Positions 1 to 64,000 of a DNA stretch of 64,000 nucleotides are shown piece by piece. The translations under genes were made by a program, and so were the position numbers. The notes below the pieces were generated by a model. It saw nothing but the letters and a program-made list of their open reading frames with translations. It was not told the origin of the DNA and ran no database searches. The stretch is from Rhodopirellula bahusiensis (GTDB lineage Bacteria > Planctomycetota > Planctomycetia > Pirellulales > Pirellulaceae), in contig NZ_NIZW01000007.1 of assembly GCF_002727185.1 (NCBI RefSeq), positions 248,001-312,000 of the forward strand, written 5' to 3'. The stretch's first letter is position 1, and each line of letters starts with the position of its first letter.

Positions 1-184
1 GACTCAGAGCATCTTTGGGGTTCGTCACCCCATCCTTCTACGAAAAAGATCGCGAAACACACGCAGTTCATCGTGGACGGCGGGGAAACCCTCGTTAATA
101 TGCTCATTATGAACCCCTTCAAGTTTTCATCTGAACTCTTGGCGGGGCCCAAGTCTGTCCAATTTTGACTCAACAGAGGTTTTG

Positions 185-1417
185 ATGAACTCACGCAATT
201 CTCGCTCCCGCGGTTTCACCTTGGTGGAATTGCTGGTTGTGATCGCAATCATTGGGGTTTTGGTCGGGCTGTTGCTTCCTGCAGTCCAGGCTGCCCGCGA
301 AGCAGCACGCCGCATGAGCTGCAGCAACAATTTCAAACAACTTGGGTTAGCAGCTCACAACTATCACTCCGCCTTCAACAACCTGCCTGTCCAAGGTTCG
401 GGCACCTACGCGGTCGGGGGCCGTGATCCTTGGGACAGCAACCCGAACGGAGACATCTCTTCGAACTACCGCCTGTCGTATTTGGTTGGCATGCTTCCAT
501 TCTTGGAGCAACAGGGACTGTGGGAACAAATCGCCAGTCCTTTGAGCGTCAACTCAGACGGGTCAGTTCGCAGTCCAGCTTGGCAAGCAATGGGACCTCA
601 CCCCGATCGTGTTCAATACCCACCATGGGCAACTGAGCTTCCAACCCTGCGATGCCCCAGCGATCCAGGCAGCGGGCTGCCATCGCTTGGACGTACTAAC
701 TACGCGGCGTGCCATGGGGACTCAGCGGTCTACTCTCGTGACTCTTACCTTGACGTCGACGAAGTCGGTGAAGGCGGTAAGTTGCCTTACATTTCCGATA
801 CCGCTCACGCCAACGCATCGAGCGCATCTCACCGTGGGATGTTCGTCACAGGACGACACATGAAGTTTCGGGACACATTGGACGGCTTGTCCAACACGAT
901 CATGTGTGGAGAGATCACCACCGACCTCGGCGACAATGACAAACGAACAACCGTTGCCACCAACACAGGTGCACACGCGGCGCCGAGCGAAAAGAATGAA
1001 TGCAGACTGAATCCTTCATACGCGGAACCTTATCTCGACCCCGAACGCCCCTTGTTCTGGACGAGCACCGTTACCAAACAAACGGTCTGGGGACGCGGTT
1101 ACCGCTGGCATGACTACATGCCTCCTTACAGCCAAATGACAACGATCCTGGCTCCGAATGCACAGCTCTGCTCGGAGGGAACTGACCACCGCGACATTGT
1201 TTCGCCACCCTCGAGCCGACACCAAGGCGGTGTTCACGTTTTGATGGGCGACGGTGCCGTCAAATTCATCACGGACTCGATCGAAGCTGGAAACAAGAAC
1301 GCACCGCAAGTCTCTGATCGAGCTGGCTCACCGGCCGCTGGTAGCCAAAGCCCCTACGGACTGTGGGGATCACTCGGATCACGATCAGCCAAAGAAGTGA
1401 TCGACGGCGAATTTTAA
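185..1417 (+). CDS. DUF1559 pseudopilin-like protein (copy 1)
   Basis: Planctomycete DUF1559 protein of 410 aa. The N-terminus carries a type IV prepilin leader: short basic stretch, then [15 protein letters not shown] and a hydrophobic helix to about residue 32, followed by the conserved [19 protein letters not shown] segment. The C-terminal part has the family tail H-x9-DG ([17 protein letters not shown], about residues 345-360). Such proteins are expected to be cleaved by a prepilin peptidase and to sit at the cytoplasmic membrane or in pseudopilus-like fibres; the exact role is not known. ATG at 185 is preferred to the TTG three bases earlier because AGAGG lies just upstream (175-179). 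It is followed by a small lipoprotein gene, and a close paralogue begins at 2015. Confidence 0.9.
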   Translation: MNSRNSRSRGFTLVELLVVIAIIGVLVGLLLPAVQAAREAARRMSCSNNFKQLGLAAHNYHSAFNNLPVQGSGTYAVGGRDPWDSNPNGDISSNYRLSYLVGMLPFLEQQGLWEQIASPLSVNSDGSVRSPAWQAMGPHPDRVQYPPWATELPTLRCPSDPGSGLPSLGRTNYAACHGDSAVYSRDSYLDVDEVGEGGKLPYISDTAHANASSASHRGMFVTGRHMKFRDTLDGLSNTIMCGEITTDLGDNDKRTTVATNTGAHAAPSEKNECRLNPSYAEPYLDPERPLFWTSTVTKQTVWGRGYRWHDYMPPYSQMTTILAPNAQLCSEGTDHRDIVSPPSSRHQGGVHVLMGDGAVKFITDSIEAGNKNAPQVSDRAGSPAAGSQSPYGLWGSLGSRSAKEVIDGEF

Positions 1418-1519
1418 TTTGAAGTCTTTCGACAAATACTGACCACGCAACTGCATTCCCATCCGCTTCTGATGAGAGTGCAGTTGTTCATTTTGACCTT
1501 CCTAAAACCTTTGGATTGA

Positions 1520-1699
1520 ATGATGAAAACCTGGATGATGACCCTCGCAATGCTCTGCTTGCTCGTCGCACCACTGGGATGCGGCTCCGGAAGCAACAGT
1601 AACATCGTTGACAACACCGACGCAGAAAAGTTGGCGGAATACGAAGCCGCACTCGCGGAAGCAGACGCCATGTCAGAAGGGTACGAAGGCACGAAATAG
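1520..1699 (+). CDS. Small lipoprotein (59 aa) paired with DUF1559
   Basis: Short ORF of 59 codons with a classic lipoprotein signal: hydrophobic stretch MLCLLVAPLGC ending in a lipobox Cys at residue 21, then a short acidic tail (SNIVDNTDAEKLAEYEAAL). The tail is clearly related to that of the protein encoded at 3400-3573 (TNVLEDADQAKIDAYNAQA), so the two are paralogues. It lies 102 bp after the first DUF1559 gene in the same direction and is followed by a strong intrinsic terminator at 1770, so the two genes probably share a transcript. The function is unknown; I infer an outer- or inner-membrane anchored partner of the DUF1559 protein. Confidence 0.75.
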   Translation: MMKTWMMTLAMLCLLVAPLGCGSGSNSNIVDNTDAEKLAEYEAALAEADAMSEGYEGTK

Positions 1700-2014
1700 C
1701 ACCAATTTGCTTTCGGCGACAGAACACACGTTTGCCGAAAAAATTGGGGACATGCACGAGACTGAAGTGAGCGGCCAGCAACAGCTGGCCGCTTTTTTTG
1801 TCTTCAAGCAATCGAATTCTCTTCCCCAATCGTTCAAATCGACGCTGCATTCGAGATAGAGCGGACGAGAACCACAAAGTCCATCGATTTTGCCATGAAC
1901 CACCACACGGGGTGTCGAACACCACCTAGAATGTGATCTATGAAGCGCAGGCGACCGTTCAATGATTGATTTGTCGCTCGAATTTACTAGGTACCTGAAT
2001 CATTGAGGCATCAA
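1700..2014. other. Intergenic region with terminator only
   Basis: Apart from the terminator at 1770-1799 and the GAGG ribosome binding site (2005-2008) of the next gene, I see no coding potential with a credible start or family match. Confidence 0.6.
1770..1799 (+). terminator. Intrinsic terminator after DUF1559/lipoprotein unit
   Basis: Perfect 10-bp stem AGCGGCCAGC / GCTGGCCGCT with an AACA loop, followed by a run of T. It closes the transcription unit of the first DUF1559 gene and its lipoprotein. Confidence 0.9.
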
Positions 2015-3274
2015 ATGCAGAGGAACAGAAAACGAAGACATGGCTTCACGTTGGTGGAGCTCCTTGTTGTGATCGCAATCATCGGCGTGCTGGTGGGCCT
2101 ATTGCTCCCTGCCGTACAGGCTGCTCGCGAAGCAGCCAGACGCATGAGCTGCAGTAATAATTTCAAGCAAATCGGCTTGGCAATTCACAATTACCACTCG
2201 GCCTACAACCAGATGCCGATCCACGGCGCTGGCACCTACGTCCCTGGCGGACGTGATCTTTGGGATCAACCAAGCCCGGTCAACGGATTCACGGGAACAT
2301 CGAACCATCGTCTATCGATGCTGGTAGGTCTCACCCCGTACATGGAGCAACAAGCGTTGTGGGAGCAAATCAGCAACCCACTTGCGATCAACACCAATGG
2401 GAGCGTCCGCACTCCTCCGTGGCAAGCCATGGGCCCAAGACCTGATGAGCTCCAGTACCCACCATATGCAACCGATATCCCAACGTTGCGTTGCCCTAGC
2501 GACCCTGGACTTGGCCTCCCCGCCTTGGGCCGCACTAACTACGCAGCATGCACAGGCGACTCATCCTATCGGTCCCGCGATCCGTATTTGAATGTCAACG
2601 AACTTTCCGAAGATGGAAGCGTGACGTTCCCTTACACGCCCAACAGTGGATCCGCACAGCATTCCAATGCAGCTCACCGCGGAATGTTTGTGCTTACTCG
2701 AGGTATGAAGTTTCGCGACACAATCGATGGCCTGTCGAACACCGTCATGTGCGGTGAAATCACGACAGACCTGGGTGACAACGACGCGCGAACATCACTG
2801 CCTCGCGGTGATGGAGTGGGCGTTACCGGCGAACGCCAGAACTGCCACCTGAATCCTTCGTTTTTGGAAGCAACCCTGGACCCAGAGCGACCACAATTCT
2901 GGATCCCAGGACTTAACATCAACGCAAACTGGGGTCGTGGCTACCACTGGCACGACTGCATGCCAGTTTACAGCCAAATGCACACAATCCTCGCACCAAA
3001 CAAACAGATTTGCACCGATGCAAACGGTGCTGCACACGGCGACTTGGTGGCAACCGCATCAAGCCGACACCAAGGCGGTGTTCACGTTCTGATGGGCGAT
3101 GGAGCCGTGAAGTTCATCACAGATTCAATTGAAGCTGGTAACTCTCAAAACCCCGTGGTCTACCTGAACGGATCAGCTGCCAACAACAATCAAGCTGGTG
3201 GAAAGAGCCCATTCGGTTTGTGGGGAGCATTGGGATCACGAGGCGCCAGAGAAGTGATCGACGGTGAGTTCTAG
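2015..3274 (+). CDS. DUF1559 pseudopilin-like protein (copy 2)
   Basis: A 419-aa close paralogue of the protein at 185-1417, with nearly identical leader ([20 protein letters not shown]), the same [19 protein letters not shown] segment and the same H-x9-DG tail ([17 protein letters not shown]). Internal landmarks such as [24 protein letters not shown] and GRGYHWHD are conserved between the copies. ATG 2015 is chosen over an upstream TTG (2003) because GAGG ends 6 bases before it. The high similarity over full length points to tandem duplication of the gene. It ends in a bidirectional terminator shared with the convergent lipoprotein gene at 3400. Confidence 0.9.
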
Positions 3275-3323
3275 ACATGTAGGTTGCGGGTACATCCAAA
3301 TATCCTCCACCTATAAGCACAAA

Positions 3324-3362
3324 AAAACAGCGTCGTTTCATTCATTGAAACGACGCTGTTTT
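3324..3362. terminator. Bidirectional intrinsic terminator
   Basis: Long perfect stem of about 16 bp (AAACAGCGTCGTTTCA and its complement) with a 5-6 base loop, flanked by A-run on the left and T-run on the right, between the convergent genes ending at 3274 and 3400. Confidence 0.9.
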
Positions 3363-3399
3363 CGTTGACATTCATCTAGGCGACGGAACAAGCCCTCAA

Positions 3400-3573
3400 T
3401 CACTTAGGTCCGTCATAGTCGCCAAGTGCCTTGGCATCTTCTTCTGCCTGTGCATTGTAGGCATCAATTTTTGCTTGATCCGCATCTTCGAGGACGTTCG
3501 TGGACTCACCTGATGAACACCCTGGCACCGCCAACAATAGCAGCAGAGACATTCCACATAAGAATCGAATCAT
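3400..3573 (-). CDS. Small lipoprotein (57 aa), paralogue of 1520-1699
   Basis: Begins MIRFLCGMSLLLLLAVPGC, a lipoprotein signal with lipobox AVPGC, then a charged tail (TNVLEDADQAKIDAYNAQA, ending DYDGPK) that aligns with the tail of the 1520-1699 lipoprotein (ending GYEGTK). The ATG at 3573 is chosen because it places the hydrophobic core directly at the N-terminus; an upstream in-frame start would add 17 residues with no signal character. Transcribed towards the second DUF1559 gene, so unlike the first pair it is convergent with its neighbour. Confidence 0.72.
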   Translation of the reverse strand: MIRFLCGMSLLLLLAVPGCSSGESTNVLEDADQAKIDAYNAQAEEDAKALGDYDGPK

Positions 3574-3746
3574 TCCAAACCTCAGAGTTGAAAGAACAGA
3601 CTGCCAGCCAAATTCATCTGGCATCGATCAATTATAAGACAAGGAGAAAATTCCGACACTATAAGAAATTGCCAAAACAGACTTTCATGCAAAATTGGCG
3701 ATGAAAGAACTGTGCCTTCGATTGCAGCTTGATCTCCCAGTAGTTA

Positions 3747-4379
3747 TCAGACCTGTTCTGGGAACAGGGCGTCGAGGGTGAGTTGGCTCCAGGTTTCCAG
3801 GTGCTCGCGTTCTTCGCGAAGTTGTTTCACGGACACGAACTGGCCCTCGGCGAGCTCGGGTTCGTTGCTGGTGACGAGCGGTTGCTCCAAGATAAATCGG
3901 TGGACGACTCCCAGGTGCACTCGGCCAACTTCGTTGCTGGGGTCGTAAAGCAATCCTTCACGTTGATCGACGTAAGGTGCTCCGATCGTCACTTCCTCTT
4001 CCAACTCACGACGCATACCGATCGTGTAGGGATCTTCTTCACCGCCTGCATCTTCCTGGCTGATGTGGCCACCAACGCCAATGCTGCGTTTGGCGTGCAA
4101 GCGTTTTTCACCGGAACCACCGCCCCGAGTGTACTGGAACCACTTGACGTCTCCGTCAGCTGGATCAGTCCACTGCATCACGACGTAAGGGATCAGCTGC
4201 TTGAAGCTGGGATCGAGCTCCATCGCACCTCGCGGACGATAGGACAATTCATCGCTGGCCAAAATGGGCTGCAAGAATCGGTCCACGTTGCGGTCAAACC
4301 CTTCCAACTTCCCGATCGATTCAATCAAGGTCGCGGGAATGACGAGGACGTGTTCTTCGGTGGTGGAGTTGGAGGACAT
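3747..4379 (-). CDS. Nudix hydrolase-like protein
   Basis: A 210-aa soluble protein with a Nudix-type fold signature: GVGGHISQED near residue 103 and, after a short insertion, GMRRELEEEV near residue 122, corresponding to the GG...REUxEE helix that binds the metal. The Glu that normally stands eight residues before RE appears as Asp in my alignment, so this is a divergent box. The family hydrolyses nucleoside diphosphates linked to another moiety; the substrate here cannot be read from sequence. It follows the DNA glycosylase gene at 4472-5170 by 92 bp on the same strand, so a nucleotide or DNA damage role is possible but inferred only. Confidence 0.75.
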   Translation of the reverse strand: MSSNSTTEEHVLVIPATLIESIGKLEGFDRNVDRFLQPILASDELSYRPRGAMELDPSFKQLIPYVVMQWTDPADGDVKWFQYTRGGGSGEKRLHAKRSIGVGGHISQEDAGGEEDPYTIGMRRELEEEVTIGAPYVDQREGLLYDPSNEVGRVHLGVVHRFILEQPLVTSNEPELAEGQFVSVKQLREEREHLETWSQLTLDALFPEQV

Positions 4380-4471
4380 TCTGCAATCGAAGTCGTGGAC
4401 AGGCTGGCAAGTTCAGATCAATCGGCACCGCAATTTGGCGGCCTCTTGGTCGCCGGCAGTGTAACGAATTC

Positions 4472-5170
4472 TCAGGGGAGCGAATCCCGTCGAGGTCGAC
4501 GATGCTGGCCAGCTAAACCGCTGACGTAGCGATTTCCATCGACGAAGAAACGCAGCGGCAACTCCTTGGATTGCGAAATTCCGATCCGCGAGGTGGCAGT
4601 GATCCGATTCCTCGGCACCTTGGCCCCGACGAACAGGCACCAGTTCGGGTCAGCAATCGGGTCCACGCGATCGGAACGGCGGTCGATCGCCAAGGAGTGA
4701 CAAAGTCGTCCAGGCCCGGTGGTCAGCATCCTGCCATCGGAAACGTCCAACGAGCTCAAACCTCGATGTTCAATCATGCGTTCGATCCCCCACACCGGCT
4801 GGAGAGCCCGGATCAAAACCGCCGACCCGCGACCAATCGATTCAGTGACCAAATTCACGCAGTGCTTGGCGTGAATCGGATAGACATACAATGTGCTGGG
4901 CCGACCGAACATTGATGCGTTCCCAGGTTTCTCACCCCTCGCACTGTGACTCGCAGCATCGCGACTGGACAGGTAGGCTTCGGTCTCAACGATCCAACCA
5001 CCAACCCAAACGCCCTCGATCCGTCGAGCGAACCCGCACCCCAACAATTGGCGAGCAACAACCGCCGGCCGACGATCGAAAAACTTCGACTGCAACGACT
5101 CCGTCGACTCCCAATCACGTTGCCGATCGCCGCCATCCTCATCGTCCTGCTTCAGCTTTGCATCATTCAT
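4472..5170 (-). CDS. 3-methyladenine DNA glycosylase (AAG/Mpg type)
   Basis: Excises alkylated purines in base excision repair. The 232-aa protein has the AAG fold landmarks: FFDRRPAVVARQLLGC, the VETEAYL segment containing the catalytic Glu, ASHSARGEKPGNASMFG, YVYPIHAKHCVNLVTE, and VLIRALQPVWGIERM. About 25 N-terminal residues (acidic, Asp-rich) precede the conserved core, so a slightly later start is possible. It is divergent from the amidohydrolase gene, whose probable TTG start overlaps this gene's first codons. The Nudix gene lies downstream on the same strand. Confidence 0.9.
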   Translation of the reverse strand: MNDAKLKQDDEDGGDRQRDWESTESLQSKFFDRRPAVVARQLLGCGFARRIEGVWVGGWIVETEAYLSSRDAASHSARGEKPGNASMFGRPSTLYVYPIHAKHCVNLVTESIGRGSAVLIRALQPVWGIERMIEHRGLSSLDVSDGRMLTTGPGRLCHSLAIDRRSDRVDPIADPNWCLFVGAKVPRNRITATSRIGISQSKELPLRFFVDGNRYVSGLAGQHRRPRRDSLP

Positions 5171-6375
5171 CGAAACAAACCTATCGCGCGCGTTGGCTAC
5201 TGCCCATTGATGGCGATCCGATTCCCAATGGAATGATGGCTGTTGATTCGGGCATAGTCACTTCAATCGGTTCGTTTCAAGACTCGCAGGTGGAAGGCGA
5301 CCTGGTCGACCTAGGCGATGTGGCGATGATACCGGGACTGGTCAACGCTCACACGCACTTGGAATTCAGCGACCTCACCAATCCCGTGGGGCATCCAGGC
5401 ATGGAACTCGCGGATTGGATTCGCGAAGTGATCAAGACTCGTGGGATGGTCGATACCGCGACTCGACAACAACACATTCTCAAGGGGCATGCGGAAGCGA
5501 TTGCGTCTGGCACGCAGTTGATCGCTGACATCGTGACCACGCCACTCACAGCGATTCCGAGCAACACCATTGCGTTTGCGGAAGTGCTCGGGCTCAGTCG
5601 AGAACGAGGCGATGAGCGAATGACTCAGGCTGAACTTCATCTTCGCAACGCGGCCGCGAAAGATTTGCCAGACGATTCAGCCGCAATCAGCCCGCACGCT
5701 CCGTACTCGACTCCGTTGCCCTTGATCGAGCGATGCGTCCAACACGCGAAGCAATACAAAACGACACTTGCAATGCATGTGGCGGAGTCGCCCGCCGAAC
5801 GGGAACTCCTGAGCCAAGGTAGCGGCCCGTTCGCCGAGTCATTGCGGGCGTTGGGATTGCCCGTTGAAAAGTACTTTCCGTGGCCTGCAGCCTCACCGCT
5901 GATTCAATTGATTGACACGCTTGCCAAAGCACCTCGTGCGTTGATCGTTCACGCGAACGACCTCAACGAAACTGAGATTCAGCACGTCGCAACCAAACGA
6001 AATTGCAGTGTTGTGTTTTGCCCACGAACGCACCACTTCTTCCAGCATTCCGAACACCCGGTTGCCAAACTGCAGGCCGCGGGCATCAACGTGGCACTCG
6101 GAACCGATTCTCGGGCCAGCAACCCGGACTTGAATCTTTGGCGTGAAGTCCAGTTCCTACTCAACCATCGCCAGGAGCTGGCTCCAGCGTCCGTTCTTGA
6201 AATGGCGACGCTCAATGGTGCCCATGCACTTGGACGCTCCGCCACAGATGGAAGCCTGAAGGTTGGAATGCCAGCCAACTTCATCACCGTGGCAACGAAA
6301 GCCGATCGTGCAGATCAGCTGTGGTCGGACTTCTCTTCGTCATCGTCAACCGCTCGCCCGGCACCCCAAAGCTGA
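5158..6375 (+). CDS. Amidohydrolase family protein (cytosine deaminase/atrazine chlorohydrolase-like)
   Basis: Metal-dependent hydrolase of about 405 aa. The metal and active-site motifs are visible in order: GLVNAHTHLEFSD (HxH), SPHAPYSTPLPL, AMHVAESPAE (His), HANDLNETE, FCPRTHHFF and LGTDSRASNPDLNLWRE (Asp). This arrangement fits the deaminase branch of the amidohydrolase superfamily acting on heterocyclic amines, such as guanine or S-adenosylhomocysteine-type substrates; the specific substrate is unknown. No ATG lies upstream of the conserved ARWLLPIDG strand, so I use the TTG at 5158. Its 3' end overlaps the convergent CPBP gene by about 60 bp. Confidence 0.82.
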   Translation: MHHSSKQTYRARWLLPIDGDPIPNGMMAVDSGIVTSIGSFQDSQVEGDLVDLGDVAMIPGLVNAHTHLEFSDLTNPVGHPGMELADWIREVIKTRGMVDTATRQQHILKGHAEAIASGTQLIADIVTTPLTAIPSNTIAFAEVLGLSRERGDERMTQAELHLRNAAAKDLPDDSAAISPHAPYSTPLPLIERCVQHAKQYKTTLAMHVAESPAERELLSQGSGPFAESLRALGLPVEKYFPWPAASPLIQLIDTLAKAPRALIVHANDLNETEIQHVATKRNCSVVFCPRTHHFFQHSEHPVAKLQAAGINVALGTDSRASNPDLNLWREVQFLLNHRQELAPASVLEMATLNGAHALGRSATDGSLKVGMPANFITVATKADRADQLWSDFSSSSSTARPAPQS

Positions 6376-7091
6376 ACTGCGTCGTACAGAGCATGAGCGG
6401 TGATCGGGATCAACAGATTCCCGCTGACGATTAGCAGAGCCCCAAAGTACAAACCCATCAGAGCCGTGACAGCGATGTAAAGTTTTGTGATTGGGTGAAA
6501 CATCCCAAACGCGAAAGAAGAAACCAGCCAAGCTGCTGTCAATTCCCAACCGCCAACGCGAGACCACCAAGCCATCAGGCCTTCTTCTGGCCAGGCGAAT
6601 TCGGTGACCGAATTAGGCAAACTTCCTAGCCAGCCGCCATAGGCCCACCAACGTGACGGGGCTTCCAAATCGGGGGCGAGCGATGCGGCGTCTCCGGCCA
6701 ACCAAGGCAGCAACCAACCGCGAAACAAGAGTTCCTCGCCAACACCTGCACACAGACTGATCGCAAACAGCTCCCAGCCGTTCAGACGCAACATCAACCC
6801 AATCATGGGATGGTCGCTGAGCTTGTCGAGTTCTTCGATCGCCGGATGCTTAACGCGTCGCAGCACGGCAATGAACAGCAGCAACGGAACGGTCGCAACG
6901 ATGCCCAGCCCGATGCCGCCGATGACCGCGGACGAGGCGACTTCGCTCAGCGGCGGAACCAACTCGCGAGCACTGGGGCCGAGCAGATATCCAAGGACCA
7001 ACGCCAAGGCACCCAACCCGGCTTCGACCGCGACCGCGGTTCGAAAAACATCGTCCGGGGTTTGTTCGTCATCCGCGTTGGTTTGCGTCAC
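6315..7091 (-). CDS. CPBP family intramembrane metalloprotease
   Basis: Integral membrane protein of 258 aa with the CAAX-protease/bacteriocin-processing (Abi) motifs: GVGEELLFRGW (EExxxR, catalytic Glu pair), FGMFH and PITAHALYDA. About seven hydrophobic segments. It begins 9 bp after the end of the pseudo-ABC exporter gene on the same strand, so it is very probably cotranscribed with it and with the ABC-2 permease upstream. Family members process prenylated or leader-bearing peptides or serve in immunity; here the substrate is unknown. Confidence 0.88.
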   Translation of the reverse strand: MTQTNADDEQTPDDVFRTAVAVEAGLGALALVLGYLLGPSARELVPPLSEVASSAVIGGIGLGIVATVPLLLFIAVLRRVKHPAIEELDKLSDHPMIGLMLRLNGWELFAISLCAGVGEELLFRGWLLPWLAGDAASLAPDLEAPSRWWAYGGWLGSLPNSVTEFAWPEEGLMAWWSRVGGWELTAAWLVSSFAFGMFHPITKLYIAVTALMGLYFGALLIVSGNLLIPITAHALYDAVQLWGAGRAVDDDEEKSDHS

Positions 7092-7100
7092 ACGCCTCTC

Positions 7101-8981
7101 TCAGGATGGGCTTCGGTGTCGGTATGGATTGAACAGCAAGTAGTTCAAGTGGCGATACAAATCGCTTGAATTCAGCAACTCGGTGTGACGCCCCTCGCCG
7201 ACCAAATTAGGTCCATTGAGCAACATCACCCGATCACATGAACGTAGCGTCTTCAGCCGGTGAGGCAACATGACCACCAACGAACCGGCGTCGGCCAATT
7301 CACGCAATGCATTCAGACACGGGTCTTCATTGACATGCTCGGTCGGGGCAGGGGGCTCTTTGGCGAGCACGATCGGAGGCCGGTGCAACATCGCACGGGC
7401 AATTCCAACCGCGTAGCGAACATCCGTGCCGAGCGAATCGGAATCTTCGGTCGCCCCCAAATTCGAACCGGGCTCAATGATCGTCTCCAAGCCCTCGGGC
7501 AGACGAGTGATTCGTTCGTAGATCCCAAGTCGCTCGAGCGTTTCGACCATGTCACGGTTGTCGACGCTGCGGTCGACTCCCGCCATCAAATTCTCACGTA
7601 ACGAACCTTCCCAAAGCGGACCGTCGGGACCGATCCACATCACGTTCTTCGCGAGGGCCTGTGGGTGAACATCCAGTAGCGAGATGCCATCTATCTGGAC
7701 TTTGCCACGATGCGGCCGACCAAACCCCATCAACAATTCGAGCAACGCCCGCGTTGAAACATCTTCGGTCCCCAAGAACGCCACCAGCGACTTTGGTTGC
7801 AGCGACAAACTCAGGTCTCGCAAGATCGGCTTGCCCGCCGAATCTTGTAGTGACACGTCTTCCATCGTCACGCAATCACGAAGACCGCCCAGTCCAACAC
7901 GTTGTTCGCTGGGAGACGTTTCGCTGTTCGGCTGCAGATACAAGTAGACCGATTCGCACGCTTTACTACTGCGACGCAATTGACGATTCAGTTCGCTCAA
8001 TCGAGCCGCAGCCAAAGCCGCACCGGTCAGCGACAAACCAAGCACCAGCGCCGACGGAAGGCTCAACCCTTGCTCGCCTTGCAGTGTGTTCAGGCCAAGC
8101 CCCAACAACATGACCGCGATCGCAACGCCGCCGGCCATCATCATCACCGGCCACAGACGACCTCGTCTCGCGTCGTCACCAGCGATCCGGCGATCGAGCG
8201 CTTCCAGCTCCGCTTCGTAGGCTTGATCAGCCAAACCACCGGCTTGCAAACGAGCCATCATGGGTGCGTCGCCAATCAATCCAATCAGACGATCGCGAAT
8301 TTGAGGGATTTCGAAACGCGACAGCTCCAACCAGTCTGGGTTGCGAAGCTTGGCGTACAAACGCCACAGAGCAACGCCACTGATGACGGCAAGGATCGCC
8401 AGCCAAACGTTGACAAGCAATGCCAGTGTCACGCAGCCGATCAACATCAAAACACTGCGCGGGATGGATCGGTACCACAGCGAAAGACCTCGGCCGACTT
8501 CGGGTAGATGCCGACCGATGATCACGCGTGCTCGTTCGCGTTGGGCAGCGGCACCTTCGACTTCTGCGCGACGCAAGCTTTGCTTCAGCGTTCGCGAATG
8601 CAACATTTTGATGACGCGTCGGGACCGCGCATCGGCCGAGCGGCGATGCAACCAAACGGCGAAGCAAAAGATCACTGCGATCGCCAAGGACACACCCACA
8701 AGGCCGAACAACTGAACGACTTTGCTTTGCGCCAAAAACAGTTCTGGCAATGGAATCGACAGGTGAGTGCCCAGACGCAGTGGCGACTGCGTCAGCCCGT
8801 CACCTTCGTCCACCAGTGCGGCGATCACACCGAAGACCAGAACCAAGACCGGTATGATCAAACCAGCAACGGCAGCCCAAACCAAATGCAGGGGAGCCCC
8901 CGCCGCCTCGGGTTCGCGACGCGGTTGTTTCAGACTGGAAAAGCGATTCACTGTTGCGAGCCTCGTTGAAAACCTAGCCAC
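7101..8981 (-). CDS. ABC exporter-fold protein with degenerate nucleotide-binding domain
   Basis: A 626-aa protein built like an ABC half-exporter: N-terminal membrane segments near residues 30-55, 90-110, 175-205 and 280-325, then an ABC ATPase-like domain from about residue 370. The domain keeps the fold landmarks (SLRENLMAG, GIARAMLHRPPIVL, and the switch His in VVMLPHRLKTLRSCDRV). However Walker A reads GTEDVSTR with no Lys, the Q-loop Gln is replaced (IGPDGPLW), the signature LSGGQ is replaced by SLGTDVRY, and Walker B LLDE has become VLAKE. It is unlikely to hydrolyse ATP. GTG start at 8981. It sits between an ABC-2 permease (9083) and a CPBP protease (6315) in an apparent operon. Confidence 0.82.
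   Translation of the reverse strand: MARFSTRLATVNRFSSLKQPRREPEAAGAPLHLVWAAVAGLIIPVLVLVFGVIAALVDEGDGLTQSPLRLGTHLSIPLPELFLAQSKVVQLFGLVGVSLAIAVIFCFAVWLHRRSADARSRRVIKMLHSRTLKQSLRRAEVEGAAAQRERARVIIGRHLPEVGRGLSLWYRSIPRSVLMLIGCVTLALLVNVWLAILAVISGVALWRLYAKLRNPDWLELSRFEIPQIRDRLIGLIGDAPMMARLQAGGLADQAYEAELEALDRRIAGDDARRGRLWPVMMMAGGVAIAVMLLGLGLNTLQGEQGLSLPSALVLGLSLTGAALAAARLSELNRQLRRSSKACESVYLYLQPNSETSPSEQRVGLGGLRDCVTMEDVSLQDSAGKPILRDLSLSLQPKSLVAFLGTEDVSTRALLELLMGFGRPHRGKVQIDGISLLDVHPQALAKNVMWIGPDGPLWEGSLRENLMAGVDRSVDNRDMVETLERLGIYERITRLPEGLETIIEPGSNLGATEDSDSLGTDVRYAVGIARAMLHRPPIVLAKEPPAPTEHVNEDPCLNALRELADAGSLVVMLPHRLKTLRSCDRVMLLNGPNLVGEGRHTELLNSSDLYRHLNYLLFNPYRHRSPS
7346..7353 (+). repeat. KOPS-type octamer GGGCAGGG
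   Basis: Plus-oriented, antisense to its host gene. It lies in the codons for EPPAP, the position of the Walker B/D-loop region of the degenerate ABC protein. Confidence 0.6.
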
Positions 8982-9082
8982 CGTTCGTTTGTCATCCCGA
9001 TCGCACTCGTTGCGATCGACGATCCGTCACGACCGGTCACTGTTCTTCCTGGAACGAGTTTCCAATGCAACAGATGTGGCAA

Positions 9083-10852
9083 TCAAGCCAAATCGCGATC
9101 TTCAAACAACAACATCGCGACCATCCAAATGGCAATGACAAAGACCACAAGATAGTTGAATGCGGCAGCAAGGTAGATCAGGGGGATGGCATTTCCCGCA
9201 TCCACCGCCGCCTGAACGTTGAATGAGTTCAGGTTGGGGACCACGACCGCTATCAATTTACCAACAAATCCGACCAGCTCGGTGTTTTCCCTGGCAGATG
9301 CGACCAGCGGACTGAGAAGGTTCCCGACAACATAAATTGCGAAACACGTGATGAAATTGGCCAGCAACGGCAATCGAGTCGCCAACGCCACGGCGATACC
9401 GCCGATCGCCATCGTTTCCATGAAGTACAGGCCCAAGATCGGAAGCGTCGTGATGATCTCTTCGTGACCGACTTGCCATGGCGGTTGTTGCTGGCTGGTC
9501 TCGCGAGCGTCATAGATCGGCTTGTAGGACATCACGACCAACAGGACCGCTGCCAAAATCACGAACAGCACCAACACGGACAACATGATTCCGGTGTACT
9601 TGCCCAAGATGAACGAACGTCGACTCACTGGTTTACTGAGCACGGTCAAAGCGGTCCGGCCGTCGATTTCGTCGCTGACCGAGGTGCCCGCACTCCAAAC
9701 GGCGAGCAACATGCCCAGGACCATGATCATCGTCACGCCGCTGTCCTTCAACAAACGAATATCGTCGCCCAGCGTGTTGAACGGGAAGATCCCAAAGAGC
9801 AGCACCGCGAAGATCCCGATGGCCAACAACAACAGGTAAAGAGGCTGAGCCATCTCGTTTTTCGCAGTCGACAAAGCCAATGCCCACACCCGCGGTGCAG
9901 CCTGCCGCACGGCCATAAAACCGGTCAGCGTCAAAAACAATGCGACGGCCGAGAAGACGATCGACGAAGCTTGCGGAACCTGGGGCAAGTTCTTGAATGT
10001 GAAGACCACGCGAGCGGGGTCGATTTCTTGGTTGTAAATGTGCAGTTTGGACGGATCACCTGGAATCGGTGGCTGCTCTCGGTCCTGGTATTTGTAGGTG
10101 ACTGCTTCGGTGCTGCCGGGGTTCAATTCGATGGGAGCACGGCTGAAGGCTTCCGCTTTGTCCGAATCAGCCAGGAAGACTTTCTTGTCGCTTTCGATCC
10201 GCAGTTCCGCGACGTTGCGAAAGTTGTAGGTGATCTCAGCAGGCAGGAACTCGGGGATGTCAGGATCCGACGAGGGATCGATCGTCGCGACTTCGACCAC
10301 CGTTCCGTCTCCGACCAAATTGACCGCGGGCACGCTTTCCAAAATGGCCATTGGCTCTTCGACAAACGGCGTCGAGCCCAGACCGATGACAGCGAACAAG
10401 CCCAGCGTGCCCAAGATGTACGGGATGACACCTTCACCGAGAATCGACAACCACTCCGAACGAGTCCGATGCCACATTCCATAGATCAGGCCAAACCCGA
10501 GGATCATGCCCAGGGTCACCAATGGCAGGAACAGAAGCTGACCGTTCTCGCCGCCTTGTGGCACATAGAAGTAGCACAACAAACCGGAGAAGATCGCGCC
10601 GGCAACCAGCGACAACGTGACACCCCGTTTCGGGTCATCCGCCAGATTCCCAAGACCGGGAATGAACGACAGGGCACTCAAAATGCCGTGGATCACAGCG
10701 GTCACCAACGCACCGAGCAGCAACCCAATCGACAGCACCCAAATGGGCGTGACGAAGGCAGGCAACCACTTGCCAACCTGAGCGAGAGGTAGCAAACCCG
10801 ATTCAACACCAGCAAAATCGGAGAAGAGTGAAATAGCGGACCCAGCAATCAT
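9083..10852 (-). CDS. ABC-2 type permease, large
   Basis: A 589-aa polytopic protein. The N-terminal half has five or six hydrophobic helices, followed by a periplasmic domain (about residues 190-300, EITYNFRNVAELRIESDK and onwards), then a C-terminal block of helices. The segment AQPLYLLLLAIGIFAVLLFG followed by DEIDGRTALTVLSKPVSRRSFILGKYTG is typical of ABC-2 permeases (NosY/GldF type). Its ATPase partner should be a separate protein; the neighbouring ABC-like protein at 7101 has lost its ATPase motifs, and no intact ATPase gene is seen in the cluster. It lies 101 bp upstream of that gene on the same strand. Confidence 0.85.
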   Translation of the reverse strand: MIAGSAISLFSDFAGVESGLLPLAQVGKWLPAFVTPIWVLSIGLLLGALVTAVIHGILSALSFIPGLGNLADDPKRGVTLSLVAGAIFSGLLCYFYVPQGGENGQLLFLPLVTLGMILGFGLIYGMWHRTRSEWLSILGEGVIPYILGTLGLFAVIGLGSTPFVEEPMAILESVPAVNLVGDGTVVEVATIDPSSDPDIPEFLPAEITYNFRNVAELRIESDKKVFLADSDKAEAFSRAPIELNPGSTEAVTYKYQDREQPPIPGDPSKLHIYNQEIDPARVVFTFKNLPQVPQASSIVFSAVALFLTLTGFMAVRQAAPRVWALALSTAKNEMAQPLYLLLLAIGIFAVLLFGIFPFNTLGDDIRLLKDSGVTMIMVLGMLLAVWSAGTSVSDEIDGRTALTVLSKPVSRRSFILGKYTGIMLSVLVLFVILAAVLLVVMSYKPIYDARETSQQQPPWQVGHEEIITTLPILGLYFMETMAIGGIAVALATRLPLLANFITCFAIYVVGNLLSPLVASARENTELVGFVGKLIAVVVPNLNSFNVQAAVDAGNAIPLIYLAAAFNYLVVFVIAIWMVAMLLFEDRDLA

Positions 10853-11022
10853 GCTTGGCGACTCGTGTCGAGAAAAGTACGAAATGAACCTTCGGTCAGG
10901 CTGCTACGTGAGACCAGCCCGTTTGGTTTGCTACCAGGACGCGGATTCAAAGGATTTGTTTGCCCTGGCCAGTTTGCTTTTCTAAGCAATCGACCAGGTC
11001 CAACCGTTCCGTGAAAGCGGCT

Positions 11023-11619
11023 TCAGGAGTTGGAAGCGGACTCCGCACCGGGGGTCTTCTTCACCCCAACGCGAAAACCGCCGGTCGCCTTCAAATGCTC
11101 ACGCAGTCTCGCCCGGCAATCCGCCGCGAATTGAGCGACTGTTTCGGTGCGATAGTCTGGGTAGCTCCATCGGTGATGGATCCAACGGCCACCAACATAG
11201 TTCAGAGTGACCTCGGCAAAGATCCCATCTCGCAGATAAATCCGGTGATCGCGGTCCTTGATCGTCGCCAGCACCAATTTGGCTTGGCTGACGTATCCCG
11301 GATCCAAATTCAGCGGCCTAGGCTCGGAGTGATTCGAAAGTGAAGCGTATTCAGCTTCCCACTCGTTGGTGAGGTTCTTCCAGTCCGCCAATCCGGCCGG
11401 ATCCGCGAATTCTGCGATGCCGATCAGCTCCTTGGTCAAACCATCGCCCATTTCCGGTTGGTAAAACCCGCCCGCTTCGAAGGGACTGGGTGTGCCATTC
11501 TCACCGAGTTCACCCCAGCACTCCGCTAAACGCTGCTTTGCCCACTGACGAGCCTCCTCGTGCCGTGAAATCACGGCGCAGAAACGCACCACCGGCTCGA
11601 TCAATCGGATTTCGCTCAT
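11023..11619 (-). CDS. DUF4416 family protein
   Basis: A 198-aa soluble protein. The block GGFYQPEMGDGL, then LTNEWEAEYA, PRPLNLDPGYVSQAKLVLATIKDRDHR (residues about 103-130), and the segment IYLRDGIFAEVTLNY followed by WSYPDYRT match the DUF4416 family, a conserved bacterial protein of unknown function. It is the furthest upstream gene of the minus-strand cluster 11619-6315, separated by 170 bp from the permease, so co-transcription is uncertain. Confidence 0.8.
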   Translation of the reverse strand: MSEIRLIEPVVRFCAVISRHEEARQWAKQRLAECWGELGENGTPSPFEAGGFYQPEMGDGLTKELIGIAEFADPAGLADWKNLTNEWEAEYASLSNHSEPRPLNLDPGYVSQAKLVLATIKDRDHRIYLRDGIFAEVTLNYVGGRWIHHRWSYPDYRTETVAQFAADCRARLREHLKATGGFRVGVKKTPGAESASNS

Positions 11620-11698
11620 TCAGTTCTCTTCCATCGCATGCAAACTCTTGTTTTCATTGGCCACTCGCACACGCAACTGACCGTCCGAATCTTGGGCG

Positions 11699-11711
11699 GG
11701 GCAGGGCAGGG
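11699..11711 (+). repeat. Double KOPS-type motif GGGCAGGGCAGGG
   Basis: Plus-oriented, intergenic between the divergent DUF4416 and aminotransferase genes. Two octamers share a GGG. Confidence 0.7.
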
Positions 11712-11860
11712 GTGTCAATCGATCGAGCCTGACTCCCAAACGCGGACTACCGCAACCCGATGCGGTTGATATCCTGATCCACGAAACGAGCGTGATTTGC
11801 CGGAGATTTCTCCCGCATCCAGCCACAGCTTCCAACCTACATTCACCGGCACGAATCAAC

Positions 11861-12976
11861 ATGCATCCTTGGATCGCGGATCGAACGGCCTCCTTCGATA
11901 GCAGCGGAATCCGCAAAGTCTTTGACTTGGCGGCGAAACTGAAAGACCCGATCAATCTGTCGATCGGGCAACCCGACTTCGATGTCCCCGAGGAAATTCA
12001 AGACGCGACCGTCGATGCCATTCGATCTGGCAAAAACGCGTATTCGCCGACCCAGGGGATCGCTCCGCTGCGGGAAAAACTGCTGGCGGAGGTGAACGCC
12101 AAGTATCCCGGCCAAGATCGCGATGTGTTTGTCAGCAGTGGCACTTCGGGCGGTTTGGTCCTGTCGCTGCTGTCGATGATCAATCCGGGCGACGAAGTCA
12201 TCTTCTTGGATCCCTATTTCGTCATGTACCCGGCGTTGGTCAGCCTGTGTGGCGGCGTTCCCGTGACGATCGATTCTTACCCGGACTTTCGTTTGGATCC
12301 GGCCAAGATCGAAGCCGCGATCACACCGAAGACCAAGATGATTCTGGTCAACAGCCCCGCCAATCCGACCGGCGTGACCGCATCGGAGCAAGACTTGCGC
12401 GACGTCGGCGAGCTAGCTGCGAAACACAACATCGCGTTGCTATCGGACGAGATTTACAGCCGCTTCTTCTACGATGGCGACTTCGCATCGCCGGCGGCGA
12501 CCAACCCAGACACAATCGTGATCGACGGTTTCAGCAAGTCTCACGCGATGACCGGATGGCGAGTGGGTTACGTCCACGGGCCGCCCGAAATCATTGCGAC
12601 GATGCTGAAAATCCAACAGTATTCGTTTGTTTGCTCGCCACAGCCCGCCCAGTGGGGTGCTCTGCGAGCGATGGAAATCTCGCTGGACGGCCACATCGAC
12701 GATTACCGCCGAAAACGCGATTTCATGGTGGAACAACTGTCGCCACACTTCGAATTGACCAGCCCCGGCGGCGCGTTCTACCTGTTTCCCAAGGCCCCCG
12801 GCAACGAAGGCGGAACAGCATTCGTTGAACGCGCCATCGCCGATGGCCTGCTGATCATTCCTGGCAAGATCTTCAGCAGCCACGATTCTCATTTCCGAAT
12901 CAGCTTCGCGGCGAGCGATGACACGCTGCGTCGCGGTGCCGAAAAGCTGATCAAGCTGGCTGGCGACAATCGCTGA
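11861..12976 (+). CDS. Pyridoxal-phosphate aminotransferase, class I/II
   Basis: Aspartate aminotransferase-like PLP enzyme, 371 aa. Seen: NLSIGQPDFDVP at the N-terminus, YSPTQGIAPLREKL, NSPANPTGV (substrate Asn), LLSDEIYSRFFYDG, and the PLP-lysine motif DGFSKSHAMTGWRVGY. ATG at 11861 is chosen because the family start is close before the SGIRKVFDL segment; upstream in-frame codons have no ATG. It precedes metY and the metX-metW fusion on the same strand, which suggests a role in amino acid synthesis, but the substrate (aspartate, alanine, methionine or others) cannot be told from the sequence. Confidence 0.88.
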   Translation: MHPWIADRTASFDSSGIRKVFDLAAKLKDPINLSIGQPDFDVPEEIQDATVDAIRSGKNAYSPTQGIAPLREKLLAEVNAKYPGQDRDVFVSSGTSGGLVLSLLSMINPGDEVIFLDPYFVMYPALVSLCGGVPVTIDSYPDFRLDPAKIEAAITPKTKMILVNSPANPTGVTASEQDLRDVGELAAKHNIALLSDEIYSRFFYDGDFASPAATNPDTIVIDGFSKSHAMTGWRVGYVHGPPEIIATMLKIQQYSFVCSPQPAQWGALRAMEISLDGHIDDYRRKRDFMVEQLSPHFELTSPGGAFYLFPKAPGNEGGTAFVERAIADGLLIIPGKIFSSHDSHFRISFAASDDTLRRGAEKLIKLAGDNR

Positions 12977-13048
12977 ACGATTTGTTAGCCTGCTGCGTTC
13001 CCAACGCAGAAATTTCCCACTTTCAAACATCCCTGATCGAGTTTTTGC

Positions 13049-14368
13049 ATGTCCGCCGATCCGACCCAAAATCATCGTCTGGCCACCCGTGCTCTCCACG
13101 CTGGACAAGTTGCTGACCCAACAACCAAAAGCCGCGCGGTGCCGATCTACGCCACGACGAGCTATCAGTTTGACAGCACCGATCACGCGGCAGCCCTGTT
13201 CGGCTTGGCTGAGTTCGGCAACATCTACAGCCGATTGATGAACCCGACCGTCGATGTGTTGGAAAAACGCATCGCGGCGATGGACGGTGGTGCCACGGGA
13301 TTGTGTTTCGCATCAGGACAAGCGGCCATCACGGCAGCGGTTTTAGCAATCGCTCACAGCGGTCAGAACATCGTCAGCAGCACCTCGCTGTATGGCGGAA
13401 CCTGGACGCTGTTCACGCAGACTCTGAAGAACCTCGGCATCGAAGTTCGCTTCTTCGATCCGGATCACCCTGAGGAAATTCACGGACTGGTCGATGAAAA
13501 CACGCGACTGGTCTACATGGAGAGCATCGGCAACCCAAGAAACGATGTTCCGGATTTCAAAGCCATCGCCGACGCGGCCCACTCAGCTCCTCACGGGGCG
13601 ATCCCGGTCTTGTGCGACAACACCGTGATGACGCCTTACTTGCTGCGTCCGATCGAACACGGCATCGACATCGTGATCTACAGCACGACCAAATTTTTGG
13701 GCGGACACGGCACTCACATTGGTGGCTGCATCGTCGACAGCGGAAACTTCAAATGGGCCGACCAACCTGAAAAGTGGCCTGAGTTCTGCGGCCCCAGCCC
13801 TTCGTATCACGGTGCCGTTTTCGAAGAACACCTGCGTGGCATGGGCAACATTGCCTACAACGTCCACATCCGCACGCACTGGTTGCGTGACACGGGTGCA
13901 GCGATGAGTCCTTTCGCCGCGTTCCTATTCCTTCAAGGAATCGAAACTCTTCACCTTCGCATGCCGCGTCACTGCGAGAATGCGATGAAAGTCGCTGAGT
14001 TCCTCGAAGCTCACGACGCGGTCGAGTGGGTGAACTACCCCGGACTGAAGTCGCACTCTCACAACGCGATGGCCGAGAAATTCCTGACCAACGGCAAGGG
14101 TGCCATCCTTGGCTTCGGTATCAAAGGCGGCATGGAAGCAGGCAAGAAATTCATCAACGCTTGCCAACTGTGTTCGCATCTGGCCAACATCGGCGACGCC
14201 AAGACACTGGTCATTCACCCCGCCAGCACCACGCACCAACAGCTCGCCGAAGATGAGCAACGTCGCGCGGGAGTCAGCCCCGAGTACGTCCGCGTCTCGG
14301 TCGGGATCGAAGACATCGATGACATCCTCGATGACCTGAAACAGGCTCTTGCTGTTGCAACCGCGTAA
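13049..14368 (+). CDS. metY: O-acetylhomoserine aminocarboxypropyltransferase (sulfhydrylase)
   Basis: PLP enzyme of the Cys/Met metabolism family, 439 aa, that forms homocysteine from O-acetylhomoserine and sulfide. Seen: TRALHAGQ near the N-terminus, PIYATTSYQFDS, GNIYSRLMNPTVDVLEKRIA, the substrate-loop FASGQAAITAAV, and the PLP-lysine motif DIVIYSTTKFLGGHGTHIGG. The C-terminus has VIHPASTTHQQL and VRVSVGIEDIDDI. Length matches MetY rather than the shorter MetB/MetC group. The gene for the preceding step (metX) follows 101 bp downstream. Confidence 0.93.
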   Translation: MSADPTQNHRLATRALHAGQVADPTTKSRAVPIYATTSYQFDSTDHAAALFGLAEFGNIYSRLMNPTVDVLEKRIAAMDGGATGLCFASGQAAITAAVLAIAHSGQNIVSSTSLYGGTWTLFTQTLKNLGIEVRFFDPDHPEEIHGLVDENTRLVYMESIGNPRNDVPDFKAIADAAHSAPHGAIPVLCDNTVMTPYLLRPIEHGIDIVIYSTTKFLGGHGTHIGGCIVDSGNFKWADQPEKWPEFCGPSPSYHGAVFEEHLRGMGNIAYNVHIRTHWLRDTGAAMSPFAAFLFLQGIETLHLRMPRHCENAMKVAEFLEAHDAVEWVNYPGLKSHSHNAMAEKFLTNGKGAILGFGIKGGMEAGKKFINACQLCSHLANIGDAKTLVIHPASTTHQQLAEDEQRRAGVSPEYVRVSVGIEDIDDILDDLKQALAVATA

Positions 14369-14469
14369 CCCAACCGGAAATCGAAACGCCGCTTCCGAAT
14401 CCTTGGATCTCCCGCGAAAATTCTTCTGGGGGATCCGTTTGGGAAACGCCGTTCGAAAGCAAAGCTTCC

Positions 14470-16290
14470 ATGGGTGAGCCTTCCAATGAGGACCTGTCCA
14501 GCACCGACGATGTGCGGACCGACGCTCCCTTGGCGCACGCCAAGTACGTCACGTTTGATCAACCGCTGCCTCTCGAGCGTGGCGGCGAACTTCCCGAAGT
14601 TCGGTGCTGCTACGAGACTTGGGGCACGCTGAACGACGATGCATCCAATGCCGTGCTGGTCTGCCACGCGGTTTCGGGTGACTCTCACGCTGCTCGTCAC
14701 GACGCGGGCGATCAACCGGGTTGGTGGGACGGCTTGATCGGCCCCGGATTGCCCATCGACACCGATCGACTGTTTGTGGTTTGCCCCAACGTCCTGGGTG
14801 GCTGTCGCGGTAGCACCGGCCCCGGCGATGCGGATCCGACCTCAACCGACGGCAAACCCTACGGTGCCAACTTTCCACGGATCACCATCGGTGACGTCGT
14901 GGAAGTTCAGAAGCGACTGGCGGACCACCTTGGAATCAAACGATGGCGAGCGGTTGTCGGCGGATCGCTGGGCGGTCACCAAGTGTTACAGTGGATCAAT
15001 CGCTATCCCGACGCGGCCAAAACCTGCATCGCCATCGCGACCTCGCCTCGACTGAACAGCCAAGCGTTGGGGTTTGATGTCATTGCTCGAAACGCGATTC
15101 AAACGGACCCGCACTTTGCGGGAGGGCAGTACTACGACCAAGACCAACGTCCTGACACTGGATTGGCCATCGCGAGGATGCTCGGCCATATCACTTATCT
15201 TTCGGTCGAAGCGATGGAGGCCAAGTTCGATCCGGACCGCCACGATCCACGACAGATCGCTTCGCAATTCGAACAACGATTCAGCATCGGATCATACCTG
15301 GCACACCAAGGCCAAAAGTTCACGACTCGCTTCGATGCGAACAGCTATGTGACCCTGTCGATGGCGATGGACCTGTTTGATCTTGGCGGCACACGTTTGA
15401 AGTTAATGGAAACGTTTGACGAAGCGACTTGCGATTTCCTGCTGGTCAGCTTCAGCAGCGATTGGTTGTTCCCGCCGGCTCAATCCCGTGAAGTCGTCAA
15501 CGCACTGACCGCCCTGGACAAGCGTGTGACCTACGCTGAAATCACCACCAACGCTGGTCACGATGCGTTCCTGATCGCGAAAGACATTGCGACGTACGGT
15601 CCCTTGGTCCGCGAACGATTGCGAGACACAGAAACTCATCCAGCGGTCCCTTCCGATATCGCTCTCAATGTGGATGAGGAATCGATCCTGGACATCATCC
15701 CGGCGGGATCCAGTGTGCTCGACCTTGGCTGCGGCAACGGACAACTGCTCGCCGCGATTCGAGATCGATGCCGAGACTCTGGTCTCGTTGCGACAGAGCA
15801 CCGCTTGATGGGAGTCGAGGTCGCTCAAGAGAATCTTCTTGCGACCGCGATGCGTGGCATCGACGTGATCGACTACGACCTCAACCATGGATTGCCTGCT
15901 TTCATCGACAACCAATTCGACTACGTCATTCTCAACGCGACATTGCAGGCGGTCGAGAACGTGGAGGAACTGCTGGGCGAGATGCTACGAGTCGGTCGAC
16001 ACGCGATCATCAGCTTTCCCAACTTTGCCTATCGCCAACTCAGAGATCACTACGTGACACATGGGCGATCGCCGAAAGCACCCGGCGAGTTTGACTTCGA
16101 TTGGCACAACACGCCGAATCGTCGCTTCCCCACAATTGCCGACGTCCGGGACCTGCTGGGTCAACTGAACGTCGTGATCGATCAGGAAGTCTTCTGGGAC
16201 GTTGATCAGGGCCAACGCATTGACCCTGACAACGATCCCAACTTGAATGCCGATACAGCGGTGATTGTTTTTCACCGCAAAGATCAGTAG
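14470..16290 (+). CDS. metXW: Homoserine O-acetyltransferase fused to MetW
   Basis: Two proteins in one chain of 606 aa. Residues 1 to about 385 are MetX, an alpha/beta hydrolase that acylates homoserine: VCHAVSGDSHAA, NVLGGCRGSTGPG, nucleophile Ser in GGSLGGHQVLQW, Asp in SSDWLFPPAQ and His in NAGHDAFL. From about residue 400 a MetW domain follows, a SAM-methyltransferase-fold protein that partners MetX: SVLDLGCGNGQLL, DYDLNHGLPAF, FDYVILNATLQAVEN, and ISFPNFAYRQLRDHY. In many bacteria metX and metW are adjacent separate genes; here there is no stop or restart between them. Acetyl versus succinyl donor is not decided by what I can see. It lies downstream of metY. Confidence 0.92.
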   Translation: MGEPSNEDLSSTDDVRTDAPLAHAKYVTFDQPLPLERGGELPEVRCCYETWGTLNDDASNAVLVCHAVSGDSHAARHDAGDQPGWWDGLIGPGLPIDTDRLFVVCPNVLGGCRGSTGPGDADPTSTDGKPYGANFPRITIGDVVEVQKRLADHLGIKRWRAVVGGSLGGHQVLQWINRYPDAAKTCIAIATSPRLNSQALGFDVIARNAIQTDPHFAGGQYYDQDQRPDTGLAIARMLGHITYLSVEAMEAKFDPDRHDPRQIASQFEQRFSIGSYLAHQGQKFTTRFDANSYVTLSMAMDLFDLGGTRLKLMETFDEATCDFLLVSFSSDWLFPPAQSREVVNALTALDKRVTYAEITTNAGHDAFLIAKDIATYGPLVRERLRDTETHPAVPSDIALNVDEESILDIIPAGSSVLDLGCGNGQLLAAIRDRCRDSGLVATEHRLMGVEVAQENLLATAMRGIDVIDYDLNHGLPAFIDNQFDYVILNATLQAVENVEELLGEMLRVGRHAIISFPNFAYRQLRDHYVTHGRSPKAPGEFDFDWHNTPNRRFPTIADVRDLLGQLNVVIDQEVFWDVDQGQRIDPDNDPNLNADTAVIVFHRKDQ

Positions 16291-16316
16291 GTCGGGGCGA
16301 CCAACGCCGCCCCGAC
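16291..16316. terminator. Hairpin between convergent genes
   Basis: A 9-bp perfect stem GTCGGGGCG / CGCCCCGAC with an 8-base loop starts directly after the metXW stop codon and lies before the end of the convergent DUF1559 gene. There is no T-run, so it may terminate weakly or act as a transcript end stabiliser. Confidence 0.5.
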
Positions 16317-16326
16317 AGAACATCAA

Positions 16327-17502
16327 TCAGAATTCTGTATTGATGACTTCTCGTGCGGCTCGAGTGCCTAAGGCACCCCAAACACCAAACGGTGATTTCG
16401 AACCAGGCGCCAAGAATCCGCCACCTTCACGAACCTGAGCGCTGTTGCTGTTCCCGGCTTCGATCGAATCAGTGATGAACTTCACGGCACCGTCGCACAT
16501 CAGCACGTGGACACCGCCTTGGTGACGACTGCTGGGCGTGACATCGCCTTCACGTTCTTGGTTGCCTTGAAAGCACAACTCATCGTTGGGTGCCAAGACC
16601 GTGACGAACCCGGTGTACAACGGACGAGCAAGAGCCCATTTGAAACCGCGACGCTGTTCGGCGTCACCGGTGAAAGGAGTTCCACCGTCGTTGCGCCAAA
16701 ACTGAGGCCGCTCCGCATCGATGTATTGTCGACATGACAACGCATTGTTCTCACGCCACACTTCGTCGGGACTGTCGACCGCGTGAGTACGAACGTCGTA
16801 GTCGCCCAAGTCAGTGATGATCTCGCCCATTCCGATCGTGTTGGACAATCCATCCAAGATATCGCGGAATTTGGTTTGCGTTCGAGGAACGAAGGCACCG
16901 CGACATGCGCTTTGCTGGTAGACACGCAAGCCTCGGCTGGTGCCGTTGTCATTCGTGTCACCAACATCACACAACGTCCCCGAGTCACCCAAGCAAACGG
17001 CGTAGTTGGTTCGACCGTGAGCAGGCAGCCCCACACCGGGATCGCTGGGGCAACGGAAACTTGGAATGTTGGTCAACCAAGGGTCGTATGGGATCGCGGC
17101 ATGGTCGGCCAATTGGCGGTTTGGCCAAGGGCCCATCGCCTGAAAACCAGTGTCGGTGGGATTACTGATGACTTCCCACAAACCTTGCTGTTCGATGAAT
17201 GGCAACATGCCAACCAAAACCGACAAGTCAGACCGATTGCCACCAGGCGGATTAATACCTGTGTCCGGCGGATACTGGGTGTAGGTTCCGGAACCATGTT
17301 TCGGCATCGCGTTGTATGCCGAATGGTAGTTGTGCATTGCCAAGCCGAGCTGCTTGAAATTGTTGCTGCAACTCATTCGGCGAGCGGCTTCACGAGCAGC
17401 TTGAACCGCCGGCAAAAGCAAACCCACCAGAACGCCAATGATGGCGATCACCACCAGCAACTCCACCAACGTGAAGCCCTGGCGTTTTCTTTGAGAACTC
17501 AT
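16327..17502 (-). CDS. DUF1559 pseudopilin-like protein (copy 3)
   Basis: A 391-aa member of the same family as the two proteins at the left end of the window: leader [20 protein letters not shown] at residues 8-27, then [48 protein letters not shown] and the tail [17 protein letters not shown]. In the H-x9-DG motif the residue before DG is Cys rather than Gly. It is preceded on the same strand by a small lipoprotein gene (17571-17765), the reverse of the order seen at 185-1699. It is convergent with metXW. Confidence 0.9.
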   Translation of the reverse strand: MSSQRKRQGFTLVELLVVIAIIGVLVGLLLPAVQAAREAARRMSCSNNFKQLGLAMHNYHSAYNAMPKHGSGTYTQYPPDTGINPPGGNRSDLSVLVGMLPFIEQQGLWEVISNPTDTGFQAMGPWPNRQLADHAAIPYDPWLTNIPSFRCPSDPGVGLPAHGRTNYAVCLGDSGTLCDVGDTNDNGTSRGLRVYQQSACRGAFVPRTQTKFRDILDGLSNTIGMGEIITDLGDYDVRTHAVDSPDEVWRENNALSCRQYIDAERPQFWRNDGGTPFTGDAEQRRGFKWALARPLYTGFVTVLAPNDELCFQGNQEREGDVTPSSRHQGGVHVLMCDGAVKFITDSIEAGNSNSAQVREGGGFLAPGSKSPFGVWGALGTRAAREVINTEF

Positions 17503-17570
17503 TGAAAAACACCTTGATTAGAAAAATCACCGGTGCGGCACTGCAAGCCGCAATCGATGGAGAAGGAAGA

Positions 17571-17765
17571 TTACGGATTCTTTGGGTCCGACGCTGGAGC
17601 GTCGTCTTTGGGTTCTTTCAGCTCTGGGTTGTCGTCCAAAAACTGCGTCAGCTCATCGGTCGGGGTCGCTTCGGGCTCCGATGAACCTGTGCAACCACTG
17701 ATTGAAGCGATCCCAACCACTGCGGCCAAGCTGACCGATTTAAAATGACAAAACTTCACAAACAC
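17571..17765 (-). CDS. Small lipoprotein (64 aa) upstream of DUF1559
   Basis: Signal peptide followed by lipobox SISGC (Cys at residue 25), then an acidic, Pro-rich tail (SSEPEATPTDELTQFLDD). The tail is not obviously homologous to those of the two other small lipoproteins in the window, but size, signal type and proximity to a DUF1559 gene are the same. It lies 68 bp upstream of the DUF1559 gene and in the same direction, probably cotranscribed. Function unknown. Confidence 0.65.
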   Translation of the reverse strand: MFVKFCHFKSVSLAAVVGIASISGCTGSSEPEATPTDELTQFLDDNPELKEPKDDAPASDPKNP

Positions 17766-18195
17766 AACTCCATAGATTTACATCGCAAAATGCAATGATT
17801 GACCACTAAAAAATCTCGTTCTTTCTGGGCCGCTTCGCGACCGAACGACTCTGGTCAGCGCGTGATGAGCACTCGCTAAAAGAGAACACAGAGCAAGAAT
17901 CATGCTCAATTGACTGCTTAAGTCAATCGATTTTCACCTTAGCTTCACGATATGTCGCATTTAATTGACATTTTCACACCGGCTGCTCGCGTGAATTACA
18001 AGCGAACTCGAGCGATAGCGATGGTTCAGAAAGGCGAACGAACGAGACGTTCGCCGCAAAAAACGCCATGCCAATCCAAACAGACCGGGCACTAACCCCT
18101 CCCTTAATGGCTATCCATGCATCATTAAACGCCATCAAAGAGCGACCAATTAGCTTAGTGTCTCCCAGCCTGTTTGGCGGCGACTAGAGCCAGGT
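17766..18195. other. AT-richer intergenic region with two hairpins
   Basis: No credible gene. Two perfect inverted repeats are visible: ATTGACT-GCTTA-AGTCAAT at 17909-17927 and GGCGAACG with its complement at 18033-18055. The second lies downstream of the exported-protein gene and could terminate it; the first lies about 145 bp upstream of the lipoprotein start and could be part of its promoter region, since TTGACT resembles a -35 box. These roles are guesses. Confidence 0.5.
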
Positions 18196-19227
18196 TCAAG
18201 TTTTGTCGGCGATCAGAATGACTCGATCACCGATCTTGACCGGAACGCCTGTCACGGAGACTTCATCACCTTCGCTGATGTTTTTCTCGTCCGACTCGAG
18301 CCCCATGTCCACGGTTAGCATCTTGCCGCTCTTCGTTTTCAGTTTGACGACGCGGTGCTTTTCACCTCGGACCGTGGCGGCTTTGGTCGACTCAACGACG
18401 CCGCTGTACTGACTGCCGGATCGCTCAACCTTGTACATCCCGTGTTTTGGCAAATCGACTGCTGTCGCCACTAACACTTCTTTCTCGCCTCGTTTGACCA
18501 TCGGCCCGAAAAACGTGGCTTTGTCGTCCTTGAAAATCTGCAACCCGGTCGCGTGCCCTCCGAGGTCGATCCAGACATCTTTGCCGTCTTGCGATTTGAC
18601 CTGCATCATCAACGAGTACTCGTTGCCTCGCTGGACGGTTTTTCGATCGCGAATCGTGCCCGTCACTTCGCGTCGTTTCCCGCTCAAACCATCTTTCACC
18701 GACTGAGCGATCTTCGAAGGAGGAACTGCGTTTTTGGATGTGCTGCCCAGTTCCGAGTAGTCGTAGTTTTCGTACATGCCGTCACCGTCTTTGTCGTCAT
18801 AGGTGACGTACGCATCGCTCAAGTGGTCACCGTCGCTGTCGATGTACCGAGTCGATCGCTCATACGTCCCGTCTTCATCGCGATCCTCGTACGACACATA
18901 ACTTTCGTTGTAGTCCTCGCCATAAAAGGTGTCGGCGGGAATGATCAGTTGGTCGTTGTCTGAATCTCCGCTGGTGCGAGCATCTTCATACGAGAACACT
19001 TCGTCGTCCCAGCGTCCGATCGCCTCGTCGGTCGGGTTGTAGTCGTTGCCGTCGAACCATTCCGAGACGTCGTACCAAGCGTCGTCTTCGACTTTGCTGC
19101 CGCGGTCCTCCGGATCAAAGTCACCAGTCTGGGCCATGGCCACCGGAGTGCATGCCACCGGAAATGAAACGGCAGCGGTCGCGACCAATGAGCGAAGAAG
19201 TCGTTGTCGGCGATGAAGGAAAGTCAT
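18196..19227 (-). CDS. Exported protein with Asp-rich calcium-type repeats and two OB-fold-like domains
   Basis: A 343-aa protein beginning MTFLHRRQRLLRSLVATAA with a signal peptide ending near VAMAQ. The middle third is very acidic with loops of the type DSDNDQ, DRDEDGTY, DSDGDHLSD and DKDGDGMYE, which resemble calcium-binding DxDxDG loops (EF-hand or thrombospondin type 3-like). The C-terminal third has two related segments, each about 65 aa (starting near VTGTIRDRKTV and YSGVVESTKA), with the pattern of small beta-barrels of the bacterial OB type: GDEVSVTGVPVKIGDRVILIA. ATG 19227 is preferred to an upstream in-frame start because it starts the signal peptide. Function unknown; extracellular or periplasmic. 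Confidence 0.7.
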   Translation of the reverse strand: MTFLHRRQRLLRSLVATAAVSFPVACTPVAMAQTGDFDPEDRGSKVEDDAWYDVSEWFDGNDYNPTDEAIGRWDDEVFSYEDARTSGDSDNDQLIIPADTFYGEDYNESYVSYEDRDEDGTYERSTRYIDSDGDHLSDAYVTYDDKDGDGMYENYDYSELGSTSKNAVPPSKIAQSVKDGLSGKRREVTGTIRDRKTVQRGNEYSLMMQVKSQDGKDVWIDLGGHATGLQIFKDDKATFFGPMVKRGEKEVLVATAVDLPKHGMYKVERSGSQYSGVVESTKAATVRGEKHRVVKLKTKSGKMLTVDMGLESDEKNISEGDEVSVTGVPVKIGDRVILIADKT

Positions 19228-19553
19228 GGGGATGAGCCTTTCGTTTGAGTGGAAACAGCCCCGCATTCGACGGGGCGAGAGTCAATTCACTCACAAAAGA
19301 GGCAAAATGCGCGCCACCCAGCCCGTTCGCTTGAATTGGCTCGCCGACTCGGAGAGATCACTCGATCCCACTCCACGGCGGTCGCTCAACGATCATCCCC
19401 ATCGCCCAATTCCCCTCGAAACCCATCTCCAAAAGTCTGCTTCGCATCGGCATCCCTCATCAAATCATTAAAACAGACGGTTTGCCGTGAGCTGAAACGA
19501 TCGGTAGACTCCGGCGATCACGCCTTTTTTGTCGCTAACAAGAGATTGCGAGC
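19228..19553. other. Intergenic region between divergent genes
   Basis: Separates the divergent starts of the exported protein and the ACT-domain protein. It must contain both promoters, but I could not assign -35/-10 boxes with confidence and see no gene. Confidence 0.5.
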
Positions 19554-20066
19554 ATGAGCTTTGGTGCCGGTGCAGACACGCAATTCGATACGATGCGCGG
19601 TCGCGAATTTCCCGCGATTCGTCAATTCACGATCTTCCTCGAAAACCGAGTCGGGCAATTGCTCGAAGTCGTTCGCCGTTTCGAAGGGACCGGAATTCGA
19701 ATCGTGGCGTTGTCGATCAACGACGCGGCAGAATGTGCGTTCGTTCGGTTCTTGATCAGCGATGCAGACCGCGGTCGTGAAATTCTGGAACGAGCCGGGC
19801 TGGCGATCATCGAATCCGATTTGGTCGGAGTCGAACTGCCCGAGGGCCCGCAACCACCGCTCAGAGTTTGCACCGCACTTCTGCAGGCCGAACTCAACAT
19901 CATCCAGGCCTACCCGTTGTTCATGCGTCCACACGGCAAACCCGCCGTTGCGATCATGGTCGAGAACATCGACCTGGCGATGAAAACGTTGACTGAAAAA
20001 GGCTTTCGCATCATCACCGAAGATGACTTGGATGCGGACAACCTTCCGCCACAAGATATCTACTGA
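19554..20066 (+). CDS. ACT domain protein (two tandem ACT-like domains)
   Basis: A 170-aa protein. Residues about 22-80 (REFPAIRQFTIFLENRVGQL then the EVVRRFEGTGIRIVALSIND segment and onwards) follow the beta-alpha-beta pattern of an ACT domain, and residues about 95-155 repeat it (FMRPHGKPAVAIMVENIDLA, then EKGFRIITEDDL). ACT domains bind small ligands, commonly amino acids, and regulate enzymes. There is no catalytic domain here, so it is a free-standing sensor of unknown partner. It is followed by ferrochelatase on the same strand after a hairpin-containing 170-bp gap. Confidence 0.82.
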   Translation: MSFGAGADTQFDTMRGREFPAIRQFTIFLENRVGQLLEVVRRFEGTGIRIVALSINDAAECAFVRFLISDADRGREILERAGLAIIESDLVGVELPEGPQPPLRVCTALLQAELNIIQAYPLFMRPHGKPAVAIMVENIDLAMKTLTEKGFRIITEDDLDADNLPPQDIY

Positions 20067-20111
20067 GTCGAATCGCCCTCTCAGGCCAAACCGCACGATG
20101 GTTGATCACTC

Positions 20112-20205
20112 CGTACGATGGCCTTCCAAGGCCGTCGAAACCTATGCTGGCGACTTCCAACGGCCATCTGAATCAGGTTCGGCGACCTTGGAAGGCCATC
20201 GTACA
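20112..20205. repeat. Inverted pair of Rhodopirellula-type palindromic mini-repeats
   Basis: Left copy GTACGATGGCCTTCCAAGG (20113-20131) and right copy as its reverse complement (20186-20204), separated by about 54 bp. The left copy also contains the self-complementary core GGCCTT-CC-AAGGCC. A further relative is at 25885-25906. Lies between the ACT gene and hemH. Confidence 0.7.
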
Positions 20206-20239
20206 TCTCGTCCAACCGCCGCCTTCGTGATTTCCCTTC

Positions 20240-21295
20240 ATGAGTGAACTGCCTCCCTACGACTCGTTCTTGCTGGTTTCCTTCGGTGGCCCGGAGGGAC
20301 AAGACGACGTGATGCCGTTTCTCGAAAACGTGTTGCGAGGAAAAAACGTGCCGCGTGAGCGCATGTTGGAAGTTGCCGAACACTACAAACACTTTGGCGG
20401 TGTCAGCCCGATCAACCAGCAAAACCGTCAGCTCATCGCGGCATTGCAAAAACGATTTGACGCCAACGGAATCGACTTGCCGATCTATTGGGGCAATCGG
20501 AACTGGGATCCATACTTTGCCAACACGCTTCGCCAAATGAAGTCGGATGGCAAGAAGCGATCGCTGGCGTTTTTCACCAGCATGTTCAGCAGCTACAGCG
20601 GATGTCGCCAGTACCGCGAAAACATCATCCAGGCTCGCGAAGAAGTCGGCGAGGGAGCTCCTTTGGTTGAGAAGGTCCGCATGGGGTTCAACCACCCGGG
20701 ATTCATCTCGGCGATGGCGGACAACGTTTCCAAGGCGGCCCAGACAATCGGTGCGTCGCCCGCGGAAACCAAGGTGTTGTTCACCGCCCACAGCATTCCA
20801 ATGGGAATGGCTGACAACTGTGATTACGAAAAGCAGCTTCAAGAATCCTGTCGCTTGGTTGCGGACGCCAGCGGCGCGACGGATTGGGAATTGGTGTACC
20901 AAAGTCGCAGCGGCCCACCGTCGCAGCCTTGGTTGGAACCCGATGTTCTGGACGCGATCGCCGAAATGGATGACGCGAAAAAGCTGGGCTCGTTGGTAAT
21001 TTTGCCGATTGGTTTTGTCAGCGACCACATGGAAGTGCTGTTTGACTTGGACGAGGAAGCGGCCCAGCTTTGCCAGGAACGTGGCATCAAGATGGCGCGG
21101 GCCTCATCGGCGGGCACCCACCCTGATTTCGTCGAAATGATCTGCGGTTTGGTCCGGGAACGGCTGGGTATTTCGAGCGAAAAACCCGCTTTGGGCGACC
21201 TGGGTGCCTGGCACGACGTCTGCCCGCAGGATTGCTGCCTGTACACGCCTCGCAGGCCTCCGATGACCGGTGGGCGACCGGTTCAAGCCAATTGA
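20240..21295 (+). CDS. hemH: Ferrochelatase
   Basis: Inserts ferrous iron into the porphyrin at the end of haem synthesis. The 351-aa protein starts PPYDSFLLVSFGGPEG and has FGGVSPINQQNRQL, YWGNRNWDPY, the catalytic His in LFTAHSIPMGM, VYQSRSGPPSQPWLEPDVLD and the metal/porphyrin-binding GFVSDHMEVLFDLDEEA. Length and motifs are those of a full ferrochelatase. Whether it uses protoporphyrin or coproporphyrin cannot be told from these motifs. It is followed by a hairpin-rich intergenic region. Confidence 0.94.
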   Translation: MSELPPYDSFLLVSFGGPEGQDDVMPFLENVLRGKNVPRERMLEVAEHYKHFGGVSPINQQNRQLIAALQKRFDANGIDLPIYWGNRNWDPYFANTLRQMKSDGKKRSLAFFTSMFSSYSGCRQYRENIIQAREEVGEGAPLVEKVRMGFNHPGFISAMADNVSKAAQTIGASPAETKVLFTAHSIPMGMADNCDYEKQLQESCRLVADASGATDWELVYQSRSGPPSQPWLEPDVLDAIAEMDDAKKLGSLVILPIGFVSDHMEVLFDLDEEAAQLCQERGIKMARASSAGTHPDFVEMICGLVRERLGISSEKPALGDLGAWHDVCPQDCCLYTPRRPPMTGGRPVQAN

Positions 21296-21349
21296 TGCGG
21301 CGGCTAGAATCAGCGACGAACCATCTAGGCAGGTAAGCAGGAACGATTG

Positions 21350-21435
21350 GGAATGCCCCGTCAATTGATTGGGCATGACCCGCGTGAGCCGATTGGGCAT
21401 TTGCCCGGTTGCACGAGGGGACCGTGGCTCACGCC
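21350..21435. repeat. Hairpin-rich intergenic repeat
   Basis: Contains GCGTGAGCC (21382-21390) pairing with GGCTCACGC (21426-21434), and inside it GGGCA-TT-TGCCC; the word GATTGGGCAT is repeated at 21367 and 21391. It lies between hemH and the Dabb gene and could act as a transcript-end structure. Confidence 0.55.
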
Positions 21436-21552
21436 AAACGGCTCCTTTGTCCAAAGCCCCTTGCCTGGCTGCTTCGATTTCCGCCACGCCGACTTCGTTT
21501 TCATTTCCACGAAGCAGCGTTCCAGTCCTTTTTTCGATCCTTCGTGAGCACC

Positions 21553-21864
21553 ATGCCCCGACTCGCCCACCAAGTCTTTTTCACGACCAAAGACCGCAGC
21601 GACGAAACTATCAACGCGTTGTTGGACGATTGCCAAACCTACTTGAACGACCATCCTGGTTTGATCGGCTTCGCCGTGGGACGCTGCGAGCCCGATTACG
21701 ATCGCCCGGTCAACATGGACTTTGATGTGGTTCTGCACACGGTCTTTGAAAACCGAGCCGCCCACGATGTCTACCAAACGGCACCTCGCCACCTAGAATT
21801 CATCGAACGTCAAAAACCCAATTGGGCCGAAGTTCGCGTGTTCGATTCCAACCTTCGCGACTGA
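21553..21864 (+). CDS. Dabb family protein (stress-responsive alpha/beta barrel)
   Basis: A 103-aa protein: LAHQVFFTTKDRSDETINAL at the start, PGLIGFAVGRC, MDFDVVLHTVFENRAAHDVY, then HLEFIERQKPNWAEVRVFD. This is the ferredoxin-like, dimeric alpha/beta-barrel (Dabb) pattern, found in stress proteins and some monooxygenase-like enzymes. ATG 21553 is chosen because it begins the first beta strand; the open frame extends upstream but through a repeat. It is followed by the peroxiredoxin gene 68 bp downstream, which fits a stress role but does not prove one. Confidence 0.78.
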   Translation: MPRLAHQVFFTTKDRSDETINALLDDCQTYLNDHPGLIGFAVGRCEPDYDRPVNMDFDVVLHTVFENRAAHDVYQTAPRHLEFIERQKPNWAEVRVFDSNLRD

Positions 21865-21932
21865 GTTCTTCCCACTCAGTTCGTTCAGCATTCACCACCA
21901 CTTTTCACTCTTTTTAAAAAGCAAGCATCACC

Positions 21933-22529
21933 ATGAGTGTTTTGGTCACCCAAAAAGCCCCTGACTTCACCGCCACCGCTGTCATGCCCGACGGCACGTT
22001 CAAAGACGACTTCAAGTTGTCTGACTACGAGGGCAAATACGTCCTGCTGTTCTTCTGGCCACTCGACTTCACATTCGTTTGCCCGACGGAAATCATCGCG
22101 TTCAGCGACCGTGCCAAAGACTTCGAAACCCTCGGTGTGAACATCATCGGCGTTTCGATCGACAGCCATTTCACGCACTTGGCCTGGACCAACACGGCTC
22201 GCAACGAAGGCGGAATCGGCAAGACCGAGTACCCATTGGTTGCCGATTTGAACAAGCAAATTTCGCGTGACTACGACGTGCTGCTCGATGGCGGCGTCGC
22301 TCTGCGTGGTTTGTTCTTGATCGACCAAGAAGGCGTTGTGCGTCACCAAGTCGTCAACGACTTGCCACTCGGCCGCAGCGTCGATGAAGCGTTGCGAATG
22401 GTCAAAGCCCTTCAGTACTTCGAAACCAACGGTGAAGTCTGCCCGGCCAACTGGCAGGAAGGCTCCCGTACAATCAAAGCCGACGTCGAAGGCAGCAAAG
22501 AGTTCTTTGGCGCCGAATACAAAAGCTAA
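21933..22529 (+). CDS. 2-Cys peroxiredoxin (AhpC/Prx1 type)
   Basis: Reduces hydrogen peroxide and organic peroxides. The 198-aa protein has the peroxidatic Cys in [19 protein letters not shown] and the resolving Cys in [19 protein letters not shown] near the C-terminus, so it is a typical 2-Cys enzyme. Other landmarks: [46 protein letters not shown] and [15 protein letters not shown]. The start ATG follows a short AT-rich leader. A conserved hypothetical gene follows after 21 bp and is likely cotranscribed. Confidence 0.93.
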
Positions 22530-22550
22530 GAAAGCAACCGAGCACCTCCC

Positions 22551-23258
22551 ATGTGGCAATTTCAAGATTTCGCGGCACCGACTCCAGGCTCCGCTTGTGA
22601 CCAGAACGCTGGCCAGTGCTACACCGCGCACTGGAACGCGGACGGTCATGACTGGGTTTGCCACACCGCGGGTGGTTCAAAGGGGATCAGCCTCGGCGAT
22701 CCCGATGGTTCGCTGCACGTGAACTTGTTGCCCGTTGGCGATGACACGCTTCCCGTCGCGACGGAGCAATCCGTTCGCGGCGACGTTTGGAACGTGACGC
22801 TCCCGCAAGGCGACAATCAATACTCGCTTCGCTTGGCTCTCCGCGTGATCGAAGCGACTGAAACACGATTGGTGATCGAACCCACGCTTTCGATTCAAAC
22901 GCTTTTGCTCGACACACACCCCACCTTGGACCTCACTGCCTTGGGTGATTGTGGCGTGATATTCGACGAAGGCGACACGCTGGGTGACGGCAGCCCACCG
23001 ATTTCGACCGTCCAATTGCATGGCGAAACGGGATCGGTTGCCGTTCTCTTGGCACCCACTGACGCTCCCTTCACGACCGATTTGCGTCGCGAAGGGCATC
23101 TTCAACTGCGTTTGTTTGGCGAATTCCTTGAAAAAGGTGTGATCCGCAAGGCTCGCCCCTGGATCGTGCTGGATCGTTCCAAACAGGGCGTTTCTGAGTC
23201 AGAACTTCAGGCGTATCTGAAACGATTGTGCGAAACGCCGCTGCCTTTGACGGCATAA
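22551..23258 (+). CDS. Hypothetical protein, predicted beta-rich
   Basis: A 235-aa protein with no family I recognise. It has no signal peptide or membrane segment. The sequence alternates short hydrophobic strands and turns (GDVWNVTLPQGDNQYSLRLA, TRLVIEPTLSIQTLLLDTHP, SVAVLLAPTDAPF, GHLQLRLFGEFLEKGVIRKA), suggesting an all-beta domain, with the short C-terminal helix SESELQAYLKRLCE. It starts 21 bp after the peroxiredoxin stop codon, so the two are probably one operon. A role linked to oxidative stress is only suggested by position. Confidence 0.65.
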   Translation: MWQFQDFAAPTPGSACDQNAGQCYTAHWNADGHDWVCHTAGGSKGISLGDPDGSLHVNLLPVGDDTLPVATEQSVRGDVWNVTLPQGDNQYSLRLALRVIEATETRLVIEPTLSIQTLLLDTHPTLDLTALGDCGVIFDEGDTLGDGSPPISTVQLHGETGSVAVLLAPTDAPFTTDLRREGHLQLRLFGEFLEKGVIRKARPWIVLDRSKQGVSESELQAYLKRLCETPLPLTA

Positions 23259-23363
23259 GCCAGCGTTTTTGGGCCTCCGGGCTCGCTCGTGCATTGAGTT
23301 TGGCTTTTCAAGAACGCGTCGGGCGGCAAGAATAGCGGGCTTCCCCACCCGCCTCCCTTCTGA

Positions 23364-25847
23364 TTGGCCGACAATTCAGTGGAACGCCGACTCTTTTCGT
23401 TCATCCTCTCGTCGATGGCGTTTTTCCTGATTTACATGTCCCTTCGGACCATGTTCGCGCCACCGCTGCCCCCTGAGGAAGACCTGGCTGCGGAAGTCGA
23501 CGGCGAATCCGTCGAACCGGCCGAAGACTTGGTCGCCGACACCGAAGTGGATGCGACTGAAACCAGCGACGGTGAAGAAGCCACCGAAGAAGATGCGGAT
23601 GCGGTCGAGCGTCCGGACGCGCCGACATGGTCCACACTCGGATCGATGGATCCAGCCAGCGGCTACGTGATGTTGGTCACGTTGAACAGTCGCGGCGGAG
23701 GGATCGAACGGATTGAGCTGACCGAACGCAAAGAAAATGGTCGCCTGAAATACCGACGTGTCGATGTTCGATCGGGTTACCTCGGTTACTTGGCCGCGGA
23801 CCCCGCCGCCACCGACCTCGGAATTCGAGTCAACGTCGTCGGCCCAGGTACTCCCGCCGATTTGGCAAAAGCGACAGGCGTGCAGGGCGGTTTGAAGCCA
23901 GGCGACATCATCACCGGTTTCAACAATGCCAACGTCAACAACCTGTCATCGCTTCGCGAAGCGATGTTGGAAACCAAGCCGGATGAAACCGCCACGATCA
24001 CGGTCCTGCGAAATGGCAAGTCGATCGACTTCAAAACGACGTTGGCCGAACATCCGCTGGATCTAGTTCGCTTGGCCGAACACGGTGGAGATGACGAAGT
24101 CGCGGGCAACCTTTCTCGGCTGTCATGCCTGCTGACGGTGGGACGCGTCGGACGCCGTGAAATCCAGTCGGGCGAAAAGACAATCGAAGGAATGGTCGAC
24201 ACGGGCGACTTGATCTGGGATGCCTCACAAGATGGAGCCAAGGTTTCCTATGAATTGCAATTGTCCGACTCCGAGATGGAGCCGGCTTCCGGCAAATCGG
24301 TGTCACTGCAACGCACTTACTCGCTGCAACCCGACAGCTACTCGTTGGACATGGACGTTCAGATCGACAACCGTGCCGATGAGGCACAAGAACTTGCCTA
24401 CCGGATCGAAGGTGCCAATGGCATCACTTTGGAAGGCTGGTGGTACAGCAACAAAATCAGTCCCAACTGGGGCGGCTCAGCCGCTCGCGATGTCGTTTAC
24501 AAAACCACCGCCGAAGGCCACGAATTAGTTTCCGGTTACGCATTGCTAAAACGGGCTAAGAATCCTTCGGAAGCGAATGACCAAACCTTGTTCGCGCCCG
24601 ATTCCGCACCACCGGCTCGCAACCTGAGTTACATCGGTGTCGATGCTCAGTACTTCACGGTCGCGATGCTGCCGCCGGAAGGACAGGAATCGCTCAAGAC
24701 GTTCCGACGCGCGGCCGCCAATATCGTCGCGGATCCGAACACCGTTCCTGAGAACCAAGAGAAGGCAGTCAATACAAGCTTCTATCTCGACAGTGCGATC
24801 GCTGACGTGCCTCCCGGATCATCGCTCAAACAATCGTTGCGACTGTTTGCCGGCCCTAAGCAACCCGACGTCATGGAAGCCTACGGGCTGGGCGACTGCA
24901 TCTACTACGGTTGGTTCTCATTCGTTGCCAAACCACTCGGCGGCTTGCTGCACATTTTCTCCAACGTCGGCAACTACGCGCTTGCGATTGTGCTGCTGAC
25001 ACTCTGCGTTCGTGGCCTGATGTTCCCGCTCTCTCGCAAGGCGGCGATCAACGCTCAACGAATGCAAGAGTTGGCACCGGAACTGAAGAAGATCGCCGAG
25101 AAACACAAAGACGACATGGAGGCTCGCGTCCGAGCCCAACGAGAACTTCAGCAGCGTGTCGGGTTCAATCCGATGGCAGGCTGTGCCCCGATGTTCCTGC
25201 AGTTGCCCATCTTCATCGGCTTGTACCGGACGCTGTCCGTCGACATCGAATTGCGACAAGCCGCGTTCGCGTCGTGGACCACCTGGGCGTCCAACTTGGC
25301 CGCTCCAGACATGATGTATTACTGGGGCGACTGGATGTGGGACTACTTGGCTGGTCGCGGAACCGGTTGGTTGGGTCCGTACTTCAACTTGCTGCCAATG
25401 ATTGTGGTCTCGCTGTTCTTGGCTCAGCAAAAGATGTTCATGCCACCGGCAACGGACGAGCAAACTGCGATGACGCAAAAGATGATGAACTACATGACAC
25501 TGGTCATGGGTTTGTTCTTCTTCCGCGTTCCAGCCGGTTTGTGCGTCTACTTCATCACCAGCAGTCTGTGGGGCATCGGCGAACGGATCTTGGTCAAGAA
25601 AACGTTGCCGTCCAAGCCACACTTTGATCCCGCGATGCTGCAAGGCGGCGATGGAAACGGGACCGTCCAGGGAGCGGTGAATTCGGGCGGAAGATCAGGC
25701 GGTGGAAACGGCAAGGATGGCGACCCCAAGAAACCGAGCTTGAGTGACATGATTCGTCAACGAATTGCTCCCGAAGAAGAAGCGGCCCCGCTTCCCAAGA
25801 ATCGCAAACGACCACCGTCGAAGGGTTCGGGCAAAAAGCGTCGCTAG
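23364..25847 (+). CDS. yidC: Membrane protein insertase YidC with PDZ insertion
   Basis: Inserts and folds inner-membrane proteins. The 827-aa chain is much longer than usual (about 550). TM1 (residues 11-27) is followed by a very acidic linker (about 35-90), then the periplasmic domain. Inside that domain, residues about 140-225 read as a PDZ domain: carboxylate loop [25 protein letters not shown] and [19 protein letters not shown]. The core YidC membrane domain follows ([74 protein letters not shown]), ending in a basic tail [20 protein letters not shown] 23364 is the only plausible start before TM1. Confidence 0.92.
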
Positions 25848-25884
25848 CCATCGGCCGGATCTAGTCTCTGCCCGAATAACCGTA

Positions 25885-25906
25885 CGACGGACTTCCAAGT
25901 CCGTCG
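25885..25906. repeat. Perfect 22-bp palindromic mini-repeat
   Basis: CGACGGACTT-CC-AAGTCCGTCG, a perfect hairpin after yidC and before the convergent CAP gene; same family as 20112-20205 (TAC then CGAYGG NNTTCCAANN). It may act as a bidirectional terminator. Confidence 0.7.
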
Positions 25907-25968
25907 AAGCAGACGACCTCTGGCAACTTCAAGTTTTTCCAAGCTTTGCAATCCTGAAAATCGGATCG

Positions 25969-25981
25969 GGGCAGGGCAGGG
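25969..25981 (+). repeat. Double KOPS-type motif GGGCAGGGCAGGG
   Basis: Plus-oriented, intergenic, 8 bp from the 3' end of the CAP gene, preceded by TCGG as in several other copies. Confidence 0.7.
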
Positions 25982-25988
25982 CGGAGCT

Positions 25989-26729
25989 TCACTCAGCCAC
26001 TTCCCAGCCGTCCTTGGTCAGAATCAGTTCCATCGATTCGTCCACCGTTTTTGCATCCAATCCATCGACTCGGAATGTCGTTGGAAAACAGCGTTTCATG
26101 CTCACGGTGGTCCGAGGTGGCATCTCGAAATCATCGACACTCTCGTTGGTTTCGATTGACAAGGTTTTGGCCTTGCCGGACCGGTTCAACACCGAGATCT
26201 CGATCTGAGCGGACTTGGGCCGGCCGAACAAATGGACGGCGTAGTAAGTCGTTTGATCCGTCGTTGCGACAGCCACACCCGTTTGCGTGATGTGCTTGGC
26301 CACGATGTTCTCGTGGTGCGGCGGCGAGTCGATCCATCCCTGCACGAAGATGTCAATCAAACTCTCCGCGGTGACTTCGCCAGTGTTGGTTCGATAGGCA
26401 ATGTTTTCTCTCACGACGCAGTACTCATAACCGGCCTCCTTGGCTCGCTGAGCCGGCGTCTTCCCATCAGCGTGATGGCCATACTTGCCTGACTCAGCCA
26501 TGAACGCCGCGAATTTTTTCGCGGTGGCCTGCAGCTCGTCGTCTAGCTCCAACCGACGAAGCTCCTTCTTTTCGCGGTAGTCGTTGATCTGCTTGACGAT
26601 CGCTTCCTCAACTTGTGTGACCAGTTGGCCATTGTCCTTGGACTCGGCCTCAACGGTCCTCGCTTCCTCCTGCGCCATCAACGGAGCGACCAACAACAAC
26701 TGTCCCAATACGAGCCATCCACGCACAAC
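25989..26729 (-). CDS. Exported CAP (SCP/PR-1-like) domain protein
   Basis: A secreted protein of about 246 aa: signal peptide GWLVLGQLLLVAPLMAQ, then a CAP domain, residues about 35-160: QINDYREKKELRRLELDDEL, KKFAAFMAESGKYGHHADG, VVRENIAYRTNTGEVTAES, then VQGWIDSPPHHENIV and TGVAVA. The HH...E...H set matches the CAP cavity residues. The C-terminal 80 residues form a separate domain of unknown type. An in-frame GTG two codons upstream is possible, but AGGAG stands 8 bases before the GTG at 26729, which favours that start. Role unknown; CAP proteins are extracellular and often bind lipids or cell wall. Confidence 0.82.
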   Translation of the reverse strand, partial: VVRGWLVLGQLLLVAPLMAQEEARTVEAESKDNGQLVTQVEEAIVKQINDYREKKELRRLELDDELQATAKKFAAFMAESGKYGHHADGKTPAQRAKEAGYEYCVVRENIAYRTNTGEVTAESLIDIFVQGWIDSPPHHENIVAKHITQTGVAVATTDQTTYYAVHLFGRPKSAQIEISVLNRSGKAKTLSIETNESVDDFEMPPRTTVSMKRCFPTTFRVDGLDAKTVDESMELILTKDGWEVAE

Positions 26730-26899
26730 CACCACTCCTTCACGAAGAACTGAAACGCCAAACTGCTTGAAGTGGCCGATGCAATCATCATGCCCATTTC
26801 ACCACGATCTTCATCAAGTTGGTAAAACGTGTCGCAATCTCAGCCCGCCGCGAACGTTTGGCTCGCCAATCACTGATTTGACACACCACCCACATCAAC

Positions 26900-27640
26900 A
26901 TGCGAATTCAAGCTCCCTCCTTCGTTGATCTCGACACGCCCACCGGTCCAATGCGGACGCATCTGTTCCGCCCGGACGGTCCCGGCCGCTATCCCGGCGT
27001 GATTCTCTACAGCGAGATTTATCAAATGACGGCGCCGATCGCTCGGACGGCGGCGGTGCTGGCGGGACATGGTTTGCTGGTAGCTGTTCCCGATGTCTAT
27101 CACGAGTACACCGAATTGGGCGAATCCTTCGCTTATGACAAAGAGGGCACCGATCGCGGAAACAATCTGAAGATCGAAAAAGTGATCTCCGCCTACGACG
27201 CCGACGCACGATCCGTCATCGACTTCTTCGTTGACGATGAGGGCTGCACGGGAAAAGTCGGATCCGTCGGCATCTGCCTGGGCGGCCACCTGGCGTTTCG
27301 CGCCGCGATGAACAAAGAGGTTCGGGCTGGCGTGTGTTTCTACGCCACCGACATCCACAAGCGAAGTCTCGGCAAAGGCATGAATGACAACAGCCTCGAT
27401 CGCATCCCCGAGATTCAGGCTGAGATGATGATGATCTGGGGACGCCAAGACCCTCACATCCCCGCCGAAGGCCGCCGGATGATCTACGACGCCATGTCCG
27501 CGGCAAACGTCAGCTTCTCGTGGCATGAGTTCAATGGCGAGCACGCCTTCATGCGAGACGAAGGGCATCGCTACGACCCCGAAATCGCATTGCTGCTCAA
27601 CTCGATGGCCTGTCAGCACCTCAACCGTCATCTGCGGTAG
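26900..27640 (+). CDS. Dienelactone hydrolase family protein
   Basis: Alpha/beta hydrolase of 246 aa with the dienelactone hydrolase Cys nucleophile: VGSVGICLGGHLAFRAAM (GxCxGG), acid residue in MMIWGRQDPHIPAEGR and catalytic His in FNGEHAFMRDEGHRYDP. YSEIYQMTAPIARTAAVLAG gives the oxyanion region. The natural substrate is not known; these enzymes cleave lactones or small esters. It starts divergent from the CAP gene and precedes aspS. Confidence 0.87.
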   Translation: MRIQAPSFVDLDTPTGPMRTHLFRPDGPGRYPGVILYSEIYQMTAPIARTAAVLAGHGLLVAVPDVYHEYTELGESFAYDKEGTDRGNNLKIEKVISAYDADARSVIDFFVDDEGCTGKVGSVGICLGGHLAFRAAMNKEVRAGVCFYATDIHKRSLGKGMNDNSLDRIPEIQAEMMMIWGRQDPHIPAEGRRMIYDAMSAANVSFSWHEFNGEHAFMRDEGHRYDPEIALLLNSMACQHLNRHLR

Positions 27641-27781
27641 CGTGCGGAGAATCGTCCCACTTACGAAAGAGCGAGGATCGCGTATCCTTTGCGGTTCATT
27701 TTCGCGAATATCGAAACCATCCATCAGCCTTTGATGGGCCGTTTCGTTGCTTTTTCCCCTCGAACCCTTTGATTTCGACCC

Positions 27782-29560
27782 GTGTTACGAACCCACACCT
27801 GCGGCGCGCTTCGCAAATCTGACGTTGGCTCCCCCGTGACCCTGTGCGGATGGGTGGACAGTAAACGAGACCACGGCGGAGCGGTTTTCATCGATTTGCG
27901 AGATCGATACGGACTGACCCAGGTCGTCATCGGGCCACCAGAAGCAGGCGAATCACTGATCAAGCAAGCGGGCCACGTGCCCAACGAAAGCGTGATCTTG
28001 ATCCGTGGCGTGGTAGCAGATCGCTTGGAAGGCAAAACCAACGCGAAACTTGAGACCGGCGAAATCGAAGTACGCAGCGAGCATTTCGAAATCCTCTCGG
28101 CCTCCGAAACGCCCCCCTTCACCCCCGGCCAATCCGATTTGCCCGGCGAAGACTTGCGTCTGAAGTATCGCTTCCTGGACCTTCGCCGCAAAGAAATGCA
28201 GCAGGCTCTGATCCGTCGCAGCGAAATCATCAAGTGCATGCGAGACTACTTCGCCGAGCACGATTTCATCGACGTCGAAACACCGATCCTCGGCCGCAGC
28301 ACGCCCGAAGGAGCTCGCGATTACTTGGTGCCCAGCCGTGTGCATCCGAGCAACTTCTACGCGTTGCCTCAATCGCCACAGCTCTACAAACAAATCTTGA
28401 TGGTCGCCGGTTTTGACCGCTACATCCAAGTCGCCAAGTGTTTCCGCGACGAAGACTTGCGAGCCGACCGCCAGCCCGAGTTCACGCAGCTCGACTTGGA
28501 AATGTCGTTTGTCGACTCGGAAGACATCATCGGATTGATCGACGGCTTGGTCGCCAAAACCGCAAAGCAAGTGTTGGGCAAAGACATTTCGCTGCCACTG
28601 CCTCGCATGACTTATGCGGACGCCATGCGACGCTTTGGTTCCGACGCGCCCGATTTGCGTTTCGGTTTGGAAATCGTCGACGTCACCTCGGTGGCTGCCA
28701 AGACCGACTTCCGAGTCTTCCGCGGAACCGCCGACGCCGGCAACTTCGTTCGCGGAATCAACGTCAAAGACTCCGCCCTCAAATTCTCGCGTCGCCAAAT
28801 CGACGAGCTGACCGCGTTTGTTCAACAAGACTTTGGTGCCAAGGGATTGGCTTGGTTCCGCGTCGAAGATGACGGAACGCTTTGGAGCCCGATCGCAAAG
28901 AATTTTGATCCGGAACACTTGGCGGAGATCAAAGAGTTGATGGGCGGCGAACCCGGTGACTTGCTGATGTTCTTGGCCGACACTTGGGAAGTCACCTGCA
29001 AAGGCCTGTCGGGTCTTCGCAAACGCTTGGCCGTGGAACTGAAACTCTACGAAGATGGTGAGCTGAACTGCAGCTGGGTGACCGAGTTTCCGATGTTCGA
29101 GAAGGACGAAGAGGCCGGCCGCTACGTTGCCATGCACCACCCCTTCACCGCTCCACTCGAAGAAGACCTGCCACTGCTGACCGAGTCGCCTGAGAAGTGC
29201 CGCGCCCAAGCCTATGACTTGGTCATCAACGGATCGGAAGCCGGCGGCGGAACCATCCGGATCCATGACAGCAAAGTTCAATCGCAAGTCTTTGAACTGC
29301 TGGGCATGGACGAAGAAACCGCCCGCGATCGTTTCGGCTTCCTGCTCGACGCGTTGCGTTTTGGTGCTCCCCCTCACGGCGGGATCGCCTTGGGCGTTGA
29401 CCGCTGGGTGATGCTGTTCGCCGGATTGGAAAACATTCGCGAAGTGATCGCGTTCCCCAAAACGCAAAAGGCCGCAGACATGATGACCGGTGCACCTGGC
29501 GAAGTGGACTCGGATCAACTCAACGAACTGCACCTGCGAACGGTATCCGCAAAGACTTGA
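27782..29560 (+). CDS. aspS: Aspartyl-tRNA synthetase (bacterial type)
   Basis: Class II synthetase, 592 aa, charging tRNA-Asp (or also tRNA-Asn). N-terminal OB-fold anticodon domain (CGWVDSKRDHGGAVFIDLRD), then the catalytic core: PQSPQLYKQILMVAGFDRY, motif 2 CFRDEDLRADRQPEFTQLD, the bacterial GAD insertion (about residues 280-410), VINGSEAGGGTIRIHD and motif 3 GIALGVDRWVMLFAG. Length matches the bacterial form with GAD domain. The start is GTG at 27782; the next ATG would remove conserved N-terminal residues. No gatCAB genes are seen in the window, so tRNA discrimination cannot be judged here. Confidence 0.95.
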   Translation: MLRTHTCGALRKSDVGSPVTLCGWVDSKRDHGGAVFIDLRDRYGLTQVVIGPPEAGESLIKQAGHVPNESVILIRGVVADRLEGKTNAKLETGEIEVRSEHFEILSASETPPFTPGQSDLPGEDLRLKYRFLDLRRKEMQQALIRRSEIIKCMRDYFAEHDFIDVETPILGRSTPEGARDYLVPSRVHPSNFYALPQSPQLYKQILMVAGFDRYIQVAKCFRDEDLRADRQPEFTQLDLEMSFVDSEDIIGLIDGLVAKTAKQVLGKDISLPLPRMTYADAMRRFGSDAPDLRFGLEIVDVTSVAAKTDFRVFRGTADAGNFVRGINVKDSALKFSRRQIDELTAFVQQDFGAKGLAWFRVEDDGTLWSPIAKNFDPEHLAEIKELMGGEPGDLLMFLADTWEVTCKGLSGLRKRLAVELKLYEDGELNCSWVTEFPMFEKDEEAGRYVAMHHPFTAPLEEDLPLLTESPEKCRAQAYDLVINGSEAGGGTIRIHDSKVQSQVFELLGMDEETARDRFGFLLDALRFGAPPHGGIALGVDRWVMLFAGLENIREVIAFPKTQKAADMMTGAPGEVDSDQLNELHLRTVSAKT

Positions 29561-29652
29561 TCGCCGGTTCAGGTGGATCCGGTCCCCAGCTCACCTCGTT
29601 GGTCAATCAACCGATACTTGCTACAAACATCGGTTGATGCGAGGTCGGAGCA

Positions 29653-29660
29653 GGGCAGGG
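29653..29660 (+). repeat. KOPS-type octamer GGGCAGGG
   Basis: Plus-oriented, in the gap between aspS and the APC permease gene; the left part of the double motif is degenerate (GAGCAGGG). Confidence 0.65.
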
Positions 29661-29749
29661 CACTCGTTCGTTTATCGCCGCCCGATCTCGCCGATTGAAT
29701 CTCATTTCCATCGCCGGATTGCATCATCGCCGCTAATCGCCACCTCGGT

Positions 29750-31939
29750 TTGTTTGGAGCCACCAGCGTCGGCGTCGGCGCGATCGTGGGTGGCGGGATC
29801 CTCGCATTGGCCGGAGTCGCATTCGCGACCACAGGTCCTTCGGCAATTCTTGCGTTTGGCCTGAACGGCGTGATCGCGGTTTTGACCGCTCTCAGCTTCG
29901 CCGAGATGGCATCCAAGTTCCCCGAGTCCGGCGGCACTTACACCTTCAGCCGCAAAGTCCTTTCAGTCGAATCCGCATTCACAGTGGGCTGGGTCGTTTG
30001 GTTTGCCTCCATCGTCGCCGCGGTTCTTTACGCAATCGGCTTCGGCAGTTTTGCGACGCTGCTTCTCAGCGAACTGTACGCGACGCAGGGCTCCGTGCCA
30101 CATTGGCTGGAAGAATCATGGAGCGTCCTCGCGGTTGCCCTCGCCACGACCGTTGGCATCGGTGCGATGATGACGTTTCGTTCCTCCGGAGGTGGTGCCT
30201 GGATCAACGTTGCCAAGGTCGCGGTCTTCACCGTCTTGATCGTCGGCGGATTCTGGGCGTTGACGGGCCAACCGGCCTCCAAAACCACTCAGGAATTGCG
30301 TCCGTTTCTCGCATCGGGTTGGGGCGGATTGGTCCAAGCGATGGGATACAGTTTCATTGCACTACAAGGATTTGACTTGATCGCCGCGGTCGGTGGCGAG
30401 GTCCGTGAGCCGACCAAGAACATCCCGCGAGCGATGCTGCTGTCGCTGGTGATCGCATTGTTGATCTACTTGCCGTTGCTATTCGTGCTGACCACGGTTG
30501 GCACGGATGAATCACAAAGCATCCGTGAACTCGCGGCTTCGGATCCCGAAGCCGTGGTCGCGTTGGCGGCACGTCACTACCTCGGCACCTCGGGATATTG
30601 GTTGGTCTTGATCGCCGCGGTTCTCTCGATGTTCTCGGCTCTGCAAGCCAACCTTTTCGCGGCATCGCGAATTGCTTTGGCGATGTCACGTGACAACACT
30701 TTGCCAACCGCACTCAGTCGCATCGCCGCTGGTTCAGGTTCGCCTTGGGTTTCGGTGCTGGTGACGACCGGCTTGGTGTGTTTGCTGATTCAACTTTTGC
30801 CCGATGTCGCTGCCGCGGGTGCCGCGTCGAGTTTGATATTTTTGGTGACGTTTGCGATCGCCCACTGGTTGGCCATTTTGGTTCGACAACGCAGCGTCAG
30901 TGTTCCGCCCCCGTTTCGAGTTCCCGCCTATCCTGTCGTGCCCGTGATTGGCGGACTGGCATGCTTGGCCTTGGCGATTTTCCAAGGCATCGCGGTTCCC
31001 GAAGCTGGAATCATTGCGGTCATGTGGATCGCGATTGGCGGCGTTCTGTTCTTGTCGCTCTTTGCGCGACGAGCCCGTTTGACCGACGTGTCGAACATGG
31101 CCACCAATCCCGAGTTATCACTTCTGCGTGGCAACTCGCCGTTGGTGTTGGTGCCGATCGCGAATCCGAACAATGCTCGTGCGATGATTGCCTTGGCCGA
31201 CACCTTGGTCCCCGCTGCTCTTGGACGCGTGTTGGTTCAAACCGTGGTCGTTGCACCTGACGATTGGGATCCGCGGGTCAACCACCGCCCCTCGGCGCAA
31301 CTCCATGCGGTGATGACCGAGGTCCTGCATGCGTCGGCAAGCCTCGGCGTTCGATGCGAAACGTTGACCACTGTTTCAGCCGAGCCCCTGGAAGAGATTG
31401 CTCGAGCGGCCAAACTGCACCAATGCCGATCGGTGTTGCTTGGATTGAGCGAGATCACTCCGGAGGCACGCGATACTCCACTGGAAGGATTGCTGGGACA
31501 ACTGTCCTGCGACGTCGTTGTGCTGCGAGCACCGAAAGATTGGCAACTCGACCAAAGCGAACAAATCCTGGTCCCAGTCGGCGGACGAGGTGGCCACGAC
31601 TACTTGCTCACCCGGTTGCTCAGCAGTCTGTCTCGAGAACAACAGCGGCAAGTCAAATTCCTACGAGTGATTCCGACCGACACGCTTCGTGCCGATCAAA
31701 AACGCATTCGCAAGGAATTGGATCGAACAACTCGAGTCAACGCGGGTCGGGTTTGCGAACGCGAAGTGGTGCTGAGCAACGATCCGATCAAGACCATCGC
31801 TGACCGAGCGGGCGATGCAGGATTGGTTATTCTCGGTGCCCAACGTCTTGGCCCTCGACGCAAGCTGTTTGGCGACTTCACACGAAAAGTGGCAATGGAA
31901 TCCAATTGCCCCGTGATCATCATCAGCCGCCGCGGCTAA
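29750..31939 (+). CDS. APC family amino acid permease fused to tandem universal stress protein domains
   Basis: A 729-aa chain. Residues 1 to about 440 form a 12-helix APC transporter: TM1 GVGAIVGGGILALAG, FAEMASKFPESGGTYTFSRK, MGYSFIALQGFDLIAAVGGE and PTKNIPRAMLLSL. The C-terminal 280 residues form two UspA-like domains (SPLVLVPIANPNNARAMIAL; ILVPVGGRGGHDYLLTRLL to VILGAQRLGP and CPVIIISRRG). TTG 29750 is used, but homology seems to begin slightly before it (RHLGLFG), while a stop lies at 29696 with no ATG/GTG between, so the true start may be a rare codon or a TTG-only N-terminus. Likely an amino acid or cation transporter with cytoplasmic nucleotide-sensing domains. Confidence 0.85.
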   Translation: MFGATSVGVGAIVGGGILALAGVAFATTGPSAILAFGLNGVIAVLTALSFAEMASKFPESGGTYTFSRKVLSVESAFTVGWVVWFASIVAAVLYAIGFGSFATLLLSELYATQGSVPHWLEESWSVLAVALATTVGIGAMMTFRSSGGGAWINVAKVAVFTVLIVGGFWALTGQPASKTTQELRPFLASGWGGLVQAMGYSFIALQGFDLIAAVGGEVREPTKNIPRAMLLSLVIALLIYLPLLFVLTTVGTDESQSIRELAASDPEAVVALAARHYLGTSGYWLVLIAAVLSMFSALQANLFAASRIALAMSRDNTLPTALSRIAAGSGSPWVSVLVTTGLVCLLIQLLPDVAAAGAASSLIFLVTFAIAHWLAILVRQRSVSVPPPFRVPAYPVVPVIGGLACLALAIFQGIAVPEAGIIAVMWIAIGGVLFLSLFARRARLTDVSNMATNPELSLLRGNSPLVLVPIANPNNARAMIALADTLVPAALGRVLVQTVVVAPDDWDPRVNHRPSAQLHAVMTEVLHASASLGVRCETLTTVSAEPLEEIARAAKLHQCRSVLLGLSEITPEARDTPLEGLLGQLSCDVVVLRAPKDWQLDQSEQILVPVGGRGGHDYLLTRLLSSLSREQQRQVKFLRVIPTDTLRADQKRIRKELDRTTRVNAGRVCEREVVLSNDPIKTIADRAGDAGLVILGAQRLGPRRKLFGDFTRKVAMESNCPVIIISRRG

Positions 31940-32088
31940 AGAACGAAAGAGCCGAGGTGTCATGGCGTCAATCAGCATCGTTCCGCTCACCGAGGCCCGA
32001 AGGGTCGACACAGCAATCCCATCCGAGCAGAAAGACGCTGGCAAGTCACGTACAACAGACATCGGCAAGCTCATTGTCTCGTACCTGG

Positions 32089-32337
32089 AGGTCGTGCAGT
32101 TTTTAAGTGCCGCTTTTCGGCGGATCTACACACGGCGTACCTCTCCCGAAACAAAGTTTGGGGAGAGGTCGAGCGACGCCGTTCAGGCGTACGCGAGGGT
32201 GAGGGCCGAGCATGGGAAACGGCGCGCACTTCCCTCCCCGGAATTCTCGCTGAACGCTCGCATTCCGACCTTCCCCAACTGCGTTCGGGAGGGTGATTTC
32301 AACCTTGCGAGCACGGCACTCCAAAACTGCACGACCT
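32089..32337. mobile_element. MITE-like element with 24-bp terminal inverted repeats
   Basis: Left end 32089-32112 and right end 32314-32337 are near-perfect inverted repeats (AGGTCGTGCAGTTTT, four variable bases, then TGCCG). The element is about 249 bp, has no gene, and is flanked by the 5-mer ACCTG at 32083-32087 and 32338-32342, a possible target duplication (one extra G lies between the left copy and the repeat). The interior has a CCTCTCCC / GGGAGAGG hairpin and a GAGGGTGAGGGCC segment. The parent transposase is not in this window. Confidence 0.55.
32232..32239 (-). repeat. KOPS-consensus variant GGGGAGGG
   Basis: The only minus-oriented match to GGGNAGGG left of 52.5 kb. It lacks the usual C at the variable position and lies inside the MITE-like element, so it may be a chance or recently moved copy. 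Confidence 0.35.
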
Positions 32338-32499
32338 ACCTGCTGGGGAGCCCAATCGCTTGCTGCGATTGGTTGCGCTCATGCCGACGGAGAGCCTCCG
32401 TCGGCTACAGGTGCTACCAACAAACCAGCCTAGAAAGATTCAGAACCGGACGGGAGCCCCGATTCCGCGCTGTGCGAGGCAGGAAACACCTTCGCGAAA

Positions 32500-32823
32500 T
32501 CACGACAACTTTTTTTTCAGCTTTGCGTCGGCATCATCCATCTCTTCATGTGATTTGAAGTCCACCCGGACCGTCTTCAGCCGAGAGGTTTCGCCGGCGG
32601 TGATTGCGACACAGCTTTTGCTGACGCCGAACCATTCCGCGAGCGAAGCAATGACGGCCTTGTTGGCTTTGCCATCTTCAGGCACCGCGTGAACAGAAAC
32701 CTTCAACGCTCCATCATGAAGCCCACCCACCGAAGCCTTCTTGGCTTTGGGAGTGACCCGCACGCGAAACTTCCATGTCAATCCTTCGCGCTGTCGGTCC
32801 AGTGCGACGCTCGGTTCACTCAT
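32500..32823 (-). CDS. DUF167 (YggU-like) protein
   Basis: A 107-aa protein. The family core is plain: FRVRVTPKAKKASVGGLHDG, ALKVSVHAVPEDGKANKAVI, LAEWFGVSKSCVAITAGETSRLK(T)V. DUF167 proteins are small alpha/beta proteins of unknown function found across bacteria and archaea. ATG 32823 is chosen because the upstream open frame overlaps the end of putA. The start lies 7 bp after the putA stop codon, so the two are almost certainly cotranscribed. Confidence 0.88.
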   Translation of the reverse strand: MSEPSVALDRQREGLTWKFRVRVTPKAKKASVGGLHDGALKVSVHAVPEDGKANKAVIASLAEWFGVSKSCVAITAGETSRLKTVRVDFKSHEEMDDADAKLKKKLS

Positions 32824-32830
32824 CCGCTTT

Positions 32831-35800
32831 TCATTCCTCCGCGGGTTTCGACAACGCTGCGGAGCGACGCCCCAAGTTGCCATAGCGGTGGTAGTCGTGC
32901 GAGATCGATTGCTCGTTCAAGTACCGCAGACATTCGATGCGACCATGATCCACAACCGGTTCATCAATGACCGTGATGAAGTTTCGCCCGCAAGCTCGAC
33001 GAATCGATTCTCTCGCGGGAGTCAGGGTTCGCATCCGGCTGACACCGCCCGCTTCCACTCGCTCGACCAGTAGTTCGACTGATTCTTCGATGGGATCGAT
33101 TAAACCGGGCAACCAATCAGCGGTTGTTTCGAGCATCGCCAACTTCGACCGATCCAGCTCCGACGACAACGAAAGCGTGAACTGAGTGCCGACGCAAACC
33201 GCAGCAGAAATTGCCACGATCGCATCAACAATGCTGTCGCCTTTCTCAATTCGAATGGTCATGCCATCCACAGATCGATAGCGACGAATGTTGTCCTGGC
33301 CGACCAACTGATAGGTGTCGTGTTCCAATGCAAAATCTGTTTCGTTGGCGATCTCTTGCGAGGTGATCGCACGTTCCATTCGGAACTTCTGATCTTCGCC
33401 CAGCATCTCGTCCGAATATCGACCGCGCTCAATCCAATCTCGCATGCGATCGAGCTGATCGTGCGAAGCGTCCACTTCATCCGTGGACGGTTGCCAGTCT
33501 TTGACGTGCGTGACACGCGAAAGAGCCAACACGTAATTGGGCCCGCCAGCTTTGATCCCAGGTCCGTACGCGGAAAGACCGACGCCGCCGAATGGTTGTC
33601 GCAACACGATCGCACCGGTCGTCGGACGGTTGATGTACAGGTTGCCAGCGGGGATCGATTCTCGCCAGAGCTTGATTTCGCGATCGTCCAAACTTTCCAA
33701 GCCGCTGGTCAACCCATAGCCGGTCGAACGCACAATCTCGATTGCTTCTTCCAGTCGACCGAAACGCATCACGCCCATCACCGGCCCAAACAACTCGGTC
33801 GTGTGAGTGAAGCTGCCCGGTTGAACATCCCACTTCACGCCCGGTCGATACAGCGTTGGGTTGCCGTCGATATGCTCGGACATCACCAACCAAGATTCAC
33901 CACCCTCGAGCTCTTGCAAACCGCGTCGCAGTTTGTCGGTTGGCGGATCGACCAACGGGGTCACGCGTGTGTGCAAATCCCAAGCGGATCCCACTGGCAG
34001 ACTGCGCACGGCATCCGCCAAAATTTCGCGAAACTCGGGATCGTCGAAGACTTCGTTTTCGAGCAACAACAGCGACGTGGCACTGCATTTTTGTCCGCTG
34101 TGCCCAAACGCGGAGTGCAGCACGTGCTTGATCGCCAAATCGCGATCCGCCATCGCGGTCACGATCGTCACATTTTTGCCGCCGGTCTCCGCCAACAAGT
34201 GCAGATCCGGTCGCACGTCCAACATGCGTTTCGCGGTCGATGTGCCACCGGTCAAGATCACAGTGTCCACAATCGGGTTTTTCACCAACCACTCCTCCGC
34301 GACTTCGTCGTCACAGATCACGAACTGCAATGCGTCGCGAGGAACTCCCGCGTCCCAGAATGCCTGGCACATCAACCAAGCTGGCAACAACGTTTGCATC
34401 GATGGTTTCACGACCACCGGGTTGCCCGCTGCGATGGCCGCAGCGATACCGCCACAGGCAATTGCCAACGGGAAGTTCCATGGCGTGATGACGGCGACGA
34501 CGCCGCGTGGCTCGCACTGGATTCCCTCGCACTCGTCCCAGGCTTTCATCGTCAGCGGATAGAACTCCAAGAAGTCGATCGCCTCGCTGACTTCGGGATC
34601 CGCTTCGGCAACCGTTTTGCCAGCACCCGCGACCATGCTGCCGATCCAATCTCCGCGTCTTTCGCGAGCCAATTGCGCAACCGCACGAAGCACGGCAAGG
34701 CGTTCGTCGACGGAGAGATCCGCCGCCCAGGTTGACTCACTGGAAGCTCGAACGGCCGATTCCACCGCTGGCGACGTCGCCTTCTTGTAGCGGCACGTCA
34801 CCACACCCGGCCTGGAAACATCGTCGGTTGTGAACCACTCCGGCGATACACGATCGTCTCCATCGAGCCCGTCCGCGTTGGGCAAACCAACCAACACCGG
34901 CATCACTTGGGTCGCTTGGTCGTCACACAATGGTTTCCAACGATCCAAAGTCTCTTGCGCCCACTTCGAATTGTGCGGCAAAGACCAATCCGTGTCCGGT
35001 TCGTTGACAAACTTCGTCCAGTGCTCCGCGACCGGAGGTTGCACAGGAATTTGGTGCCGGTCTTGTGTTCGCCGAGGCTGCGCCGAAACCTTGTTGCAAT
35101 CCAGCAGCGCGTCCTTGAAGCGACCTGCCAACAACTCAAAGTCGGGTGTGTCGGGCTGCAATCGATACGCGTGACGCAAAAAGTTCTCGGCACCGGTGTT
35201 TTCATCCAGGCGGCGAATCAAATACGTGATCGCATGCAAGAAGTCAGATTTTGTACAAGCGGGTGCGTACAACAACATCGCGGCATCGCGTTCAGTCAAC
35301 GCGCGACGTTGATGATTCGCCATTCCCTCCAGCATTTCAAACTGGACCGCATCAGATGCACCCAATCGCTGGGTCCACATCATGGCGAGTGCCACATCAA
35401 ACAGATTGTGCGATGCGACACCGACGCGAATGTTTCCAGCCGCCGCGGCCGTGATCAACTCCCGCAGCATCCGTTTGAAATTGGCATCGGTGTCGTGCTT
35501 GTTCGTGTAAGGCGCCAGCGGCCATCCACCGACGGATGCATGCACGCGTTCCATTTCGAGGTTGGCACCTTTGACCAACCGAATCGTCAGCGGTGCCCCA
35601 CCGGCGGCAACCCGTTTCGTCGACCACTCGATCAGGTCTCGCATCACCAAGCATGAATCAGGCACGTAGGCTTGCAATGCGATGCCGGCTTGGACGGAAT
35701 CCAAATCCTCGCGTTCCAAAGTCTCGCGTAGCACATCCGCGGTCAGGTAAAGATCACTGTACTCTTCCATGTCCAAGTAAACGAACTTGTCTTTCGCCTT

Positions 35801-36493
35801 GGAACCGTCGTCCATGTGGTTGGCGTTGCGATACAAACGCTCCAGTCGATCAGAGACCATCCGGATCGTGTGGTCTCGTGCCAGCGGTGACACTTGGCTG
35901 TAGAGCGTGGTGAGCTTGACCGAGATGCACCGAACCTCTGGCATGCGAAGGAGTTCGTAGAACGACTGCGTTCGCTTGCGTGTCTCGTCGTTGCCCAACA
36001 ATGCTTCGCCGAGCAGGTTCACATTCATCGCCACGCCGTGACGCTGACGTGACGCCAAGTGCGGAGTCAATAGATCTGGTTCCGCGGGCAGAATCACATT
36101 GGCCGTTTCGCGGCGCATCTTTTCTTTGACCAACGGCACCGCCACACCAGGCAGGTACTCGCCGAACGACTGGAATCCTTTCAGCATGGCTTGTTCGACG
36201 GGACTGAAGAACCGCGGGATGCCCTGCAAATCCAGCAGGTGAGTCATTTGGTCTGCCACGCGTGCGGGCGTGTGTGTCCGGAAGGCTTGGTCCGTCATTT
36301 CGACCAAAGTCGCTTTGTCGGCGTCGTGGCCGATCATCCGATCCAGCTCGGATTGCTGGCGACGTTCTTGAGGTGTCTGCAATGCTCGCGACTCTCGCAA
36401 AAGGTCAGCCGCCATTTCAATCGCGGCTGCGGCATCCTGTTCGGGATCAAAACCCTGCAAAGTTGACGATGGAGTTGAGTCGGGCTGATTCAA
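32831..36493 (-). CDS. putA: Bifunctional proline dehydrogenase / glutamate-semialdehyde dehydrogenase (PutA type)
   Basis: Oxidises proline to glutamate in two steps in one chain of about 1220 aa. The FAD-dependent proline dehydrogenase barrel covers about residues 90-490 (YLDMEEYSDLYLTADVLRET, VRLVKGANLEMERVH-like segment IRLVKGANLEME, GVASHNLFDVALAM). The aldehyde dehydrogenase covers about residues 560-1040: ITPWNFPLAIACGG, VVKPSMQTLLPAW, catalytic Glu LAETGGKNVTIV, catalytic Cys FGHSGQKCSATSL. No ribbon-helix-helix DNA-binding domain precedes it, so it is not the autoregulatory enterobacterial form. TTG 36493 is inferred because there is no ATG near the conserved start and the longer frame would overlap the divergent thioesterase promoter region. 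A C-terminal domain of about 180 aa follows the ALDH. Confidence 0.9.
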   Translation of the reverse strand: MNQPDSTPSSTLQGFDPEQDAAAAIEMAADLLRESRALQTPQERRQQSELDRMIGHDADKATLVEMTDQAFRTHTPARVADQMTHLLDLQGIPRFFSPVEQAMLKGFQSFGEYLPGVAVPLVKEKMRRETANVILPAEPDLLTPHLASRQRHGVAMNVNLLGEALLGNDETRKRTQSFYELLRMPEVRCISVKLTTLYSQVSPLARDHTIRMVSDRLERLYRNANHMDDGSKAKDKFVYLDMEEYSDLYLTADVLRETLEREDLDSVQAGIALQAYVPDSCLVMRDLIEWSTKRVAAGGAPLTIRLVKGANLEMERVHASVGGWPLAPYTNKHDTDANFKRMLRELITAAAAGNIRVGVASHNLFDVALAMMWTQRLGASDAVQFEMLEGMANHQRRALTERDAAMLLYAPACTKSDFLHAITYLIRRLDENTGAENFLRHAYRLQPDTPDFELLAGRFKDALLDCNKVSAQPRRTQDRHQIPVQPPVAEHWTKFVNEPDTDWSLPHNSKWAQETLDRWKPLCDDQATQVMPVLVGLPNADGLDGDDRVSPEWFTTDDVSRPGVVTCRYKKATSPAVESAVRASSESTWAADLSVDERLAVLRAVAQLARERRGDWIGSMVAGAGKTVAEADPEVSEAIDFLEFYPLTMKAWDECEGIQCEPRGVVAVITPWNFPLAIACGGIAAAIAAGNPVVVKPSMQTLLPAWLMCQAFWDAGVPRDALQFVICDDEVAEEWLVKNPIVDTVILTGGTSTAKRMLDVRPDLHLLAETGGKNVTIVTAMADRDLAIKHVLHSAFGHSGQKCSATSLLLLENEVFDDPEFREILADAVRSLPVGSAWDLHTRVTPLVDPPTDKLRRGLQELEGGESWLVMSEHIDGNPTLYRPGVKWDVQPGSFTHTTELFGPVMGVMRFGRLEEAIEIVRSTGYGLTSGLESLDDREIKLWRESIPAGNLYINRPTTGAIVLRQPFGGVGLSAYGPGIKAGGPNYVLALSRVTHVKDWQPSTDEVDASHDQLDRMRDWIERGRYSDEMLGEDQKFRMERAITSQEIANETDFALEHDTYQLVGQDNIRRYRSVDGMTIRIEKGDSIVDAIVAISAAVCVGTQFTLSLSSELDRSKLAMLETTADWLPGLIDPIEESVELLVERVEAGGVSRMRTLTPARESIRRACGRNFITVIDEPVVDHGRIECLRYLNEQSISHDYHRYGNLGRRSAALSKPAEE

Positions 36494-36649
36494 GACACGA
36501 TCCTTGACGAGAGTTTTTTTTTGGAAACGAAGATCTGAGACACGAGGTTCGCCTATCAACCATTGACGGCTAAACTTTCTGAACTTGCAACCGCCTGTTT
36601 TCACAGCGATTTCTCTATGGCATTCCGCCGGGACCCAAAGACGCCTGCA

Positions 36650-37042
36650 ATGACGACAGAATTGCCGCAACATGTGTTCCGTTTGCGAGTCCGTTACGAC
36701 GAATGTGATCCGATGGGATTGGTTCACCATTCAAATTACTTGCGGTACTTCGAAATTGGCCGCACTGAATTCCTTCGGTCGGCGGGGGGGCGGTACCGCG
36801 AAGTCGAAGAAGCAGGGCTGTATGTCGTGGTCGTCCACATCGATTGTCGCTATCGTGCCTCGGCACGTTATGATGATGAAATCGATATCGTGACACGAAT
36901 CGCTAAGATCACCGCGGCCAAGATCATCCATGAATATGAGATCCGCCGCGGCGACGAGGTGCTCGTGCAAGCGACCGTGACTCTGGCGGTGATTGATAAG
37001 AACGGTCAATTGCAACGTGTTCCCGAAGCATTGTTGACGTAA
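36650..37042 (+). CDS. Acyl-CoA thioesterase, YbgC/4-hydroxybenzoyl-CoA family
   Basis: Hot-dog fold thioesterase of 130 aa. The family motif RVRYDECDPMGLVHHSNYLRYFEIGRTE is at residues 12-39, including the catalytic Asp of YDECDPMG and the following HHSNY. Then VVVVHIDCRYRASARYDDEI and IIHEYEIRRGDEVLVQATV. YbgC-type enzymes hydrolyse acyl-CoA or acyl-ACP species and often associate with the Tol-Pal system; no tol genes are seen here. ATG 36650 gives the usual family length; ATG 36617 is an alternative adding 11 residues. Confidence 0.88.
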   Translation: MTTELPQHVFRLRVRYDECDPMGLVHHSNYLRYFEIGRTEFLRSAGGRYREVEEAGLYVVVVHIDCRYRASARYDDEIDIVTRIAKITAAKIIHEYEIRRGDEVLVQATVTLAVIDKNGQLQRVPEALLT

Positions 37043-37077
37043 AGCTTCTTTGACTCCTTCCTCCTGGTGCCCTCCCA

Positions 37078-38127
37078 ATGCGTCCTGACCAACCCGCCCG
37101 ATCGATCAGCAACCGCCGCCAATTCCTTCGCCGCCTTGGAACGACCTCCGCCGTCGGCTACGCGGCCTACTTGGCTCATCAAATCAGTCCGTCACCTCTG
37201 AGCAACCATGCCAATGGATTGCCGGGGCAGGGCAGGGCACTTTGGGCAGCCGAAGCGAACGAGACAACAACCAGCACGGGCTACCTGAAACAATCACTCA
37301 AAGCGGGCATGATTCGCGTCAAGAAATCTGACGCTGCGAACCCCTGGATCGAACGCTTTCGTCTCGCCAAAGAAGTTGGCTTTGAAGGTGTTGAGCCCAA
37401 CACGTCGCCGGGCATGGATGTCAAAGCGATGGTCGCTGCATCGGCTGAAACCGGTCTGACGATCGACGGAACCGTGGGTGGTTATCACTGGGGCACAACG
37501 CACACCAGTCCCGAGGCAGCGACTCGCAAGAAGGCTCAGCTGTTGCTCGAAGAATCACTTCAACAGACTGCAGACTTGGGCGCCAACACGTTTCTGATCG
37601 TCCCCGGACACGGCAAAGACGGCACGGCCGAAGAAGTTCGCCAACGAGCCTTCGAAGCCCTCGATCGCGCCGTTCCTCTGGCTGAGAAACTTGGCGTGAA
37701 GATCCTGATCGAGAACGTTTGGAATCAGTTTCTTTACGACCACGGCGGAGACGAGAACCAATCGGCTCAGCCGCTGGCCGACTTTGTCGACTCGTTCGAT
37801 ACACCTTGGATCGGTGTCCAATTCGATCTGGGCAACCACTGGAAGTACGGTGACGTGGCCGAGTGGGTGACGACGCTGGGCCATCGCATCGGCAAACTGG
37901 ACATCAAAGGTTTCTCTCGCGAGAAGGGTCGCTTCACCGACGTCACCGAAGGCGACATCGATTGGGCCAGCGTCCGAAAGGCCCTTGCCGGAATCAAGTT
38001 CCAAGGCTGGGTCGCCGCAGAAGTCGGCGGTGGAGATGCCGAGCGTCTGAAGAAGATTCACGGACAAATTGAATCCGCGTTGCACTGCACCAAATCGCTG
38101 TCGCAAATCGAGGCGGAATCTGCGTGA
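37078..38127 (+). CDS. Tat-exported sugar phosphate isomerase/epimerase-like TIM barrel
   Basis: A 349-aa protein with a twin-arginine leader (SNRRQFLRRLGTTSAVGYAA), pointing to export in folded form. From about residue 75 an AP-endonuclease-2/xylose isomerase-like TIM barrel follows: VGFEGVEPNTSPGMDVKAM, NTFLIVPGHG, KLGVKILIENVWNQFLYD, WIGVQFDLGNHWKYGD, RIGKLDIKGFS and WVAAEVGGGD. Acidic and His residues that bind metal in the family are present (E of LIENVW, H of LGNHW, E of AAEVG). The substrate is unknown. Just after the leader, the peptide GLPGQGRALW is encoded by a KOPS-type motif. Its stop overlaps the rsmH start. Confidence 0.82.
   Translation: MRPDQPARSISNRRQFLRRLGTTSAVGYAAYLAHQISPSPLSNHANGLPGQGRALWAAEANETTTSTGYLKQSLKAGMIRVKKSDAANPWIERFRLAKEVGFEGVEPNTSPGMDVKAMVAASAETGLTIDGTVGGYHWGTTHTSPEAATRKKAQLLLEESLQQTADLGANTFLIVPGHGKDGTAEEVRQRAFEALDRAVPLAEKLGVKILIENVWNQFLYDHGGDENQSAQPLADFVDSFDTPWIGVQFDLGNHWKYGDVAEWVTTLGHRIGKLDIKGFSREKGRFTDVTEGDIDWASVRKALAGIKFQGWVAAEVGGGDAERLKKIHGQIESALHCTKSLSQIEAESA
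37225..37237 (+). repeat. Double KOPS-type motif GGGCAGGGCAGGG inside a coding region
   Basis: Plus-oriented, sense to its host. It codes for GQGRA in the linker between Tat leader and barrel of the protein at 37078-38127. Confidence 0.7.
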
Positions 38128-39101
38128 CAGAGTCGCAACCTTTGGAATCGAACGACCAAGACTCTGAACGATCTTCCGCGGGGGTAACCTCCGCGGAAAC
38201 AGAACACGTCAGCGTGATGCCAAACGAGATCGTTCAATGGGTTCGGGAAATCAATCCCACCACGATCATCGATGGCACCTACGGTGGCGGCGGACACACC
38301 CGCTTGCTAGCCGAGGTGCTGACTGACACGGGTTCCGCTTCCGGCACACCACGCGTGATCGCAATCGATCGCGATCCGGCGGTCGTCCGTCGTGACGAGC
38401 AAAAACCTTGGATCCAAGACGATCCACGAATCGAGTTATTCCTCGGCAGCTATGAGAACTCGCCCAAGGCACTCGACGCGTTGGACCTGACGCATGCCGA
38501 TGCCTTGGTGCTGGACCTGGGTTTGTCCAGCGATCAACTTGCCGACCGAAATCGAGGGTTCACCTTCACAATCGAAGACGCGGAACTGGACCTCCGTTTT
38601 GATCCGGAAAATGGAGTCCCGGCATACCGTTGGCTTCAACAGCACAGCGAAAAGGAAATCGCCGACGCGATCTATCAATTCGGCGAAGAGCGATTCAGTC
38701 GCCGCATCGCGAAACAAATCTTCTTGCGAGCCCGAGAACGCAACCCGGTCACCAAAGTGGGCGAGCTGGTGGAGATCTGCCGCCGCTGTGTGCCTCGTTC
38801 TCGCAACCATGACATCCATCCAGCCACTCGAACCTTTCAAGCGTTGCGGATCGCGGTCAACGATGAACTCGGTGGTCTCACGCGAACCCTGCAATCGGCT
38901 CCCGACTGGATCGCACCCGGTGGACGAGCCGTGATCATCAGCTTTCATTCGCTCGAGGACCGGATTGTCAAAAACGCTTTTCGAGATGACGAGCGTTGGG
39001 AGATTTTGACGAAGAAGCCGCTGCGTCCTACCGATGAAGAAGTCCAAGCAAACCCACGCAGCCGCAGTGCGAAACTCCGCGTCGCCAAACGAGTTGAGTG
39101 A
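38124..39101 (+). CDS. rsmH: 16S rRNA (cytosine-1402-N4)-methyltransferase
   Basis: Methylates the decoding centre of 16S rRNA using SAM. The 325-aa protein has EHVSVMPNEIVQWV, DGTYGGGGHTRLLAEVL (SAM motif I), VIAIDRDPAVV, LDLGLSSDQLADRNRGFTF, FDPENGVPAYRWL, HPATRTFQALRIAVNDEL and PGGRAVIISFHSLEDRIVK. The GTG start at 38124 overlaps the stop of the preceding gene (GTGA), so translation is probably coupled. In most bacteria rsmH heads the dcw cell-wall cluster; here no dcw genes surround it, in keeping with planctomycetes having lost much of that cluster. Confidence 0.94.
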   Translation: MTESQPLESNDQDSERSSAGVTSAETEHVSVMPNEIVQWVREINPTTIIDGTYGGGGHTRLLAEVLTDTGSASGTPRVIAIDRDPAVVRRDEQKPWIQDDPRIELFLGSYENSPKALDALDLTHADALVLDLGLSSDQLADRNRGFTFTIEDAELDLRFDPENGVPAYRWLQQHSEKEIADAIYQFGEERFSRRIAKQIFLRARERNPVTKVGELVEICRRCVPRSRNHDIHPATRTFQALRIAVNDELGGLTRTLQSAPDWIAPGGRAVIISFHSLEDRIVKNAFRDDERWEILTKKPLRPTDEEVQANPRSRSAKLRVAKRVE

Positions 39102-39199
39102 CGCGAGGCGTTCAGACGCGTCCGGTTTAGAGCAGCGTGTTGAAGTCGGCGGATGGGATCTCCATCGAGCGGAGTCGATGGGCGACGGTCAACCTGTAA

Positions 39200-39249
39200 C
39201 ACGTTGGTCTCCAACGTGAGTGCCGCGTGTCTCGGTGGGGACCACCGAG
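39200..39249. repeat. Two adjacent palindromic mini-repeats between convergent genes
   Basis: CACGTTGG-TCT-CCAACGTG at 39200-39218 and CTCGGTGG-GGA-CCACCGAG at 39231-39249; the second abuts the stop codon of the lipoprotein gene. Both have the same architecture (8-bp stem, 3-base loop) and could serve as terminators for rsmH and the opposing gene. Confidence 0.7.
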
Positions 39250-40227
39250 CTACAAACTTCCTCGGGAAATGAGCCAGCCTTCCGGTGGAGGTGGCAGGTC
39301 AAAGGCTTCGTGGTAGTCACGCTGACGCAGCTCAATCCAAACCAGGGTCTCTTCGGCCAGAGATTGGTTCACTGGTGAGAATGCCGATCGACGAACCGCC
39401 TCGGCAATCCGTTCCCTGGCGGCTGAAAAATCTTGTCGCGCGGCGGCCGCGATCGACGCATTGATCAGCGCTGCCGGATTGCGAGGTTGAGACTCCAGGA
39501 CGCCGTTCCACACTTGCTCCGCCATCGGCCAATTGCCCGATCGAGCCAGCTTGTTGCCGCGTCGAACCGCTCGGCTGCCGGGCAACATTCGCGGCGAAGC
39601 CAATGTGACTTGTTGGCGATCGACGCTGGCGGCAAGCAATCGTTTCGTTTCCAGCACGGCCGCTTGTCGGGTTCGTTCCGCCACATCGGGAACGTTCATC
39701 AATTGTGGGTAGCGTTGTTCGATCAGGGCTTCGTCGATTGAAACCGGCATCCCTGCGGATGATGCATCGGGCTGCAGACCAGTCAATCGCCATGACAAAC
39801 TGATTTTGTCGTCGCGGTCCTCGTGCCCCGTCGCCTGCAGGATTTCACCGTGCAAGAGGTAACGCAAACCTTCCCGGCGTGCGGCTGCACTGACAGCCAC
39901 ATCGTTCGGTTCTTCTTCGAAGCCTGAAACAAGCCGAATGGACGATTCACTCTCCAATCGCTCCGCGGCAATCAATCGCCAACGCGTGGGTTGGTTCTGC
40001 AGCAAAGATTTTTCGATCGGGTCGGCCCACTCATCAGGCCCGGAAATGCCCATGAAAGCCACTCCAGCGGGCTCGACTGCCAACTCCGGTGGACGCCAGA
40101 CGTGAACTGGAGCCGTCGTTTTACAACCAAGCAGAAGGATCCAGCACGCGCACACCCCCATCCACGCACCCCGAGACACCCAAGGTGAGGGCCAACGTCG
40201 CTCGATGGGAATCGCCGAGCCTAGCAT
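39250..40227 (-). CDS. Lipoprotein with TPR-like C-terminus
   Basis: A 325-aa protein. After MLGSAIPIERR and a hydrophobic stretch the lipobox ILLLGC places the lipidated Cys near residue 34. The middle part (VAFMGISGPDEWADPIEKSL to RRLVSGFEEEPND-like region SSIRLVSGFEEEP) resembles domains that assess stress or envelope components; I do not recognise a family. The C-terminus is helical and repeat-like: KLARSGNWPMAEQVWNGVLE, NPAALINASIAAAARQDFSA and AEETLVWIELRQRDYHEAFD, compatible with two or three TPRs. ATG 40227 is chosen as it starts the signal. Convergent with rsmH and divergent from the FHA-kinase gene. Confidence 0.72.
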   Translation of the reverse strand: MLGSAIPIERRWPSPWVSRGAWMGVCACWILLLGCKTTAPVHVWRPPELAVEPAGVAFMGISGPDEWADPIEKSLLQNQPTRWRLIAAERLESESSIRLVSGFEEEPNDVAVSAAARREGLRYLLHGEILQATGHEDRDDKISLSWRLTGLQPDASSAGMPVSIDEALIEQRYPQLMNVPDVAERTRQAAVLETKRLLAASVDRQQVTLASPRMLPGSRAVRRGNKLARSGNWPMAEQVWNGVLESQPRNPAALINASIAAAARQDFSAARERIAEAVRRSAFSPVNQSLAEETLVWIELRQRDYHEAFDLPPPPEGWLISRGSL

Positions 40228-40386
40228 GCAGAAAATGAGCTTCCTCACGAACAAGAACCGGATCCCAATAGAAAGGGGCCCGAAGCGGACGGTAGCCAAA
40301 CAGAACCGTCCGCGGCAAGTTATCTTGTGTGAACTAGACTTAGAAATCGTTCGTGAAACTCGTTCTCGCCCCGCGTTGATTTTTGT

Positions 40387-42258
40387 ATGGCTTCGTTGTT
40401 CGTCATTCGAGGACGTGACCAAGGAAAACACTTCCAACTCGCGCCCACGGTCACGCGATTGGGACGTGAATCCAGCAACAACGTGCAGTTGCTCGACAAC
40501 GAAGCCTCGAGAAGTCACGCCGAAATTCGCGGCGATGGGACCGGACGCCGGTATGAGCTGGTCGATTTAGGCAGCAGCAACGGCACGCTGGTCAACAATC
40601 GAAAGATCACGCGACACGTCCTGACCAGTGGTGACCGAGTCGAGATTGGATCGACGCTGTTGATCTTCACTGGCACCGGCAACGTTTCGGCTCTCGATGC
40701 AGCTCACGGCGTCGACATCGTGCGACAGGTCCGCGGCGGTGACGCCAGCAACATTGTTTCGTCGCTGTCTCGCGAAGGGGTCGTCTCGCCGTACTCACCG
40801 AGTGACTCATCCTCTACCGGCACCTCATCGGCAAAGAAGTCGTCTTCGCCAGCGGTGTTGCCGCCGCCAATTCCACCGCCCATCGAAAATGGTTCGGCAC
40901 CACCTCGCGAGGAAGACAAAGCGTCGTCGGTGGTCACTGCAGAACGAACCGGCCAATTCCACGGCCCGCCCGTTATTGGCCGACTCGATGCCGACCGTTC
41001 ACTTGAAGTCATGTACCTGACCGCGATTGCCGTTGGGCGGACCGATGACTTGGACGAGGTGCTCGACCGTGTTCTGAGATTGGTTTTTGATTGGGTCGAG
41101 GCCGATCGCGGATGCATCATGCTTCGTGACCCCGAGTCCAAACGGCTGACTCCCGCGGCCAGGTGTGACCGCGATTCAGCGACCGATGGAACCAAACCCA
41201 ACCGATCAGCCAAAACGCAAGACCGCATCCAAATCAGCCATACGATTTTGGATTACGTGCTGCAACACAAACAAGGCGTTCGCACCAACGACGCACTCGA
41301 CGACGAACGATTCGATTCCGCTGCATCAATTGTTCAAGGCGGAGTTCGCGAAGCCCTTTGCGTTCCGTTGCAAGGTCGATATGAAATCGTGGGCATGCTC
41401 TATGTCGACACCTACACCACGCCGGGCGAGCTTGTTCGCAAGGGCGGGGCAACGCGATTCCACGACGAACACCTGCGGTTGATCACCGCCGTGGGACACC
41501 AAGCCGCGCTCGCGATTGAAGACACGTTCTATTACTCGGCGCTTCTGCAAGGCGAACGCTTGGCTGCGATGGGTCAAACAATCGCGACGCTGTCACACCA
41601 CATCAAAAACATCCTGCAAGGGGTTCGTGGTGGCAGCTATTTGATCGAATCGGGTTTACAGAAGGACGACACCGAAGCCATCCGCCGAGGATGGTCGATC
41701 GTCGATCGCAATCAAGAACGAATCAGCAACCTCGTGCTCGACATGCTGACGTTCTCGAAAGAACGCGAACCGGAAATGCACGAAGGCAACCTCAACGAGG
41801 TCGTCCACGACGTGGTCGAGCTCATGCAGAGCAGGGCGGGGCAGGGCGAAATCGAATTGACCGCCGACCTGGAAGAGACGCTACCGATCGCGAAGTTTGA
41901 CGGCGAAGCGATTCACCGAGCCGTGTTGAACCTGGTCACCAATGCCATCGATGCAGCGACCAAGACAGTGGTCGTGAAAACGTTCTACGATGCCGCTCAA
42001 GGCTGGATCGTCGATGTGGAAGACGACGGTGAAGGCGTCCCCGAAGAAGACCGCGAACAAATCTTCTCGCTGTTTGAATCCAAGAAAGGTGCTCGCGGAA
42101 CCGGGTTGGGCCTGCCCGTCAGCGCCAAAATCCTTCGTGAACACGGTGGCTCGCTGACCGTCGAAGACTCACCCAGTGGCGGAGCTCGTTTTCGAATGAT
42201 CCTGCCCGCCACCGGAACTGACATCAGCGAACTGTCTCGCAGCGAAACCCAGGCGTAG
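40387..42258 (+). CDS. FHA-GAF sensor histidine kinase
   Basis: A cytoplasmic 623-aa kinase without membrane segments. Domains in order: FHA at residues 1-100 (LGRESSNNVQLLD, ASRSHAEI, DLGSSNGTLVN), a Pro/Ser linker (about 130-190), GAF at about 205-385 (ADRGCIMLRDPESKRL, ALCVPLQGRYEIVGMLYVDT), a HisKA-like helix pair with LSHHIKNILQGVRGG near residue 400, and HATPase (NLVTNAIDAA, VEDDGEGVPEEDREQIF, GARGTGLGLPVSAKI). It should phosphorylate a response regulator, but none is adjacent. The FHA domain suggests input from phosphothreonine proteins, linking it to the Ser/Thr kinases abundant in planctomycetes. The GGGCAGGG motif at 41839 codes for AGQG between HisKA and HATPase. Confidence 0.9.
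   Translation: MASLFVIRGRDQGKHFQLAPTVTRLGRESSNNVQLLDNEASRSHAEIRGDGTGRRYELVDLGSSNGTLVNNRKITRHVLTSGDRVEIGSTLLIFTGTGNVSALDAAHGVDIVRQVRGGDASNIVSSLSREGVVSPYSPSDSSSTGTSSAKKSSSPAVLPPPIPPPIENGSAPPREEDKASSVVTAERTGQFHGPPVIGRLDADRSLEVMYLTAIAVGRTDDLDEVLDRVLRLVFDWVEADRGCIMLRDPESKRLTPAARCDRDSATDGTKPNRSAKTQDRIQISHTILDYVLQHKQGVRTNDALDDERFDSAASIVQGGVREALCVPLQGRYEIVGMLYVDTYTTPGELVRKGGATRFHDEHLRLITAVGHQAALAIEDTFYYSALLQGERLAAMGQTIATLSHHIKNILQGVRGGSYLIESGLQKDDTEAIRRGWSIVDRNQERISNLVLDMLTFSKEREPEMHEGNLNEVVHDVVELMQSRAGQGEIELTADLEETLPIAKFDGEAIHRAVLNLVTNAIDAATKTVVVKTFYDAAQGWIVDVEDDGEGVPEEDREQIFSLFESKKGARGTGLGLPVSAKILREHGGSLTVEDSPSGGARFRMILPATGTDISELSRSETQA
41839..41846 (+). repeat. KOPS-type octamer GGGCAGGG inside a coding region
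   Basis: Plus-oriented, sense; codes for part of RAGQGE in the linker of the FHA-GAF kinase. A degenerate partner AGCAGGGCGG stands just before it. Confidence 0.65.
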
Positions 42259-42351
42259 AACAGTGCGAAAGAACGTGGCCCCGGGACAATCGCTTTACTC
42301 TGATTAGGCGACGATTTATGAGTGAGACATTGTGGCCAGGGTGAGATGCCG

Positions 42352-43197
42352 TCACTTGAACTCCAATGATTCGAAGAACTCGGAAGGCTTGTCCAGCTCA
42401 CTCTCGTTGGATCTTGGTTCGCGTTGGCCGCCGACGAGGTCACGGATCTCGGAATAGGGCGAGTACATTGCAACGATGAGATTTCCGTTGTGCACGAAGA
42501 TCTCGCAATCGGAGCCCTCGATTCCGCCCACGCCTGATTGCATCGTTCCCGCCATCCCGTTCACGCCCGATCGAGTGACCGGGTATTGATTGGACAAACG
42601 GATCAGCATGTCCCGCAACAACTCCTCAATGGGAATGTTTTGTCGAATGACCGAGGGCAACTTCGCCACCACCAATGAATACTGAGACCCGGTTTCTTTC
42701 CGCCGGCCCGTCAGCTCATGAACCGTTGTGCCGGGGAACTGTTGCGACTTGTCTCGCCGATCTTCGCCCGCCGGCATGTTGATCGTGTATCCCTTGTACT
42801 TCACCGACGTCCAACCACTGTGCCGCGAACCCAAGTATCCGATCGCGAAAATCCCTCCCGCACACATCAGGATGCTCAGCACCCCGACACCGGCGATCGT
42901 GCTGATGATTTTCAGAGCAGCGTTTGAACCACCGCCACGCTTCTTCGCGGCCTTGGGTGGCTGGTAAACGGTGACGGGTCCCGCGGGTCGGAAAACCGAA
43001 CTTGGTGGCGAAGCGTTCGATGCACCCGAACTGGGCAAGCTATCGAACAGGTTTTCTTCGGGCACACTGACGGTCGCAGGAGCCCGGACGGCCAGCATCC
43101 GTTCGCACTTCGGGCACTTTACTTTTCCCGCACCCATGGTCGCGGGAAGCTGCAATGTGGTGCTGCATTGAGGGCATACAATTCGACGTCCGGTCAT
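42352..43197 (-). CDS. Zinc-ribbon membrane protein, hypothetical
   Basis: A 281-aa protein. The N-terminus is a small zinc ribbon of the MJ0042 type: IVCPQCSTTLQLPATMGAGK then VKCPKCERML, four Cys in two CxxC pairs. A Pro/Ser-rich linker is followed by one TM helix (IISTIAGVGVLSILMCAGGI, about residues 104-124) and an outside domain of about 145 residues (YKGYTINMPAGEDRRDKSQQ, KLPSVIRQNIPIEELLRDML, ending EFFESLEFK). The overall plan, cytoplasmic zinc ribbon, TM, external domain, recurs in planctomycetes. ATG 43197 puts the ribbon at the very N-terminus; an ATG eight codons upstream is an alternative. Confidence 0.7.
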   Translation of the reverse strand: MTGRRIVCPQCSTTLQLPATMGAGKVKCPKCERMLAVRAPATVSVPEENLFDSLPSSGASNASPPSSVFRPAGPVTVYQPPKAAKKRGGGSNAALKIISTIAGVGVLSILMCAGGIFAIGYLGSRHSGWTSVKYKGYTINMPAGEDRRDKSQQFPGTTVHELTGRRKETGSQYSLVVAKLPSVIRQNIPIEELLRDMLIRLSNQYPVTRSGVNGMAGTMQSGVGGIEGSDCEIFVHNGNLIVAMYSPYSEIRDLVGGQREPRSNESELDKPSEFFESLEFK

Positions 43198-43261
43198 CGA
43201 AACTCCCACGCGGTCCATCACAGAAAACGTGATGCACGGTCAGTTTGGCTCTGACGCCAGT

Positions 43262-44254
43262 TTAACCCAGCGCGGCGGCGAGTGCTTCTCGAACGACGGG
43301 GAGAACTCGGCCCTGGACATCATCGAGCGTCCCTTCCAAGAAGGCTCCCGCGGCGGCCTTGTGACCTCCGCCGCCGAACTGCCGAGCGACCTCGTTGCAA
43401 TCCATCCCGCAGCGACTGCGGAAGCTCAGCTTGAACCCGCCGCGAACTTGGCCGACGAAAATCACCGCGGCTTGGGTGCCGCGAATGGCGAGGGTCAAAT
43501 TAATTGCATCTTCCGTATCGTTCGGCTGTGCACCGCACAACTCGAAGTCTTCTTTTTTGACGGAGGTGTAAACCAACGTGCCGTCCATTTCGGTGGTTGT
43601 TCGGGACAGAATCAAACCGCGAAGTTTTAACCGCCCGAGCGTGTCACGTTCATACAAGTCGCCATACACCTCGCTGGGGACAACGCCCGCATCCATCAAA
43701 CGCCCGATCGTTCGGTACGTGTCCGAGGTAACGCTTGGGAACCGGAACCATCCGGTGTCGGTTGCGATCGCAGCAAACAACGGAGTGGCCATCGTTCGGG
43801 TCAGCGGTACGTTGAGCGCATCCGCGGCTTGAACGACCAAATGTCCCGTCGCTTCGGACTGGTAGTCCTTGTACATCCGAGCATCCAGTTCATCCTCACC
43901 GACGTGATGATCGAGCACCATCTTGTCGGCGCGAGAGGCACGGATGACGTCTCCCATGTCGCCGAGCTGAGCCCACGCACTGGTGTCGAGGATCATGATG
44001 CAGTCGGCCTTCACGTCTTCGGCTTCCACCGAATCACCCAGCACCTCAATGTTGCCAGCGGGATCCAAGAATGACAAAGCCGCAGGGGTTCGGTGAGCGT
44101 TGATGATTCGGACGTCTTTGCCGATCGCTCGCAGCACTTCTGCCATTCCGAGTTCACTGCCCAGTGCATCGCAATCGGGACGAATGTGGCTTACCAAGAC
44201 AAACGATTGGTAGTGCTGGATTTGGTCAACAAATGCTTTCCAATTGACTCCCAC
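43262..44254 (-). CDS. nrnA: DHH/DHHA1 phosphoesterase (NrnA-like nanoRNase/pAp phosphatase)
   Basis: Degrades short oligoribonucleotides and possibly 3'-phosphoadenosine 5'-phosphate. The 330-aa protein shows the DHH domain motifs: LVSHIRPDCDALGSELGM (motif I, with RPDCDALGS), MILDTSAWAQLGDMG (motif II), DKMVLDHHVGEDEL (DHH motif), and ATPLFAAIATDTGWFRFPS (motif IV). The DHHA1 domain ends with CNEVARQFGGGGHKAAAGA. It is directly upstream-coupled with ribF: ribF ends 15 bp before this gene starts, on the same strand. Confidence 0.9.
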   Translation of the reverse strand: MGVNWKAFVDQIQHYQSFVLVSHIRPDCDALGSELGMAEVLRAIGKDVRIINAHRTPAALSFLDPAGNIEVLGDSVEAEDVKADCIMILDTSAWAQLGDMGDVIRASRADKMVLDHHVGEDELDARMYKDYQSEATGHLVVQAADALNVPLTRTMATPLFAAIATDTGWFRFPSVTSDTYRTIGRLMDAGVVPSEVYGDLYERDTLGRLKLRGLILSRTTTEMDGTLVYTSVKKEDFELCGAQPNDTEDAINLTLAIRGTQAAVIFVGQVRGGFKLSFRSRCGMDCNEVARQFGGGGHKAAAGAFLEGTLDDVQGRVLPVVREALAAALG

Positions 44255-44269
44255 GAGCGGATCTTTCTT

Positions 44270-45241
44270 TCAAGGACGAGAAGGCAGAGAAGAAACCGTC
44301 TCTCGAACGGTTTGCAAATCGATTTGCAATTGTTGTTTCAAAGCGGATGCGTCAACGAATCGTTGAACGCCGCGGACTTGGCTCACCAGTGTCAGTGACA
44401 GCATTTTGCCATAAAGATCACCCTCGTAGTCGAGCAGGTGCGCTTCAATTTTTGTTTCTTGGCGATCGTTGAAAGTCGGATTGGGCCCGATGTGAACCGC
44501 AGCGGGTTGGTTTGTCGGCTCATCACTTCCTTCGACGCTGGCCAGCGCCGCGTACACACCGTGTTCGGGCAGCAACGTCTGAACGCCATCCAAGTTCGCA
44601 GTCGGAAACCCGAGCGTTCGCCCGCGTTGTTCACCCGTCGCCACCGATCCGGTCAAACGGTACCGGCTGCCGAGCATTTGATTGGCCAGCGGAAGATCAC
44701 CGGATGCGATCGCCTCACGGATTCGAGAGCTGCTGACCATCCGATCGTCTCGGACGGATGGCACCACAATTTCAACATCGATCTGACGTTCATCAGCCAA
44801 CTCTTTCAAGCGAGTCGTGTTGCCAGCCCGATCGCGTCCAAAGAAAAAGTTGGGGCCCTCGATGATCGCCTTGGCCGACAATTGCTCCACGATCAGGCGC
44901 TGAAAAAACGCTTCGGCGGTCTGATTCAAAAATTCGCGAGTGGCCTCACAAACCAGCAAATGATCGATTCCCAAATCGGTCATCAGCTCCGCCCGACGGG
45001 GCAGGGCGGTCAAGCTGGGCGGCGCTCCATGAGGCCGCAACACCGACGCCGGATGAGGATCCATCACAATCGCGATCGCTTTGCCACCGACTCGATCGGC
45101 TTGCCGCCGAACCCGCTCCAGCAAAGCACGGTGTCCCAAATGCACGCCATCAAAGTTGCCAATGCTGACCGCGCCTCCTTGAAGCGATTGTTGCAGGTCG
45201 GAGTCGCCCGCAAGGTCGCTCAAGTGGATCAGGGAAGTCAT
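44270..45241 (-). CDS. ribF: Bifunctional riboflavin kinase / FAD synthetase
   Basis: Makes FMN and FAD. The 323-aa protein has the nucleotidyltransferase domain first: AVSIGNFDGVHLGHRALLER (GNFDGVHxGH), VMDPHPASVLRP, IEGPNFFFGRDRAGNT and the conserved SSSRIREAIASGDL. The riboflavin kinase barrel follows from about residue 185: RYRLTGSVATGEQRGRTLGF and PTANLDG (with the substrate motif GFPTANL), then HGVYAALA, and EAHLLDYEGDLYGK. Length is typical. It starts a short operon with nrnA. A KOPS-type motif lies in its N-terminal codons for TALPRRAE, antisense, and a double motif lies immediately upstream of its start. Confidence 0.94.
   Translation of the reverse strand: MTSLIHLSDLAGDSDLQQSLQGGAVSIGNFDGVHLGHRALLERVRRQADRVGGKAIAIVMDPHPASVLRPHGAPPSLTALPRRAELMTDLGIDHLLVCEATREFLNQTAEAFFQRLIVEQLSAKAIIEGPNFFFGRDRAGNTTRLKELADERQIDVEIVVPSVRDDRMVSSSRIREAIASGDLPLANQMLGSRYRLTGSVATGEQRGRTLGFPTANLDGVQTLLPEHGVYAALASVEGSDEPTNQPAAVHIGPNPTFNDRQETKIEAHLLDYEGDLYGKMLSLTLVSQVRGVQRFVDASALKQQLQIDLQTVRETVSSLPSRP
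44999..45006 (+). repeat. KOPS-type octamer GGGCAGGG
   Basis: Plus-oriented, antisense within ribF (codons for LTALPRR). Confidence 0.65.
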
Positions 45242-45248
45242 TCAGTCG

Positions 45249-45261
45249 GGGCAGGGCAGGG
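45249..45261 (+). repeat. Double KOPS-type motif GGGCAGGGCAGGG
   Basis: Plus-oriented, intergenic, 8 bp upstream of the ribF start codon; preceded by GTCGG as at 7344 and 51404. Confidence 0.7.
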
Positions 45262-45319
45262 GAGAAACAAGGAAAATCAGGCGGCGGCGGGCCAGTATGC
45301 CTGATTCACCTCGATTTCG

Positions 45320-46246
45320 TCAGCTCCCCTGTTCGTTTGCCGCTTCGGTCATCTCGTCGGCGACCAACATGAGTGCGTCCAAGACTTGTTGAGCGGTCAT
45401 CCCCGCGCGACTGAACCGTGCCGCGGCTTCATCCCCGCTGCGACCATGAATCCAAACTCCCAACCTGGCCGCATCGGGGCCGCTTAATCCCTGTCCCAGC
45501 AAAGACGTCACGACTCCGGTCAAAACATCGCCGCAACCCGCAGTGGCCATGCCAGGATTGCCGGTCGTGTTCCGCCAGACATCAGCCTCACCGTTACCGT
45601 CCTGATAAACCACATGTGACGGGCCGCCTTTGACAACAATGGTCAGCCCCAAACGATTCGCCATCTCCGTGGCGGCCTCGAGTTGTCCATCGACTTCGCT
45701 CGCCGGTGCTCCCGTCAATCGCTGCAGCTCACCCGGATGAGGCGTCAGCACGCAAGCGGCATCGTCCTTGTTTCGTCCGAACCGGTCATCTGCAAACCAA
45801 TTCTGCTGGGCGATGAGATTGAGCGCGTCCGCATCCAAAACCAACGGCAGGTCTTTTTTCGCGAGCAGTCCTTCCACCATCTTCGCGCCTCCGGATCCCG
45901 TCGTGATCCCAGGGCCGCACCCCACCGCGGCTTGAGCCGACAAGCGATCTTGCGTCGATTCCCACGCCGCATCCGAAAACCTCTGACCGTCATCCGGCAA
46001 TCCGATTGTCATCAGAGCCGGATGAAAACCAGCCACACAATCCAAGATGCAATCGGGGACGGCAGCGGCCACCAATCCCGATCCCGTGTGCAAGGCCGCG
46101 ATCGACGACAATGCGATCGACCCCGCCATGCCTCGCGAACCACCGACCAATAACACCCGACCAAAATTGCCTTTGTGTGCGGAGACTTCACGACTTGGAA
46201 TCCGCAGCGGCGGCGGGCTGGTAGACTGAGTCACGATGGATGGCAT
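45320..46246 (-). CDS. nnrD: ADP/ATP-dependent NAD(P)H-hydrate dehydratase
   Basis: Repairs hydrated NADH/NADPH, a ribokinase-like fold enzyme (YjeF C-terminal domain). The 308-aa protein shows [66 protein letters not shown] and [20 protein letters not shown] (the nucleotide-binding loop, catalytic Asp in GCGD). The epimerase half (YjeF N-terminal, NnrE) is not fused to it and not seen nearby. It is transcribed toward ribF with a 78-bp gap that holds a KOPS-type motif. Confidence 0.92.
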
Positions 46247-46430
46247 TTCTAGCTCGCGGGTTGTTCGATCGTCGCATGCGTGTGGCGGTCAACGTATCAA
46301 TTCGGGAGTCATAGGTGCAAACGGCGTGCTCTGTTTGCACCGCAAAGCTTGAGCCAGATTCACCAGGTGACTGGCTTTCTCCGATCCACTCATCTCTCAC
46401 CGTTCACTTAATCGCCCACTTCCGTACGCC

Positions 46431-47492
46431 ATGCAGCCCACACCGCTTCGTCGAATACTGCTCGGCCTCGGCGTGTTCTTGATGATTTGCGCGATCGCGA
46501 TCGTTGCCTACATCCAAATGGGATGGTCAGTCAGCGATGCGATTTACATGGTTGTGATCACGATCTTCGGCGTCGGCTACGGCGAAGTCAAACCAGTCGA
46601 CACACCCGCACTGCGGACCCTGACCATCGCGATCATTGTGCTGGGATATGGAGCCGCGATTTACACGGTCGGTGGATTCATCCAGTTTTTGGTCGACGGC
46701 GAACTACAAAGCCTCTTAAGGAATCGAAAAATGAGCCAAGGCATTGCCAGTCTTCGCGGGCACACGATCGTCTGCGGATTCGGACGAATGGGAGTTCGCG
46801 TTGCCGAGGAACTTCAGCAGCTCGACCAACCGTTCGTGGTGATCGACGAAAATTCATCGCGAGTGGAACTAGCTCAGCGAGCGGGCATGCTAGCGATGGT
46901 CGGCAATGCCACGGACGAAGACACGTTGCTGTCCGCCGGCATCAACCACGCTCGCGGTTTGGCCACGTTGCTTCCCGATGATGCCGCCAACGCGTTCATC
47001 TGCGTCACTGCGAGAGACCTGGCCGACACCGTCGAGATCGTTTCTCGAGCGGAGAATCACTCAGCTCAGAAAAAGCTGATTCGCTGCGGTGCCAACCACG
47101 TCGTGATGGCCGCGACGATCGGTGCGATGCGTGCGACTCAGTTGCTGGTTCGCCCCACCGCGTCCGCCGTTTTAGAATCCTATGGGTTGTCACACGGGAT
47201 CAGTGAAGAACTGTCCGCGATCGGGTTGAGCCTGGAAGAATTGGAACTGTCCGGAAGCTCGCCCCTGGTCGGCAAACCGCTCGGCGACATCCAAGTTCGC
47301 GGCAATCGAGGATTTCTGATTGTCGGTGTGAAGCGGGGCGATGACCCGATTCAGATGAACCCCAGTGGCAGCTTGATCTTGAAAGCCAAGGACACAGTGA
47401 TCGTGGTCGGCCATCAAGACGACATCACTGCCTTGTGTTTGGCTCACAAAGTTCAGCGGCACGAGATGCTCTACCGCGGCGTCAAAGTCTGA
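46431..47492 (+). CDS. Potassium channel with RCK (TrkA-N/TrkA-C) domains
   Basis: A 353-aa two-TM potassium channel subunit. TM1 residues 8-30 (RILLGLGVFLMICAIAIVAY); pore helix and selectivity filter VVITIFGVGYGEVKP (TxxGVGYG, the potassium filter) at about residues 40-55; TM2 LTIAIIVLGYGAAIYTVGGF. Then an RCK domain starting at about residue 108: HTIVCGFGRMGVRVAEELQQ (Rossmann GxGxxG) and VVIDEN, GNATDEDTLLSAGI. The C-terminal TrkA-C lobe follows (about 265-345: SSPLVGKPLGDIQVRGNRGF, DTVIVVGHQDDI). This is the MthK/GsuK plan, ligand-gated. Channel direction and ligand are not known. Confidence 0.9.
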   Translation: MQPTPLRRILLGLGVFLMICAIAIVAYIQMGWSVSDAIYMVVITIFGVGYGEVKPVDTPALRTLTIAIIVLGYGAAIYTVGGFIQFLVDGELQSLLRNRKMSQGIASLRGHTIVCGFGRMGVRVAEELQQLDQPFVVIDENSSRVELAQRAGMLAMVGNATDEDTLLSAGINHARGLATLLPDDAANAFICVTARDLADTVEIVSRAENHSAQKKLIRCGANHVVMAATIGAMRATQLLVRPTASAVLESYGLSHGISEELSAIGLSLEELELSGSSPLVGKPLGDIQVRGNRGFLIVGVKRGDDPIQMNPSGSLILKAKDTVIVVGHQDDITALCLAHKVQRHEMLYRGVKV

Positions 47493-47531
47493 CTCAAATC
47501 AACCGCCGCGACGCTTCCAACATCCGGCCGA

Positions 47532-48380
47532 TCAGGCGTCTTTCGACGAAGCCGCCTCAGATTTCGCACTAGCGATTCCGCTGGCAATCAAACCGGCCAT
47601 GTACCCGCCTTTGAATCCAGCATCGATGTTGACCACCGCCACGTTCGCGGCACACGAAGTCAACATTCCCATCAAGGGCGTCAGACCAGCAAAGTGGGCA
47701 CCGTATCCCGTGCTGGCGGGAACCGCGATCACGGGAGTCGCCACGTGACCGGCCAATGCGGCGGGCAGGGCACCTTCCATTCCCGCGACTACCACGATGG
47801 CGGCGGCGGATCGCAATCGAGGCACCGCGGCCAACAAACGCTGCGGTCCGGCAACGCCGATGTCGTCGATCCGCTCGCAAGCGATTCCCATCCAAGCCAG
47901 TGTTTCAGCAGCTTCGTCGGCCACGTGCGCATCGGTGCTCCCAGCGGTGACAACAGCGACATGAGTCGAGTGGCCCTCGACGCCGATGGGTTCCAAGCTT
48001 TCGTCGCCACAACCAATTCGCAACGTGCGAGCGGACGGGTTGTACCGGGTGTTCTCGAACACCCGCCGCAGTTGAGCCGCCGCAGTCGCGTCGATTCGTG
48101 TGATCAAGCACGCTTGACCAACCGCGATCTGAGTTTGCACGATTTGGGTCATCAGGTCCGTTGATTTCCCCTCGCCGTAAATCACTTCGCCAAAACCACA
48201 GCGAGCCTGGCGTCCCAAGTCCACGGTCGCACCGGGCACCGTTTGCATGTCCGCAGACGCTCCCAACGAACTGGCCTGAATGGATTCCACCGCGGCTTCC
48301 ACGTTGGTTTGCCCGGAAGCGACATCCTGCAGAATTTGAAGCAGGGCGGGGGAGGGCGGTTGATTGGAGGGTGGGTTCAT
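47532..48380 (-). CDS. larB: Nickel-pincer cofactor biosynthesis protein LarB
   Basis: LarB carboxylates and hydrolyses nicotinic acid adenine dinucleotide in making the nickel-pincer nucleotide of lactate racemase and relatives. The 282-aa protein shows the AIR-carboxylase-like C-terminal half: VAVVTAGSTDAHVADEAAET, GVAGPQRLL, AAIVVVAGMEGALPAALAGH, TPVIAVPASTGYGAHFAGLT and NIDAGFKGGYMAGLIASG. The N-terminal segment ARCGFGEVIYGEGKSTDLM also matches the family. larC and larE are not in the window, so it stands alone here. Two KOPS-type motifs lie in it, antisense. Confidence 0.88.
   Translation of the reverse strand: MNPPSNQPPSPALLQILQDVASGQTNVEAAVESIQASSLGASADMQTVPGATVDLGRQARCGFGEVIYGEGKSTDLMTQIVQTQIAVGQACLITRIDATAAAQLRRVFENTRYNPSARTLRIGCGDESLEPIGVEGHSTHVAVVTAGSTDAHVADEAAETLAWMGIACERIDDIGVAGPQRLLAAVPRLRSAAAIVVVAGMEGALPAALAGHVATPVIAVPASTGYGAHFAGLTPLMGMLTSCAANVAVVNIDAGFKGGYMAGLIASGIASAKSEAASSKDA
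47763..47770 (+). repeat. KOPS-type octamer GGGCAGGG
   Basis: Plus-oriented, antisense within larB (codons for GALPAALAG). Confidence 0.6.
48349..48356 (+). repeat. KOPS-consensus octamer GGGGAGGG
   Basis: Plus-oriented, antisense within the first codons of larB (PPSPAL). Variable base is G instead of C, with GCAGGGCGG just before it. Confidence 0.5.
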
Positions 48381-48503
48381 AGCGTTCTGCTTGACTTTCC
48401 GGCCAGGATCCTTCTGACCGTCCTTGCGTGTTTCGCACCGGACAACTTAAATGCGAGACCTTCAAACATAGCCGATTCCCCCGCATTTGGATGCAGATCT
48501 GAG

Positions 48504-49718
48504 ATGAAAAGTTGTGTGCTAGCCTATTCCGGTGGTCTCGATACGTCCGTCATTCTGGGCTGGCTCCAGGACCAAGGCTACGAAGTCCACTGCGTCTACG
48601 TTGATCTTGGACAACCCTGCGAGGACCGCGACGCCATCATGGAGAAGGCTCGCACCTGCGGCGCGAAATCGTCTCGCCTGGTCGACGTTCGCGAAGAATT
48701 GTGCCGCGATTTTGCGTTTCCCGTGTTGGCGTGGCAAGCCAAGTACGAGCAAATCTATCTGCTGGGCACCTCGATCGCTCGCCCGCTGATCAGCAAGGTC
48801 TGCCTCGAAGTCGCTCGCGAAGTCGGCGCGACCGCCTACGCTCACGGAGCAACCGGCAAGGGCAATGACCAATGTCGTTTCCAACTGGCCGCGGAAGCTC
48901 TCGATCCAGGCATCGAGATGATCGCTCCTTGGCGGATCAAATCGTTCCGCGATGCGTTCCCGGGCCGAACCGAATTGATCGAGTACTGCGACGTCAAACG
49001 AATTCCCGTCAAAGCCTCGACCGCGAAGCCATACAGCAGCGACGAAAACGTCCTGCACATTTCCTATGAAGCTGGCAAGCTGGAAGAACTCGACGTCAAC
49101 GGTGTCGAGTTGGTCGAATTTGGAATGGGAGTTTCGCCACAAGAAGCCCCCGACAAAGCAGAAGAAGTCACGATCACGTTTGAGTCCGGTGTGCCCAAGA
49201 CGCTGAACGGAAAAGCCGTCAACGCGTTGGAAATGGTTGAGCAACTCAACGATATCGCTGGCCGCAACGGTGTCGGCCGGATCGACATGGTCGAAAACCG
49301 ATTTGTCGGCATGAAGAGCCGTGGCGTCTACGAATCACCCGGCATGACCGTGCTGTACGACGCGTTGATGTACATCGAACAACTGACGATGGATCGCGAC
49401 CTGATGCACCTTCGCGACCGGATGGCTCCCGAAGTCGCAGAGATGGTTTACTACGGTTTCTGGTACACACCCAAGATGGACGCGTTGATGTCGTTCATCG
49501 AAACGGCCCAGCGCCCCGTCACCGGCGAAGTCACGCTGCAGCTCTACAAAGGCAACATCATGGTGTCTTCGCGAACCAGCCCAAACAGCTTGTACGACGA
49601 AGAAATCGCGACCATGGAAGGCGGCGGCTCGTACAACCAAGACGACGCCGAAGGATTCCTGCGAATCCAAGGCTTGCCTTCGCGAGTCCAAGGCCGCGTT
49701 TCACCACGCAAGTTCTAA
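48504..49718 (+). CDS. argG: Argininosuccinate synthase
   Basis: Condenses citrulline and aspartate using ATP in arginine synthesis. The 404-aa protein starts CVLAYSGGLDTSVILGWLQD (P-loop of the ATP pyrophosphatase family) and has YVDLGQPCEDRDAIMEKA, LGTSIARPLISK, YAHGATGKGNDQCRFQ (citrulline/aspartate site), APWRIKSFRD, YSSDENVLHISYEAGKLE and NRFVGMKSRGVYESPG. ATG 48504 is preferred over the longer frame because it puts the P-loop at residue 8, as in the family. It is divergent from larB and ends with a strong terminator. Confidence 0.96.
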   Translation: MKSCVLAYSGGLDTSVILGWLQDQGYEVHCVYVDLGQPCEDRDAIMEKARTCGAKSSRLVDVREELCRDFAFPVLAWQAKYEQIYLLGTSIARPLISKVCLEVAREVGATAYAHGATGKGNDQCRFQLAAEALDPGIEMIAPWRIKSFRDAFPGRTELIEYCDVKRIPVKASTAKPYSSDENVLHISYEAGKLEELDVNGVELVEFGMGVSPQEAPDKAEEVTITFESGVPKTLNGKAVNALEMVEQLNDIAGRNGVGRIDMVENRFVGMKSRGVYESPGMTVLYDALMYIEQLTMDRDLMHLRDRMAPEVAEMVYYGFWYTPKMDALMSFIETAQRPVTGEVTLQLYKGNIMVSSRTSPNSLYDEEIATMEGGGSYNQDDAEGFLRIQGLPSRVQGRVSPRKF

Positions 49719-49769
49719 TTTGCGACCGAGATTCATTTGACGGCGGCTGAGTCCGCGATCAATCAACGC

Positions 49770-49801
49770 AAACGGCGAGGTTTATCCCTCGCCGTTTTTT
49801 T
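49770..49801 (+). terminator. Intrinsic terminator after argG
   Basis: Nine-bp stem ACGGCGAGG / CCTCGCCGT with loop TTTATC, then seven T. Confidence 0.9.
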
Positions 49802-49866
49802 GTCGCTGAAACGTTTCCATACCAAAGTGTTTCAGTTCAAAGACGACAGCGAGTGCCTCAATAAAC

Positions 49867-50787
49867 TCATCGTTCTGTCGAGGCCCATTCGTCCAACACG
49901 TCATCGGGCAGTGGCTCGCCGCCGGCAGGAGAGATCAACGCCTGAACGGTCAACGGCGGTGTCGTATCTGGCAGGAAATACCCCCTGCCATCCACGGTCG
50001 CAACGCAAACGCCACCTTCGGTTGCTCCGCCAAGTCCATTTCCGGATGGGGCGTTGATGAGACCGCCAATCGATGCGACATCTAAATCGTAAGGCTCCAT
50101 CCACGACTCGGTCATGGAATTCATCTGACCTTCCGCCAACAGGATTGTCTTTGCGGCTCCGTCGGTCACCTGCCTGGGCCCCATCGGCCCGGTACTGGGA
50201 AACAAAGTTCCAGCCCCCGTCACCAAATGGTAGACAGTCCCGGCCCCCCAACCGCTACTCTCAGGATGCCGGTAGACCGCAGGAATTTGCCAGGAGAGCT
50301 GCTGATTCTCGCCCTCGTTCCACGGCACGCCCTTGTCGATCTGACTGAACAGAGCATCCTCGTCGAGGTAAGGCAGGATCGTCACTCGCCATGAATGCAA
50401 CTTTCGTCCCGTGCCATCCGTGGTGTATGGGGCAGGGTAGACACCGTGATCGGTGGCGTAAGCGTTCAACGCGGTCGCGATCTTTTCCATGTTCTTGATG
50501 CTGCTCAATCGCTGACGCCCCGTGCGAATCTTCTTGGCCGTCCGACTTCCGACCTGGATTGCCGCGATCAAACCGGCTCCGATGAGCAACAACGCCAACC
50601 CAGCCGCGACGAACCAAATTGCCGATCGTTTTCGATTCGTAGGCCGACTTCCCTGTCGCCGCGCACCAGCGAATACAGGCATTGTGATTTCGCGACCACA
50701 CACGACGCAGTCACCGGTGCGTCCGCTGAATTCATCTTCGACTTCGGTTTGCGATTGGCAGTGTGGGCAAGTGAACAGAAACGTCAT
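49867..50787 (-). CDS. DUF1559-like protein with N-terminal zinc ribbon
   Basis: A 306-aa protein. It opens with a zinc ribbon ([20 protein letters not shown], then [13 protein letters not shown], two CxxC pairs) followed by a TM helix ([20 protein letters not shown], about residues 60-82). The rest follows the DUF1559 plan rather than a new fold: [20 protein letters not shown] (compare SNNFKQLGLAAHNYHSA), [39 protein letters not shown] and the end [17 protein letters not shown] (the DG tail). So the prepilin leader has been replaced by ribbon plus TM. ATG 50787 places the ribbon at the start. A GGGCAGGG motif at 50430 lies antisense in its codons. Confidence 0.72.
50430..50437 (+). repeat. 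KOPS-type octamer GGGCAGGG
   Basis: Plus-oriented, antisense within the zinc-ribbon DUF1559-like gene (codons for YPAPYT). Confidence 0.6.
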
Positions 50788-50879
50788 ACGATCCTTTCCA
50801 GCAAATCTGTGATGCACCGCGTGTGCGTCCAGTCACCAATTTAGCCCATCTCGCCACGACTTGGATCGCGAACCGACCG

Positions 50880-51317
50880 ATGAAAATTGTTTTGCAACGC
50901 AGCGGACAAGCCAGCGTTTCAGTGGACGGAGAAATCGTTGGCCAAATCGACCGCGGATTGGTGGCATTGATCGGGATTGGACACGACGACACGGAAGCGA
51001 CCGCAGCCGCACTGGCTGACAAAACCGCTGGGCTTCGGATCTTTTCCGACGAAAACGGAAAGATGAACCGAAATGTGATCGATGCCGGTGGGAATGTTCT
51101 CGCGATCAGCCAATTCACGCTGCTGGCCGATTGCCGAAAAGGACGCCGGCCCGCGTTCACCGACGCCGCGCCTCCCGAGCGAGCCAAAGAGCTCTACGAG
51201 CATTTCGTCAGCGAGCTTCGCAAAACGGGACTGTCGGTCCCATGCGGCATCTTCGCTGCCGACATGGCCGTTTCGCTGACCAACGACGGACCGGTCACGA
51301 TCATCTTGGAACTCTGA
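50880..51317 (+). CDS. dtd: D-aminoacyl-tRNA deacylase
   Basis: Hydrolyses D-amino acids (and glycine mischarged on tRNA-Ala) from tRNA. The 145-aa protein starts [20 protein letters not shown] and has the two active-site motifs of the family: [17 protein letters not shown] (SQFTL) and [13 protein letters not shown] at the C-terminus (NxGPVT). Length is exactly that of the family. ATG 50880 is preferred to a longer frame by alignment to the family start. It starts 92 bp from the divergent zinc-ribbon gene. Confidence 0.95.
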
Positions 51318-51349
51318 GAAAGAGCCAGCGAAAACCGACCGGCGGATCA

Positions 51350-51370
51350 CCGGGCGGCTCGCGCCGCTCA
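51350..51370. repeat. Dispersed GC-rich repeat, copy 1
   Basis: Contains GGGCGGCTCGCGCCGCTC, which is repeated at 53885-53905; both copies are preceded by ACC and followed within about 50 bp by an AGCGTCGG word. The core GCGGC-TCGC-GCCGC is self-complementary. Confidence 0.65.
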
Positions 51371-51396
51371 ATGCGGAAGCGTTTCGGGACCGTCGC

Positions 51397-52320
51397 TTAG
51401 CGTCGGGGCAGGGCAGTGGGCCAATTCGGGCGAGCAACCTGTTGTCCCATTCCCGACTGAATCGCTCCCGGCGGAACAGCTCCCGGCTGCGGTTGAGAAG
51501 GCTGAGACGGCCAACCAAAGTTCGAAGGCGATTCTTGCGGCGAAGTCATCCGCGGCTGCCACTGCGGCGGCTCACGAGATTCCCACGGCGCAAACAATGA
51601 CGGATTGGTGTAGTCCGGATTGATCTCGTCCTGACTCGGAACGGCGTAGCGATCTCGATCCATTCGCACACGCTGACGCAAGCGATCCAAGATTTCGTGA
51701 TCGCCCCAAGCCAAGTAAATGAACAGCCCGAGTTGGCCCCAGACAAAAATGTTGGCCAGCGGACTGCTGCCGAAAAATTTCAGTGCCGTCCCAAAGGATT
51801 TCTTCACTCGCATCGAGCCGCGGCTGAAATCCAACGACCAGATCTCGTCCAAGATCAAATGGGTCAAGAATCCAACCAACACCGCACAGGATTTGTAGAC
51901 GCGGACGGCTTCGCTAGCGCAAGGCATGGCCATGTAGGCGATCAGCCCCGCGACCAACGCCGCTGGAATGCTATGCCACATCCCTCGGTGAACCGTGAAC
52001 TTGCGGAATCCTTCCACCGCAACAAACCGAATCGCGATGTAAACGATCATCGCCGCGAGCGCCATCGCTTCGTGTGACAGCCCCAGATCTCTCCATCGAT
52101 CGATCATCAACATCGGTACGACCGCCGCCAGAAACAAACTCGTTTCGCGAAGCGGCACCCCAGAATCGCTGTCCAAATCCGGCAACATCCCCGACACGCT
52201 GCACAAACCTCCGGCGAGCAGCGAACTCTCCAGCGACATGCCCTGATCGACGACACCCCAATATCCATAGGCGCATCCGACAACGGTGCTCGTCGAGATA
52301 TGGGTTTTGAAGCCAGCCAA
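51397..52320 (-). CDS. Membrane-bound metal-dependent hydrolase (YdjM/DUF457-like)
   Basis: A 307-aa protein. It starts FKTHISTSTVVGCAYGYWG, the family start with THxxxG, then SVSGMLPDLDSDSGVPLRET (GxxPDxD metal-binding motif), a hydrophobic helix, HRGMWHSIPAALVAGLIAYM (HRGxxHS motif) and LVGFLTHLILDEIWSLDFS (THxxLD motif). These His/Asp sets are those of the DUF457 hydrolase family. About five membrane segments. The C-terminal 90 residues are Pro/Gln-rich and look disordered. TTG 52320 is chosen because upstream residues are not conserved and run through the intergenic repeats; the start is uncertain. Confidence 0.8.
   Translation of the reverse strand: MAGFKTHISTSTVVGCAYGYWGVVDQGMSLESSLLAGGLCSVSGMLPDLDSDSGVPLRETSLFLAAVVPMLMIDRWRDLGLSHEAMALAAMIVYIAIRFVAVEGFRKFTVHRGMWHSIPAALVAGLIAYMAMPCASEAVRVYKSCAVLVGFLTHLILDEIWSLDFSRGSMRVKKSFGTALKFFGSSPLANIFVWGQLGLFIYLAWGDHEILDRLRQRVRMDRDRYAVPSQDEINPDYTNPSLFAPWESREPPQWQPRMTSPQESPSNFGWPSQPSQPQPGAVPPGAIQSGMGQQVARPNWPTALPRR
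51406..51413 (+). repeat. KOPS-type octamer GGGCAGGG
   Basis: Plus-oriented, antisense over the last codons (TALPRR) of the membrane hydrolase gene; preceded by CGTCG. Confidence 0.65.
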
Positions 52321-52351
52321 TGAAACGCGAACGGAAAGGAGAGCACGGATG

Positions 52352-52359
52352 GGGAAGGG
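52352..52359 (+). repeat. KOPS-consensus octamer GGGAAGGG
   Basis: Plus-oriented, intergenic; the last plus-strand match in the window. Confidence 0.5.
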
Positions 52360-52550
52360 CGGTCCGACACTATTCCCGAGACAACAGCCACCACCAAACC
52401 GTGAGGGCGGAGCAGGGCGGTCGCGCACCGAGAACCATTGGCGTTACCAAATCCGGATGCCCGCCCGCCATGGGGAAAAATATTCGATCTGAACTGCGAA
52501 ACAGACGAAGCTTCTCGGCTTGCCTCCAAAGCACGCAAAATTGCTGTTCG

Positions 52551-52558
52551 CCCTGCCC
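52551..52558 (-). repeat. KOPS-type octamer GGGCAGGG, minus orientation
   Basis: Intergenic, upstream of cvpA. It is the leftmost copy with the C-type core in the minus orientation. Confidence 0.65.
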
Positions 52559-52619
52559 CTCTGCTTTTGCTACAAGCGTCAAAACGGTTCGGATCCGTTG
52601 CAGCGGTGAAAGTGCGCAC

Positions 52620-53402
52620 ATGCAGACTTACGACATCCTGATGACGATCATCCTGGTCGGCGCAACCCTTCTGGGCGCGATCCGTGGATTTGCATGGCAA
52701 CTCGCTTCGATCGCTTCCATCGTCGTCAGCTATGCCGTCGCGTACCACTATCGCGAACCGTTCAGCCAGAACATTCATGCTGCGCCGCCTTGGAATCAAT
52801 TCCTGGCGATGTTCATCCTGTTCGTCGGCACATCCTTCGTCATCTGGGTCGCACTGCGAATGGTCAGCGGAATGATCGACCGAATGCGGCTGAAAGAATT
52901 CGACCGCCAGATCGGAGCTCTCTTTGGACTCGCCAAAGGAGCTCTGCTGTGCACGATCATCACGCTCTTCGCGGTCACGCTTTTTGGCGAACGAACTCAG
53001 CGAGCGATCGTGGCCAGCGAGAGCGGCCGATTGATCGCACGCGTGCTCGCCGAATCCAACTCGATCATGCCGCCGGAACTGAACACGGTCGTCCGACCCT
53101 ATTTGGACCAATTCGGTGATCAGCCAGACTCAGACGAATCTTGGCTGTCGCGATCCCAAACGCCACCGAACGTCGATCCAAATTGGAACAATCAGAACGC
53201 TCAACCAGCGAATGACTTCGCGCCGCAAAACGGCTTTCAGCAAGCTCAAAACAGCCCGCGAACACAGCAGCCTTTCGGCGGCTTTGGCGGAGGCTCAACA
53301 TCAACCGCTAGCTCGACACCCAACGCCGCCGCGAGCCCGCAACAGCAGGCGCCGACATGGCGACAATCCGCGACGCCGCGATGGCAAACTCCGCGACGAT
53401 GA
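52620..53402 (+). CDS. CvpA family membrane protein
   Basis: A 260-aa protein. Residues 1-165 form the CvpA domain with four helices: YDILMTIILVGATLLGAIRG, FAWQLASIASIVVSYAVAYH, FLAMFILFVGTSFVIWVALR, and IGALFGLAKGALLCTIITLF, with the typical RGF and DRxxGALFGLAKG motifs. The C-terminal 90 residues are Gln/Asn/Pro-rich and low in complexity, probably disordered. The last residues (ATPRWQTPRR) are encoded by the first unit of a 105-bp tandem repeat that continues after the stop. ATG 52620 starts the first helix. CvpA proteins affect colicin V production, purine synthesis or envelope integrity. Confidence 0.87.
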   Translation: MQTYDILMTIILVGATLLGAIRGFAWQLASIASIVVSYAVAYHYREPFSQNIHAAPPWNQFLAMFILFVGTSFVIWVALRMVSGMIDRMRLKEFDRQIGALFGLAKGALLCTIITLFAVTLFGERTQRAIVASESGRLIARVLAESNSIMPPELNTVVRPYLDQFGDQPDSDESWLSRSQTPPNVDPNWNNQNAQPANDFAPQNGFQQAQNSPRTQQPFGGFGGGSTSTASSTPNAAASPQQQAPTWRQSATPRWQTPRR

Positions 53403-53678
53403 TCGCTCGGCCGGCGTTCAAAACGCGACAGCGAAACGATCGCAATTTTGAATTCGCAAGGACGGCGAAAATCCGCGACGCCGCGATGGCAAACTCCGCG
53501 ACGATGATCGCTCGGCCGGCGTTCAAAACGCGACAGCGAAACGATCGCAATTTTGAATTCGCAAGGACGGCGAAAATCCGCGACGCCGCGATGGCAAACT
53601 CCGCGACGATGATCGCTCGGCCGGCGTTCAAAACGCGACAGCGAAACGATCGCAATTTTGAATTCGCAAGGACGGCGA
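53360..53678. repeat. Three tandem copies of a 105-bp unit
   Basis: The unit (beginning near AATCCGCGACGCCGCGATGG and ending GCAAGGACGGCG) is repeated three times with almost no divergence; period 105 measured from 53468 to 53573. The first copy carries the cvpA stop codon. Because 105 is divisible by 3, open frames persist through it on both strands (35-aa repeats), but I regard these as by-products, not genes. Confidence 0.9.
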
Positions 53679-53789
53679 ACGATCGGGGCGGGGCGTCCTC
53701 CAGATCACCGGCGCCCAGACATCTGCAACGTCACGAAACCAAACCCCAGACGCAAAACACGCCTGAAACACTGGTTTTACGCACCTCGA

Positions 53790-53817
53790 ATACAACATAA
53801 GGGGCATTATCGGACGT
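53790..53817 (-). other. dif: Candidate dif site (XerC/XerD recombination site)
   Basis: A 28-bp site with an 11-6-11 layout, read on the minus strand as XerC-type arm ACGTCCGATAA, spacer TGCCCC and XerD-type arm TTATGTTGTAT. The XerD arm agrees with the E. coli arm TTATGTTAAAT at 9 of 11 positions; the XerC arm agrees with the B. subtilis arm ACTTCCTAGAA at 8 of 11 but with E. coli at only 5. The inner ATAA...TTAT symmetry is as expected. It lies in an intergenic region close to where the orientation of the GGGNAGGG motifs reverses. Arm comparisons rest on recalled dif sequences. Confidence 0.62.
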
Positions 53818-53821
53818 TGCG

Positions 53822-53840
53822 GGGCGGTCGAAATCCGCCC
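53822..53840. repeat. Short GC hairpin beside dif-like site
   Basis: GGGCGG, seven-base loop, CCGCCC; could be the transcription end of accA or simply a local repeat. Confidence 0.45.
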
Positions 53841-53884
53841 TGATTCGCCGTGCGGATCCTAACGCGAGCCCTCCGTACGGCGAG

Positions 53885-53905
53885 ACCGGGCGGCTCGCGC
53901 CGCTC
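53885..53905. repeat. Dispersed GC-rich repeat, copy 2
   Basis: Second copy of GGGCGGCTCGCGCCGCTC (first at 51350), in the same orientation. Confidence 0.65.
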
Positions 53906-53939
53906 CGCTGAAAGACGCGACGACTCTTCAGCGTCGGCC

Positions 53940-54899
53940 TCAGCTCTCTTCCAAGAAGACGCCGAGCCGGCGGAATTTTTCGTAGCGTTGCTCGAGCATC
54001 TGATCGACCGGCATTTCTTCCAATTCAGACAACTGACGCGACAAATAAGTCTTCATCCGAGTCGCCATTTGATGGTGGTCACGATGAGCGCCACCGAGCG
54101 GTTCTTCGAGCACATCATCAACGACGCCGAGACGCAACAAATGGTCGCTCGTGAACCGAAGCGCGGCGGCCGCTTTGGGCGCGTGTTCGTGACTCTTCCA
54201 CAAAATTCCGGCACAGCCTTCCGGGCTGATGACGCTGTAGTAAGCGTGCTGCAAAACCGCGACTCGATCGCCAACGCCGATCCCGAGAGCACCACCGGAT
54301 CCACCTTCGCCGATCACAACGCAGATGACCGGCGTTTTCAGATCACTCATCATGAACATGCTTTCGGCGATCACTTGAGCCTGGCCGCGCTCCTCGGCAC
54401 CGATCCCCGGATAGGCTCCGGGCGTGTCAATGAAACAAATGACCGGCAAGCGATATTTCTCGGCCATTTTCATTTTCACCATGGCCTTGCGATAACCTTC
54501 CGGATGAGCGCAACCAAAGTGACAAGCCGCACGTTCCTTGTAGGTCCTACCTTTTTGGTGACCGATCACCATCACCTTGAATCGATCCAATTTCGCGAAA
54601 CCGGACAGCATCGCGCGGTCATCGCCAAAGTGCTTGTCACCGTGCAATTCGACAAACTCGTCAAACGCTAAGTTGAGGTAATCGCGCGTGTAAGGCCGGT
54701 TCTTATGACGAGCCACTTGGACCGTTTGCCACGGATCCAATGATGAGTAAGTCTCTTTCAATTTGGCAACGCGTGCCAAACGCAACGATCGAATCGCTGT
54801 GTCAATTTCTTCGCTGCGATCGGTGTTCCGTTCCAAAGAAGCAATTTGCCCCTCCAGATCAGCGATCTCGTTTTCGAATTCCAATCCAGGTCCGGCCAT
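53940..54899 (-). CDS. accA: Acetyl-CoA carboxylase carboxyltransferase subunit alpha
   Basis: Transfers carboxyl from biotin carboxyl carrier protein to acetyl-CoA in fatty acid synthesis. The 319-aa protein shows LEFENEIADLEGQIASLE near the start, ARHKNRPYTRDYLNLAF, FVELHGDKHFGDDRAMLSGF, GHQKGRTYKERAACHFG, CFIDTPGAYPGIGAEERGQA, VVIGEGGSGGALGIGVGDRV and YYSVISPEGCAGILWKS, all of the AccA family. It lacks the Cys4 zinc finger, which is in AccD. ATG 54899 is 3 bp from the stop of the Ser/Thr kinase gene, so the two are translationally coupled. accD is not in the window. Confidence 0.94.
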   Translation of the reverse strand: MAGPGLEFENEIADLEGQIASLERNTDRSEEIDTAIRSLRLARVAKLKETYSSLDPWQTVQVARHKNRPYTRDYLNLAFDEFVELHGDKHFGDDRAMLSGFAKLDRFKVMVIGHQKGRTYKERAACHFGCAHPEGYRKAMVKMKMAEKYRLPVICFIDTPGAYPGIGAEERGQAQVIAESMFMMSDLKTPVICVVIGEGGSGGALGIGVGDRVAVLQHAYYSVISPEGCAGILWKSHEHAPKAAAALRFTSDHLLRLGVVDDVLEEPLGGAHRDHHQMATRMKTYLSRQLSELEEMPVDQMLEQRYEKFRRLGVFLEES

Positions 54900-54902
54900 T
54901 GC

Positions 54903-55847
54903 TCAAGCTTCCTCTTCTTCGTCGTTGGTTTGTTCGGGACGTTTGATCATGTCTTCGGGAGACTTCATCGAACCGTCATCGTCAAAGACGCTGACTTCAG
55001 GACGACGTGGTCGCTTCCGCCAAACTTCGATGTTGCGAAAGACCTTCAAGAATTCCCACACCGAGTCCGGTCGCGCGTCGGGCGACTTCGCCATCATGCT
55101 TTTCACCAAGTCAGCGAAATCCTTCGTCACGTTGTCGTTGTGGACGATCGGACTTGGGATCGAAGCGGACAGGTGCTTCGAGAGCAAATCGTTGGGAGTC
55201 TGCCCGGTGTACGGTGGCTTGCCCGTGCAGGCTTCGAACAGGACACAACCGAACGAATAGATATCGCTGCGTTCGTCGCAAAGCTTCCCGCGAATTTGTT
55301 CGGGAGCCATGTAACTGCGTGTGCCCTGGATGTTCTTGGCTTTGTAGAACATCTTGCTCAAACCGGTCCGCTTCGGTTCGGTGATTGTGAAGTCAATCAG
55401 CTTGGTCTCGCCGTCATGGGCGACCAGATAGTTGTCTGGCTTGATATCGCGATGGATCCAATTCTTCGTGTGCATGTAGTAAAGACCCTCAGCGGCCTGC
55501 TCGATAATTTTGTCGAGCATGTACGCGAGCGACTCAGGCCCCTTCCGAAGCGCCTGCTTCATGTTCATTTCACTGAACAATTCCAGCACTAGAAATGGCC
55601 GGCCGTTTTCGACGCGGTGGTCGATCATCTTGATGATCCGCGGACTGTTCAGCGCCTTGCCGACGTTGTACTCGTGCTTGAGCGATGCCAGTTCGCCTTT
55701 GTCATTCGACATCGACTGACGCAAAATCTTGAGCGCGTAACGTTTCTGGTCCCCTTCATCAATCGCTTCCCAAACTTCAGCGGTTGATCCGATGCGGATC
55801 AATCGAGCGAGTCGGTAGGGGCCTAGAAAGTCGCGTGATTTAGACAT
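54903..55847 (-). CDS. Ser/Thr protein kinase coupled to accA
   Basis: A 314-aa soluble kinase. The ATP loop reads RIGSTAEVWEAIDEGD with the Lys in RYALKILRQ, the catalytic loop is HRDIKPDNYLV, and the activation segment ends YMAPEQIRGKL with SDIYSFGCVLFEACTGKPPY. The metal-binding DFG is DFT (KLIDFTITEP); the Asp is kept, the Gly is not. There is no TM segment or sensor domain; the C-terminus is an acidic tail ending NDEEEEA. ATG 55847 starts just before the kinase fold. It ends 3 bp before the accA start. Planctomycete kinase of unknown target; the coupling suggests a link to fatty acid synthesis. Confidence 0.88.
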   Translation of the reverse strand: MSKSRDFLGPYRLARLIRIGSTAEVWEAIDEGDQKRYALKILRQSMSNDKGELASLKHEYNVGKALNSPRIIKMIDHRVENGRPFLVLELFSEMNMKQALRKGPESLAYMLDKIIEQAAEGLYYMHTKNWIHRDIKPDNYLVAHDGETKLIDFTITEPKRTGLSKMFYKAKNIQGTRSYMAPEQIRGKLCDERSDIYSFGCVLFEACTGKPPYTGQTPNDLLSKHLSASIPSPIVHNDNVTKDFADLVKSMMAKSPDARPDSVWEFLKVFRNIEVWRKRPRRPEVSVFDDDGSMKSPEDMIKRPEQTNDEEEEA

Positions 55848-56024
55848 CGAGCGGCTGGGGCTTTGTCGGAAACGGGACCATCGAGTTGAACGATCAAAAC
55901 GATTTTGTGGCCTCGCATGATAGTCCAACCTCCCCCACAGCCGAAAGACGTGTGCCCGGCGGCGAAAATCGCTTGGCGGGCGACGGGATACCGCCGCAGA
56001 AAAGGGCACTTCGGTACCCAACCA

Positions 56025-56037
56025 CCCTGCCCTCCCC
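56025..56037 (-). repeat. Overlapping KOPS-type octamers, minus orientation
   Basis: GGGCAGGG (56025-56032) and the variant GGGGAGGG (56030-56037) read on the minus strand, in the gap between the glycosyltransferase and kinase genes. Confidence 0.65.
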
Positions 56038-56103
56038 TTGGTTCACGGACGCAGAGCTCACGCGACGATTGTCGAGAGGTGGAGCGCCGTGACGGAGGGC
56101 CGC

Positions 56104-57348
56104 TCAGTTGGCCGCGATCAGTTCCGAATACAATTCGCGAATTCGGCGAGTCATCGTCTCGTGCCGGAACAGATCCGTGAACCGGGTTTGGCCTTCACGC
56201 CCCATCCGCTGACGAAGTTCGGCGTCGCCAACCAAACGAATCATCCGGTCTGCCAGTTGGTCGAGCTCCCCTGCCCCGACCAAGTATCCGGTCTGGTCAT
56301 CGATCACAACTTCGCGAGCGCCATCGATGTCGTAGCTGATCGCTGGTCGACCCGCGATCAAAGCTTGCGGCAACGCCCGAGCCAAACCTTCTCGGTAGGA
56401 AGCGTGAACCAGAACGTCCATCGCACCAATCATGGCGGGCACCTCCGACGGTGGCACCAACCCGGTAAAAATGAAGTTCTCCTGCAAACCCAGCGATTCA
56501 ATCTGCTGTTCGAGTTCCGCACGAAGGATCCCATCCCCCACAAGCAAGAACCGCACGTTCGGGTATCGGTCCGCAACACGCTTCGCAGCGGGGATCAAAT
56601 CCACGTGACCCTTCAAGTGAAACAGTCGAGCAATCTTGCCCACCACAACATGCTCGTCCCGCAGACCGTACTTTTGCCGAACCGCTTCGCGGTGATCCGC
56701 CGCATGAACAAACGGGTCGACGTTCATCCCGCTGTGAATCGTCACGAACTTTTCGCGAGGTGCGACGCCCGCATCCACCATCAGATCCGTCATCGCATCG
56801 GCGACCGAGATCAATTTGTGACAACGGGACGCGGCCCAACGCTCACACCGTACGAAGAAGTCATGAGCCAGCTTGGATTGGTACTCATGAAAGGGAGCGC
56901 CATGAACCGTGTGGACGACAACGGGACGTTTGCCAGTGGAGGTTCGCTTCAGCCCCCATCCGACGTGTCGGCCAAGCAAACCACCTTTGGCGCTGTGCGT
57001 GTGGACGACATCAGGATCAAAGCCCAACAACGTCCGTCGTAAATCGCGAGCGGCTTTCCAGTCGTTCACCGGATGAATCGCACGACGAAGGGAGTCGATC
57101 AGCTCGATTGGCAAACCGTCCAGTTCGAACCGCCCTGCCCTGCCCTGAGTCTCAACCGCAGAATGGTCGCCACTGCGTGCATCAGACGGGACACGTTTGG
57201 AAAGCAAGTCTCCTTCCGGTCCAACAGCGGGCCCGGTAACGAGCAAGACCTCGTCCCCATGAAGATGAACGAGGTCCTGGCAATTGTGCAGCGTGTTTTC
57301 TTGCGCGCCGCCAATGATCATTCGGGTGATCACATGGGCGATACGCAT
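56104..57348 (-). CDS. Glycosyltransferase family 4 protein
   Basis: A GT-B fold glycosyltransferase of 414 aa. N-terminal domain: RIAHVITRMIIGGAQENTL (GGAQ loop) and FDPDVVHTHSAKGGLLGRHV (HTHSAKGG motif). C-terminal donor-binding domain: VGKIARLFHLKGHVDLIPA, RFLLVGDG, FIFTGLVPPSEVPAMIGAMD and the E-x7-E motif in SYREGLARALPQALIAGRP. Donor and acceptor are unknown; probably cell-surface polysaccharide or glycolipid. The loop TQGRAGRFEL near residue 67 is encoded by a KOPS-type motif. It lies between the kinase-accA pair and the sigma factor, all on the minus strand. Confidence 0.9.
   Translation of the reverse strand: MRIAHVITRMIIGGAQENTLHNCQDLVHLHGDEVLLVTGPAVGPEGDLLSKRVPSDARSGDHSAVETQGRAGRFELDGLPIELIDSLRRAIHPVNDWKAARDLRRTLLGFDPDVVHTHSAKGGLLGRHVGWGLKRTSTGKRPVVVHTVHGAPFHEYQSKLAHDFFVRCERWAASRCHKLISVADAMTDLMVDAGVAPREKFVTIHSGMNVDPFVHAADHREAVRQKYGLRDEHVVVGKIARLFHLKGHVDLIPAAKRVADRYPNVRFLLVGDGILRAELEQQIESLGLQENFIFTGLVPPSEVPAMIGAMDVLVHASYREGLARALPQALIAGRPAISYDIDGAREVVIDDQTGYLVGAGELDQLADRMIRLVGDAELRQRMGREGQTRFTDLFRHETMTRRIRELYSELIAAN
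56269..56276 (-). repeat. KOPS-type octamer GGGCAGGG, minus orientation
   Basis: Sense within the glycosyltransferase gene (codons for VGAGEL). Confidence 0.6.
57133..57145 (-). repeat. Double KOPS-type motif, minus orientation, inside a coding region
   Basis: GGGCAGGGCAGGG on the minus strand, sense; codes for QGRAG in a loop of the glycosyltransferase. Confidence 0.7.
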
Positions 57349-57356
57349 GAAAGGTC

Positions 57357-58154
57357 TTAAGCCCCGAACTCAAGGCGACGAACGCCGAGTTGCTGTTGCA
57401 AACGATTGACGATGGCGGTGTGCATTTGGCTGACGCGAGATTCGGACAGGTCCAAAGTGGCCCCGATCTCTTTCATCGTCAGTTCTTCGTAGTAGTACAG
57501 AATGATGATCAGACGCTCGTTGCGGTTCAACCCTTTGGTGACCAAACGCATCAAATCGTTTTTCTGGACACGACGAGTGGGGTCTTCGCCCTTCTTGTCT
57601 TCCAAGATGTCAATCTCACGAACATCTTTGTAGCTGTCCGTTTCGTACCACTTCTTGTTCAGCGAGACGACGCCGACGGCGTTGGCTTCGCTTTGCATCT
57701 TTTCCACTTCTTTGATGTCGATCTCCATGTGAGCCGACAACTCTTGGACGGTTGGTGCACGACCAAAGCGAGCTTCCAAGGTTTTGGTCGCGGTGGCCAG
57801 TTTGCTGGCTTTACTGCGAACCAAACGTGGAACCCAGTCCATCTTGCGAAGTTCGTCGAGCATTGCTCCCCGGATCCGAGGCACGCAAAACGTTTCGAAC
57901 TTCACGCCGCGTTCGGTGTCATAGGCGTCGATGGCGTCCATCAGGCCGAACATACCGGCACTGATCAAGTCATCCAGTTCCACGCCATCGGGAAGTCGTT
58001 GCCAGATGCGTTCGCCGTTGTAGCGAACCAATTGCATGTAGCGTTCCACCAACTGGTTCCGCAGCGGCTCGTAGTCAGGAGCATCCTTGGTGGTGGATTT
58101 AAAAGAAGTCCATACCTTCAAGATTGGGTCGTCAGCAGTTGCGGTAGCCGGCAT
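57357..58154 (-). CDS. fliA: RNA polymerase sigma factor, FliA/WhiG type
   Basis: Flagellar/sporulation-type sigma-28. The 265-aa protein has region 2 (YEPLRNQLVERYMQLV, LDDLISAGMFGLMDAIDAYD, VKFETFCVPRIRGAMLDELR, then DWVPRLVRSK), region 3 (TVQELSAHMEIDIKEVEKMQ) and region 4 (GLNRNERLIIILYYYEELTM, then EIGATLDLSESRVSQMHTAI). The DELRxxDWVPR motif is diagnostic for FliA/WhiG. GGAGGA lies 5 bases before ATG 58154, the clearest ribosome binding site in the window; an in-frame ATG seven codons upstream is therefore rejected. It directs late flagellar genes in other bacteria and lies downstream of flhF and flhA here. Confidence 0.93.
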   Translation of the reverse strand: MPATATADDPILKVWTSFKSTTKDAPDYEPLRNQLVERYMQLVRYNGERIWQRLPDGVELDDLISAGMFGLMDAIDAYDTERGVKFETFCVPRIRGAMLDELRKMDWVPRLVRSKASKLATATKTLEARFGRAPTVQELSAHMEIDIKEVEKMQSEANAVGVVSLNKKWYETDSYKDVREIDILEDKKGEDPTRRVQKNDLMRLVTKGLNRNERLIIILYYYEELTMKEIGATLDLSESRVSQMHTAIVNRLQQQLGVRRLEFGA

Positions 58155-58296
58155 AGAATCCTCCGTGATGATCACTGATTGCTCGTTTCATATCCGCAAC
58201 GGAAATCCGCTGCGTGTCCGTCACTAGCAATGAAATAAGTCTTGGTGTGTTTGAACGTGCGAGTCAATCAGCATCCGTGCCGTCAACAGTCCGCCG

Positions 58297-58566
58297 TCAT
58301 TTGGTTTGGTTTTCGGTTTCTTCCGCTGTCGTTTCGGCGACACCTTCCTGAAACCACTTCACTCGTTTGCGATACAAGTCTTCCACTCCGTCTCGGATCA
58401 ACTGATCCGCAATGGTACCCGCCAAACCTCCGATGCCCATGAAAACGATCAGAGTTCCGATCGCTTCGGAAGCAACGTCTCCGGCCATCTCTCCATGCCA
58501 GATTCCGCGAAGGACAACCAGTCCCATTGCGAAAGATCCAAGCGATAGAGCCAATGATCGGGTCAT
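58297..58566 (-). CDS. Small two-TM membrane protein in flagellar cluster
   Basis: An 89-aa protein with two predicted helices: SLALSLGSFAMGLVVLRGIW (residues 4-23) and AIGTLIVFMGIGGLAGTIAD (35-54), then a short charged tail (DLYRKRVKWFQEG, AEETENQTK). No family recognised. It lies between flhF and fliA, the place where flhG/fleN stands in many flagellar clusters, but has no ATPase motifs and cannot be FlhG. It may be a lineage-specific flagellar or envelope protein. Confidence 0.6.
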   Translation of the reverse strand: MTRSLALSLGSFAMGLVVLRGIWHGEMAGDVASEAIGTLIVFMGIGGLAGTIADQLIRDGVEDLYRKRVKWFQEGVAETTAEETENQTK

Positions 58567-58744
58567 GTCACCGTCCAGACAGTGAAGGCAGGCCAGAAAA
58601 TAAAAACGGGCCGAATTCTTCTATCCCAAACTCGTTAAACGGACACTTCAAAAAAAGTCTCAAGTGACTTTCGTCGATCACGTGCCGTCGCAGTTCAGAG
58701 TATCGGTCGACTTCCCGTTGATACTTCAGTCAAAATCTTTGAAA

Positions 58745-60091
58745 TTAGGCGGCCTCGCCATAGTGCAAAGATTCGTACCCGTCCATTGTTTCAATCCCCA
58801 TCTCCCCCAATCCAGCCGTGGGCATGTGTGGCAACAATTGTGCCACCAAGCCTGCAGCGTCAGCCACGGCGATGTCATCGGGGACTTGTTGACCATTGGT
58901 CAAGTAACTCAGCGGAGGCGCGACGATGCGATCACGCCCCGTCAAAGCGGCCAACACGGCCGCCATGCAAGGTGTCTCGTCGAGCTTGGTCAATGTGACC
59001 GCATTGGCTCGCACCGGGGCGAAGCCTTCCAGCGTCGTCCGGATGTTTTCACCCGAACTGGTCGCACTGAGAACCAAGTGTGTTTCATCAGGATGCGCCG
59101 CCCGTAAAAACTCAGAGAGTTGTTCAATGCGGGCGTCACTTCGTGGGCTGCGGCCGGCGGTATCGATCAGTACAAGATCCACATCACCGAGCGCACTGAG
59201 CGCCGTTTCCATCTGTTCCGGTTTCTCAACGACCTGCATCGGCAGGTCCATGATCTCAGCGTAGGCCTTCAGTTGCTGCACCGCAGCGATTCGGTAGGTG
59301 TCAATTGTCAGCAATCCAACCCGCCGGCGAGCTTCAATGCGGAAGCCTGCCGCTAGCTTCGCGACCGTCGTTGTTTTGCCCACTCCAGTCGGTCCGACTA
59401 ACGCGACCACGTGACGATCACCCGGTTGAGTTCGAATGGGTCCGCATAGGTTCAATTCGCGAGCCACGGCACGTTGCAAGTGCTCCATCCAACGCCGATC
59501 GGTCTGTGCCGCAGGATCGGAATTCGCGATTCCTGCAGCGAAACTGGACGCCGAAGCCATCCATCTGCGTGCGGTGGCTTCTTCCACACCAGCCTGAACC
59601 AGACGCAATGACAAGGAATCGGCTGGACTCAGTTCATCGGACGAATAACCCGAGCCATAGAAACCGCCCTGCCCTGCCCCGGTCCCAGACTGAAGTTGGT
59701 GAGCGGCATCATAATTTTGATAATTTGCTTCAGCAGAATTCTGCCCTGCGGAAACGGACATCGAACCAGCAGCATTGCTCGGCGTGCCGGTCGGTGACGT
59801 CCCGTAGCCGGAAGACGCCGCAACGGAATTCACCGAACGAACATCAGCGGGCGGCAACGGTTCGTCCCCGTAGTTTGCCGGGATGCGACCGCCAGCGGCA
59901 TCACGAGAGGATCCATCCACGGAACCACCATGCAAACCTGCGGTGACTTCCACATGAGTTCGGCCAAGCCAACCCATCCAACCATTGCGGACCTGCCGCG
60001 TATGCAGCACGGAAGCTTCCGGGCCCATTTGGTTTCGGATGTCGGCAAGCGCCGCTTGCAGATTCGCTGCTCGAAAAGTTCGGATATGCAT
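58745..60091 (-). CDS. flhF: Flagellar biosynthesis GTPase FlhF
   Basis: SRP-type GTPase that sets flagellar number and place. The 448-aa protein has an N-terminal B domain (HIRTFRAANLQAALADIRNQ), a long low-complexity Ser/Gly/Asn-rich linker (about 75-165), and the NG domain: VALVGPTGVGKTTTVAKLAA (G1), LLTIDTYRIAAVQQLKAYA, DVDLVLIDTAGRSPRSDARI (G3) and TLKLDETPCMAAVL-type segment VTLTKLDETPCMA (G4). The ATG at 60091 overlaps the flhA stop by one base (TGATG), so translation is coupled to flhA. A KOPS-type motif encodes GAGQGG in the linker. Confidence 0.93.
   Translation of the reverse strand: MHIRTFRAANLQAALADIRNQMGPEASVLHTRQVRNGWMGWLGRTHVEVTAGLHGGSVDGSSRDAAGGRIPANYGDEPLPPADVRSVNSVAASSGYGTSPTGTPSNAAGSMSVSAGQNSAEANYQNYDAAHQLQSGTGAGQGGFYGSGYSSDELSPADSLSLRLVQAGVEEATARRWMASASSFAAGIANSDPAAQTDRRWMEHLQRAVARELNLCGPIRTQPGDRHVVALVGPTGVGKTTTVAKLAAGFRIEARRRVGLLTIDTYRIAAVQQLKAYAEIMDLPMQVVEKPEQMETALSALGDVDLVLIDTAGRSPRSDARIEQLSEFLRAAHPDETHLVLSATSSGENIRTTLEGFAPVRANAVTLTKLDETPCMAAVLAALTGRDRIVAPPLSYLTNGQQVPDDIAVADAAGLVAQLLPHMPTAGLGEMGIETMDGYESLHYGEAA
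59667..59679 (-). repeat. Double KOPS-type motif, minus orientation, inside a coding region
   Basis: GGGCAGGGCAGGG on the minus strand, sense; codes for GAGQGG in the disordered linker of FlhF. Confidence 0.7.
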
Positions 60092-62154
60092 CAATCACTC
60101 ACCACGCCGTGTGACTGGATTTTTGTGTCCTGTGTGATTTCGTTGTACGACAGCACACGAACGCGGGGCATGGATCCGGCAATGATCTGGCGAAGTCCTG
60201 GACGAATCCGAGGGCTGACCAAAAGGACCGGGGTATGTCCCAACGTGACTAGTTTCTTAACGGCTTGGGAGATTTTGTCGCAAGTCGAGTCCACCGCTTG
60301 GGGACTCATCCGGACAAAAAGTCCTCGCTCGGTATGTTCGATTCCTGCCGCAATGCGGTCTTCCATCGCTGGGTCGAGCGCCACCACATGGAGCTGGCCC
60401 AATTCGTCGCGATATCGCGTGCTGATTGTGCGAGCCAAACGATGACGCACATATTCACTCAGCCAAATCGGATCTTTGGTTCGTCCGGCGTGGTCACCCA
60501 GCGTTTCCAGGATGATCGCCAATTGTCGAATGGGCACGTCTTCGCGAAGCAACGTCTGCAGAACTTGCTGAACATCACTGATTTTCAGCATGCCTGGAAT
60601 GAGTTCCTCCACGACCGCGGGGGCAGCCTCTTTCAATTCGTCGACCAAGTGTTTGGTTGCATCACGGGTCAGCAATTCGTCCGCGTGCCGACGAGCCAAC
60701 TCTTGCAAGTGAGTTGCCAACACCGCAGCAGGCTCGACGGTCGTGTAACCATAAATCGCGGCTTGTTCGCGGCGGATCGGATCGATCCAAACCGCGGGTT
60801 CACCAAAGGTCGGATCTTTGGTCGGTTCCCCATCGATCACTCCCGTCGTGTGCCCACTGTCGATCGCCAGCAAGCGATCCGGCAGCACACGTTGTTTGGT
60901 CAACGGGTTTCCAGCGATTCGAATTTCGTATTCGTAGTCGTGCAAATTCATGTCGTCGCGAATTCGAACTTTGGGAAGCACGACCCCAATGTCGCCCGCG
61001 ATGGAATGCCGGACACCAGTGATCCGCTGCATCAGATCGCCACCTCGGTTGGGATCCGCCAACGACAGCAACCCCAAGCCGATCGCCAATTCCATCGGGT
61101 CCACATTCAAGTAGTCTTCGACCCGTTTCTCGGGTGGCGCCGACGCGGCAGCTTGCTCGGCTTCTTCGGCGTCCAACTCGTCTCGTTCGTCTTGTTTGTT
61201 TTGTCGGTTCATGACCACGGCCAAACCGATGCAACTTGCTCCCAAGGTCGCCATGGGAAGTGCTGGCAAACTGGTAAGGATCAACAACGACAGGAACCCA
61301 CCGGCAACAGCGAGCGCCTTTGGATTGCTGAATAGCTGCTGCAAGAACTGCTCGGGCAAACTGGCTTTGCGAGCACTTCGCGTGACCAACAAACCCGCCG
61401 CCAATGAGATCAACAGCGCGGGGACCTGGCTGACCAAACCGTCACCGATGGTCAGTTTCGTGAACAGTTCCGCAGCCTCGGACACTGTCATGCCATAACG
61501 CATCACGCCGATGTAGAGCCCGCCAGCCACGTTGACCAACGTGATCACGATGCCCGCGATGGCATCCCCACGGACAAACTTACTGGCACCATCCATTGCC
61601 CCGTAGAAGTCAGCTTGGTTCGCGATTTCTTCGCGGCGACGTTGAGCTTCTTTTTCGTCGATCAAACCCGCGTTCATGTCCGCATCGATCGCCATCTGGC
61701 GACCCGGCATCCCATCCAACGCGAATCGGGCGGCGACTTCACTGATCCGAGTCGCACCCTTGGTGATCACGATGAACTGAATCAACACGATGATCACAAA
61801 GATAATGATTCCGATTTCGATCCGGTCGCCGGCGACAAACTCGCCAAAGCCTTGGATCACTCCGCCGGCAGCGCCCCCACTGCCGGATTCGGTGCTGGTC
61901 AGAATCAGCCGCGTCGTGGCGACGTTGAGCACCAATCGAGCGAGCGTTGTGGCCAGCAACAACGACGGGAAAATACTGAATTCGAGCGGTGTCGAGACGT
62001 AAACCGTCGTTAGCAACACGATCACACCTACGGTGATGTTGGTTGCCAGCAACAAGTCCATCAGGAACGGCGGCAGCGGCACGAGAATCACCACCAAACA
62101 CATGATGATGCCAATCGGCAACACCAAATCTCGGTAGCGCATCAATAACTGCAT
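60091..62154 (-). CDS. flhA: Flagellar type III export gate protein FlhA
   Basis: Core membrane protein of the flagellar export gate. The 687-aa protein has about eight TM segments in the first 330 residues (LPIGIIMCLVVILVPLPPFL, NITVGVIVLLTTVYVSTPLE, FSIFPSLLLATTLARLVLNV), the FHIPEP-region RFALDGMPGRQMAIDADMNA, GAMDGASKFVRGDAIAGIVI, and MRYGMTVSEAAELFTKLTIG, then the cytoplasmic domain (PRRE-like region GYTTVEPAAVLATHLQELAR, GLFVRMSPQAVDSTCDK, LLVSPRIRPGLRQIIAGSM). Length is typical. flhB and other export genes are not in the window. It is followed by flhF with a one-base overlap. Confidence 0.95.
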   Translation of the reverse strand: MQLLMRYRDLVLPIGIIMCLVVILVPLPPFLMDLLLATNITVGVIVLLTTVYVSTPLEFSIFPSLLLATTLARLVLNVATTRLILTSTESGSGGAAGGVIQGFGEFVAGDRIEIGIIIFVIIVLIQFIVITKGATRISEVAARFALDGMPGRQMAIDADMNAGLIDEKEAQRRREEIANQADFYGAMDGASKFVRGDAIAGIVITLVNVAGGLYIGVMRYGMTVSEAAELFTKLTIGDGLVSQVPALLISLAAGLLVTRSARKASLPEQFLQQLFSNPKALAVAGGFLSLLILTSLPALPMATLGASCIGLAVVMNRQNKQDERDELDAEEAEQAAASAPPEKRVEDYLNVDPMELAIGLGLLSLADPNRGGDLMQRITGVRHSIAGDIGVVLPKVRIRDDMNLHDYEYEIRIAGNPLTKQRVLPDRLLAIDSGHTTGVIDGEPTKDPTFGEPAVWIDPIRREQAAIYGYTTVEPAAVLATHLQELARRHADELLTRDATKHLVDELKEAAPAVVEELIPGMLKISDVQQVLQTLLREDVPIRQLAIILETLGDHAGRTKDPIWLSEYVRHRLARTISTRYRDELGQLHVVALDPAMEDRIAAGIEHTERGLFVRMSPQAVDSTCDKISQAVKKLVTLGHTPVLLVSPRIRPGLRQIIAGSMPRVRVLSYNEITQDTKIQSHGVVSD

Positions 62155-62355
62155 CGCCGGTCGTTCCTTCGGGCTTGAGCGAACTCATGTCATGGCAACA
62201 CCTTCCCGGTGTTACCCAAGCCCGACGGTATCAAAACTTTTTTTTCGTCGAAAGTGAAGAATCCGACTCAAGTTAGGACGCTGGCAAACCGACGGATTTC
62301 GACAGAATCTCTCGCAGCTCGTGTTTCACGACGCGGCAGCCAACCCCGGTTCGGC

Positions 62356-63231
62356 TCAAGCTTTCACTTGCAATCCTGAAAAGGCTTTCTGCAGTCCCAA
62401 CTTGCCGATTTCGACTTGGATCGCTGCCGCATCGGCGTCTTCGAGCGTCAGCGAAATTTCGTCGGCCAACAACTGAGCGAACAACGACCGTGCGATCGGC
62501 AACTGCCGCTTCACTTCGGCGGCGGACACACTCCGTTCTGCCAACTCAGCGATTCGGCCGGCGATCACCTCAGACGATTCGCCCGAATGATTCGTGACCA
62601 TCCGCAACACGTCGTGAACCAGGTCGTTGGCAGGCTCTTCCGACTCAGCACTTTCCACCTCATCAATTTTGGCTGACTCAACTGTCTGAGTTCGCGTTCT
62701 TTCTCGGTGCTGCTCTCGCTCGAGAGCCCGCCAAGCCCGCTGCATCAGTCCATCTCGCCAATAGCTGAGCCATTCACGAGATTCCGTCTTGGCCGAGTCC
62801 AGATCCAACTCTCTCGAAATGACAGATTCGCCGGCCTTTTTCGCTTTGGATTCGATCTCGGTCGCCCGAGCCTTGGCGGCTGAACGAAGCCCAAGGATCA
62901 AGAAGTCTCGCAGCCGACCCTTCGCGTGCCCTGAATAGCCCGCTTTGACCAAGTGCGAAATCAAAATTGCCAACGCCCGGTCGGCATCCGATTCACTGCC
63001 CATAACGTCGATCAACAACCGACGCATTGGCGGGAGGTACCGAAGGACAAACCCGGCGGCACTGCCCGCACCCGTCCAGGTCTGCCGAGACCGGCTGAGC
63101 CGAACCTCCGACGAGTTCGTCAGCGAGGACGATGTCAAATTGCCCGAATTCGCTGGTTTGGATTGGCCTTCGCGAGCCGAAGCGTCGGTGTCGGGCGAAG
63201 AGCTGGGATTGGAAACGGCCGGAGGGTTCAT
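62356..63231 (-). CDS. Planctomycete sigma-70-like protein, divergent
   Basis: A 291-aa protein. The pattern resembles a planctomycete family of ECF-like sigma proteins: a region with HAKGRLRDFLILGLRSAAKA (region 2-like, compare GRFRDWLxTxxR), REWLSYWRDGLMQRAWRALE, then a helix-turn-helix-like C-terminus AGRIAELAERSVSAAEVKRQ and SLFAQLLADEISLTLEDADA. It lacks strongly conserved region 2 residues, so promoter recognition is uncertain. The first 60 residues are Ser/Asn-rich. It lies upstream of flhA on the same strand. I would treat this as a sigma-like regulator with moderate confidence; a plain unknown protein is the alternative. Confidence 0.5.
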   Translation of the reverse strand: MNPPAVSNPSSSPDTDASAREGQSKPANSGNLTSSSLTNSSEVRLSRSRQTWTGAGSAAGFVLRYLPPMRRLLIDVMGSESDADRALAILISHLVKAGYSGHAKGRLRDFLILGLRSAAKARATEIESKAKKAGESVISRELDLDSAKTESREWLSYWRDGLMQRAWRALEREQHRERTRTQTVESAKIDEVESAESEEPANDLVHDVLRMVTNHSGESSEVIAGRIAELAERSVSAAEVKRQLPIARSLFAQLLADEISLTLEDADAAAIQVEIGKLGLQKAFSGLQVKA

Positions 63232-63348
63232 TCCGGTATTCTAACTCAGTCCTGTGGTCAGGTTGACACGAAGCTTCGCGAATTGCGGCGTCTTGTTGCC
63301 AAATTCGGCTCTCAATAACCTTTCAGCGGTCGTGAAAACCAGCTTCCC

Positions 63349-64000
63349 TCAATCCGTTTTCCACCGAACAGCCAATCCAGGGGCGAGCTCCAGCGAACGG
63401 TCTCGAGAATTGAACCGGGTGGGATCTCCCAACCATCCTTCCTGCGACAAAACCAGCGTGACCACACCGGTGGATGAACGCAGAAAGTCGTCCAGTGCTT
63501 TCGAAACAAAGCGAATGCCGTCCGGTCGGTCTTTCAGGCCTTCCCCGGAATTGTCGAATTTCAGTTCCCCAAGTGGTACCATTCCATCCATGCCATTCGC
63601 CACGGGACTGTTTGCAAACCTCAAAAAGCCGTCGCCCGTTTCGCTCCAATCCAGCGGCCCAGTTCCATTGGAAGTCGACAGGTCCAGTGGCCACCCGTGG
63701 ACCAAGATCCGCCCCGCACCGGGGTGCGATTCAGGAGCCATGCTCAACAACAATGCGGAACGCTCAATCCGCTCGAGCACGGAGCTCGCCGAATCGGATC
63801 CAGCTCCCGCAGGCGGATTCAACTGAGTCAAATCGAATCGAAGGAATGCAATCGCCAAGACATTGCTGCCGTTTGCCCCATCTCGGTGAGCGACCACAAC
63901 GGGTTGCTTGCCAAAGTCCTCCGTGCTTCCCTCGCGAACATAGGTGTCGGCACCTTTTCCCGCTCGCGTTCTGACCGTGTCAAACCCCAATAAGTCGCCG
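63349..64000 (-). CDS. CBM96/DNRLRE-like exported protein, 5' part missing
   Basis: C-terminal 217 residues of a larger protein whose start lies outside the window; the frame is open to the edge. Visible: GADTYVREGSTEDFGKQPVV, LAIAFLRFDLTQL, RSALLLSMAPES, VHGWPLDLST, GPLDWSETGDGFLRFANSP, and TLVLSQEGWLGDPTRFNSRD. The DTYVREG...LRFDLT...W pattern matches the C-terminal DNRLRE/CBM96-type beta domain used by planctomycete surface and exported proteins. Function cannot be read from the fragment. Confidence 0.6.
   Translation of the reverse strand, partial: GDLLGFDTVRTRAGKGADTYVREGSTEDFGKQPVVVAHRDGANGSNVLAIAFLRFDLTQLNPPAGAGSDSASSVLERIERSALLLSMAPESHPGAGRILVHGWPLDLSTSNGTGPLDWSETGDGFLRFANSPVANGMDGMVPLGELKFDNSGEGLKDRPDGIRFVSKALDDFLRSSTGVVTLVLSQEGWLGDPTRFNSRDRSLELAPGLAVRWKTD

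Follow-up and report, generated by a model that had tools for sequence, protein, structure and literature searches.

KOPS-like octamers converge on a candidate dif site in Rhodopirellula bahusiensis

The 64-kb stretch of Rhodopirellula bahusiensis DNA analyzed here (the window) carries polar octamers whose strand flips at a conserved 28-bp dif-type site. Judged from the sequence and from comparison with related genomes, these motifs are very likely (probability of about 0.93) KOPS that would guide the FtsK DNA translocase to dif at 53.8 kb, the place at which chromosome dimers would be resolved by XerC and XerD. As part of this full explanation, the flip at dif would, with equally high confidence, mark the terminus of chromosome segregation. 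The KOPS reading was already put forward in the original prediction and is now well supported by a polarity that extends outside the window, a switch of strand at a conserved dif, a rise in density, and the presence of genes for FtsK-gamma, XerC, and XerD.

Octamer polarity in the window and along the contig

When overlaps are counted, the window holds 26 GGGNAGGG octamers; 100 shuffled sequences averaged 5.34 and never exceeded 11. Seventeen of them are found on the plus strand over 13 loci and 8 on the minus strand over 5 loci, plus the contrary variant at 32232 (Table 1). Split at dif, the left side carries 17 plus and 2 minus octamers and the right side 0 plus and 7 minus octamers, and the right-hand series continues rightward along the contig beyond the window. 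Each octamer coordinate listed in the original prediction was recovered. Its statement that only 32232 breaks the rule stands for that site but misses a second small exception at 52551, which counts as such because dif sits at 53790-53817, to its right. The meeting point, originally placed at 52.35-52.55 kb, thus has to be replaced by dif at 53.8 kb, a site absent from that prediction.

Table 1. Coordinates of the features in the window (position 1 is the first base of the 64-kb stretch)
Feature	Position	Strand	Remarks
Candidate dif, 28 bp	53790..53817	-	XerC-type arm ACGTCCGATAA (11 bp), centre TGCCCC (6 bp), XerD-type arm TTATGTTGTAT (11 bp)
CvpA/Colicin V production family gene	52320..53402	+	left of dif; Pfam PF02674, 95.2 bits
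105-bp tandem repeat	53359..53679		3.1 copies, 99%; directly left of dif
accA, acetyl-CoA carboxylase alpha subunit	53940..54899	-	right of dif; Pfam PF03255, 451 bits
Left putative KOPS group	7346..52359	+	17 GGGNAGGG octamers, 13 loci; partly overlapping doubles GGGCAGGGCAGGG
Left putative KOPS loci	7346, 11699, 25969, 29653, 37225, 41839, 44999, 45249, 47763, 48349, 50430, 51406, 52352	+	
Right putative KOPS group	56025..59679	-	7 GGGNAGGG octamers, 4 loci: 56025, 56269, 57133, 59667
Minor exception GGGCAGGG	52551..52558	-	wrong side of dif by 1.2 kb
Contrary variant GGGGAGGG	32232..32239	-	

On the whole contig carrying the window (C7, 382,819 bases), the main form is GGGCAGGG, which accounts for 51 of the 67 GGGNAGGG octamers pointing toward dif. 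It occurs 32 times on the plus and 3 times on the minus strand left of dif, and 0 and 19 times, respectively, to the right, so that 51 copies point toward dif and 3 away. By polarity score, defined as (toward minus away)/sqrt(sum), it ranks first among 20,579 8-mers occurring at least 15 times on C7, and its genome-wide excess is modest (245 versus 169 for the reversed control). Counting both sides, it reaches 65 copies per 100 kb in the 10 kb next to dif, and this density declines to 5.3 copies per 100 kb at a distance of 150-300 kb (measured on the left, as the contig ends on the right), in agreement with the tighter spacing toward the switch noted earlier. According to our own crude gene calls, the 32 plus motifs left of dif are distributed over plus genes (16), minus genes (7), and intergenic DNA (9), the 3 minus motifs there over plus genes (1), minus genes (2), and intergenic DNA (0), and the 19 minus motifs on the right over plus genes (2), minus genes (13), and intergenic DNA (4). 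Motifs are found in genes of both strands with a mild coding-strand preference, which bears out the claimed independence from gene direction, and these counts rule out gene direction as the source of the polarity near dif.

The candidate dif and its conservation

The arms of the 28-bp site are presumed to be of XerC and XerD type by analogy with E. coli dif. With up to three mismatches allowed, the dif pattern gives a sole match in the window, where 0.00 are expected (a post hoc value, the pattern being derived from the site itself), and the perfect match is unique in the genome. The 17 fixed bases of its 22-bp core are intact in 13/13 genomes of the same genus and also in G018, G023, and G025; each of the 13 carries one perfect core, and G001 has an extra match with two mismatches. 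One dif match was found at 63 of 75 accA loci, and the outer bases AACGTCC, which lie outside the search pattern, are present in all 63. Among 199 genomes sampled from the phylum, 81 contain the pattern with at most one mismatch. On these sequence grounds, the 28-bp site is proposed as a precise candidate dif for Planctomycetota. The explanation works without the 105-bp tandem repeat adjoining it.

The remaining 12 accA loci (L190, L191, L192, L240, L209, L212, L214, L219, L244, L245, L246, and L252) were excluded; in L209, L212, L214, and L219 no more than 1.3 kb of contig follows accA. The loci L190, L191, L192, and L240, which have no dif match, served as controls: here, the motif stays on a single strand across accA (36 plus, 1 minus), and the flip therefore tracks dif and not the gene. 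One of these four loci belongs to Stieleria sedimenti; L202 from Stieleria tagensis has a dif. Also kept out of the dif comparisons were G042, whose sole dif-like match has two mismatches and lies away from its 13-mer convergence, and five other two-mismatch matches in genomes outside the genus; L333-L352 were too short for KOPS tests in other classes.

Across the 63 dif-bearing loci, 357 of the 374 GGGCAGGG copies point toward dif (207 plus and 5 minus on the left, 12 plus and 150 minus on the right), 49 loci are free of any contrary copy, and the octamer ranks first among 22,465 8-mers with at least 40 occurrences. The 13-mer GGGCAGGGCAGGG, found in 54/60 genomes of the order (R. bahusiensis included), points to dif in 86 of 87 cases on dif-bearing contigs of six relatives; one copy in G025:C7 was not counted because its position relative to dif is not fixed. 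In the same-genus, one-contig genome G004, the octamer occurs 52 times on the plus and 7 times on the minus strand at 2.7-4.42 Mb, followed by 18 plus and 103 minus from 4.42 Mb to the record end (by subtraction from the totals), and its density reaches 63.8 per Mb at 3.95-4.42 Mb versus 12 to 29 per Mb in all other bins. Far from dif, the polarity of G004 is mixed or reversed (plus/minus 1/5 at 0-0.5 Mb, 1/4 at 1.1-1.3 Mb, and 3/9 at 1.9-2.7 Mb); the polarity turns near 0.5 Mb and stays mixed up to 2.7 Mb, which leaves the KOPS divergence point without a firm position.

FtsK, XerC, and XerD

The genome encodes XerD (374.8 bits; curated cut-off 329.6) and XerC (353.4 bits; curated cut-off 335.15), and in 5 genomes two matches per genome to the XerD model of at least 320 bits stand out of 4 to 35 matches. 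Its FtsK has all of the alpha, motor, and gamma domains, the last of which can be aligned with FtsK-gamma domains of solved structure. The gamma helix reads GYGRAAR..D versus GYNRAAR..E in the solved domains. N, R, and E of this helix, which we take to be the KOPS-contact residues in E. coli, are aligned with G, R, and D, and because of the changes to G and D the base reading may differ in detail. By extension from E. coli, FtsK-gamma would load onto GGGCAGGG in one orientation, FtsK would move the DNA and reach dif from either side, and it would there activate XerD, after which XerC and XerD would resolve chromosome dimers during division. Given the converging motifs and the candidate dif, this phylum too seems to possess a classical machinery for chromosome separation.

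GC skew, origin markers, and alternative explanations

It is highly improbable that the polarity only reflects passive strand composition, with G-rich octamers lying on the G-rich replication strand. Several observations do agree with such an origin: the octamer strand matches the arm skew of G004 at 0.5-1.1 Mb (8 plus, 0 minus) and 1.3-1.9 Mb (9 plus, 1 minus) on the positive arm as well as at 1.9-2.7 Mb on the negative arm, even though the 1.1-1.3 Mb bin disagrees, and across dif the skew falls by 0.04 on average in the direction of the motif (gene strand ignored, 55 of the 63 loci with both flanks longer than 3 kb). However, on C7 the GC skew has a negative value left as well as right of dif, without a change of sign, so that the plus strand left of dif is C-rich and yet carries the G-rich motif, and in G004 the polarity at 2.7-4.42 Mb opposes the skew. 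With gene strand again ignored, the skew is of one sign across dif in 24/28 loci with a Rhodopirellula-type dif and in 18/27 loci with the other dif, where the means do change sign (+0.014 to -0.027). Four similar G-rich octamers that differ in their central bases are much less polar in the 63 loci (toward/away), namely GGGACGGG (13/7), GGGTCGGG (14/13), GGGTGGGG (16/5, a polarity that speaks against the KOPS reading), and GGGCTGGG (27/31), and the GGGCAGGG totals on C7 (32 plus, 22 minus) lie far above the second-order Markov expectation of 2.1 and 4.1. Since the motif is polar where the skew keeps its sign, GC skew does not account for the KOPS polarity near dif, and passive skew is ruled out there by the opposite signs of motif and skew beside dif. 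Chi-type octamers are likewise G-rich and strand-biased, so that a Chi-like or other repair motif held on one strand per replichore could be considered instead of KOPS; such a motif predicts neither the flip at dif nor the twelvefold rise in density and gives no account of the missing flip where the dif match is absent, which leaves it with very little probability. The recognition sequence of B. subtilis SpoIIIE, GAGAAGGG, is another polar octamer recognized by a gamma domain of the FtsK/SpoIIIE type; as main code it was set aside because it is non-polar on C7 (3 toward, 4 away), though polar (25/5) and rare in the 63 loci compared with GGGCAGGG (357/17).

That the switch also marks the meeting of two replication forks, in addition to the segregation terminus proposed above, is a tentative reading that we consider somewhat less probable than its opposite. 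Measured from the point opposite dif, dnaA is 26 kb away in G004 and 8 kb away in G002, and parB is 0.25-0.64 Mb away in G002, G004, G018, and G023. On the other hand, dnaA is 1.09 Mb (G018) and 1.07 Mb (G023) off that point, and the GC-skew switch nearest to dif is 0.92-1.08 Mb away in G004 and G002 (same genus, one contig, sampled in part) and has, by the usual convention, the sign of an origin. The claim that the replichores meet here thus agrees with dnaA nearly opposite dif in these two relatives and conflicts with a skew whose sign is the same on either side of dif; the outcome named beforehand as evidence against the claim, a skew terminus lying far outside the window, was found in part, namely as the distant switch in the same two genomes. 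With at most one mismatch to the usual bacterial parS, 6 of the 8 genomes gave no match, G042 gave one, and G018 a cluster of three sites, each one mismatch from parS and adjoining parB; only clustering counts here because a reversed control gives 1 to 5 matches per genome. A scan for parS variants in the G004 samples and C7 gave one weak match. Elsewhere, dif and the replication terminus can differ, as reported for P. aeruginosa PAO1-UW, where segregation and not replication ends at dif (PMC6199493), and for several large replicons (PMC13342612).

Possibly, though with less than even confidence, the segregation axis of Rhodopirellula (dnaA, dif, and KOPS) and its GC-skew axis are both nearly diametral and are turned against one another by roughly 1 Mb, with the same sense of rotation in two species. 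Should replication keep to the GC-skew axis, these chromosomes would be replicated and segregated along two distinct axes, each stably maintained; should it keep to the dif axis, the GC skew seen here would not arise from replication as it usually does. In both cases, the chromosomes would depart from the 13 kb that is reported as the average distance separating dif and the skew switch.

Comparison with known systems

With the E. coli KOPS (GGGNAGGG)/FtsK/XerCD-dif system, the one described here shares the octamer class, the polarity toward dif, the flip, the rise in density, the 11+6+11 bp dif, and XerC, XerD, and FtsK-gamma. It differs in GGGCAGGG being the main form, frequently overlapping as GGGCAGGGCAGGG, in the gamma helix, in a GC skew without a switch at dif, and in belonging to a budding-type bacterium whose phylum, Planctomycetota, is reported to lack FtsZ. 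In the large replicons and chromosomes of PMC13342612, KOPS polarity likewise switches at dif, whereas no word starting with planctomyc occurs in that text. PAO1-UW is reported to be similar in that segregation is separated from another chromosome axis, but there the GC-skew switch lies no more than 15 kb from dif (PMC6199493), which is not the case here. The dif sites of Kono et al. (2011) are likewise 28 bp long with palindromic inner arms; dif was predicted there in 16 phyla, and the prediction failed in Planctomycetes (PMC3025954). Among the matches listed in a literature search (most subscription journals lay outside it), none concerned dif, KOPS, or the replication terminus in a planctomycete.

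Significance

By its sequence features, the system fits FtsK/KOPS/XerCD-dif, in a phylum where the 2011 dif survey reportedly failed. Planctomycetota would thereby gain a precise candidate dif together with a KOPS code, despite this failure and the reported absence of FtsZ. As ftsK has been reported to be essential in the planctomycete P. limnophila, the dif candidate offers a way to test whether FtsK serves dimer resolution, budding, or both in that setting. The mismatch with GC skew may moreover serve as a natural experiment on the origin of GC skew and on why its switch normally lies near dif.

Octamer polarity and the candidate dif site

Polar octamers had been predicted to converge near 52-56 kb of the window (bases 248001-312000 of contig C7, which spans 382,819 bases in a 7.78-Mb genome of 63 contigs). 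All motif coordinates of the original prediction are correct, and 26 GGGNAGGG octamers are found in the window versus 5.3 expected. Genome-wide, the excess is modest (245 versus 169 for the reversed control; 221 versus 138 in the compared genome G004), and the surplus over the control is concentrated near a dif-like sequence that was first spotted by eye and only afterwards made the subject of a pattern search. Taken as KOPS, the octamers would orient FtsK toward this candidate XerC/XerD site, and on sequence grounds the putative identification of both KOPS and dif is well supported.

Coordinates of the candidate dif site and the adjacent repeat in the window
Feature	Position	Strand	Description
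dif	53790-53817	minus	between CvpA-family gene and accA
Tandem repeat	53359-53679		directly beside dif; 105-bp unit, 3.1 copies, 99% identity

The octamer form GGGCAGGG occurs on C7 with 32 plus and 3 minus copies to the left of dif and with 0 plus and 19 minus copies to the right. It is the most dif-polar 8-mer both of the 20,579 that occur 15 or more times on C7 and of the 22,465 that occur 40 or more times in 63 dif-bearing loci. The 13-mer form GGGCAGGGCAGGG was detected in at least 54 of 60 genomes from the order (R. bahusiensis counted), where the reversed control gave 0 or 1 match per strand. On the dif-bearing contigs of G002, G004, G007, G018, G023, and G025, 86 of 87 such 13-mers are directed to dif (the lone contrary one lies in G007), although overlap among the sites and relatedness among the genomes mean that these are not independent trials. 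In the segment G004:C1:1900000-2700000 the KOPS are mostly opposed to the dif direction (3 plus, 9 minus), which perhaps reflects a past inversion or mere composition.

Distribution of the candidate dif

The 22-bp dif core, with 17 fixed bases, has a single match without mismatches in the R. bahusiensis genome and two more at 3 mismatches. At up to 2 mismatches it is present in 22 of the 60 genomes (own included); 16 of these carry it without mismatches, namely 13 of 13 from the same genus plus G018, G023, and G025 from other genera, and the remaining six, which match at 2 mismatches, were left out of use. In the wider phylum sample of 199 genomes, dif is matched at up to 1 mismatch in 81 and not in the other 118, and the reversed control is matched in a single genome. 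Two or three matches are found in 6 of the 81, and all nine genomes of one family of the same class (f21) have one.

Among accA loci taken from titled public records, 63 of 75 contain one dif. Conservation of the columns inside the pattern is fixed by the search itself, and only the outer bases AACGTCC, found in 63 of 63 dif-bearing loci, are independent of it. The outer XerD-type arm exists in two versions. In loci L216, L217, L218, and L222 dif is reversed in orientation relative to accA. No motif flip is seen in four accA loci that lack a dif match (L190, L191, L192, and L240), with 36 plus and 1 minus copies across accA; these loci may represent one clade and one event, and either dif or accA has perhaps been relocated in them.

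The sequence CGTCCGATAATNNNNNTTATGTT is carried by 60 viral-contig stretches. On the viral contigs L277, L311, and L322 the 28-bp site is identical to that of some Pirellulaceae accA loci (L218, L222). Terminase and portal are encoded by L277 and terminase by L322, while four frames of L311 have no PHROGs match; the three window proteins tested were matched in none of the viral-contig stretches. Phages that use the planctomycete dif are a possible reading.

FtsK and the Xer recombinases

The single FtsK-gamma match in the genome belongs to a protein that also has an alpha and a motor domain. XerC and XerD each score above the curated cut-off and are among 24 matches to the XerD model in this genome. 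According to the accessible text of a 2025 paper (PMC12283558), FtsK of P. limnophila lacks PF17854, termed the gamma domain there; the R. bahusiensis FtsK has both PF17854 and PF09397. In Pfam, PF17854 is FtsK alpha and PF09397 is FtsK gamma; that text appears to swap the two names when denying one planctomycete FtsK a gamma domain. In the literature excerpts available, FtsZ is reported as absent at the level of the phylum.

GC skew, origin markers, and the possible replication terminus

The original prediction also took the convergence as the meeting point of the replichores. On C7, almost every 10-kb step on either side of dif has negative GC skew, and third-codon-position skew is -0.181 in plus and -0.047 in minus genes to the left and -0.195 and -0.005, respectively, to the right. 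The dif of G004 is at 4.44 Mb, and its skew, read from 80 samples of 20 kb that cover 22% of the chromosome, switches at 1.90-1.97 and 5.38-5.45 Mb. In G002, where 40 samples cover 11%, dif is at 2.01 Mb and the switches fall at 0.93-1.09 and 4.58-4.74 Mb. The positive-skew arm of G004 contains a small negative patch (0.09-0.38 Mb), and the arm effect persists within each gene strand and is therefore not made by gene orientation. Since the G002 record is in reverse orientation, as judged by the dnaA and parB strands, the offset between skew and dif has the same direction in both genomes. The consulted portion of Bhowmik et al. (PMC6199493) gives a mean distance of 13 kb from GC switch to dif, counting chromosomes whose dif is canonical and whose skew forms two clear domains.

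Across 55 loci, skew falls by 0.04 over dif, in motif direction, in both dif groups. Its sign is equal on both flanks in 24 of the 28 loci that carry the Rhodopirellula-type dif; for the other dif the count is 18 of 27, and there the means switch from +0.014 to -0.027. The mismatch between dif and skew is therefore shown for this genus and less clearly beyond. The point opposite dif lies 26 kb (G004), 8 kb (G002), 1.09 Mb (G018), and 1.07 Mb (G023) from dnaA and 335, 251, 347, and 635 kb, respectively, from parB, distances that are arithmetic on marker and dif positions. Each of G000, G002, G004, G007, G018, G023, G025, and G042 has at least one additional, weaker DnaA-like gene, and G023 has a third weak match. 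A replication terminus at dif is put at somewhat below even odds (roughly 0.4).

The kind of system described here is already known; relative to searchable sources, the novelty lies in the phylum, in the exact dif, and in the lack of a GC-skew switch.
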